IMG/VR virus record: IMGVR_UViG_3300017991_000302
Coordinates: 1 to 31,028 of that record
Length of the DNA stretch: 31,028 nucleotides
Strand: one strand, 5' to 3'
From: a virus
The notes under the pieces were generated by a model. The model had not been told where the DNA came from. It did not search any database and saw nothing but the letters and a program-made list of their open reading frames with translations. Below are positions 1 to 31,028 of this stretch, in pieces; position 1 is the first letter of the stretch; the number at the start of each line of letters is the position of its first letter. Position numbers and translations under genes: made by a program.

Positions 1-70
1 CCGAGTCTTTGTATGTTATATATTATAAAAAGAATAAAGTTAACCAATTTCGTATACATAGTAAATACTA

Positions 71-835
71 ATGAAGCATTCTATTCATGCTACATCTCAA
101 GAAGCTTGGGAATGGGTAAATGAATACCTTGCTACTCAAGAGGCTGAGGTTAGAAAATTAGGGGGAATAAGAAGTGGACCCCAGGTAATATCTTATGACC
201 ATTTTATGGAAATTGATGTGGCATGGGTGAATCCAGACTTTGATTTTGGAAACATTTTTGGATATAAAAAACAGAAATGGTCTAAACTTATAACTAACTA
301 TGTGGATATGAATTGGTTAGATATAACTAAGAGCAGGGTTCTTGAAAGAGAATCAAGAAAAGCTCAGAGTTATAATATAGAATTTAAATTTACAAATACA
401 CATTCTTCAGGACATGGTTGTTTAATATCCTTGGTATTTCAAAGAAGACATACTAATGATAATCCAGTAGTGATTATAAATATAAGATCTTCTGAGGTAA
501 CTAAAAGATTATTAATGGATTTCTTATTGATACAGAGGATGGCCGAATATATTTATGGTGCTAAAGAAGGTATAAGTTTAAAACTCTTTTGTGGTAATAT
601 GTATATGACTGCTGAGAATTTTGTAATGTATCATAATCATAAGGACCTTACAACTTTTATTGATCCTGAACATTCAGGGATGGAAGAGAGAATTATGAAT
701 ATATATAATAAGTTTACTGCTCCCGATGCAATGGAGAAGATTAAATATAAAGTGTTCCTGAGATCAGTTAAGAGATTAAATGGACATCCTAATCCCCCTC
801 TTTTGGCTAAAAATTGTTTATTAATAAAATCATAA
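71..835 (+). CDS. divergent thymidylate-synthase-fold protein
   Basis: 254 residues. The C-terminal half can be laid without gaps on the core of ThyA: a Cys at 117 lies about 22 residues before Arg139-Ser140, as the catalytic Cys does in ThyA, and the helix after RSSEV (139-143) matches the ThyA RS-x-DV helix. The position of E. coli Asn177 is Asp150. The His and Tyr that hold the sugar in ThyA (H-x-Y) are Tyr178 and Thr180 (GNMYMT, 175-180), so activity is doubtful or altered. The N-terminal 100 residues are not recognisable. It is three bases from the GroES-like gene and two genes before a more typical ThyA relative, so a role in nucleotide or modified-base supply is inferred. It could be a non-catalytic paralogue. 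Confidence 0.6.
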   Translation: MKHSIHATSQEAWEWVNEYLATQEAEVRKLGGIRSGPQVISYDHFMEIDVAWVNPDFDFGNIFGYKKQKWSKLITNYVDMNWLDITKSRVLERESRKAQSYNIEFKFTNTHSSGHGCLISLVFQRRHTNDNPVVIINIRSSEVTKRLLMDFLLIQRMAEYIYGAKEGISLKLFCGNMYMTAENFVMYHNHKDLTTFIDPEHSGMEERIMNIYNKFTAPDAMEKIKYKVFLRSVKRLNGHPNPPLLAKNCLLIKS

Positions 836-838
836 ATT

Positions 839-1150
839 ATGAAAAGTTATCAGATTTTACCCGCAGAACAAAGAATAGTAGTACTCCCCGATGAAAAAGA
901 GGAGAGAAGGACTAGTATGGGGATCATCCTTCCTCAAACTTCTGAGGAAGATAGACCAGAGACGGGGGTAATTGTGGCAGTGGGAAAAGGGGATATAGAT
1001 AATCCTATGAAATACCTTGTGGGACAAAGAGTTATCTTTAGTCAATATGCTGGATTGTCTATTAGAATTAACTTTGATAAGTATGGGGAACATATATATA
1101 AAGTTATGAACCAGGCAGATATCATAGGTCAAATAAAAGAAATAAACTAA
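839..1150 (+). CDS. GroES-like co-chaperonin (Cpn10)
   Basis: 103 residues, close to the usual 95-100 of GroES. The family pattern is readable: an early P-x-x-x-R-I-V-V strand, a mobile-loop region with GIILP (28-32), a central G-V-I-V-A-V-G-K-G, a VGQRVIFSQYAG segment and a C-terminal DIIGQI. Known members cap the GroEL ring. Phage co-chaperonins such as T4 gp31 replace host GroES to fold phage proteins, and that is the likely role here. The mobile loop carries GIILP where GroES has the GroEL-contacting Ile-Val-Leu type triplet. It ends in an overlap with the next start (TAATG). Confidence 0.85.
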   Translation: MKSYQILPAEQRIVVLPDEKEERRTSMGIILPQTSEEDRPETGVIVAVGKGDIDNPMKYLVGQRVIFSQYAGLSIRINFDKYGEHIYKVMNQADIIGQIKEIN

Positions 1151-1869
1151 TGAGAATTTATGCTGATTGCTACGAGTTGATGTCAGAAATCTTTCGTGAA
1201 GTATGGGAGATGGGACATATTGTTCATCCTAATTCTATGCAGAATAAGGTAGTAAAGGATGATGAGAATTATATTACGAAGGAGATAACCAATTACTCTT
1301 ACTGTTTAACTAAACTTCATAAGATTGAATATCTCTTTCTTGCTGAACCCGATGCAAGAACTTGGGCAGATGCTGAATTTAAAGAAAGAGTAGACCCTTA
1401 TTATGAAAATCCCGGAGAAGCATGGAAATTGCGTAGGCATATTTGGGAGGAATTTATTAATATGGGGGGTAGGTTTGATTACGCATATAATACTAGAATG
1501 GCAGTTTCTTTAAATAAAGTAATTCATGAACTTAAAAGGAACCCTGATTCTCGTCAAGCTATTATATCTGTATGGAATCCCGAGTTAGATATTGATGGTA
1601 TTGGGGGTTCTTACAGGGTCCCCTGTTCCGTATATTATCAAATCCTTATAAGGGATAACAGATGTAATATAGTATATAACCAAAGAAGTGCTGATGTGGT
1701 AGTACATTTTGGAAATGATGTTTACCTAGCTTTTAGGTTGATGCAATACATTGCTGAGAAAGTGGGATTCCGACCGGGACATCTTTATCATAATATCGGT
1801 TCTCTTCATTCTTATAAAAAAGATTGGCCTACTCTTAAACAATGTATTGAAGATATAAAAATAAAATAA
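1150..1869 (+). CDS. thymidylate synthase / dCMP hydroxymethylase family protein
   Basis: 239 residues. Family landmarks are clear: SRQAIISVWNP (134-144), catalytic VPCS with Cys159, QRSAD (178-183) exactly 20 residues after the Cys as in E. coli ThyA, and an H-x-Y pair at His220 and Tyr222. Counting from Arg179, the residue at the place of E. coli Asn177 is Asp190, preceded by Asn189. Asp at this place marks T4 dCMP hydroxymethylase (gp42). The protein is also short, lacking the ThyA C-terminal tail, near the 246 residues of gp42. It could make dTMP, hydroxymethyl-dCMP or hydroxymethyl-dUMP, and the sequence alone does not decide. Its start overlaps the stop of the GroES-like gene by one base. 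Confidence 0.82.
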   Translation: MRIYADCYELMSEIFREVWEMGHIVHPNSMQNKVVKDDENYITKEITNYSYCLTKLHKIEYLFLAEPDARTWADAEFKERVDPYYENPGEAWKLRRHIWEEFINMGGRFDYAYNTRMAVSLNKVIHELKRNPDSRQAIISVWNPELDIDGIGGSYRVPCSVYYQILIRDNRCNIVYNQRSADVVVHFGNDVYLAFRLMQYIAEKVGFRPGHLYHNIGSLHSYKKDWPTLKQCIEDIKIK

Positions 1870-1870
1870 T

Positions 1871-2080
1871 ATGGAGAAGGAAGCTTGGGTTGAACATGCC
1901 CAATTTGTTGTTAGTTATATTAATTTAGACAATGACCATGTTATTACTATTATTAAAACTGGGTTTAAGGATACTTATTTTGTAGTACATGATGACCCTT
2001 ATAATGAAAGGTTTGGGAATATAGATACTATGAATAAAGCTAAGCTTGAAGAAATTTATGGTATTAGATTACAAATATAA
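1871..2080 (+). CDS. small protein of unknown function
   Basis: 69 residues, not recognised. The composition is that of a small soluble alpha/beta protein with aromatic and acidic residues, and no signal peptide or membrane segment. It starts one base after the ThyA-family stop and its last 23 bases overlap the polymerase start, so it is translated as part of the same operon. Position between a nucleotide enzyme and the polymerase is the only hint of a role. Confidence 0.6.
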   Translation: MEKEAWVEHAQFVVSYINLDNDHVITIIKTGFKDTYFVVHDDPYNERFGNIDTMNKAKLEEIYGIRLQI

Positions 2081-4232
2081 AATAGTTAGAACTTGGTCAG
2101 AGGTACATCTTCTTGTAAAGTATTGTAAGGAAACTGGGTATTGTTCTTCTGACTTTGAAACAAGTGGGACTAATGCTATGTACCCTGGTAGTTACCCTAC
2201 TTTACTTAGCGTGGCTTTTCAACCTGGGAGTGCTTGGATTATCCCTCTTAAACATTTTGAATCTCCTTTTCTTAAGAACAGCGAATGGGTAAAAGTACTT
2301 AAATATTTTGGTCGAGAAATTATAACTAATCCAGCAATTGTAAAGATCGGGCAGAATATTAAGTATGAAATGAATTGGTGGAGAAAGTATGGGATCATTA
2401 TGTTGGGAAGGGTTTTTGATACGATGCTAGCTAAATACCTATTGGATGAAGAAAGACCTCATGGTTTAAAAGAAATGGTTAGCCGTTGGTTACCTCAGTA
2501 TGATGGGTATGATTTACCAGGTCAACCTGGGAATAAAGCATCAGTTGAACAATTGATAAAGTTCTGGTCGAATGTACCTCTTGACCCCCTTTCATTATAT
2601 GGAGCTCTTGATGCTGATCTTACTTTCAGGTTATATATTTTCTTTGAGACTCGATTAATAAGTAATAAGTTTTATCCTTTATTTAGAAATATGTTAATGA
2701 TGGCTTCGCGCGTACTAGCAGAGGCTGAGTGGGAGGGGATGACAGTCGATAGAGAATATCTTCGGGGGTTGAAGGATATTTATAAAGTAAAGATAGAAGA
2801 ATGTGAACGTAAGGTTAGAAGTATTCCTAAAATAGTACGATATGAAAAGAATAAAATATCGGATATGAAAAAACAAATGATTAAAGAGTTGGAAATTGAA
2901 ATTAAAGACCTTAAGAAATCGGGGGGGAATGATAGGTTAATTAAAAATAGAGAAGAAAAAATATCAAATTATTTGGCTGGGGTATTTACTACTAAAAAGG
3001 AATTAGAAAAAATAGCTCCTGTTAATTTTAATAGCCCAGTTCAAATGATTGATTTATTATATGAAAACCCAGATGGGTTTTATTTTAGGGTTCCTAAATT
3101 TACAAAAGATAAAAATACAAAGAAAGAAACAGATAGACCTTCTACTGCTGAAGATGCTCTGTTGGAACTTAAAGAATATGATACTTCTGGTTTCATCGAT
3201 GGACTCCTCGAGCTAAGGGGGTTAAATAAACTCAATTCTGCTTACGTGATAGGTATGTGGGAAAGGTTAAATTCTAATAATAAAATACATGGATCTTTCT
3301 TATTACACGGTACGGTTACCGGACGGCTCAGTAGTCGTGACCCTAATTTGCAAAACATACCACGTGATACCACAGCTAGTGACATTAAACGTATGTTCAT
3401 ATCTCCACCACGCAGACTCATCATGCAAGTGGACTATAGCCAAGCTGAACTTAGAGTATTAGCTTCAATGGCTAAGGAAGATACTATGATAGAATGGTTT
3501 TTAACTGGTAAAGATGTTCATTTAGCTTCTGCTTGTCTTAAATGGGGAAAAGATTATGATGAAATATTGAAAATATATAAAGATGAGGGACATCCAGAGT
3601 TTCTTAAATGGAAGGCACGGAGAAAGCAAGCAAAGACAATTAATTTTGGTATCGTCTACGGACAAACAGCTAAAAAACTGGCCGGATCTTTATCTAGTGA
3701 TGAACATAGCGTCTCTTTTGATGAGGCACAGGAGTTTCTCGATAACTTTAATCATCAATTCCCGCAAATTGCTAAGTTTATTAGAAGACAAGAGCGCTAT
3801 GCTAAGAAACATGGGTATGTCTACAATCTTTTTGGACGAAAGAGAAGACTTCCAAAAGTGGATTCAGACAATTGGGGAGAAAAATCAGAAGCCCTCAGAC
3901 AATCCATCAACGCACCCATTCAAGGAGCCGCATCTGATTACGCATTATTTTCATCAGTACTCATTAGAGAACATAGAAGAATGGGCAATTTACCCCTTAG
4001 CATGGTTCAAGTAGGGACTGTCCATGACTCTTTGATTTATTATATTGATCCTAAAGATATACATAAGGTTGTACCAATAGTTTTTAGGATTTGTAAGAAC
4101 CCCGAAACAAAGGAATGGTTCAATTTTGAAGTCCGCGATATTGAAATGAAAGTAGATTTTGAAATAGGTAAAAATTGGGGAGAATTAAAAGGTTATAATC
4201 CACAAGAAGATTATGAATTGTGGGTAGCTTAA
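2058..4232 (+). CDS. family A DNA polymerase with 3'-5' exonuclease
   Basis: 724 residues from ATG 2058; an in-frame TTG lies 12 bases upstream but the ATG is preferred. The N-terminus is a DnaQ-like proofreading domain: D-x-E at Asp32 and Glu34 (SSDFETSG), KIGQN for motif II, and Y-G-A-L-D-A-D for motif III. A lysine/glutamate-rich coiled-coil insertion lies at about 260-305. Polymerase motif A is QVDYSQAELR (Asp459). Motif B is RRKQAKTINFGIVYG (Arg522, Lys526, Phe530). Motif C is VHDS, keeping His656 and catalytic Asp657 but with Ser658 where most relatives have Glu. The 5' nuclease domain of bacterial Pol I is absent and is supplied separately by the gene at 6626. This is the replicative polymerase of the phage. 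Confidence 0.96.
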   Translation: MVLDYKYKIVRTWSEVHLLVKYCKETGYCSSDFETSGTNAMYPGSYPTLLSVAFQPGSAWIIPLKHFESPFLKNSEWVKVLKYFGREIITNPAIVKIGQNIKYEMNWWRKYGIIMLGRVFDTMLAKYLLDEERPHGLKEMVSRWLPQYDGYDLPGQPGNKASVEQLIKFWSNVPLDPLSLYGALDADLTFRLYIFFETRLISNKFYPLFRNMLMMASRVLAEAEWEGMTVDREYLRGLKDIYKVKIEECERKVRSIPKIVRYEKNKISDMKKQMIKELEIEIKDLKKSGGNDRLIKNREEKISNYLAGVFTTKKELEKIAPVNFNSPVQMIDLLYENPDGFYFRVPKFTKDKNTKKETDRPSTAEDALLELKEYDTSGFIDGLLELRGLNKLNSAYVIGMWERLNSNNKIHGSFLLHGTVTGRLSSRDPNLQNIPRDTTASDIKRMFISPPRRLIMQVDYSQAELRVLASMAKEDTMIEWFLTGKDVHLASACLKWGKDYDEILKIYKDEGHPEFLKWKARRKQAKTINFGIVYGQTAKKLAGSLSSDEHSVSFDEAQEFLDNFNHQFPQIAKFIRRQERYAKKHGYVYNLFGRKRRLPKVDSDNWGEKSEALRQSINAPIQGAASDYALFSSVLIREHRRMGNLPLSMVQVGTVHDSLIYYIDPKDIHKVVPIVFRICKNPETKEWFNFEVRDIEMKVDFEIGKNWGELKGYNPQEDYELWVA
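3208..3218 (+). repeat. TCGAGCTAAGG repeat, copy 1
   Basis: In the polymerase gene, read as Leu-Glu-Leu-Arg, a different codon frame from most other copies. Confidence 0.7.
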
Positions 4233-4250
4233 AGTACTATTAATAAATAT
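4231..4250 (+). promoter_or_regulatory. AAGTACTAT-type promoter-like element
   Basis: AAAGTACTATTAATAAATAT begins at the polymerase stop codon and ends at the next ATG. The same AAGTACTAT word followed by an A/T run is found at 15303 and, on the other strand, at 29343. If it is a promoter, transcription would begin at or just after the ATG at 4251, favouring the in-frame ATG at 4260. Confidence 0.35.
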
Positions 4251-4724
4251 ATGGGTTATATGTATAAAAGAGGTAAACTTATAGAGTATTCAACTAATTC
4301 CGCTATAATGAATATCGATATTCATTATGGTAGTGAGAATTTTAAATTCAATCTTAATGAAGAGATAAAAGTAGATGAAAATAAAATAAACCAAGAGATT
4401 AAGAATCAACCTTCTTCTTATGCTTTTCTTAGTATGCTTCATGTAAAACTTATCCGTCATGCTCAGGATAAGAAAAAGGAAATGGAGAAAATGTATGCTA
4501 AACTATATGTTAAATATAAAAATCAGATAGACCCTAAAACTAATCGTCCTACTAACGATTCATTAGCTAAAGAAAAGGTTATAAATTCTATAAGATTCTA
4601 TGAATTAGTGGATGAATATAATAGAATTCAATTTGAGGCTAATGTAATTGAAGTATGTGTTAAATCTTTTGAACAAAGATATTCGTTAATTCAAACTTTA
4701 TCAGCTAACATTAGAAAAGGATAG
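4251..4724 (+). CDS. unknown helical protein next to the ssDNA-binding protein
   Basis: 157 residues, not recognised. A short beta-like start (KLIEYSTNSAIMNIDIHYGSE) is followed from about residue 45 by a long charged helical stretch likely to form coiled coil. There is no membrane segment. An alternative ATG lies nine bases downstream at 4260. It ends two bases before the single-strand binding protein gene, and helical accessory factors of replication such as helicase loaders often sit here in T4-like phages. No loader motif is visible, so that role is only a possibility. Confidence 0.7.
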   Translation: MGYMYKRGKLIEYSTNSAIMNIDIHYGSENFKFNLNEEIKVDENKINQEIKNQPSSYAFLSMLHVKLIRHAQDKKKEMEKMYAKLYVKYKNQIDPKTNRPTNDSLAKEKVINSIRFYELVDEYNRIQFEANVIEVCVKSFEQRYSLIQTLSANIRKG

Positions 4725-4726
4725 TT

Positions 4727-5503
4727 ATGGCAAAAAAACTTTTGAAAGAAAGACTTCGGGAAAAGAAAGATGAATTGAAATCTCGGGGTGAACTTGGCAG
4801 TATTATATTTGTCAAGGATGGTGAAACTCGACGGATAAGGATTCTTCCTACTGGAGAGGAAAATGATTTTATCATTGAGGTAGATCAATTTTATCTGGGT
4901 TCAGATATTAAAGGGGTTATTTCTCCTGCCACTTTTAATGAACCCTGTGCTATCATGGAGGCATATGAGGAATTGAAAAATTCTGAAGATGATGATGATA
5001 AGGAACTGGCTTCTAAATTTTTTCCTAGGAAAAGGTATTTAGCTTATTGTGCTTTTTACAAGGATAAAAATGGTAAGGAATTGGATGAGGATTTAAGTCC
5101 TCGATTTATTCTTTTAACTTCTGGGCTTTATCAAGAGATTATCGATCTTTATTTGGATGAAGATGAGTGGGGGGATATGACTGATCCAGATAATGGATAT
5201 GATTTAAAGATATCTAGAAGTGGAAAGGGAAAAACGGATACAGAATATACTGTTAATCCCTGTAAACCTACTTCAGTCCCCAGAAAATTTAAAAAGAAGG
5301 TTTATGATATAGAGGCAGAGGTTAGAAAGATTATACCTTCTTATGAAGAGACCGAGAAATATATTAATAAATTCTTAGGACTTGATGCAGAGGAAGAGGA
5401 GGAAGAGGAATCAAACCCAAAGAGATCATCCAGGACTTCTGGTGGTACAAAGAGGGTTATTAAAAAGAAAGTAGTTAAGAAAAAAAGGACAGACGCTGAC
5501 TAA
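4727..5503 (+). CDS. gp32-like single-stranded DNA-binding protein
   Basis: 258 residues. The pattern of phage gp32-type proteins is visible: a basic N-terminus (KKLLKERLREKK), an OB-type core with RRIRILPTGEE, a long run of strands ending in GYDLKISRSGKGKTDTEYTV, and an acidic linker (seven Glu with Ala, near 222-229). Unlike the usual acidic tip, the last 30 residues are strongly basic (KRVIKKKVVKKKR) and end in DAD. The gene sits directly before the RecA/UvsX gene, sharing one base with its start, as expected for a protein that coats single strands during replication and recombination. The zinc-binding Cys/His cluster of T4 gp32 is not evident. Confidence 0.75.
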   Translation: MAKKLLKERLREKKDELKSRGELGSIIFVKDGETRRIRILPTGEENDFIIEVDQFYLGSDIKGVISPATFNEPCAIMEAYEELKNSEDDDDKELASKFFPRKRYLAYCAFYKDKNGKELDEDLSPRFILLTSGLYQEIIDLYLDEDEWGDMTDPDNGYDLKISRSGKGKTDTEYTVNPCKPTSVPRKFKKKVYDIEAEVRKIIPSYEETEKYINKFLGLDAEEEEEEESNPKRSSRTSGGTKRVIKKKVVKKKRTDAD

Positions 5504-6636
5504 TGGTAAAAGTATCTAAGGTTCTTAGCGATAAGGAATTATCTAATAAATATTATAATTCTGGGTTAGCAAGTAAAATTTCTGTACTACCAGAAGAATC
5601 TCTTTGGTTACCATCAAGAAATTTGTACCTGAATTATACAATGGGGGGAGGTATTCCGTATGGAAAAATTTGTGAAATATTTGGTGGGGAAAGCTCTGGA
5701 AAATCTCTTGTTGCTATGGACTTTGGATATTCTGCTCAATATCTGGGGGGAATAGTTTTATGGAATGATGCAGAACAAAGTTTTGATCCCCATTGGGCTA
5801 TAGCTAATGGATTACAATTAGATAAAACCCATATATTTAATGAAACCTCTATTGAATTAGTTTCTGATTGGGCTGCAGATATGACTACAACCATGAGGAG
5901 TAGGTTAAAAAATAATGAACCAATTCTTTTAGTTCATGATTCTATAGCTGCTTTTGATTGTGAAGCCAATATCAATTCTATTCAAACGGATGCTAAAGCT
6001 GAGATGGGGAATCGAGCTAAGGCCCTTTATAAATATCTTAGGATACGTAATCAACATTTTTCTGAATTAGGTATTATAGTTATATTTATAAATCAACTTC
6101 GAAAAAGGGTAGGAGTAACTAGGTTTGAAGATCCTGATACTACTCCTGGTGGAGAGGCAATGAAATTTTATGCTCATCAAAGGTTAGCTTTTTTTCGTAA
6201 AAAACAAATAGCCCCTGGAACTAAAACCAATAAGATTTGGATAGGAAATGAGGTATCAGTAAGATTAAAAAAGAATAAAGTTGCCCCTCCTAAACCCAGT
6301 TTTATAACTGAGATTTATTTTAGTGAAGAACATGGTAAGGTGGGGTTTGATAGATATTCTAATTTGGCTGAGTTGTTTGAGAGAACCGGAGTAATTTTAA
6401 GGAAAAAGGGATCAAGCCATTATTATTTTAGGAATAAGGTTATAGCTAATGGTAGAGATAATTTTCAAGAGATGCTTGAATCTGATCCTGATCTTCGTAG
6501 GAAATTATTAAGGAAATCTAAAATAAATACAATATCTAATGTCCAAAAAAGGTTGGATGATTTAAAGGACAGAGAAATAAATAGGTATCCTATAACAATA
6601 GTTAAAAAGAAATCCCAAGTTTCTGATGATGAATAG
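5503..6636 (+). CDS. RecA/UvsX-like recombinase
   Basis: 377 residues. Walker A is GGESSGKS (61-68), the catalytic Glu of the RecA family is in DAEQSFDPHW (Glu91), and Walker B is ILLVHDS (141-147). The strand-exchange loop region reads INQLRKRVG followed by a loop with TTPGGEAMKFYAHQRL, as in RecA L2. It forms ATP-dependent filaments on single-stranded DNA for homologous recombination and recombination-dependent replication. It lies between the ssDNA-binding protein and the 5' exonuclease, overlapping both neighbours. One copy of TCGAGCTAAGG lies inside it at 6012. Confidence 0.95.
   Translation: MVKVSKVLSDKELSNKYYNSGLASKISVLPEESLWLPSRNLYLNYTMGGGIPYGKICEIFGGESSGKSLVAMDFGYSAQYLGGIVLWNDAEQSFDPHWAIANGLQLDKTHIFNETSIELVSDWAADMTTTMRSRLKNNEPILLVHDSIAAFDCEANINSIQTDAKAEMGNRAKALYKYLRIRNQHFSELGIIVIFINQLRKRVGVTRFEDPDTTPGGEAMKFYAHQRLAFFRKKQIAPGTKTNKIWIGNEVSVRLKKNKVAPPKPSFITEIYFSEEHGKVGFDRYSNLAELFERTGVILRKKGSSHYYFRNKVIANGRDNFQEMLESDPDLRRKLLRKSKINTISNVQKRLDDLKDREINRYPITIVKKKSQVSDDE
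6012..6022 (+). repeat. TCGAGCTAAGG repeat, copy 2
   Basis: In the recombinase gene, read as Arg-Ala-Lys. Confidence 0.7.
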
Positions 6637-7540
6637 GATTGTCATATTCGATGGTAATCACTTAGCTTATCGAGCTTATTATAAATTTGGTAATCTTAAA
6701 ACTATTGATGGGGAAAGAACTGGGGTTATTTATGGGATGCCTTATGTAGCTGAGAGTTTAATTAGGAAATTAGGTCCCGATAAAGTAGCTGTTGTATTTG
6801 ATGGGGGTAGACATAAATCTAGGATTAAAATATTACCTGAATATAAAAGAAGGGATCCCAAATTGGGATTTGATAGAGATGATTTTTATAGACAAAAAGA
6901 TATAGGACTTGAAATATTTAAGGCTCTAGGTTTAAGGGTGGCATGGAAAAAAGGATTTGAAGCTGATGATATTATAGCTCAAATCACTAGAAGATATTAC
7001 TCAAAGGGGTGGGAGGTGGTTATTGTTTCAGCTGATAAAGATTTTCATCAATTGCTTAGACCTTTTAATGAAAATGAGGATGGGGGTGGTCCTGTTATGA
7101 TGTATAATGTGAGTAAGGGTAAAATGATTGATGAGTATACTCTTAGGTTAATTTATAAGTATAAACCAAATCAATGTGTAGATTTCCTTTGTTTAACTGG
7201 AGATAAATCAGATAATATTTCTGGATACCCAGGAATAGGAGAAAAAAGGGCTTTAAAATTTCTTGATGAGTTTGGTAGTATTAAAAATTTCCTTAAAGAT
7301 GATGGGTTAATCTTTGGGAAAATGGATAAACAAAAACTCAAGAAGGTCTATAGGAGAAATAGGAAACTTATAGACCTGAAATATTTTTACCGGAACTATT
7401 TGATAAAAGAATCGATCCACTGGGTTAATCTTGGTTTATTCGATGAGGTTAATTTAAGGGAGATTTGTAATAAATATGAAATAAATACTTTTTTAAAATC
7501 CCAATTTATAAACACTTTTAAAAATCTCCAAAGTGAATAA
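6626..7540 (+). CDS. 5'-3' exonuclease / RNase H of the flap nuclease family
   Basis: 304 residues. The FEN/PIN active-site acids are visible: Asp9 in FDGNHLAYRAY, VVFDGG, GFEADDIIAQ, SADKDFHQLL, and GDKSDNISGYPGIGEKRA, which combines the last metal-binding Asp residues with the helix-hairpin-helix DNA-binding turn. Members remove RNA primers and 5' flaps; T4 RNase H is the closest functional model. Here it complements a polymerase that lacks its own 5' nuclease domain. Two in-frame ATGs are adjacent at the start, which overlaps the recombinase stop by 11 bases. Confidence 0.95.
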   Translation: MMNRIVIFDGNHLAYRAYYKFGNLKTIDGERTGVIYGMPYVAESLIRKLGPDKVAVVFDGGRHKSRIKILPEYKRRDPKLGFDRDDFYRQKDIGLEIFKALGLRVAWKKGFEADDIIAQITRRYYSKGWEVVIVSADKDFHQLLRPFNENEDGGGPVMMYNVSKGKMIDEYTLRLIYKYKPNQCVDFLCLTGDKSDNISGYPGIGEKRALKFLDEFGSIKNFLKDDGLIFGKMDKQKLKKVYRRNRKLIDLKYFYRNYLIKESIHWVNLGLFDEVNLREICNKYEINTFLKSQFINTFKNLQSE

Positions 7541-8123
7541 GAAGATATTTATAGTGGGTCCAAGTGGGGTGGGTAAAACCACCATAGCTTTATACATTTC
7601 AGAAAGGTATAATATTCCTTTTGTAAATACCTCTGCCAGTAAAATATGGCCTAAATATGGATTTAACGATCATGAAGATGCCCACAGGGCTTCCGCATTA
7701 AATCCTTCAAAGGGTTTGGATTACCAATTAGATATTATTAATGATCGGTATTTAGCATTATTTAAGGAAGAAGAATGGGTATGTGATAGAAGTCCTATTG
7801 ATAATTTCATTTATTTTATGCTCGAAATTTCTCCTTATATGGACCAAGGTATAACCGAGCAATTTATTAATAAGTGTAAACAAACTATGGAATTAGGTAA
7901 TGTTTTAATCATAATTCCTTTTACTAAGAATATTAAGTTAGAGAAAAGTCATAGGATAACTAATCCTTATTATCATCAAATGTTTAGTATATTAATGGAA
8001 TGGGTATTATGGAGTAAAGACATTAATATAAGTAAAATAGATCGAACCTTGGTTTTAAACCAATGGGATTTTAATCTTCGTAAACAAATCGTAGACGAAT
8101 GGGTAAAAAAGTGGTGGCCTTAG
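7533..8123 (+). CDS. P-loop deoxynucleoside/deoxynucleotide kinase-like protein
   Basis: 196 residues from a GTG that overlaps the previous stop by eight bases; no better ATG is near. The P-loop is GPSGVGKTT (9-17). A D-R-S at 85-87 (CDRSPIDN) matches the D/E-R-S motif of nucleoside and nucleotide kinases that binds the substrate. A lid arginine may lie in KSHRITNPYYHQ. No adenylate-kinase signature is seen. Together with the ThyA-family genes it suggests phage control of deoxynucleotide pools; the substrate is not readable. A small AAA-type ATPase is the alternative. Confidence 0.7.
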   Translation: MNKKIFIVGPSGVGKTTIALYISERYNIPFVNTSASKIWPKYGFNDHEDAHRASALNPSKGLDYQLDIINDRYLALFKEEEWVCDRSPIDNFIYFMLEISPYMDQGITEQFINKCKQTMELGNVLIIIPFTKNIKLEKSHRITNPYYHQMFSILMEWVLWSKDINISKIDRTLVLNQWDFNLRKQIVDEWVKKWWP

Positions 8124-9043
8124 CAATGGCCGATCTTCATTTTCATGATTGGAAACAGTTTAATAAAAATGGTGAGAGAACTAAGGTAACAATAGATTTT
8201 TTAACTTATCTATTTGAAAGATCCCATAAAGAAGATATCCCTATTTTATTTTCGGGAGACCTTTTTCATACTCCTAATGGTTTATCATCCAATACTATTT
8301 TAAAATTTATGGATTTTATAAGCCATGTATTAAAAGTATATCCAAACACTATTGTTCTGGGGATAACTGGAAATCATGATGGGAATTTTTTATGGAAGGC
8401 CATGTGTAAAGCTTTTCCAAGTCTTTTTTTAGATTTGGATTATAATTACTCTACTATGAAAAATAAATGTAGAGTATATGGTATTCCTTATATTAAAAGA
8501 AATACTGGTTTGGTTGATAAAATTAAAGAAATTTCTAAAGAACCCGGAGATAAAATTCTTCTTTTACATACTGAACTTTATGGAGCATCTGATCCGAGTG
8601 GTTATGAACCAGAACCGCAAAATTTACCACGAAACCTTAACGCGCTTTTTAAGGATTTTAAATTAGTTCTAGCAGGTCATGTCCATAAATATACTCCGAT
8701 TTCAAAAAACATAGTTATGGTGGGAGCGCCTAACCAACAACGTAAATCGGATGCTGGTTGTGAAATGGGGTATTTAGAAATATATGGGGATTTTACTTAT
8801 AAATTTATTCCCTATAAAGCACTTGGTTTTAAATTTTATAAAGAGGGGGATGAACATCCAGATACAGAAGATTTTTGGATTCCCATTCCTAAACCTAGAA
8901 AATTAGAAAAACATTCAAATATTACTTTTAAGCCTAATATGGATAAAGTAAGGTTAGCTGAAAAATATGCAAAAGCCACGGGAGTAAAAAATAAGAGAAA
9001 AGTACAGACGCTAATAGAAGTTTTAAAGGAAACCGAAGAATGA
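8099..9043 (+). CDS. SbcD/Mre11-like nuclease subunit (T4 gp47 type)
   Basis: 314 residues. Metallophosphoesterase motifs follow in order: MADLHFHD (10-17), SGDLFH (52-57), GNHDG (91-95), LLLHTE, and AGHVHKY (192-198). With the SbcC-like protein encoded next it forms the Mre11-Rad50 type complex that opens and trims DNA ends; in T4 this pair is required for recombination-dependent replication and host DNA breakdown. The ATG overlaps the kinase gene by 25 bases and the stop overlaps the SbcC-like start (ATGA). Confidence 0.93.
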   Translation: MGKKVVALAMADLHFHDWKQFNKNGERTKVTIDFLTYLFERSHKEDIPILFSGDLFHTPNGLSSNTILKFMDFISHVLKVYPNTIVLGITGNHDGNFLWKAMCKAFPSLFLDLDYNYSTMKNKCRVYGIPYIKRNTGLVDKIKEISKEPGDKILLLHTELYGASDPSGYEPEPQNLPRNLNALFKDFKLVLAGHVHKYTPISKNIVMVGAPNQQRKSDAGCEMGYLEIYGDFTYKFIPYKALGFKFYKEGDEHPDTEDFWIPIPKPRKLEKHSNITFKPNMDKVRLAEKYAKATGVKNKRKVQTLIEVLKETEE

Positions 9044-10866
9044 TTGATTTTGGAAAAACTGATATAGAGGGGTATGGACCCATTGATCATGAGGTATTTG
9101 ATTGGAATATATCTGGATTGAACATTCTTCAAGCTCCTAATGGTTATGGAAAAACCACTTTTATTAATGCCCTTGTTTGGTGTGTATATGGAAAACCTTT
9201 ATCGGGGTCAGTAGAGAGATGGTCTCATCTTCAAACTAAGGATTATAGAGGGGTAAAAGTTAAACAAGAAGTTTATATAGATGGGATTTCTATTTTAATT
9301 ACTCGGTATAAGAATTATCCTAAATATAAAAATAGTTTGATCCTTGAAATTGATGGGGAAATTCCAGATAGATTAAAAACTGCTAATAAGGATGAGATTC
9401 AAAGAGAAATTGAAGAATTAATAGATTATAGTTATGATTTATTTAAAAACTCAATTATTTTTGGTCAAAAGCTTAAAAGAATTATATCTGAAACAGGCCC
9501 CAATAAGAAAAAGGTTTTTGATGAGGCTTTTCAAATAACCTATCTTCCTAAAGCTAAGAAAATAGCTGGAAATAAATTAACGGAATTTAAGGTTGAAGAA
9601 CATAAAAGGGAGATATCTTGGTATAATGTTATGGGAGTTGTAGAATCTAAGAAAGCTGAGATAGAGACTCAAAAACTTATGATTGAGAATTTCGAAATTG
9701 ATAAACAAAATCAGATAAATGAATTGAATCATGATTTAGAGGAAAAACAGGATGAACATAAGGAATTATTAGAAAAACATCTGGGTTTAGAAGATTCGCT
9801 TAGAGCTTATATTTATGAGAAAGAAATCTTTGAAAAGGATCTTTTATCGGGGAAAGAAATGGGGGAATTGGAAAGATTGCTTTATTCAAATAAGAGTAAA
9901 CTTGAAAGGGCGTTATATGATAATGAGGGTACTTTAAATAGGATTAATAAATTAAAATCAGATCTTAAGAATTTACCAGAGAAGTGCCCCAGGTGTGGGG
10001 CGCTTTTAGATGAAAAGAAAAAACAGTATGAAAAGAGCTTAATACAAAAATCCTTAGGGGATGAAGAAAAACAGTATAAAGAAGATAGAAAACTTATAAG
10101 AAGTCTAAAAAGGTATATCAAAGGGGTTGAAAACGAGCTGTCTAGTGCACAAAAAGTACAAGAAGAATATGATAACGTAGTTGAGCAGATTAATATACTA
10201 GAAACAGCTAAAAATTTAATTGAAGGGTCTAAAGAAAAGATAGATTTGTTGAAACAAGAAATTGAAAAGGTAAAGAATAGGCAACTTGTAAATAATTTAG
10301 ATGACCTTAACCTCGAGCTAATTGAGTTAGAAAAAAAGTTAAGACTTCGAGCTAAGGAACTAAGAGAAGTTCGTAAAGATGTATCGGCTTACGAATGGGT
10401 GATTAAAAACCCTTTGTCTAATTCTGGAATAAAAGCTTTTGTATTTAATTTAATGTTGGATGATATAAATGAGAGATTAGAGTTTTATACTAAATACATC
10501 GGATTTCAAGTAGCATTTTTCATAGATATGAAATCAGCACATAAGAATCTTGAGACTTATGTATTTATAGGGGATAATCCTGTTCCTTATAATGATCTTT
10601 CTGGGGGACAACAACAATCAGTGGATGTGGCTACTGCTTTTGCTATTCATGATGTAGTTGCAGGATCTAAAGCTTGTAATTTATTAATTATGGATGAGAT
10701 ATTTGAATCTCTTGATAAAGATAATATTGAGATTATTTCTGAAGTTATTCAAGATAAAGCTCAGGATAGATGTTTATGGTTAATTACTCATAACCCTGAA
10801 TTTAACCCTACAAATTCTAATATAGTTCAAGTATCGTTTAATAAAGGGATTACTAGTCTGTCTTGA
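9040..10866 (+). CDS. SbcC/Rad50-like ATPase subunit (T4 gp46 type)
   Basis: 608 residues, short for Rad50 but typical of phage gp46. Walker A is APNGYGKTT (32-40). Two long coiled-coil arms flank a zinc hook CPRCG with Cys316 and Cys319. The ABC signature LSGGQQQS is near 520 and Walker B LLIMDEIFESLD near 550, followed by a switch His in ITHNPEF. It partners the SbcD-like nuclease. The gene carries two copies of TCGAGCTAA 34 bases apart (10313 and 10347), read in different codon frames. It ends the first uninterrupted operon; the next gene starts 46 bases later. Confidence 0.94.
   Translation: MIDFGKTDIEGYGPIDHEVFDWNISGLNILQAPNGYGKTTFINALVWCVYGKPLSGSVERWSHLQTKDYRGVKVKQEVYIDGISILITRYKNYPKYKNSLILEIDGEIPDRLKTANKDEIQREIEELIDYSYDLFKNSIIFGQKLKRIISETGPNKKKVFDEAFQITYLPKAKKIAGNKLTEFKVEEHKREISWYNVMGVVESKKAEIETQKLMIENFEIDKQNQINELNHDLEEKQDEHKELLEKHLGLEDSLRAYIYEKEIFEKDLLSGKEMGELERLLYSNKSKLERALYDNEGTLNRINKLKSDLKNLPEKCPRCGALLDEKKKQYEKSLIQKSLGDEEKQYKEDRKLIRSLKRYIKGVENELSSAQKVQEEYDNVVEQINILETAKNLIEGSKEKIDLLKQEIEKVKNRQLVNNLDDLNLELIELEKKLRLRAKELREVRKDVSAYEWVIKNPLSNSGIKAFVFNLMLDDINERLEFYTKYIGFQVAFFIDMKSAHKNLETYVFIGDNPVPYNDLSGGQQQSVDVATAFAIHDVVAGSKACNLLIMDEIFESLDKDNIEIISEVIQDKAQDRCLWLITHNPEFNPTNSNIVQVSFNKGITSLS
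10313..10321 (+). repeat. TCGAGCTAA repeat, copy 3
   Basis: In the SbcC-like gene, read as Leu-Glu-Leu. The next copy is 34 bases on in another frame. Confidence 0.7.
10347..10357 (+). repeat. TCGAGCTAAGG repeat, copy 4
   Basis: In the SbcC-like gene, read as Arg-Ala-Lys. Confidence 0.7.
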
Positions 10867-10911
10867 ACCTAAATAAACCAGATACTATTATAAAATAAAT
10901 TTCAAGGCCTT

Positions 10912-11472
10912 ATGACCAATGTTAAGAAAAAATCTGGTAATCATGAAAGGTCAGTGGCTAAATTATTTGAGGATTGGTCAGGTTATGAATTTGCTAGAAC
11001 TCCGCAGTCTGGGGGGTTACATTGGAGAAAAGCTCATACATCTGGAGATATCGTTTGTATAGATAATCAACATGGTCTCAAATTCCCTTTCTCTATTGAA
11101 TGTAAGTTTTATGAAGAACTTCTGTTGTTACCTCTTATTCAGGGCCTTATAGGAAAAAAGAGTAATAAAATATTAGAATTTTGGGTTCAATCTGATAGAG
11201 ATGCTAGAAATGTAAATAAAATTCCATTAGTTTTTATGAGGAAAAATGGAATGAAGAAGGGATTGAATTTCGTTATGATGGGGCAAGATTTTTTTAATAA
11301 ATGGTTGAGTTTAATTGGGGTATGGGATACTGAATATGGTTTTTTGGGTTATACGGATTCTAATTATCAATTAGTGATAATTAATTCTGATGAATTAATG
11401 AAAACTGAATATCAGTTATTTTTTAAAGCTGGTAGGAAATTATTAAGAAATGTCGCTAACAGTTCAATATGA
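10912..11472 (+). CDS. PD-(D/E)XK nuclease, Holliday-junction-resolvase-like
   Basis: 186 residues. The N-terminal half has the resolvase-type layout: Glu12 in an early helix (GNHERSVAKLFEDW), a basic segment ARTPQSGG, then GDI with Asp46 and IECK with Glu63 and Lys65, giving the E...D...ExK active site of RecU/Hjc-like enzymes. The C-terminal half is not recognisable. Its place after the SbcCD pair fits resolution of recombination or replication branches. A host-degrading endonuclease of the same fold is an alternative. Upstream, the A/T-rich GATACTATTATAAAATAAAT (10879-10898) may be a promoter. Confidence 0.7.
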   Translation: MTNVKKKSGNHERSVAKLFEDWSGYEFARTPQSGGLHWRKAHTSGDIVCIDNQHGLKFPFSIECKFYEELLLLPLIQGLIGKKSNKILEFWVQSDRDARNVNKIPLVFMRKNGMKKGLNFVMMGQDFFNKWLSLIGVWDTEYGFLGYTDSNYQLVIINSDELMKTEYQLFFKAGRKLLRNVANSSI

Positions 11473-12187
11473 TCATGTATGGGTAATAGCTTACATAAAC
11501 CGTGAATATGTACATAGAGTCGAAACAGACTTACTAAAGCATGGGTATGGAGCTATTAGGGTTTATATCCCCACAGTTAGAATCCTGAAAAAACAATTTA
11601 AAAATAGGAACATTTATGATTATGTTCCTCTTTTGTTTAATTACGGGTTTTTTCAATTACCTTATAATAAAGCTTGTGATGTAGAATTTCTTAAGAAATT
11701 AAAAGAAAAAATTCCAGCTATTTATGCTTGGGTAGTTGATCCTATAAAAGTACTTACTACTAAACCAAAACTCCGGGTGGATAATAAAGATTCTAAACCT
11801 GAGAAAGAAGTTCCGAAAGTGGCTATTGCAAAAGAAGAAGAAATAGTTAATCTTTTAAAGGCTGCGGAAAACATGTCAGTATTTTCTGATAAAATAATTG
11901 ATAAATTAGAAATAGGAGCTTTTATCACACTTCAAGGATATCCTTATGAGGGAATGCCTGCAGAGATAGTAGAAATCAATAAAAAACAAAAATGTGTAAA
12001 AGTTCGCTTACTGTTAGAAACTATGATTACTACAGCTACAGTAAGTTTTGAGAATATCTTTTATACAGTTTATGCTGATTATGATAAATCATGTAAAGAG
12101 GATAGCCTTGATAGGATAGATGAATTTGGAAAAAGAAGTTTGGATAAAATTTATGCTAAGATAGGTTACAGTGGAGAGGACTATTAA
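11450..12187 (+). CDS. NusG/RfaH-like transcription elongation factor
   Basis: 245 residues. The first 95 resemble a NusG N-terminal domain: a VWVIAYINREYVHRVETDLL start, YIPTVRILKKQ, and a VPLLFNYGFFQLP strand that matches the PLFPGYVF segment of NusG. After a charged linker (about 100-150) the C-terminus has a KOW-like beta domain, GAFITLQGYPYEGMPAEIVEI. NusG proteins bind RNA polymerase and alter pausing and termination; a phage copy may favour phage operons or antitermination. The start overlaps the nuclease gene by 23 bases. A boxA-like word near 27834 gives it a possible target. Confidence 0.75.
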   Translation: MSLTVQYDHVWVIAYINREYVHRVETDLLKHGYGAIRVYIPTVRILKKQFKNRNIYDYVPLLFNYGFFQLPYNKACDVEFLKKLKEKIPAIYAWVVDPIKVLTTKPKLRVDNKDSKPEKEVPKVAIAKEEEIVNLLKAAENMSVFSDKIIDKLEIGAFITLQGYPYEGMPAEIVEINKKQKCVKVRLLLETMITTATVSFENIFYTVYADYDKSCKEDSLDRIDEFGKRSLDKIYAKIGYSGEDY

Positions 12188-13166
12188 TCCCGATGTTTGG
12201 GATATTTTAACCGAAGATGAGAAAACAGCAATTAGCCTTTCATTGGGGCATAATAAATCTACGTGGGAAAGTGGTGAGATAATGGGGAGAGCCCATTTTA
12301 AATATTTAGAAATACAAAAAAGAGCCAGGAAATATCTAGAGATTTTTACTAATCATTTCGAAAAATATGAGAGTCTATTTCCTGAATCTATTTCCTCAAC
12401 CCTTACTTTTTCTTTTAAAGAATATTTGCATCTAACCATGATTAAAAGGATGCACATATCCAGGGCAGTTACTAATATTAAGGATTCTTCTTATGGGGTG
12501 GCTAGTAAAAGAAACAAATCCATTATTCATGAAATCGAAAAACTTAAGAAGATTAATAGTGAATCTGCTTTAGACTTATACGGGCTTATTATGGATTTTG
12601 ATAGGTGGAATAATTTTAGAATTCTTCCTTTAGAAATTCAGGAACCTTCCGCTTTTAAAAGAAGGAATAAGGCTAGAGATGTAAAGCATTTGAAAAAGAT
12701 GATTTCATTACCCCGATATTCTGTATTAACTATTATTGAGAAATATTCATATAGTGGGAAATATAATAAATTATATTTACCCCTTATTTCTAGGTACATT
12801 GAAGGAAATTATGAGGTCATTCCTATACGAAGAAAAAATATAAATATTGAAGAAGTTTCACGAGCTGGACTTTTCTTATTTGAGAGTCGAGCTAAGGCTG
12901 ATGAATTCGGGGCTCTGGTTGCTGGATATTTTATAAATAATTTTAAAAATTGTAAAAGTGGGCAGAAATTTTGGCCTGAGTACCGGGATAGGGTTTTGGA
13001 AGCTGTTAATTTTAAACAATTACAGAATATCCATAAATCAAGAACTTACTTGGATCAGGCTTGGTTTGATCGAGATTTAATAAGAAAAAGAAAAAAACAA
13101 CTGGATAGAACACAGGATGAAAAAACGTTTTATCTTGGTAAAAATAGAGCCTTTTTTAGTTGCTAG
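12171..13166 (+). CDS. unknown helical protein
   Basis: 331 residues from a GTG overlapping the NusG-like stop by 17 bases; the next in-frame ATG would remove about 38 residues. No family is recognised. It is rich in Lys, Arg, Tyr and Ile, mostly helical, without membrane segments or signal peptide. A basic segment KRRNKARDVKHLKK near 160-175 and a tail rich in KKQ/RK could bind nucleic acid. The coupling to a NusG-like gene suggests a role with DNA or RNA. It contains one TCGAGCTAAGG at 12887. Confidence 0.75.
   Translation: MERTINPDVWDILTEDEKTAISLSLGHNKSTWESGEIMGRAHFKYLEIQKRARKYLEIFTNHFEKYESLFPESISSTLTFSFKEYLHLTMIKRMHISRAVTNIKDSSYGVASKRNKSIIHEIEKLKKINSESALDLYGLIMDFDRWNNFRILPLEIQEPSAFKRRNKARDVKHLKKMISLPRYSVLTIIEKYSYSGKYNKLYLPLISRYIEGNYEVIPIRRKNINIEEVSRAGLFLFESRAKADEFGALVAGYFINNFKNCKSGQKFWPEYRDRVLEAVNFKQLQNIHKSRTYLDQAWFDRDLIRKRKKQLDRTQDEKTFYLGKNRAFFSC
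12887..12897 (+). repeat. TCGAGCTAAGG repeat, copy 5
   Basis: In the unknown gene at 12171, read as Arg-Ala-Lys. Confidence 0.7.
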
Positions 13167-13214
13167 TTAGTTTCTTATTATATATATTTATATATAATAT
13201 TAATAATTAACTAG
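13163..13214 (+). promoter_or_regulatory. A/T-rich intergenic inverted repeat
   Basis: CTAGTTA (13163-13169) and TAACTAG (13208-13214) form an inverted repeat that encloses the whole intergenic stretch and ends directly at the next ATG. Between them is an A/T-only palindromic run. It may act as a weak terminator, a processing site or an operator over the glycosylase start. Confidence 0.4.
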
Positions 13215-13652
13215 ATGCAAACCTTCCTTCCTTATCCCAATTTCAAAGCATCAGCCGAAGTCCTTGATAGAAAGCGTTGCTGGAAACAAGTAGTTGAGGC
13301 CTCTCAAATTATCAATGTTTTACAAGGTAAAACCCGGGGGTGGAAACACCATCCGGCAGTTAAAATGTGGGAGGGGTATTTACCTGCTTTAATAGAATAT
13401 TATAATACCTTTCTTATTGTATCAGTAGTTAAGCATGGTATAAATACTAAATTAAGGCCTAAACCAATAGGTAGTCATGAATTAATAGACCCCTGGTGGT
13501 TAGGGGATGAAAATTTCCATCGTGCTATAAGGGCGCGATTAATAGAGAAAAATCAGGTATTTTATGAACCATTATTCCCAGAGGATATAGGATTCAATGG
13601 GGGGAAATATTTTTGGCCAGATAATAAAACTGAAACCTTTAAAATTATATGA
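13215..13652 (+). CDS. pyrimidine-dimer DNA glycosylase-like protein (MSMEG_6728/DenV type)
   Basis: 145 residues. The N-terminus TFLPYPNFKASAEVLDRKRC followed by KQVVEASQIINVL and a central HHPAVKMWEGY is the pattern of the small proteins annotated as pyrimidine dimer DNA glycosylases, related to T4 endonuclease V. Arg/Lys and Thr2-type N-terminal chemistry of DenV is plausible but not proven here. It would excise UV photoproducts or act on an altered base. It is the first gene after the inverted-repeat gap, so it may be controlled separately from the replication operon. Confidence 0.75.
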   Translation: MQTFLPYPNFKASAEVLDRKRCWKQVVEASQIINVLQGKTRGWKHHPAVKMWEGYLPALIEYYNTFLIVSVVKHGINTKLRPKPIGSHELIDPWWLGDENFHRAIRARLIEKNQVFYEPLFPEDIGFNGGKYFWPDNKTETFKII

Positions 13653-13654
13653 TT

Positions 13655-13840
13655 ATGAAAAGAGTTAATCTTAGTTTAGTGGGTTTAAATGGTAATGCCT
13701 TTAATCTTATGGGGCAATTTAGAAAGCAAGCTCAAAAAGAAGGTTGGACTAAAGAAGAAATTGATGAAGTTCTTAATGAGTGTATGAGTGGAGATTATAA
13801 TCATTTAATTGCTACACTTTTATCTTATTGTGATGAGTAG
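13655..13840 (+). CDS. small conserved protein with GNAF and EEID motifs
   Basis: 61 residues. The pattern VNLSLVGLNGNAFNLMGQF, then EGWTKEEIDEVLNECMSGDYNHL, belongs to a small protein found widely in phages and bacteria that has no assigned function. The ATG at 13655 matches the homologous start; an alternative ATG at 13649 overlaps the previous stop (ATGA). It ends in an eight-base overlap with the next gene. Confidence 0.75.
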   Translation: MKRVNLSLVGLNGNAFNLMGQFRKQAQKEGWTKEEIDEVLNECMSGDYNHLIATLLSYCDE

Positions 13841-14381
13841 AAAGAAACGTAAATTCGAAAGGGAAATTCCCGATGCTGATAAGTTTATTGGGAATTTAAA
13901 GTATAAGAGCCTTAAAAGGGAATGTGTAATTCGGGGAATGGAATTTGACAGAGTATTAGGGGGCTCAATAGTAGAATTAACTAATTGGTTAAGAAATCAT
14001 TTCATCGATACTATTCATTACGAGCTTTTGGATTCTTTTGATGATTATCAAGAGAATTTGATTAAAGAAGCAATGGAGGCAAAAGGACAGGACCCTAATG
14101 ATGTTATTCATCCACAACTTCGGTTGGGGTATATTGCAGAAAGAGATGAAGAGGGAAATGTAATTAAAAGAAAAAGGGTTAGAACTATTGTAAAGAAAAA
14201 GAAAAAACGTAGAGAAAGAACTGAACAAGGAATATTTTCTGGGACTAAGAAGGCTTTGACTTTTAAGTTACAAAAAGAGGGATTAACTAAACAGGAAGTA
14301 ATAGAAAAAGTTATTGAAGTATTCCCAGACGCTTCAGAGAAATCGGTTGGGATATGGTATAATAAAGCTAAGAAATTATAA
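13833..14381 (+). CDS. basic protein with SAP-like and helix-turn-helix-like parts
   Basis: 182 residues from ATG 13833; an upstream in-frame TTG would add eight hydrophobic residues and is rejected. An N-terminal segment, about 25-60 (YKSLKRECVIRGMEFDRVL and a following helix), resembles SAP/HeH DNA-binding folds. The middle carries a lysine/arginine cluster (KKKKKRRER). The C-terminal 45 residues (GTKKALTFKLQKEGLTKQEV onwards, ending in WYNKAKKL) look like a small helix-turn-helix. The whole suggests a DNA- or RNA-binding protein. No name can be assigned. Confidence 0.7.
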   Translation: MSRKKRKFEREIPDADKFIGNLKYKSLKRECVIRGMEFDRVLGGSIVELTNWLRNHFIDTIHYELLDSFDDYQENLIKEAMEAKGQDPNDVIHPQLRLGYIAERDEEGNVIKRKRVRTIVKKKKKRRERTEQGIFSGTKKALTFKLQKEGLTKQEVIEKVIEVFPDASEKSVGIWYNKAKKL

Positions 14382-15286
14382 TGCCACATAGTACATTACC
14401 TTTTTATATCCGTGAGTATTTTAAGATTAAAAAGTGGAAATGGTATATTGTGGATTTTAGGAATTGGCATAGACCTGAAATTATACAAAAACATTTTGAT
14501 ACTAAAGAACAGGCTTGGGACTTTAAAGAAACATATCTTGGACGTGGGTTTGAAATAGTAAATTGGAAAAAAGCTTTTAATAGAGGACTTTATAAATTTA
14601 AATCACAAAAGAATAGTAGAGGTTTAGCTAGAAATCCCAAATTTAAATATCCTCCTGATTGTAAAACCCAGTATCAAAGACAATTGTTTAGAAATAATGA
14701 AAGAAGAAGGATGAGGACTAACAGAGAACGACCGAAAGTGAGTAAAAAAGTGATCAGAGAGATTATTGAGGATAAACCTATGTTATTCATGAAAAGGTTA
14801 AATGGGTTTAGAAATAATCATTGGACTTATTCCCAACCAGTAAGGGGTTTTACTAGATGGAAGGAAAAATTTGGTTATGATATGATAGCAGTGGAAATTC
14901 TTTCTAATATTGTGAGATGTTTAGAAAAACATTATGATTTAGGACCTTATTATTCAGATGAAGTTGCTGAGATTTTGAATGAGATGTATCCTATGTGGAT
15001 AGATAAATGGTTAAAACCCGATGGTGTATATGGTCCTAGACTTCAATACGTAGAGGCAGAATTTTTAGCAAGGGGGTTTAAACCTATTTTTGAGGTTAAT
15101 CCAGATCCTGAAGGTCATTATATTAGATCTATATATCTTGGACAAATTTATGTATTTCCCGAACGTTGTTGGCATGAGTTTAGTGAAAAGAAAAAATTTA
15201 AATATTACATTTATGATTTACAGGCCATGATAGGGATTCCGGGATATACAGAGGCATTTGTGGCAGGGTTTGACAAGAGGAAGTGA
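14381..15286 (+). CDS. unknown basic protein carrying the K-[YF]-x-Y-P motif
   Basis: 301 residues, not recognised as a family. The N-terminal 65 residues look like a small alpha/beta module (WKWYIVDFRNWHRPEIIQKH). At 87-109 it has a segment with KFKYPPDC then a basic LFRNNERRR tail that lines up without gaps with segments of the proteins at 17297 and 21856. A strongly basic stretch (100-125) follows. The remainder is aromatic-rich and soluble. The start shares one base with the previous stop (TAATG). A nucleic-acid-binding role is inferred from the motif and charge only. Confidence 0.75.
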   Translation: MPHSTLPFYIREYFKIKKWKWYIVDFRNWHRPEIIQKHFDTKEQAWDFKETYLGRGFEIVNWKKAFNRGLYKFKSQKNSRGLARNPKFKYPPDCKTQYQRQLFRNNERRRMRTNRERPKVSKKVIREIIEDKPMLFMKRLNGFRNNHWTYSQPVRGFTRWKEKFGYDMIAVEILSNIVRCLEKHYDLGPYYSDEVAEILNEMYPMWIDKWLKPDGVYGPRLQYVEAEFLARGFKPIFEVNPDPEGHYIRSIYLGQIYVFPERCWHEFSEKKKFKYYIYDLQAMIGIPGYTEAFVAGFDKRK

Positions 15287-15302
15287 CCCACTAGAATAAC
15301 CT

Positions 15303-15324
15303 AAGTACTATATAATATAAATAC
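15303..15324 (+). promoter_or_regulatory. AAGTACTAT/TATAAATA promoter-like element
   Basis: AAGTACTAT (15303-15311) is followed by ATATAAATAC. It contains TATAAATA, the word used by T4-type late promoters, 20 bases before the leader TTAATTAAAACCAAA that precedes the ATG at 15343. The same leader word precedes the gene at 17297. Confidence 0.4.
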
Positions 15325-15342
15325 TTAATTAAAACCAAAGGT

Positions 15343-15990
15343 ATGGAAGGAAAAACGATCGTTAAAACTGTAGAATTGGGACAAGGCTATGTCTTGGCCA
15401 AATTTGATGATGGAGAAATTGCCTTTCTTCAGGTAGTTACTCCGGATGGGTTGGATGAAGAATTAAAGGAATTTCTTGAAGAAGAAGAGCCTAAGAAAGA
15501 ATCTAAACCCAAATCTAAAAAGGAATCTAAGCTCAAAGAAGAACCCAAAGAGGAAGAATCCGAAGAGGAAGAAGGAGAAGAGGAAGAAGGAGAAGATTAT
15601 ACTTGGGCCGATCTTCAAGGGATGGATTACGAAGCCCTCAAAAAATTCTGTAAGGAATATGATCTTGATGTTGATGTAAAGAGTTATGATGAGGATGAGG
15701 AAGATGATCTTCGAGAGGATATTGCTGAAGAATTAGGAATCTCAGTTGATTCTGAAGAAGAGGAAGAAGGAGAAGAAGATGAGGAGGAAGAAGGAGAAGA
15801 AGATGATTCATATACTTGGGAGGATCTTGAAAAGATGGATTCCGAAGAACTCTCCCAAGTTTGTGAGGAAGAAGAACTCAACACTAATCCTACTGATTAT
15901 GATGATGATGAAGAGGATGATCTTCGTCGAGCTATCGCTAAAGAACTTGGGATCACGCCCCCTAAAAAACCTTCTAAGAAGAAAAAGTAA
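15343..15990 (+). CDS. very acidic protein with a duplicated 48-residue HeH/SAP-like module
   Basis: 215 residues. Residues 1-36 form a small beta-rich head (KTVELGQGYVLAKFDDGEIA). Two copies of one module follow at 86-133 and 157-204, each starting YTW-x-DL, with M-D-x-E-x-L, a Cys, then DEEDDLR-x-x-IA-x-ELGI. The helix-extension-helix look recalls SAP/HeH folds. The modules are separated by runs of Glu/Asp (62-85, 137-156), and the tail is a basic KKPSKKKK. Acidic linkers suggest DNA mimicry or a flexible scaffold. It is the first gene after a promoter-like element and shares one base with the next start. Confidence 0.8.
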   Translation: MEGKTIVKTVELGQGYVLAKFDDGEIAFLQVVTPDGLDEELKEFLEEEEPKKESKPKSKKESKLKEEPKEEESEEEEGEEEEGEDYTWADLQGMDYEALKKFCKEYDLDVDVKSYDEDEEDDLREDIAEELGISVDSEEEEEGEEDEEEEGEEDDSYTWEDLEKMDSEELSQVCEEEELNTNPTDYDDDEEDDLRRAIAKELGITPPKKPSKKKK

Positions 15991-16154
15991 TGAAGGCCGA
16001 TTCGGGAGAAAAATTTGACATGGGCAAGGTGAATCGGATCCTTGCCTATGTTATTGATTTGGATGATAATGAGCTGGGAATATTAATTGATAGACTCAGA
16101 CAAGAACAACATCGACGTTCAAAAGGACGTAACATGGACACTATTCAAACCTGA
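15990..16154 (+). CDS. small unknown protein
   Basis: 54 residues, starting in the stop codon of the acidic protein (TAATG). The sequence begins MKADSGEKFDMGKVNR and ends in a basic RQEQHRRSKGRNMDTIQT, with a short acidic hydrophobic centre (VIDLDDNELGILIDRL) that would make an amphipathic helix. No family is recognised. Translational coupling and ordinary codon use support it. Its stop overlaps a possible hairpin: AAACCTGAA at 16148-16156 with TTCGGGTTT at 16167-16175. Confidence 0.6.
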   Translation: MKADSGEKFDMGKVNRILAYVIDLDDNELGILIDRLRQEQHRRSKGRNMDTIQT

Positions 16155-16168
16155 AAAAAAAATAAATT

Positions 16169-16208
16169 CGGGTTTTATTGCAAATGGATGATGTGGTATT
16201 TATATTTG
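16169..16208 (+). promoter_or_regulatory. Bacteroidetes-type promoter, phage-extended form
   Basis: TTG at 16178-16180 and TATATTTG at 16201-16208 are 20 bases apart, matching the Bacteroidetes -33 TTG and -7 TAnnTTTG exactly. The upstream CGGGTTT and the TTGCA...GG words are shared with four other intergenic regions. Because the -7 box ends four bases before ATG 16213, translation more likely begins at the in-frame ATG 16231. Confidence 0.75.
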
Positions 16209-16230
16209 CATTATGCAAATTAAAAAATAT

Positions 16231-16848
16231 ATGCGACATTTAAAACCCATTGACTATAATGGGAGACCCCTCGAAAAATTTTCTCGGGGGGTTTCCAGAT
16301 TTGTTGACGAAATTAATACTCAACCAATTCCCTATGAACTTCACATTATTCATAAGGAATATCGGTTGCCTTTAAATAAAGAGCTATCAAAAAATAAACA
16401 TTATAATATATTATATATAATTGCCAAGTTATGTAAAGTTAAACTTATGTGGAGAATGGTTCTTGATAGAGAAAAATTTATAGCAATTAAAGCACTTTGG
16501 ATAATTGGAGAACCTCATTATGTTTTCTTGTGTAAAAAACTTTTAGATCATTTCTTCAGGACATACCACGGATATTATATTTGGATTTGTAATAATAAGA
16601 AAGAAGTATCTAAAAGGGCAGGATACAAGAACGTTAGATCATATGCTAGCAAACAAGTTGACTTATTGGAAGATACAACATATTTTGTAATAAGTAAAAA
16701 ACTAGAAACTGATAGGAAACATGAGATTTGGTTAGAAGATCACATCAAAGTCCAGTTTAAATTAGATTATAAAGATTACCTTACTGATAAACCTGAATAT
16801 TACCATGCCATCAGTGAATATTTCTTTCATAAAAGAATGGTACTATGA
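16231..16848 (+). CDS. unknown protein, first gene of its promoter
   Basis: 205 residues, not recognised. The ATG at 16231 is chosen over 16213 because the promoter -7 box (16201-16208) leaves no leader for the latter, while 16231 has an A-rich leader at the distance seen for the other promoters. The protein is basic and aromatic, with a possible amphipathic N-terminus, no membrane segment and a C-terminal half rich in Tyr and Lys. It uses more C and less G than its neighbours. It overlaps the next gene by four bases (ATGA). Confidence 0.7.
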   Translation: MRHLKPIDYNGRPLEKFSRGVSRFVDEINTQPIPYELHIIHKEYRLPLNKELSKNKHYNILYIIAKLCKVKLMWRMVLDREKFIAIKALWIIGEPHYVFLCKKLLDHFFRTYHGYYIWICNNKKEVSKRAGYKNVRSYASKQVDLLEDTTYFVISKKLETDRKHEIWLEDHIKVQFKLDYKDYLTDKPEYYHAISEYFFHKRMVL

Positions 16849-17219
16849 ACCGGTATAAAGATTTTTTGGAAAAATACAATCGAACTCGTCAGAGACTCGA
16901 AGAATTGGAATTGGAATACCAAGACCAAAAGAAAGGGGAAATATATCTGAAGAGAAAGAATAACCTTATAAGTTATGGGAAAGATATTTATAGGAAAATG
17001 TTAAACATTGGGACTTCTGGCAATATATGCCATATACAAGGAAAAAGATCTAGACCCCATGTCAAGAATCCTAATGTGATGGTACAGGAAAGATTTAATC
17101 TTTATTTTGTGAATGTGAGTGAGGAAGAAGTTAGTGCATTAGTTAAATTGCACATAAAAAACGTTGATCATTACATAGTTAAGTTCATTAGACCCGGTAT
17201 GTTAATTATCACTAGTTGA
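16845..17219 (+). CDS. unknown basic coiled-coil protein
   Basis: 124 residues. The first 45 are a charged coiled coil (RTRQRLEELELEYQDQKKGE); the rest is likely a small beta domain with SEEEVSALVKLHIKNVDHYI and a final strand KFIRPGMLIITS. No family is recognised. It overlaps the previous stop (ATGA) and is followed at once by AAAGTACTAG, the element also seen at other operon ends. Confidence 0.65.
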   Translation: MNRYKDFLEKYNRTRQRLEELELEYQDQKKGEIYLKRKNNLISYGKDIYRKMLNIGTSGNICHIQGKRSRPHVKNPNVMVQERFNLYFVNVSEEEVSALVKLHIKNVDHYIVKFIRPGMLIITS

Positions 17220-17296
17220 AAGTACTAGATTTGGGAAAACTACTATTAATCTTAAATAGGAAGTTCAGTTTATTGTTTAATTAAAACCAAAATGAA

Positions 17297-17734
17297 ATGG
17301 CAAAAGTTAAGAATTATGACGAAGCCCTTGAGCAGGTAAGTACCCTCAGGGAGGAACTTAAGGAGAAAAGATCAGAGCTCCGCGAGTTTAAACAGGAAAA
17401 CAAAGTCAAAAAGGGAAAAACTCCCGAGGACGCAAAAGTTGCGGCTCAGCTTGAAAAGCTCGAGAAAGCTCAGGAAGATTTGAGGGAAAAAGTGGAAGAA
17501 GCAAAAGCAGCAGCGAAAGAATTGAAACCCCGGAAAGAACGGCAGACCAAGTATGATTACCCGGCTGATTGCATCACTGATGCAGACAAGAAAAAATATC
17601 GGGCAAAAATGCGTCGGGAGGCAAAGAAATCCGAGAAGGGAGAAACTGAGGAAAAAACTGAGGAAAAAACTGAAAAGGCTGCTCCCAAGAAAAAACCCCT
17701 CAAGAAAAAGGTCGCCGCTGAAGATGAAGACTGA
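17297..17734 (+). CDS. lysine-rich coiled-coil protein, probably highly expressed
   Basis: 145 residues, over one quarter Lys. Residues 8-75 are a heptad-like coiled coil. At 85-107 lies the motif KYDYPADC...KKKYRAKMRR, shared with the proteins at 14381 and 21856. The tail has alternating E/K repeats (ETEEKTEEKTEK) then KKKPLKKK. Codon use differs from the surrounding genes: more GCC, CTC, CCC, GAG and CGG. With its own leader and a strong terminator just after the stop, this points to a separately transcribed, abundant protein. A histone-like or virion-internal DNA-binding role is inferred. Confidence 0.8.
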   Translation: MAKVKNYDEALEQVSTLREELKEKRSELREFKQENKVKKGKTPEDAKVAAQLEKLEKAQEDLREKVEEAKAAAKELKPRKERQTKYDYPADCITDADKKKYRAKMRREAKKSEKGETEEKTEEKTEKAAPKKKPLKKKVAAEDED

Positions 17735-17750
17735 TCTTCATTTCTCTAAT

Positions 17751-17786
17751 AGAGACCCCAGTCCCATTCTGGGGTCTCTTTGTTTT
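17751..17786 (+). terminator. Rho-independent terminator
   Basis: AGAGACCCCAG (17751-17761) pairs perfectly over 11 bases with CTGGGGTCTCT (17769-17779) around a seven-base loop and runs into TTTGTTTT. It follows the lysine-rich protein gene by 17 bases. Confidence 0.93.
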
Positions 17787-17809
17787 ATACATTTAAAAAC
17801 ATAGGGACC

Positions 17810-18601
17810 ATGGAAAAAAAACTTAGAATACAATTATTTGATGAGGAAGGGAGATTAATGGATGATCGAACCGTTTCTCAAGATCCGGAATTTAGTAAAG
17901 GTCCAAAAGAAGTTCATAAAGGACTTTTTAGAATTGAATTTACTCTTGAAACTCCGGATGATGTGGATAAATCCAAGATTTATATGGATAAATTAGTGGG
18001 TAACTTATCTTTGGAAGTTCCCAAAAAGATTAAGAAGTCTCAAATTATTCCTAATGACCCTCAATATCGAGAAAATCTACTTGAAGGCATTTTAAAAATT
18101 GAGAATCTGGACCAAGACATTTTGATTAAGGAATTGAGAAAACTTGGATTTGTTTTCAGGACTTGGGATTTTCTTCAGATGGTAAATTTACCAGAATTAA
18201 ATATCAAAGATCGTCATCAGGACAAATATGAATGGATGATTAGAGAAATTCGACGAGCTAAGAACCCTAAATCAGATAAATATGATCCCATGTTGGTTTT
18301 TGGGATTAAATTGATGGATGAACCAGATGAAAGGGTAGTTATTTATTTGAATGGAGAATACCTTAAAACCATTAAAATCTCAATTCCCTCTAATCCTAAG
18401 GAGGTTGTGAAGAGAACAGATATACTTAAATTTCCTGAGTATATGACTCCTGAAGAACGTGAGAAATTCCGTATCGAGCTTAGATCTTATGAAAATAATC
18501 CTGAAAAACAAATTTCAAAATTCTTTGATCGATGGATGAAATGGGTAAAGAATGTCCCAAATTTGGCTAATCCAAATCCCCATAAAAAAGATCAGGATTA
18601 G
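17810..18601 (+). CDS. unknown acidic/basic mixed protein
   Basis: 263 residues from ATG 17810; an upstream in-frame TTG lies inside the terminator and is rejected. The protein is soluble and charged, with a beta-rich N-terminal half (KKLRIQLFDEEGRLMDD), a central MVNLPELNIKDRHQDKYEWM segment and a C-terminal helix ending in PHKKDQD. No family is recognised. No promoter is obvious between the terminator and this gene, so it may depend on read-through. Confidence 0.7.
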   Translation: MEKKLRIQLFDEEGRLMDDRTVSQDPEFSKGPKEVHKGLFRIEFTLETPDDVDKSKIYMDKLVGNLSLEVPKKIKKSQIIPNDPQYRENLLEGILKIENLDQDILIKELRKLGFVFRTWDFLQMVNLPELNIKDRHQDKYEWMIREIRRAKNPKSDKYDPMLVFGIKLMDEPDERVVIYLNGEYLKTIKISIPSNPKEVVKRTDILKFPEYMTPEEREKFRIELRSYENNPEKQISKFFDRWMKWVKNVPNLANPNPHKKDQD

Positions 18602-18631
18602 TTGCAATTAGGATATATTATTATTAATTTG
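18602..18631 (+). promoter_or_regulatory. Bacteroidetes-type promoter, phage-extended form
   Basis: TTG at 18602-18604, 19 bases, then TTAATTTG at 18624-18631 (seven of eight bases of the -7 box). TTGCAATTAGG matches the TTGCA...GG extension of the family. The ATG of the next gene is 19 bases beyond. Confidence 0.6.
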
Positions 18632-18649
18632 CATTAATTATAATTATAT

Positions 18650-19024
18650 ATGGAACTAACATCTGCTCAATGTACCATTGTCGAAAAGGTATGCTCTGCT
18701 CAATTTGCATCACTTGAAGATCTTCTTAGGATGGATGATTTGGGGATATTAGATAATGGGGAACATTATAATAAAATTCTCGCTGATGTGGGATTAGATA
18801 AATTAGATTTTGATAGAGAAGTAATTGAAACTTATGATAGATTTCAGATTATTCAAATGAGTCCTAATAAATTATTTGAGATCCTTGATATTGTAGATAT
18901 TGAGATATTTGAATACATTATGTTTCTTTACCGTAATCAGTTGGAGAATAAATATCCTAAGGCATATGCTAACCTCATGCAAAAGCTATTTATTTGGAAA
19001 CAAATTCATATATTTCGATCATGA
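18650..19024 (+). CDS. unknown acidic helical protein
   Basis: 124 residues, not recognised. It is acidic and predominantly helical, with Leu/Ile/Phe-rich repeats such as NKLFEILDIVDIEIFEYIMF (near 75-95), a long hydrophobic-acidic helix but not a clear membrane span. It starts directly after the promoter at 18602 and overlaps the KTSC gene by four bases. Confidence 0.65.
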   Translation: MELTSAQCTIVEKVCSAQFASLEDLLRMDDLGILDNGEHYNKILADVGLDKLDFDREVIETYDRFQIIQMSPNKLFEILDIVDIEIFEYIMFLYRNQLENKYPKAYANLMQKLFIWKQIHIFRS

Positions 19025-19242
19025 AAAGATCAAAAGTTGAATCAACGAATATTGTAGAGATTGGGTATGATATGCCCACGCTTACATTGCAAATTAAGTT
19101 TCAGAATGGGAGTCTATATGATTATTGGCCTATTAAGAAAAGTATTTATGACCAATTCATGTCGGCAGAAAGTAAAGGTAAGTTCTTTTTTAAGAATATT
19201 CGAAATAATAAGGACATTAATTATAGAAGAGTAGATATATGA
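19021..19242 (+). CDS. KTSC-domain protein
   Basis: 73 residues from ATG 19021, overlapping the previous stop (ATGA). The KTSC layout is clear: S-x-x-I-V-E-I-G-Y-D near the N-terminus, LTLQIKFQNGSLYDYW, a short helix with YDQFMSAES, and GKFFFKNIR near the end. KTSC proteins are small single-domain proteins common in phages and bacteria, some fused to nucleic-acid enzymes; the function is not established. It overlaps the next gene by four bases. Confidence 0.85.
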   Translation: MKRSKVESTNIVEIGYDMPTLTLQIKFQNGSLYDYWPIKKSIYDQFMSAESKGKFFFKNIRNNKDINYRRVDI

Positions 19243-19433
19243 AGAAAATTGCTTTTATTATTTTGATGGTCGGAGTGTTTACATTAAAAGTTAAAGCTCC
19301 CGAAAAATCTGAAAAATTCTCTGGTCCCCAATATTGGACACATGGGAGAGATATGGTATTTTATATTTATCCCGAAGATTATCATTCTAGAAAGATTGAA
19401 GAAATCCTTAATGACACTAATACTATTAAATAA
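19239..19433 (+). CDS. small secreted or membrane-anchored protein
   Basis: 64 residues. The first 20 (MKKIAFIILMVGVFTLKVKA) form a typical signal peptide or single membrane anchor: basic start and hydrophobic core. The remaining 44 are polar and aromatic (YWTHGRDMVFYIYPEDY). No family is recognised. A site of action in the envelope or periplasm is inferred. Confidence 0.6.
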   Translation: MKKIAFIILMVGVFTLKVKAPEKSEKFSGPQYWTHGRDMVFYIYPEDYHSRKIEEILNDTNTIK

Positions 19434-19467
19434 TGTAACAGATTATTAATCAATAATTATCGGTACT

Positions 19468-20271
19468 ATGAAACTGAATGACTTGTATTTTCCGGTGCAA
19501 AAGATTCCGAATCCATCTTTAGAAGATGGTGTGGAATTGCCTTCTGGACTGCAATATGCGGTACAGATAACGAAACCAGATGGTACTTCTAGAATAGTAA
19601 ATTACTGTTCTGAAATATATCATTTGGTCCCAAATGATCAAATTATTCCTCTGTTCTTGGATGAAATCTCTAAGTATTATCAAATAGAAGTTTCTTCGAA
19701 AATTAGAGATTGGGCAAGATTTTTTATCGATTTTGTAATTATGGATAAAGCTATCCAAATTATAAAAGGTGATAATGTTTTTCCTAAAATTCGAGTAATT
19801 AATTCTTATGATGGGTCTTATCGATATCAATATATCGAAGGACTTTGGAGACAAATTTGCAGTAATGGATTAGGAGTATGGGAGAAAAAAACAAGAATTT
19901 CTAAAACCCATACTCCAGCTATTGGGGAGGAAGTTTCTTTTGAAAAGGTAATGCAGTTAACTTCGAAATTTTTAGCAGATTTATCGAAACATACTGATGT
20001 TTACCAAGAACTTGCGGATTCTTCAGTTAGAGATGCAACTTCTCGAATTGAGGAAGTAATCGAAGAAACGGGATTCCCATCTTCTCTTCAGGAGGATGTT
20101 CTTTATCGGGTAGAGGAAGAAAGAAACCTATTGAATTTGAATGAGATAAATGATTGGTTGGTATATAATGCTTTCAATTATCAACTCAATCATAATGAGG
20201 GGTTGAAGGCAAAAGAAAATAAGAAGGAGAGGATGGATCAGGAGGTTCTCGATTTCTTACTTTCTTACTGA
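19468..20271 (+). CDS. DUF932-like (phage/plasmid-like) protein
   Basis: 267 residues. The pattern R-V-I-N-S-Y-D-G-S-Y near 128-137, followed by EGLWRQICSNGL near 144-155, matches the DUF932 family of phage and plasmid proteins, often found near recombination genes but without assigned activity. The C-terminal third is helical and acidic. It uses a preceding GGTACTATG context and is followed by an overlap with the next start. No enzymatic residues can be named. Confidence 0.65.
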   Translation: MKLNDLYFPVQKIPNPSLEDGVELPSGLQYAVQITKPDGTSRIVNYCSEIYHLVPNDQIIPLFLDEISKYYQIEVSSKIRDWARFFIDFVIMDKAIQIIKGDNVFPKIRVINSYDGSYRYQYIEGLWRQICSNGLGVWEKKTRISKTHTPAIGEEVSFEKVMQLTSKFLADLSKHTDVYQELADSSVRDATSRIEEVIEETGFPSSLQEDVLYRVEEERNLLNLNEINDWLVYNAFNYQLNHNEGLKAKENKKERMDQEVLDFLLSY

Positions 20272-20627
20272 TGAAGACAAATCGAGAAGTTAATAGGGAT
20301 CTTATTATAATTGTATTAATAGGAATCCTATTAGGTTTTCTCATCGCTTTCATGGATAGGGATAAATCTCCTGATATTGAACCCTCTATGATTCCCCCGC
20401 CACCAGATAATACTGGCGGTTGGTACTATGATTTCGATGAAGAAGAATGGATGAATCTCTATCGAGGTAATCCTCGAGCTAAGGGGGTAGAAAGAACCCA
20501 TAAGCCCTATTTAGATAAGGATGAAATTCAGGAATACCTTGAGGATCATATTGATGGGTATCTTGAAAGTACTTATTGGGGTGAGGAATATGATTTAGAT
20601 GATGAACTTGAAGATGAAATAAAATGA
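20271..20627 (+). CDS. single-span membrane protein with acidic tail
   Basis: 118 residues. Residues 9-27 (RDLIIIVLIGILLGFLIAFM) are one membrane span. The tail is proline-rich (SMIPPPPDN) then strongly acidic (DLDDELEDEIK). Arrangement suggests an inner-membrane anchor with a large soluble acidic part. One copy of TCGAGCTAAGGGGG is at 20474. It shares one base with the previous stop and four with the next start. Confidence 0.65.
   Translation: MKTNREVNRDLIIIVLIGILLGFLIAFMDRDKSPDIEPSMIPPPPDNTGGWYYDFDEEEWMNLYRGNPRAKGVERTHKPYLDKDEIQEYLEDHIDGYLESTYWGEEYDLDDELEDEIK
20474..20484 (+). repeat. TCGAGCTAAGG repeat, copy 6
   Basis: In the membrane-protein gene at 20271, read as Arg-Ala-Lys. Between copies 5 and 6 lie near matches TCGAGCTAT at 15927 and ACGAGCTAAG at 18253. 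Confidence 0.7.
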
Positions 20628-20974
20628 TGGAAACAGTTGAAATTACATTTTGGGGTTATTTGTGTTTTGCAGGAGTTATATTTTTCATAATACTTACTTT
20701 TGTAAAAGGTCAGGAATATTATGGGGAACCAGAATTTGTGGACTTTAGAAGAATTAGGGATGAAATAACTATTTTCGAATTTGAAGTTAAAGCTATTTAT
20801 CGTCCGACTAAATGGGGTGAACTTATGGGGAGAAAGGAAGAAATAATAGTATATGCGGGTTCTGGTCTTTTTTGGTATAATGTAAACGATTGGAAAGAAG
20901 CTTCTAATAAGGTATGTTTATGGTTACATAATGAACAAAGAAAATTAGAATATAAAGAAATAACTAAGTCCTAA
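20624..20974 (+). CDS. single-span membrane protein
   Basis: 116 residues with two adjacent possible ATGs (20624, 20627). Residues 7-27 (FWGYLCFAGVIFFIILTFV) are a membrane span. The rest is a soluble domain with strands and aromatic residues (IYRPTKWGELMGRKEEIIV). It is coupled with the preceding membrane protein, so the two may work together in the inner membrane. No family is recognised. Confidence 0.65.
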   Translation: MMETVEITFWGYLCFAGVIFFIILTFVKGQEYYGEPEFVDFRRIRDEITIFEFEVKAIYRPTKWGELMGRKEEIIVYAGSGLFWYNVNDWKEASNKVCLWLHNEQRKLEYKEITKS

Positions 20975-20978
20975 AAAG

Positions 20979-21020
20979 TACTGGTTTTGTTGCACTGGGA
21001 CATCAGGGTTTTTATATTTG
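20979..21020 (+). promoter_or_regulatory. Bacteroidetes-type promoter, phage-extended form
   Basis: TTG at 20990-20992, 20 bases, then TATATTTG at 21013-21020: a full match to the Bacteroidetes consensus. CTGGTTTTGTTGCACTGGG upstream is the extended element of the family. An AAAGTACT word lies just before it, at the preceding stop. Confidence 0.8.
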
Positions 21021-21056
21021 CATTATATTAATTATTAATTATGCAAAACTCACACC

Positions 21057-21776
21057 ATGGCACCTGAAAATGTACTCGAAAAAATTCAAAAACTCCTTGA
21101 CCTTCAATCGGGAGCTGAGAAAATTGGATCTTTGGAGGAAGCTAACAATGCTGCTGAAAAGGTTCAACGTTTGCTAACCAAATATAATTTGGGTATGGCA
21201 GATGTAAACCTTCATTCTACTAAGAATGGATTTGATATCAAGAAATTTGATTTTACAGACATCCAGAAAAAGAAGAATGAGGGGGAATGGATTTTTGCTT
21301 TGTATAATGCTCTTTCCCGGATAAATTATTGTCATTTGGTAATTGTTCAACGATATATTTTAAACCAGGGAATTGTAAACTATGGAGTAATAGTTGGGAC
21401 TAAAACCAATGTAGGGGTAGTAAGGAAATTAAGTTTAAGAATGGAGGAAAGGGTTCGTACATTTGAGAAAGAAGCCTGGAAATCTGAAGGACATCTTCGG
21501 TATAAAAACCGTAATGCTTGGAAACGGGCTTATTTCATGGGAGCGGTACAAGGGTTAAAACATCAGCTTGAAGAGGCAAGGGAAAGGGAAAAAAGAGAAA
21601 ATACCCAGGTAAATACCTTAGTTGTTCAAAATGATAAGCAACTTCGAGAGGCATTAGGTCGAATATTTCCTAATCTTACTTCTAAGGGAAAAAAGAGATC
21701 TTTATCAAACGAAGAAGCTCTTCGCCGGGGATATCATGATGGTAGAAATATGCCTACGGGGGAACATTTAAAATAA
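21057..21776 (+). CDS. DUF2786-domain protein
   Basis: 239 residues. The first 50 have the DUF2786 pattern: VLEKIQKLLDL, then EEANNAAEKVQRLLTKYNLG. The central part has IFALYNALSRINYCHLV and GTKTNVGVVRKLSLRMEE, as in the C-terminal domain usually paired with DUF2786 in phage proteins. The tail is basic with RRGYHDGRNMP. Its function is unknown; members are common in phages. It is the only gene of its own promoter (20979-21020). Confidence 0.8.
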   Translation: MAPENVLEKIQKLLDLQSGAEKIGSLEEANNAAEKVQRLLTKYNLGMADVNLHSTKNGFDIKKFDFTDIQKKKNEGEWIFALYNALSRINYCHLVIVQRYILNQGIVNYGVIVGTKTNVGVVRKLSLRMEERVRTFEKEAWKSEGHLRYKNRNAWKRAYFMGAVQGLKHQLEEAREREKRENTQVNTLVVQNDKQLREALGRIFPNLTSKGKKRSLSNEEALRRGYHDGRNMPTGEHLK

Positions 21777-21780
21777 TTTC

Positions 21781-21819
21781 GGGTTTGGTTGCATACAGGA
21801 CAATAATTGCATATATTTA
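21781..21819 (+). promoter_or_regulatory. Bacteroidetes-type promoter, phage-extended form
   Basis: TTG at 21789-21791, 20 bases, then TATATTTA at 21812-21819 (seven of eight of the -7 box). GGGTTTGGTTGCATACAGG is the extended element. The ATG is 37 bases beyond, the same distance as for the gene at 21057. Confidence 0.7.
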
Positions 21820-21855
21820 TATTATATTATAATGGTAATCTAAAAACCGATTGAC

Positions 21856-22140
21856 ATGACGACTACAAAGAAAACTGTGAAAAAGCCTATTACAAAAAGG
21901 CAGAAAATCACAGAAGCAAACAAAGCTGCTACCGTTCAGAAGGTAGTGACCCGAAGGGAACTTAAATACCAGTATCCCAAAGGGATGACCGACACCCTGA
22001 AAAGGAAAGCCTATCGTCAGAAGGTTCGTAATACCATCTATAAGATGCAACGCGAACTGAATAAACTGAAGGGGGAGGAAAAGACCACCAAAAAGGTGGA
22101 ACTGGATGCTTTCAAGGCTCAACATCTCTCACAGGTTTAA
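21856..22140 (+). CDS. small very basic protein, probably highly expressed
   Basis: 94 residues, about a quarter Lys. At 37-59 it carries KYQYPKGM...KAYRQKVRN, the motif shared with the proteins at 14381 and 17297. The N-terminus is KTVKKPITKRQK and the C-terminus a short amphipathic helix. Codon use is richer in GC than in neighbours (ACC, CTG, CGC, AAG). It has its own promoter and two terminators. These signs suggest an abundant DNA-binding or structural protein. No named family. Confidence 0.8.
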   Translation: MTTTKKTVKKPITKRQKITEANKAATVQKVVTRRELKYQYPKGMTDTLKRKAYRQKVRNTIYKMQRELNKLKGEEKTTKKVELDAFKAQHLSQV

Positions 22141-22146
22141 ACCTGC

Positions 22147-22190
22147 TCTCTCCATGGTTCGATTCCAATGGAGAGAACTATCTTTTGTTT
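22147..22190 (+). terminator. hairpin terminator, first of a tandem pair
   Basis: TCTCTCCAT (22147-22155) pairs over nine bases with ATGGAGAGA (22168-22176); an inner GG/CC pair with one bulged A extends it. The loop is TTCGATT. A T-rich run TCTTTTGTTT follows after four bases. The GGTTCGATTCC core resembles a tRNA T-arm, but no tRNA can be folded. Confidence 0.7.
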
Positions 22191-22202
22191 CCATGATTGG
22201 GG

Positions 22203-22237
22203 GGGGAACTTCGGGTGGTCCCGGGTTCCCCTTTTTT
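22203..22237 (+). terminator. strong Rho-independent terminator, second of a tandem pair
   Basis: GGGGAAC (22203-22209) pairs with GTTCCCC (22225-22231), and inner CGGG with CCCG around a TGGT loop; TTTTTT follows directly. It isolates the basic-protein gene from the next operon. Confidence 0.92.
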
Positions 22238-22251
22238 AACTTTAAAGCCTT

Positions 22252-22659
22252 ATGAAAAAGTCAACACAAAAGGTATTTGATTGTATATCTGAAATGTATA
22301 AAGATGTACAACATGAGGGGTGGTTTAAAAATGCAAGCGCTTACATTAATGCTCATGGGGCTAACGCTGCGTTGAGTGCTGCTATGAAAGAACTGGGTAT
22401 AATTACTGAAATCAATAGAGGTAAATATACTTGGAATAATGGAGAACCTACGGAAACTACTGCTTTAAGACTAGTAGATTATATGAATGAAAGGGTTAAA
22501 AAGCAGGCAAAAGAAAAGACTTTGGAAAAATATAGATCTTTGGATCCTCTCATTGACGAGCTATATGAATATTTTGCTGAGTGTGAGAAATATGGTATTC
22601 CTAAAGATAAGAGAAAAGAATATGTAAAGGATCAGTATCTTAAAAAACATAAAAAATGA
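22252..22659 (+). CDS. unknown protein, possible winged-helix
   Basis: 135 residues. The N-terminal 65 (STQKVFDCISEMYKDVQHEG, then ANAALSAAMKELGIITEI and NRGKYTW) resemble a winged-helix layout of three helices and a hairpin. The C-terminal half is a charged coiled coil ending in KKHKK. DNA binding is possible but no specific family is recognised. It starts 15 bases after the strong terminator and overlaps the next gene by four bases. Confidence 0.65.
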   Translation: MKKSTQKVFDCISEMYKDVQHEGWFKNASAYINAHGANAALSAAMKELGIITEINRGKYTWNNGEPTETTALRLVDYMNERVKKQAKEKTLEKYRSLDPLIDELYEYFAECEKYGIPKDKRKEYVKDQYLKKHKK

Positions 22660-22850
22660 TTCTTCAGGAAAAATTTAACGTTCATGGTCCATACCGGGTA
22701 TTAAGATACCAAAATGAATGGTATGTGATTGGGAATGGGGAAATAATTCCTATGCTCTCTTCTGAGCAGGCAAATGAATTTGTCTGGTCAAGAACTTTTG
22801 ATAAATTAACATGGACAGGTATTAAAATTAAAAGCCATGAAAACAGATGA
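22656..22850 (+). CDS. small unknown protein
   Basis: 64 residues, beta-rich (GPYRVLRYQNEWYVIGNGEI), with no membrane span. No family is recognised. It overlaps both neighbours (4 and 14 bases), so it is read within the operon beginning at 22252. Confidence 0.6.
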   Translation: MILQEKFNVHGPYRVLRYQNEWYVIGNGEIIPMLSSEQANEFVWSRTFDKLTWTGIKIKSHENR

Positions 22851-23037
22851 AGATTATCTTCATGAGACTGAGATGAGAAAAGCTCAGAATTACAATCATA
22901 GAATGGATGCCTGGAATGAAATTAGAGGAGAAAATCCTAAAACCAATGATCGGGCTTTTGGATGTGGTATTGCTTTTATCCTGATTATTATGATTGGTAC
23001 TCTGATTATAGCAATTGTTGAAAGGTTTGCAAATTAA
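22837..23037 (+). CDS. small tail-anchored membrane protein
   Basis: 66 residues. A polar N-terminal half is followed by one membrane span near the C-terminus (GIAFILIIMIGTLIIAIVE, about 43-62) and a short RFAN tail. The layout suits a tail-anchored inner-membrane protein. No family is recognised. It ends the operon that starts at 22252. Confidence 0.6.
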   Translation: MKTDEDYLHETEMRKAQNYNHRMDAWNEIRGENPKTNDRAFGCGIAFILIIMIGTLIIAIVERFAN

Positions 23038-23041
23038 GTTG

Positions 23042-23071
23042 CTAGTGCATTTTGATAGTAAAATGAACTAG
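23042..23071 (+). repeat. intergenic hairpin with CTAGT ends
   Basis: CTAGT-G-CATTTT pairs with AAAATG-A-ACTAG around a six-base loop (one mismatch in 12). TATAAATAG follows at 23077, like the late-type word at 15316. It may be a weak terminator next to a promoter for the gene at 23133. Confidence 0.45.
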
Positions 23072-23132
23072 TTACTTATAAATAGATAATTGTGTTCTAG
23101 AATAGAAAGAAAACAACCTAAAAGTTATACCC

Positions 23133-23597
23133 ATGGCAACAACAGACGTAAAAGAAATTAAAAGAATGGTAAATGAGGTAATAGATCCTATCATTGGTGA
23201 AGCTTTGGAAAGTTTGAATAGGCATTTACTTAAGGACATTTCTAAAGCGCTAATAGAGATTCATAACGAGGTAAAAGTGGGAATGATGGATATAGATTTT
23301 CAACTTATGGATTTGAGAACTGCATTATTAGCAGAGTTATTTCAGTTATTTGTCCAAAAAGGAGTATCTGTTGTAGGAATGGCTTTATCTGAAGATCAAT
23401 TAGATTTTTCTATTTTGATGGATGATGGTTGGAATGATATTAATTATATGACTCAAGATATTCATAATCATATGAAAGAAAATTCTAATCTTCGGGTGTT
23501 ATGGCTTTGGAATAATTGTTCTAAGGTTACTGCATCCGGGGATGGAAAAAGTTTAAGATTTATATTCAATCCTCGAGCTAACGATATTAAAGGATAA
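23133..23597 (+). CDS. unknown acidic protein
   Basis: 154 residues, not recognised. A helical N-terminus with heptad-like spacing (about 5-70) suggests oligomerisation, followed by an alpha/beta part (DFSILMDDGWNDINY; NLRVLWLWNNCSKVTA). No signal peptide or membrane span. A TCGAGCTAA copy lies at its 3' end (23573). About 165 bases of non-coding DNA follow, holding the next promoter. Confidence 0.65.
   Translation: MATTDVKEIKRMVNEVIDPIIGEALESLNRHLLKDISKALIEIHNEVKVGMMDIDFQLMDLRTALLAELFQLFVQKGVSVVGMALSEDQLDFSILMDDGWNDINYMTQDIHNHMKENSNLRVLWLWNNCSKVTASGDGKSLRFIFNPRANDIKG
23573..23581 (+). repeat. TCGAGCTAA repeat, copy 7
   Basis: At the 3' end of the gene at 23133, read as Arg-Ala-Asn. Confidence 0.7.
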
Positions 23598-23701
23598 AGG
23601 TTGGATTTGGATATTTATGAGAATAGAAAGAGATAAATTGGTTCCTAAAAGTTTGCATTGATGGAGTTAACATGGCTTTAAAAAATGGATTAAAATAAGT
23701 T

Positions 23702-23740
23702 CCGGCTTAGTTGCATCAGGGTTATATATTTATTAAATTG
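23702..23740 (+). promoter_or_regulatory. Bacteroidetes-type promoter, phage-extended form
   Basis: TTG at 23711-23713, 19 bases, then TTAAATTG ending at 23740, followed by CATTATAT as in the other copies. CCGGCTTAGTTGCATCAGG is the extended element. It opens the small-gene array. Confidence 0.6.
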
Positions 23741-23763
23741 CATTATATTTAAATTATATAATT

Positions 23764-24060
23764 ATGCAAAGGCCGCAAAATATTAATTGCATTAAAATTG
23801 CAAAAACCGGAAAAGGGCTTCACCATTGGGAAGACCAATTGCTGCTCAATCAATTAAACCGCCTTATTAAATTACTTGCCCAATACAATGTCGATCCCTG
23901 GAAAAAACGGACTATTATTAACATATTCAAATCAGAAGTCACTAGGGAAAACATAATTTCCCTTCATTCGCACCCTATACAAGAATTCCTGCTACATTTA
24001 TTAGACGGGACATTATCAGACTTGGAAACATATTCATCCATTAAATCTAACCCATCATGA
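23764..24060 (+). CDS. small unknown basic protein, first of the small-gene array
   Basis: 98 residues, helical and basic in the first half (EDQLLLNQLNRLIKLLAQYN), acidic at the end. No family is recognised. It directly follows the promoter at 23702. From here to 26411 genes are short, overlap or nearly touch, and use more C than G on the coding strand. The stop overlaps the next ATG (ATGA). Confidence 0.6.
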   Translation: MQRPQNINCIKIAKTGKGLHHWEDQLLLNQLNRLIKLLAQYNVDPWKKRTIINIFKSEVTRENIISLHSHPIQEFLLHLLDGTLSDLETYSSIKSNPS

Positions 24061-24248
24061 AAACACCACATTATTTCATTAGATTCAAAACTAATTTTGA
24101 ATCTTTGCCTAAGGCAGAAACGGATGCCAAATATCTTGACGAAAGATATGGAATCGGAAACTTAATCCATATCGGATATCATCTTCCTCAACCCCAATAT
24201 AAATCTTGGGTCCCTCTTTGGTTAATCAGGTTAATCATTGTATCATAA
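24057..24248 (+). CDS. small unknown protein
   Basis: 63 residues, starting CATCATGAAAAC, a start context repeated through this array. It has TPHYFIRFKTNF and an aromatic, hydrophobic C-terminus (VPLWLIRLIIVS) that is too short for a secure membrane span. No family is recognised. Confidence 0.55.
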   Translation: MKTPHYFIRFKTNFESLPKAETDAKYLDERYGIGNLIHIGYHLPQPQYKSWVPLWLIRLIIVS

Positions 24249-24262
24249 AAACCAATTAAATC

Positions 24263-24826
24263 ATGAAAACAAGAGAAAAAAACAAAGTCGATCTAATCTT
24301 TGATGCTTATGAAAAAGAGATCGAAAACTTTACAGTATCCCCAATTCTTGGCTCTTGCCAATATAAATCAATCGAGGATACATACAATTGGGCAACTGAC
24401 CTTATCGAGGTCTTGGGTCTTAAGGGATTCGAAATAATGCTCGGAATCAAATATTCCCGTGCTTTAACCCAAGACGAGGTTGAACATATGCTCTGGGAAA
24501 TTCTTTCTGATTCCATTGACAATGAACAAAAATCTTGGCTAGAAGATGACGAAATGCTTGCCCCATTTGAAACAATGCTTTCATCAGGGAAATGTACAAT
24601 CGAAGATTATACTCATTATACTAAGAACCTTGCTTGGGATCTTTGGTCTGCAGAATTTTCCCCTTTACTGGATGAATCCATTGAAAATCCTATTTCACTT
24701 CCTACTTATGGACCAATTCTTAATCAGATGGCTCAATCTGATAACTTTCTAATTGGAATCCATCTTGCATACATTAATCATTTATACGGGGTGGATCTTT
24801 CTGAATGGGCTAACTATGACACCTAA
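24263..24826 (+). CDS. unknown acidic protein, largest of the array
   Basis: 187 residues, strongly acidic (many Glu/Asp, few Lys after residue 100), helical, with no membrane span. The motif-like DEVEHMLWEILSDSID and LAWDLWSAEFSPLLDES suggest a compact helical fold. Small acidic phage proteins are often host inhibitors or DNA mimics, but nothing here proves it. It starts AAATCATGAAAAC, 14 bases after the previous stop. Confidence 0.65.
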   Translation: MKTREKNKVDLIFDAYEKEIENFTVSPILGSCQYKSIEDTYNWATDLIEVLGLKGFEIMLGIKYSRALTQDEVEHMLWEILSDSIDNEQKSWLEDDEMLAPFETMLSSGKCTIEDYTHYTKNLAWDLWSAEFSPLLDESIENPISLPTYGPILNQMAQSDNFLIGIHLAYINHLYGVDLSEWANYDT

Positions 24827-24839
24827 AAATCCCAATATC

Positions 24840-25019
24840 ATGAAACCAAGAATTACAATCTTACTTATGATCCTGGCATTTTTTATGCTTATACAAATCG
24901 TTTGGGATGATTCAGTTAAAAATCCAAAAAATCAACCTTATGTTTCTGAGGTTGCTTTTAATCTTTATCTCGAACCGGAAGAAGTAACACAAAAACAATT
25001 TAATACAAGATACCCATGA
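24840..25019 (+). CDS. small single-span membrane protein
   Basis: 59 residues from ATG 24840, which has the ATATCATGAAA context of the array; an in-frame ATG at 24816 would overlap the previous gene. Residues 4-22 (RITILLMILAFFMLIQIVW) form a membrane span or signal anchor. The rest is acidic. No family is recognised. Confidence 0.55.
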   Translation: MKPRITILLMILAFFMLIQIVWDDSVKNPKNQPYVSEVAFNLYLEPEEVTQKQFNTRYP

Positions 25020-25219
25020 AAACAAAAGAAATGACAATTCACACAAGTCCGGAAAAAGTCAAATCTCAAATAATGACTTTAGAAAAATCTTTATCTGAGA
25101 CAAAAAATCCTCAAATGAGGTCCCAAATCAAAAAATCTCTCACAGCTCTCTACAAACTCCGTAAAAAACAAAAGAATTACACACCTCCTCCACGTAAACT
25201 CAAAATCAATGGCTTATAA
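25016..25219 (+). CDS. small basic coiled-coil protein
   Basis: 67 residues. A helical hairpin-like core (EKVKSQIMTLEKSLSETKNP and QIKKSLTALYKLRKKQK) ends in a proline-rich basic tail. The core pattern recurs in the 42-residue protein at 25904, so the two may be paralogues. It overlaps the previous stop by four bases and the next gene by 11. Confidence 0.5.
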   Translation: MKTKEMTIHTSPEKVKSQIMTLEKSLSETKNPQMRSQIKKSLTALYKLRKKQKNYTPPPRKLKINGL

Positions 25220-25406
25220 TCACCAATTTCACGGACAAGAACTCTTTACTTATAAGGGAGCTCTTATATTTATCGTGGACTTCGACCTAGGTAAACCATG
25301 GGTTAAAGCTGCATATTATCCTGATGGAGAACCCATAATCCTTTCACAGGCAGAATATCAAACTCTAAAATCTGCTGATCCCGAGGACCTTGATGGAATC
25401 ATTTAA
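25209..25406 (+). CDS. small unknown acidic protein
   Basis: 65 residues with a beta-rich start (GQELFTYKGALIFIVDFDLG) and an acidic end (SADPEDLDGII). No family is recognised. It overlaps the previous gene by 11 bases. Confidence 0.55.
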   Translation: MAYNHQFHGQELFTYKGALIFIVDFDLGKPWVKAAYYPDGEPIILSQAEYQTLKSADPEDLDGII

Positions 25407-25417
25407 ACTCATTAATT

Positions 25418-25726
25418 ATGAATCCACGAATTCTTTATATTATTTGTAACCTTGCTGGAGTTGCTGTAACTTTGAGTATTCTTAAAGAAAACGGAATTAT
25501 TACTCCAAAACAGGCAGAAGAATCCTATTCTGAATCTCTTATATCAATGTTTACTGAGCTCTTTGATAAAAACCCAAATTCTTTCTTTGAAGAGATCCAT
25601 GAATATCAAATAGAAACAAACGACAAAATATTTGTATCTGATCTTAAGCTCTGGCTCTCTAAACATAATGAGCTAATCACTGACCCTGAGGGACAATTGT
25701 CTTACGATGTAATTTCTTTATCATGA
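25418..25726 (+). CDS. unknown acidic protein
   Basis: 102 residues. The first 25 are hydrophobic (ILYIICNLAGVAVTLSILKE) and could be a signal anchor, though the segment contains polar residues. The rest is acidic and helical (SYSESLISMFTELFDKNPNS). No family is recognised. It overlaps the next start by four bases. Confidence 0.55.
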   Translation: MNPRILYIICNLAGVAVTLSILKENGIITPKQAEESYSESLISMFTELFDKNPNSFFEEIHEYQIETNDKIFVSDLKLWLSKHNELITDPEGQLSYDVISLS

Positions 25727-25935
25727 AAACCTTTCATATTCCTCTTAACCGAGAAGAACTCAGGATCATTAAAACTGGGTTATGTATTTATCAATCCCGG
25801 ATGGAACAGGATAAAAAACTTACTTCCTGCCCCAAGTTAAAACATGAAATTACTGAGAAATTAAATCAATTAAATGGCATCCTAGCCAAAATCCTTAAAA
25901 CATATGAAAGAAAAATCCAAAGCCAAACAGATTAA
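25723..25935 (+). CDS. small helical protein
   Basis: 70 residues, basic, with helices NREELRIIKTGLCIYQSRME and EITEKLNQLNGILAKILKTYE. No family is recognised. It begins ATCATGAAAACC, overlapping the previous stop, and its end overlaps the next small gene by 32 bases. Confidence 0.5.
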   Translation: MKTFHIPLNREELRIIKTGLCIYQSRMEQDKKLTSCPKLKHEITEKLNQLNGILAKILKTYERKIQSQTD

Positions 25936-26032
25936 ATCTCTGGAGCGACAGTATTTCCGATTCGAAGGTAATCCTGAAAAACAAGCTAAAATAGTATCTA
26001 AGATCACAACCCTTAAATATACAAAATCATGA
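25904..26032 (+). CDS. very small basic protein
   Basis: 42 residues beginning MKEKSKAKQIKSLERQ and ending ITTLKYTKS. Support comes from the ATATGAAAG start, the ATGA overlap with the next gene, and a likeness to the helical core of the protein at 25016. Without it a 93-base gap would be the largest in the array. Function unknown. Confidence 0.5.
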   Translation: MKEKSKAKQIKSLERQYFRFEGNPEKQAKIVSKITTLKYTKS

Positions 26033-26226
26033 AAACAATTCTTGACCAAGAATTCGAGGACCTTAAAACCTTTATGGAACAAAATGTAGGTCCTTACTCT
26101 TTTATTGAATCCTGGAATAATGCCAGGGAAAGAGCTAAAAAAGTATTCTCTAAGGAAGCTATTTCCATGCTTGATGGATCCGGCTTTATCAAGAAATTCA
26201 AAATCCGTCACATCCAAAATAACTAA
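26029..26226 (+). CDS. small unknown protein
   Basis: 65 residues with two helices (LDQEFEDLKTFMEQN; NNARERAKKVFSKEAISM) and a basic end. No family is recognised. The start context is AAATCATGAAAAC, as elsewhere in the array. Confidence 0.55.
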   Translation: MKTILDQEFEDLKTFMEQNVGPYSFIESWNNARERAKKVFSKEAISMLDGSGFIKKFKIRHIQNN

Positions 26227-26228
26227 TC

Positions 26229-26411
26229 ATGAGAGCTTATATTTCAGATCCCCATGATGTCGAAGATATCCAAAGGGAAATCGATAATGCTATTCACGCA
26301 CTCGAAGAAGTGCTTGCTGGGCTAACAATCCTAGACATTAAATTATACCCCACGCTCCAAGATCGTTATTTCTTTCAAATTAACTATAGAGGGTACTATG
26401 AAGAGGGCTAG
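26229..26411 (+). CDS. small unknown protein, last of the array
   Basis: 60 residues: an acidic amphipathic helix (DVEDIQREIDNAIHALEEVL) then a short beta hairpin rich in Tyr. No family is recognised. It begins two bases after the previous stop and is followed by a 167-base non-coding stretch. Confidence 0.55.
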   Translation: MRAYISDPHDVEDIQREIDNAIHALEEVLAGLTILDIKLYPTLQDRYFFQINYRGYYEEG

Positions 26412-26466
26412 TGCCCCAAAAAAGTACCTAAAGAATTACTATCTAAAATTAACTTCAAACAACTAG

Positions 26467-26493
26467 CAGCCAGGGAAGTAAACCCCCTGGCTG
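26467..26493 (+). promoter_or_regulatory. perfect hairpin upstream of the gene at 26579
   Basis: CAGCCAGGG (26467-26475) and CCCTGGCTG (26485-26493) pair over nine bases around AAGTAAACC. No T-run follows directly, so it is not a standard terminator; a processing site, attenuator or operator is possible. Confidence 0.5.
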
Positions 26494-26578
26494 TCCTGTA
26501 GGGCTATCCAAAAGATTTTTCTCCACAATACCAGAATTTCTAATCCTATATCCCACCCCCCCAAACAAAGAAAATATC

Positions 26579-27427
26579 ATGCAGAGAATACCCAGACCAA
26601 AAGGAACAACCATGTTAGCTTTAGAATATCAAAAGCTAAATACAGACGAAGCTCTAGATCTCTTAATCCAACATATAGTAACTTACTACGCTATCAACGG
26701 ATTTCGATATCAAGGTAAATCTGTATCTATCCCAGACCTAGCCCAAAAGCTCAACCTACCCCAAAACAAAGTAACTAATGCAATATCTAATATAGGAACA
26801 TCAATGGGTAATCTTGCTGACCCGGAAGCTTTAAACGAAACAGCTAAAACACTATTAACATTATCCACCTCTTTTTCACTCTCAGACAGAGGACTCATTC
26901 AAAGCCAGCTCGAAACTCTTCTGGCCTCTCAAGCTGGGACCTACAAACCCTTTATCTCATCCGAAGTAAACAAAGTATTAAAGCTAATGCTCGAATCTAA
27001 TAAGTCTATACAAGAACTCTATAAAGCCTTCTTCAATACTAATTCTTCTACAGTCAATATACTAAATATACATAATAAAGATAACGAACAGGACTATCTA
27101 ACACCACAAAAAGCCTTAGATCTCATCTCTGATTCCCAGCCTGCCTTGCAGAGTCCGCCTGCCGATACTAATAAGCCTGTTTCAAGTTCCCAATCAAGCT
27201 TCTCTGACAGGGCTAAAGAGCTTTGGATTAGGCATAGTATAGGGGACAATCCGAGTGTCCGTGAAGGGAGATCTGGCACCGAGGCCCTAAGAGCCCTGGA
27301 GCCTTCCGACGATACGCATACGCCTATAAGCCAAGGAGCTACAAAGCCCTCTGGCCCTCATGAAGACCACTTTTCCCGCCGGGGATACGAAATAGTGGAC
27401 GACGATTCCTTACCTACATCAGATTAG
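26579..27427 (+). CDS. unknown protein with helix-turn-helix-like head and disordered tail
   Basis: 282 residues from the ATG at 26579 in the local ATATCATG context; an ATG at 26612 is also possible. Residues 15-75 are helical with SIPDLAQKLNLPQNKVTNAI, which looks like a helix-turn-helix. A helical middle (110-170) may oligomerise. From about 185 the chain is Ser/Pro/Asp-rich and probably disordered. A DNA-binding head with an oligomerising middle fits a regulator or a terminase small subunit, but neither can be confirmed. Codon use is C-rich, and the 3' end shares the GGCC/AGCC words of the non-coding DNA that follows. Confidence 0.7.
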   Translation: MQRIPRPKGTTMLALEYQKLNTDEALDLLIQHIVTYYAINGFRYQGKSVSIPDLAQKLNLPQNKVTNAISNIGTSMGNLADPEALNETAKTLLTLSTSFSLSDRGLIQSQLETLLASQAGTYKPFISSEVNKVLKLMLESNKSIQELYKAFFNTNSSTVNILNIHNKDNEQDYLTPQKALDLISDSQPALQSPPADTNKPVSSSQSSFSDRAKELWIRHSIGDNPSVREGRSGTEALRALEPSDDTHTPISQGATKPSGPHEDHFSRRGYEIVDDDSLPTSD

Positions 27428-27469
27428 TCTTCGAGCCACGTGGCCGTCAAAGGCCCAGTGGCCTCGGTG

Positions 27470-27480
27470 TCGAGCTAAGG
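27470..27480 (+). repeat. TCGAGCTAAGG repeat, copy 8
   Basis: In non-coding DNA after the gene at 26579, so it cannot be explained by codon choice. Confidence 0.7.
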
Positions 27481-27587
27481 AGCCATTAAGCCAATTCAGG
27501 CCTTTGGTAGCTTTAAGGTCCTCCATCAGGATTATTGAAAGGAGCCAAATGGCCTTCAAGGCTAAATGGCCCAGGAGGAAAGGTCCC

Positions 27588-27596
27588 TCGAGCTAA
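27588..27596 (+). repeat. TCGAGCTAA repeat, copy 9
   Basis: In non-coding DNA, 118 bases after copy 8. A related GCGAGCTATTGCG starts at 27597. Confidence 0.7.
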
Positions 27597-27640
27597 TGCG
27601 AGCTATTGCGCCATCTGGCCCTGTGGGTGAGGTTTGAGGT

Positions 27641-27942
27641 TTTGGGTGAAGTGAAGATTTATTTAGATTAAATAAAAATAAAATAAATGTTATAAAACAT
27701 ATAAAAAAATATTAAACTTTTCTTGACAATATTTTTTTATATCAAATTTTTTTGTATCTTTATACTGTTCAAATGTTCTAAAAAAATCTGATATTCTTAT
27801 TTAGACTGAAAAAAAATAAGTCTAAATTTATGAGTTCTTTGATATGCTGAAAGTAAAAAATACTAAAATATCTTTGCGATTGATCTATTTTTTACTTTAC
27901 AGAATTAAGAGTAAAAACTAATCTTTTTTAATTTTTTTAAAC
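27641..27942 (+). promoter_or_regulatory. A/T-rich promoter and structured leader
   Basis: TTGACA at 27723 and TATCTTTA at 27755 are promoter-like although their spacing is long. Downstream, ATTTAGACT/AGTCTAAAT (27799-27807 and 27819-27827) can pair, competing with CTTAT/ATAAG (27796-27800, 27816-27820). GTTCTTTGATATGCTG (27834-27849) resembles the boxA-like word before Bacteroidetes rRNA genes. A perfect 13-base inverted repeat follows (27850-27862, 27886-27898) with TATCTTTG in its loop. This looks like a long controlled leader for the gene at 27943. Confidence 0.55.
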
Positions 27943-28401
27943 ATGGAAACAAAAAAAGTTAATGAAAGCAACAAATCAAATTTGAAACTTTCAGCAGAAA
28001 TGCAGAAAAAAATTGCAAATATCAATGCAGAGAAATTTGCAAAAAAAACTGCAAAGAAAGGAAATAAAAGTTTCTGGATTGAAGCAAATGTTATTTCAGA
28101 TTTCGGGACTGAAATAGAGCAAAAAAAAGCAGAACAGAGTAAAGATAGTGCAAAGCAGTTAATGAAAAAATATCGTCGTAAATTGCGCGATATGCAAGCA
28201 AATTTAGCACTATCTTTTGTTTCAGATTTACAGACTAATTCAGCAAGGTTAGATAAATCTTTTAAAGAGTTCGCAGAATTCAATAAAAGATATATTTATA
28301 ACTGCAAAGAAACTTTTACAAATCGTACTGAAGAATCTGATAAGGATATGTACGATTTTTTACAAACTGCATACTCTGCATTCAATGAAATGCAAAAATA
28401 A
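27943..28401 (+). CDS. lysine-rich helical protein behind a long leader
   Basis: 152 residues, basic in the first 85 (EKFAKKTAKKGNKS; KKYRRKLRD at 75-83) and mixed afterwards. KKYRRKLR recalls the second half of the motif in the protein at 17297 (KKKYRAKMRR). Codon use is unlike the neighbours, with many GCA and AAA codons. No family is recognised. The long leader, the isolated position and a strong terminator downstream suggest high or tightly controlled expression. DNA or RNA binding is an inference from charge. Confidence 0.75.
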   Translation: METKKVNESNKSNLKLSAEMQKKIANINAEKFAKKTAKKGNKSFWIEANVISDFGTEIEQKKAEQSKDSAKQLMKKYRRKLRDMQANLALSFVSDLQTNSARLDKSFKEFAEFNKRYIYNCKETFTNRTEESDKDMYDFLQTAYSAFNEMQK

Positions 28402-28407
28402 AAAATT

Positions 28408-28512
28408 ATGAACTTTTTAAATTGCAAATTCATTGAGATAGACTTGATTTTTTATTCAAGTTTTGAATGTAAACAATATTTAGTTTTTACTTTTGATATT
28501 ATACTAAATTAA
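28408..28512 (+). CDS. possible very small protein
   Basis: 34 residues (start MNFLNCKFIEIDLIFYSS) beginning seven bases after the previous stop with an AAAAATTATG context typical of starts in this genome, and ending before the terminator. The sequence is A/T-rich and has no recognisable family, so it may be untranslated 3' sequence. Confidence 0.25.
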   Translation: MNFLNCKFIEIDLIFYSSFECKQYLVFTFDIILN

Positions 28513-28540
28513 AAAAGTAAATATTAAATATTAAAACTTT

Positions 28541-28590
28541 AAAAACAGGATACAAGAAAATTAAAAAACTTGTATCCTGTTTTTTTTTTG
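28541..28590 (+). terminator. strong Rho-independent terminator, possibly bidirectional
   Basis: A 16-base perfect stem (AAAAACAGGATACAAG with CTTGTATCCTGTTTTT, 28541-28556 and 28569-28584) ends in a run of T. The A-run on the other side would also serve transcripts arriving from the minus strand. Confidence 0.95.
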
Positions 28591-28875
28591 CTTATTTTTA
28601 TATCATAGATACCAAGTGCCTTTCCCATAGCCACAACCCCACGTGTGATTAAAGGCTTTTTAGGCCATGAATCCTACGTATCATGTGACAGGCCTATATA
28701 ATATATACCAGAAACCCCAACACGTGATTAAGAGTCTTGTTAAATAACTTGACAAAAGCCCCTTAATCCCCACCCATACCCGCATTCTTCGTCCTACGTC
28801 TAGCAAAAAATATCCTAGAACCCCCACACGTAATCCTTAATCCCTGATATGCCCTAAACCCTCTAATCCCCCCAC
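28591..28875. repeat. C-rich non-coding stretch with three CACGTG-type repeats
   Basis: Three degenerate copies of AACCCC-n-ACACGTGATTAA occur at 28635-28653, 28712-28731 and 28819-28835. TCCTACGT occurs twice (28672, 28792) and TTAATCCC recurs. There is no open frame. The stretch lies between convergent transcription units. A replication origin, packaging site or operator cluster are candidates. Confidence 0.5.
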
Positions 28876-28902
28876 AAAAAAAGGGCCCAGTTTCCTGGAC
28901 CC
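28876..28902 (-). terminator. Rho-independent terminator for the minus-strand genes
   Basis: Read on the minus strand: GGGTCCAG-GAAA-CTGGGCCC, an eight-base stem with one G-T pair and a GNRA tetraloop, followed directly by TTTTTTT. It lies about 75 bases after the stop of the gene at 28976. Confidence 0.93.
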
Positions 28903-28975
28903 CCGACCTAGTTAATCTCTACTAGGCTACAGACCTAAAATCCGAAATCATCACGGTATATAAAGAACGCTAGGT

Positions 28976-29323
28976 CTATTGATAATCCCCTATATTACGT
29001 CCTTCTCTATTCTCGAGTAATCTCTCTATGATTGTTCGATCCATGAGAGAGACGTGGAATAGCGCTAAAGGAAGATCTCCAGTTACCGAATACCCTTTTT
29101 CCATATCGTATCTTACCCTTCTGGTGTAAGCCTCTAAATTATGGACATCAAAGAACCTAGCTGGAGGATCTCCATCCGTGACTATCACTACTCCAAAAAG
29201 ACCGGGAATATAGGAAAGTTCATTTTTCCTTCTATTCCTATCCACTACAAAGGCCGAAGAACAGATCCTTTGATCCTCTTCTAGATTTGCTCGAATCTTA
29301 ACTTTAAGATCAGTGTAATTCAT
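28976..29323 (-). CDS. unknown basic protein, end of the minus-strand unit
   Basis: 115 residues, soluble, with an N-terminal helix, a beta part (YIPGLFGVVIVTDGDPPARF) and a C-terminal charged helix (DRTIIERLLENREGRNIG). No family is recognised. It is preceded by an AAGTACTATTTATAATAAAA element at its ATG and followed by a strong terminator, so it may be transcribed on its own as well as from upstream. Confidence 0.7.
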   Translation of the reverse strand: MNYTDLKVKIRANLEEDQRICSSAFVVDRNRRKNELSYIPGLFGVVIVTDGDPPARFFDVHNLEAYTRRVRYDMEKGYSVTGDLPLALFHVSLMDRTIIERLLENREGRNIGDYQ

Positions 29324-29345
29324 TTTTATTATAAATAGTACTTAA
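29321..29345 (-). promoter_or_regulatory. AAGTACTAT-type promoter-like element (minus)
   Basis: On the minus strand AAGTACTATTTATAATAAAA leads directly into the ATG of the gene at 29323. It matches the elements at 4231 and 15303 on the plus strand. Here the motif is reused in the opposite orientation before a minus-strand gene, which supports a functional role. Confidence 0.45.
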
Positions 29346-29385
29346 GATACTAGCAAGCTAAACATACTATAAGAAGCAATTCTAC

Positions 29386-29414
29386 TACTAGAAGTAAATA
29401 TAATACTAGAAGTA
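29386..29414. repeat. 11-base direct repeat TACTAGAAGTA
   Basis: Two exact copies, at 29386-29396 and 29404-29414, start 18 bases apart in the gap before the gene at 29323; a partial copy (TACTAGCAAG) is at 29349. The spacing suggests binding sites for a repressor or activator. Confidence 0.5.
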
Positions 29415-29439
29415 CTCGGAAATGCCAAAAAAGAACATT

Positions 29440-29562
29440 TTAATGGGGGGGTTTCGCATAAATTGTCTTATTATAATAAATCCTATCCCATTGAGCTTTT
29501 TTAGGGGCTGAACAAGATATAGCCAAGAAAATAAAAACCATAACAATTAATAGTAATTTCAT
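29440..29562 (-). CDS. very small lipoprotein
   Basis: 40 residues. The N-terminus MKLLLIVMVFIFLAISCSAP is a lipoprotein signal with the lipid-attachment Cys at 17 (AIS-C). Mature length would be 24 residues, ending in YAKPPH. It starts eight bases after the stop of the large membrane protein, with the leader AATTAATCATG. Tiny outer-membrane lipoproteins in phages serve as o-spanins or superinfection-exclusion factors; either is possible, and neither is shown. Confidence 0.6.
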   Translation of the reverse strand: MKLLLIVMVFIFLAISCSAPKKAQWDRIYYNKTIYAKPPH

Positions 29563-29569
29563 GATTAAT

Positions 29570-30610
29570 TTATATTAATAATATCCATTCCACGGGTAGT
29601 CGCAATCGTGCGCCCGCTGCGCCGAATAAAGTAGGTACAATGAAATATAGAAGTATGATCACGTCACCCCAGTTAAGTTTGTTCTGCCCGTTTCGTATTT
29701 TATTAACGATTTTTACGACGAATAAAAACCAAATTATTAGATTTGCCAATACGCCGATCGTTTGAAATAGTTTCATTACGTCGGATTCTTTTCTATCGCC
29801 ATTATCGCGCTTATAGACGTTAAACATCATACCAGCATAGTTGTAATGATCCGACAGAAAATTAACTTTAAACGCATAAGCAAAATATTTTAGTTTAGAT
29901 TCCGCACCGCCGATATACGTTTCCGATTCGATATGTTCAGATATAATCGGGGCATGAACCCATTGCCTATGATTAACGTAGTTTCTTGCAGGATTGAAAC
30001 AAGTCGCCAAGAACATAAGGGGTAGTGCTATAAGTACCATCTTTGGTTTGTATTCGTAGAAATACATCACCGCCGGGATTACGACGAAGAACCATGCTAG
30101 TGACGGACGGATTAATGCTGCACTTGAGATCAGTACCAATGAAAACCAGAACTTCTTTTTCTTCAGTTGCCATATTGCAGTTATAAAAATTGTTGCGAAT
30201 AACAAATCAGTATATAAATGTGCGACGTACGCCGTAGGAAATCCAAGTACGAAAAGTATCCATACACGCTTACCTATTAGTTCGTGAATGACGTAAAAAC
30301 ACCACGTACCAATCAGGCAGTTAAATAAAAGAATATAGAATATAAATTGATCAAATTGCAAAAAAAAGTTTAGGATCAATGGATAACCTATTGTTCGTCG
30401 AATATCATCTTTTTGACGAAATACATAAGTACCGGTATCTGCGCCGATATTGTTTGTATAATGTTCGATAATTTCTTTGTTCGATAATTTCCAGATATGA
30501 TATATTTCGCTTTTTGGATGAACAAATAATAGTGCTACAAATAGCAAATTGATTGTAAATATCGTGACTATACGTTTCACCCCTCTTATTTTAAAAGTTT
30601 TTCCATCCAT
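29570..30610 (-). CDS. polytopic membrane protein, GT-C glycosyltransferase-like
   Basis: 346 residues with about eight or more membrane spans. Features common to the GT-C/PMT-2 group are visible: an early acidic loop D-T-G-T-Y-V-F-R-Q, then RRTIGYPLI, AYVAHLYTDLLFATIF, a span with ALIRPSLAWFF, NPARNYVNH, and a last AGARLRLPVEW. GT-C enzymes move lipid-linked sugars onto surface polymers or proteins; phage examples alter O-antigen. The protein stops soon after the RLRLP motif, so the C-terminus may be shortened. CG-containing codons (CGC, GCG, ACG, TCG) are much more frequent than elsewhere, suggesting recent transfer. The start overlaps the previous gene by 25 bases. Confidence 0.7.
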   Translation of the reverse strand: MDGKTFKIRGVKRIVTIFTINLLFVALLFVHPKSEIYHIWKLSNKEIIEHYTNNIGADTGTYVFRQKDDIRRTIGYPLILNFFLQFDQFIFYILLFNCLIGTWCFYVIHELIGKRVWILFVLGFPTAYVAHLYTDLLFATIFITAIWQLKKKKFWFSLVLISSAALIRPSLAWFFVVIPAVMYFYEYKPKMVLIALPLMFLATCFNPARNYVNHRQWVHAPIISEHIESETYIGGAESKLKYFAYAFKVNFLSDHYNYAGMMFNVYKRDNGDRKESDVMKLFQTIGVLANLIIWFLFVVKIVNKIRNGQNKLNWGDVIILLYFIVPTLFGAAGARLRLPVEWILLI

Positions 30611-30963
30611 TTAACATAGCCCTCAAAGGTAGGTGTTACCGGTTCATAACATGGTACCCAATAGCGCATTGTACTATAAGTGGTATCTCCAGTAGAGTGC
30701 CATATTTCCATTATTTTTCGTGTCTTAGATGTGTACATCTCCGGAACCAAAACACTGTCCGCATAACACTCCTGGATGTAGGCTTGCATGAGATTTAATG
30801 ACAAGGCAATGTATGAATAATAAAATTCTTGAGTGACCCATTTCGGCGGGTGGCCTTTTTCAAGATCATTAGTTATTCCATGCTTAAGGGTGATTGTGTC
30901 TTTTGTCTGCCCCGCCACGGTCATGGACAGCGCAAGGGCGATGATGGTTAGTAGTGGTTTCAT
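30586..30963 (-). CDS. secreted protein of unknown function
   Basis: 125 residues with a clear signal peptide (MKPLLTIIALALSMTVAG, cleavage after Gly18). The mature part has two Cys, many aromatic residues and several Tyr (YYSYIALSLNLMQAYIQECY). No lipobox. No family is recognised. It starts inside the stop of the preceding minus-strand gene (ATGA) and overlaps the membrane protein, so the three are co-translated. A periplasmic role is inferred. Confidence 0.65.
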   Translation of the reverse strand: MKPLLTIIALALSMTVAGQTKDTITLKHGITNDLEKGHPPKWVTQEFYYSYIALSLNLMQAYIQECYADSVLVPEMYTSKTRKIMEIWHSTGDTTYSTMRYWVPCYEPVTPTFEGYVKWMEKLLK

Positions 30964-31028
30964 TTCTTTCCGTTTAGTAGGTTAATGATGACATCTCTCT
31001 GCCTTGTTTTCAATTTGATTATTTCCTC
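30960..31028 (-). CDS. 3' end of an unknown gene, cut by the window edge
   Basis: The last 22 codons (ending KTRQRDVIINLLNGKK) are open to the window edge and the stop overlaps the next ATG (ATGA), the usual coupling here. The fragment is basic and helical. Nothing more can be said of its identity. Confidence 0.6.
   Translation of the reverse strand, partial: EEIIKLKTRQRDVIINLLNGKK

What the first reader, a model, noticed from the sequence alone, without database searches (positions are those of the whole stretch)
3208..27596. Strand-biased, frame-independent word TCGAGCTAA repeated along the + strand
Exact TCGAGCTAA occurs at 3208, 6012, 10313, 10347, 12887, 20474, 23573, 27470 and 27588, six of them followed by GG. 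The reverse complement was not found anywhere in my reading. A random 9-mer is expected about 0.12 times per strand in 31 kb, and less in low-GC DNA. The copies are read in two codon frames (Arg-Ala-Lys and Leu-Glu-Leu) and two are non-coding, so codon bias alone does not explain them. With near matches at 15927 and 18253, the spacing is about 2.2-4.3 kb through a window rich in recombination genes. This resembles Chi-type or other polarised replication/packaging words. The function itself is inference.
Basis: partly seen in the sequence, partly recalled or inferred. Interest (0 to 1): 0.85.

Follow-up and report, generated by a model that had tools for sequence, protein, structure and literature searches.

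The report
One-strand 8-base word in phage family
A group of uncultured tailed phages (probably of Bacteroidota) carries the exact 8-base word TCGAGCTA many times, on one DNA strand only and mostly outside the head-gene region; it looks like the site words at which a few known phages have single-strand nicks in their packaged DNA, a puzzle open since the 1960s, but nicking has not been shown here.

Summary
TCGAGCTAA occurs at all nine stated + strand positions and never on the - strand; it is the most over-represented 9-mer of the window. The unit is the sharp 8-mer TCGAGCTA with a softer tail (W-K-G-S). In eight related phage records it occurs 69 times on the coding strand and once on the other. 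A synonymous-codon shuffle predicts 2.9 coding copies against 64 seen. It falls in all three codon frames and in non-coding DNA, lies inside genes at random, and is kept at homologous sites where flanking codons drift. Word-bearing phages form one clade (100% bootstrap); its sister clade lacks the word. The word is dense in the replication module, present in the tail module and at chance level in the head/terminase module. The same scan run on phages tf and PaP3 returns the mapped tf nick word, and the predicted PaP3 one, as top 9-mer with matching numbers. Best reading: recognition words for site-specific single-strand interruptions (about 50%). Rivals: a Chi-like signal (host or phage), another DNA-binding site, an RNA-level signal. 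Stoperators, promoters and restriction avoidance are disfavoured. No nickase was identified, no nick measured, and the host genome could not be tested.

The parts
3208..3215 (+). TCGAGCTA word in DNA polymerase gene (frame Leu-Glu-Leu)
   Evidence: same site in G001, G003, G019, G021 and L042; replaced by other codons in the sister clade
6012..6019 (+). TCGAGCTA word in UvsX recombinase gene (frame Arg-Ala)
   Evidence: identical 8-mer in 7 of 7 clade orthologues tested; only 4 of 1117 windows of the gene are as conserved
10313..10320 (+). TCGAGCTA word in SbcC-like gene
   Evidence: shared with G019 and G016
10347..10354 (+). TCGAGCTA word in SbcC-like gene, 34 bp after the previous one
   Evidence: unique to this phage
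12887..12894 (+). TCGAGCTA word in gene 12171-13166 (unknown function)
   Evidence: 8-mer identical in 4 of 4 clade orthologues
15927..15934 (+). TCGAGCTA word (followed by T) in gene 15343-15990
   Evidence: shared with G001
20474..20481 (+). TCGAGCTA word in gene 20271-20627
   Evidence: kept in G001 and G019 although the proteins are only about 40% identical
23573..23580 (+). TCGAGCTA word in gene 23133-23597
27470..27477 (+). TCGAGCTA word in non-coding region
   Evidence: homologous non-coding region of G019 carries the word at its 718
27588..27595 (+). TCGAGCTA word in non-coding region
27425..27660 (+). Non-coding region with two words, repeated GAGCYA and GGCC boxes, ending near TTTATTTAGATTAA; follows an HTH-type gene
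   Evidence: counterpart in G019 at about 663-930 after the homologous gene
26579..27427 (+). Gene of unknown function next to the non-coding region; possible small-terminase or origin-binding protein (inference)
   Evidence: homologues in the family genomes that reach this place; low-confidence model, no PDB match
5503..6636 (+). UvsX-like recombinase
   Evidence: phrog_97, 5e-55
4727..5503 (+). gp32-like single-strand DNA-binding protein
   Evidence: PF08804, 3.4e-11
8099..10866 (+). SbcD-like and SbcC-like nuclease subunit genes
   Evidence: phrog_100, phrog_77

Best explanation
TCGAGCTA(W-K-G-S) is a sequence-specific, strand-specific recognition word of the phage itself. Most likely it marks localized single-strand interruptions (nicks) in the packaged genome, as TACT/RTGMC does in Pseudomonas phage tf. 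SHOWN here: the word, its strand restriction, its excess over codon-preserving shuffles, its clade restriction, its regional distribution and its conservation at sites. INFERRED: a phage-encoded or phage-directed nickase reads the word as duplex DNA late in infection and cuts one strand, leaving ligatable nicks in most virion DNA molecules. The benefit (packaging or ejection flexibility, recombination, escape from defence) is unknown, as in all known nicked phages.
For: (1) Positive control: the same order-2 Markov scan puts the experimentally mapped nick word of phage tf first (TACTGTGAC 11/0, expected 0.15, score 36.4) and the predicted one of PaP3 first (8/0, expected 0.10, 27.2); the window gives TCGAGCTAA 9/0, expected 0.07, score 34.6, and G019 14/0, 51.9. 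(2) One strand only: 69 to 1 in eight records. (3) Sharp core with a short soft flank, present in both main frames; tf nick words behave alike (PMC3517423). (4) Lineage restriction with low DNA similarity, as in the 61 WACTRTGAC phages (PMC11780129). (5) Uneven distribution: 56 copies in 163 kb of replication-module genes, 7 in 46 kb of tail genes, 1 in 84 kb of head/terminase genes, expectations 2.5, 0.3 and 0.6; nick words are also concentrated in one part of the genome. (6) Random position inside genes. (7) No second conserved element within 25 bp on either side.
Against: No nick has been measured and no nickase gene identified. The function of phage nicks is unknown, so the analogy rests on sequence statistics alone. 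All signs listed would also fit a Chi-like or other DNA-binding word. The non-coding cluster of variant boxes at 27425-27660 could mean a binding protein rather than a nickase. Because nearly all genes of these modules lie on one strand, a DNA-level and an RNA-level signal cannot be separated by orientation.
Confidence: 0.5

Rival explanations
1. Chi-like recombination signal: the word is read in one orientation by the host's RecBCD/AddAB (or a phage helicase-nuclease) and turns degradation into recombination or protection.
For: Octamer size, polarity and excess fit. In lambdoid phages Chi is over-represented and concentrated between replication genes and the terminase (PMC3784561), so regional concentration alone does not exclude it. 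The window carries recombination genes.
Against: The phage encodes UvsX, a gp32-like protein and SbcCD; phages with both a recombinase and a RecBCD inhibitor avoid Chi, though whether this phage has an inhibitor is unknown. Excess is about 22-fold against a published O/E of 2.3-3.1 for Chi in lambdoids. The sister clade with the same genes lacks the word.
Confidence: 0.17
2. Binding site of another phage DNA protein (replication, genome organisation or packaging), with the non-coding cluster at 27425-27660 as its main array (origin or pac-like) and the genic words as satellites.
For: The non-coding region after the HTH-type gene carries two words plus GAGCCA, GCGAGCTA and GGCC boxes in the window, and a similar region exists in G019.
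Against: No homologous array could be found beyond these two genomes. Strict one-strand orientation over tens of kb is unusual for a simple binding site. Words are at chance level in the head module.
Confidence: 0.17
3. RNA-level signal in the sense transcripts (processing, pausing, antitermination or regulated decay).
For: Every word but one reads in the direction of transcription; head genes, which may belong to another transcript class, are at chance level.
Against: Random position within genes, no start or stop association; no flanking signal within 25 bp; words occur in tail genes as well as replication genes. Orientation cannot separate this from DNA-level readings.
Confidence: 0.11
4. 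Stoperator-like repressor sites that stop transcription elongation.
For: Cluster A mycobacteriophage stoperators are asymmetric, numerous and mostly oriented with transcription (PMC6550527).
Against: In phage PackMan 16 of 21 stoperator-like sites lie at gene boundaries or between genes; here 3 of 69 do, as random positions would. No repressor or integrase was recognised among the proteins scanned (not every gene was scanned).
Confidence: 0.03
5. By-product of codon or protein constraint, or of orientation-biased avoidance of a restriction site.
For: The UvsX site encodes Asn-Arg-Ala-Lys, which is invariant in nearly all relatives.
Against: 64 coding copies against 2.9 in synonymous shuffles, in all three frames and in non-coding DNA. 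The other strand is at expectation, not depleted (0 seen against 0.72 expected in the replication module), so this is enrichment, not avoidance.
Confidence: 0.02

Closest known systems
Localized single-strand interruption words of Pseudomonas phage tf and relatives (TACT/RTGMC; WACTRTGAC), PMC3517423 and PMC11780129
   Same: 8-9 bp word, about 9-14 copies on one strand only, sharp core, mostly inside genes, kept across phages with little DNA similarity, unevenly distributed; recovered by the same scan with the same strength
   Different: Different word, different phage lineage (large phages, probably of Bacteroidota); nicks not measured; confined to replication and tail modules
phiKMV-like nick words (CGACxxxxxCCTA/CTCCGG) and T5 nicks
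   Same: Strand-specific words linked to nicks in virion DNA
   Different: Longer or weaker consensus, few sites; T5 recognition is looser
Chi (RecBCD octamer GCTGGTGG) in Rec- lambdoid phages
   Same: Polarised octamer, over-represented, concentrated in part of the phage genome
   Different: Chi is a host word and is avoided by recombinase-plus-inhibitor phages; over-representation far weaker
Stoperators of cluster A mycobacteriophages
   Same: Asymmetric, numerous, oriented with transcription, family-specific variants
   Different: 13 bp, mostly at gene boundaries, in phages with a repressor

Membership tests
Phage nick words (localized single-strand interruptions) | Exact short word on one strand only, clearly above chance | tested here: met
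Phage nick words (localized single-strand interruptions) | Word conserved across related phages with low nucleotide similarity, absent outside the group | tested here: met
Phage nick words (localized single-strand interruptions) | Uneven distribution along the genome | tested here: met
Phage nick words (localized single-strand interruptions) | Ligatable nick at the word in virion DNA | not testable with these tools
   needs native virion DNA or raw reads
Phage nick words (localized single-strand interruptions) | Nicking genes (sciA/sciB or equivalent) | tested here: inconclusive
   no clade-specific nuclease gene seen; the late region is incomplete in most records, and no search with T5 sci genes was made
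Chi | Over-represented and skewed in the host genome | not testable with these tools
Chi | Phage relies on host recombination or lacks a RecBCD inhibitor | tested here: inconclusive
   the phage has its own UvsX, gp32-like protein and SbcCD; inhibitor unknown
Stoperators | Sites at gene boundaries | tested here: not met
   3 of 69, against 16 of 21 in PackMan
Phage promoters (T7-like) | Upstream positions and further conserved bases; mostly intergenic | tested here: not met
   no second element within 25 bp, mid-gene positions
Type III R-M orientation bias | Depletion of one orientation rather than enrichment of the other | tested here: not met

The most novel reading that the evidence does not exclude
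A large, uncultured family of tailed phages, probably of Bacteroidota, has evolved its own nick word TCGAGCTA, used in the replication and tail modules but not in the head module. This would be an independent origin of programmed strand-specific genome nicking in phages carrying T4-type recombination genes, linking nicks to recombination rather than packaging.
Probability: 0.35. Interest if true: 0.8.

Novelty: new variant of a known kind. Interest (0 to 1): 0.64.

Why it matters
Site-specific nicks in packaged phage DNA have been known since the 1960s and their purpose is still unknown. A sequence-only scan that returns known nick words and also finds an equally strong new word in an unrelated phage family turns a curiosity of T5 and some Pseudomonas phages into something that can be surveyed in metagenomes. 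The clade-versus-sister contrast and the absence of excess in head genes give concrete tests of the packaging, recombination and expression hypotheses. If the word is instead a Chi-like signal, it would be a candidate Chi word for bacteria where I know of none.

Tried and rejected
Codon or protein bias: rejected by synonymous shuffles. Simple base composition: rejected. Promoter: no upstream element. Stoperator: wrong gene positions. Restriction avoidance: the other strand is not depleted. Rfam: no match in the window. Literature search for the letters TCGAGCTAA: only unrelated papers among those listed. Host by genome scan: a single weak hit in a proteobacterial MAG, not used. Gene 26579-27427 as small terminase: model pLDDT 48 and no PDB match, left as inference. 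Other viral lineages with paired words: 55 contigs, the high counts being mostly local repeats and none looking like the clade; this search only finds words 5-35 bp apart. A word shared by the sister clade: GAGCTAAGG 9/0 against 0.8 expected, several at conserved Arg-Ala-Lys codons, not pursued. HK022 proved a poor Chi control because it carries abc2. Several control phages (L5, phiP27, SfV) were not in the collection.

Full report
OBSERVATION. All nine coordinates are exact, the reverse complement is absent, and TCGAGCTAA is the most over-represented 9-mer of the window. The window is the whole of a 31,028-bp IMG/VR record. Gene order is collinear with the 85-kb relative G019, in which the window's left end corresponds to about 60.8 kb and the order runs through G019's end to its first 0.7 kb. 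The window is therefore the replication and early part of a phage of roughly 85 kb.

WHAT THE WORD IS. In relatives the invariant unit is TCGAGCTA. Single-base variants are mostly rare; TGGAGCTA, TCGAGCCA and CCGAGCTA show a weaker excess. After the core, A or T, then G or T, G, and G or C are preferred, and this holds in both main codon frames. No other position within 25 bp carries comparable information. The 69 copies in eight records reduce to 42 distinct sites: 19 in one frame, 17 in the second, 2 in the third, 4 non-coding.

STATISTICS. With protein and codon usage held fixed, 64 coding copies stand against 2.9 expected; for the window alone 8 against 0.36. TCGAGCTA is the top 8-mer over this null in each of W, G001, G019, G003 and G020. 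Strand counts in full records: 13/0 (G001), 21/1 (G019), 6/0 (G003), 8/0 (G020), 6/0 (G029), 5/0, 4/0 and 3/0 in shorter ones. G002 and G018 are near copies of parts of G003 and G019 and were left out of pooled counts.

PHYLOGENY AND SITES. A tree of six concatenated replication proteins separates word-bearing phages from all others with 100% bootstrap. The sister clade (G004, G023, L015, L016, L036) has 0-1 copies although its polymerase is about as close to the window's as some clade members' are to each other. At homologous sites clade members keep the 8-mer while flanking codons vary: in UvsX it is identical in 7 of 7 clade orthologues, in gene 12171 in 4 of 4. In UvsX the sister clade encodes the same Asn-Arg-Ala-Lys with other codons. 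Other sites are unique to one phage, for example 10347, so sites also turn over.

REGIONAL PATTERN. Replication module 56 copies in 163 kb of genes (2.5 expected); tail module 7 in 46 kb (0.3 expected); head/terminase module 1 in 84 kb (0.6 expected). Part of the head-module sample is short contigs assigned to the clade only by terminase identity of 82-86%, but G019 alone shows the same contrast.

CONTROLS. The same agnostic scan on Pseudomonas phage tf puts its mapped nick word first (11/0, expected 0.15), on PaP3 the predicted one (8/0, expected 0.10); the window gives 9/0, expected 0.07. phiKMV's longer gapped consensus is not found by this scan, and HK022 (abc2+) shows no Chi excess. Stoperator-like sites of PackMan lie at gene boundaries in 16 of 21 cases; TCGAGCTA does so in 3 of 69, as random positions would.

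MECHANISM. tf, its relatives and phiKMV-like phages show that a short, one-strand, within-gene word can mark nicks in most virion genomes. Every sequence feature tested here agrees with that class; the biochemical feature could not be tested. Chi remains the main named rival: in lambdoids it is also regionally concentrated. Against it stand the phage's own recombination genes and the much stronger over-representation. A DNA-binding word with an array in the non-coding region 27425-27660 is also open: that region and its G019 counterpart hold words plus related GAGCYA and GGCC boxes. RNA-level readings cannot be excluded by orientation because almost all genes of these modules share one strand.

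HOST. Probably Bacteroidota. G019 carries a FISUMP-domain gene, a family that rang only in a Bacteroides among 14 control genomes. Named isolates with related TerL or UvsX include Flavobacterium, Cellulophaga and Chryseobacterium phages. This is indirect, and no host genome could be scanned.

WHAT IS SHOWN AND WHAT IS INFERRED. Shown: the word, strand restriction, excess over codon-preserving nulls, clade restriction, regional distribution, site conservation. Inferred: that a protein reads it as DNA, that the protein nicks, and that the host is a Bacteroidota member.

Noticed in passing
window 27425-27660; G019 about 663-930: Non-coding region dense in GGCC and GAGCYA boxes between an HTH-type gene and an AT-rich stretch, similar in two divergent phages; possibly an origin or pac region.
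   Followed up: partly
window 27943-28600; G019 about 1020-1490: Both genomes have here a small unknown gene followed by a hairpin plus T-run built on ggatacaa/ttgtatcc, i.e. the same layout; blastp found no similarity between the two proteins.
   Followed up: no
G001 (reversed) 18271-18888, G019 (reversed) 54020-54667, G003, G023, G024, G005: A single opposite-strand gene of about 206 aa sits between tail and replication modules in every family genome that covers the place; function unknown.
   Followed up: no
G001 and G003 records: A second strand-biased word GTACTATT(A) (G001 12/2 for the 8-mer), weaker, and close to codon expectation in G019.
   Followed up: partly
G031 record (77.9 kb), also G005: Repeated TATATTTG-like words resembling the Bacteroidota promoter element TAnnTTTG (from memory), which would fit the proposed host phylum.
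   Followed up: no
sister clade G004, G023, L016, L036: GAGCTAAGG 9 to 0 on the coding strand against 0.8 expected; partly conserved Arg-Ala-Lys codons, possibly a relic of a related word.
   Followed up: partly
window 28979-30963, - strand: Opposite-strand accessory block; gene 29573-30610 weakly matches a cell-surface glycopolymer family (E 0.0014, below cut-off).
   Followed up: no
G019 record, first 65 bases: Short inverted duplication at the contig start and a gene split between the two contig ends: probably an assembly artefact at the join of a circular map.
   Followed up: partly
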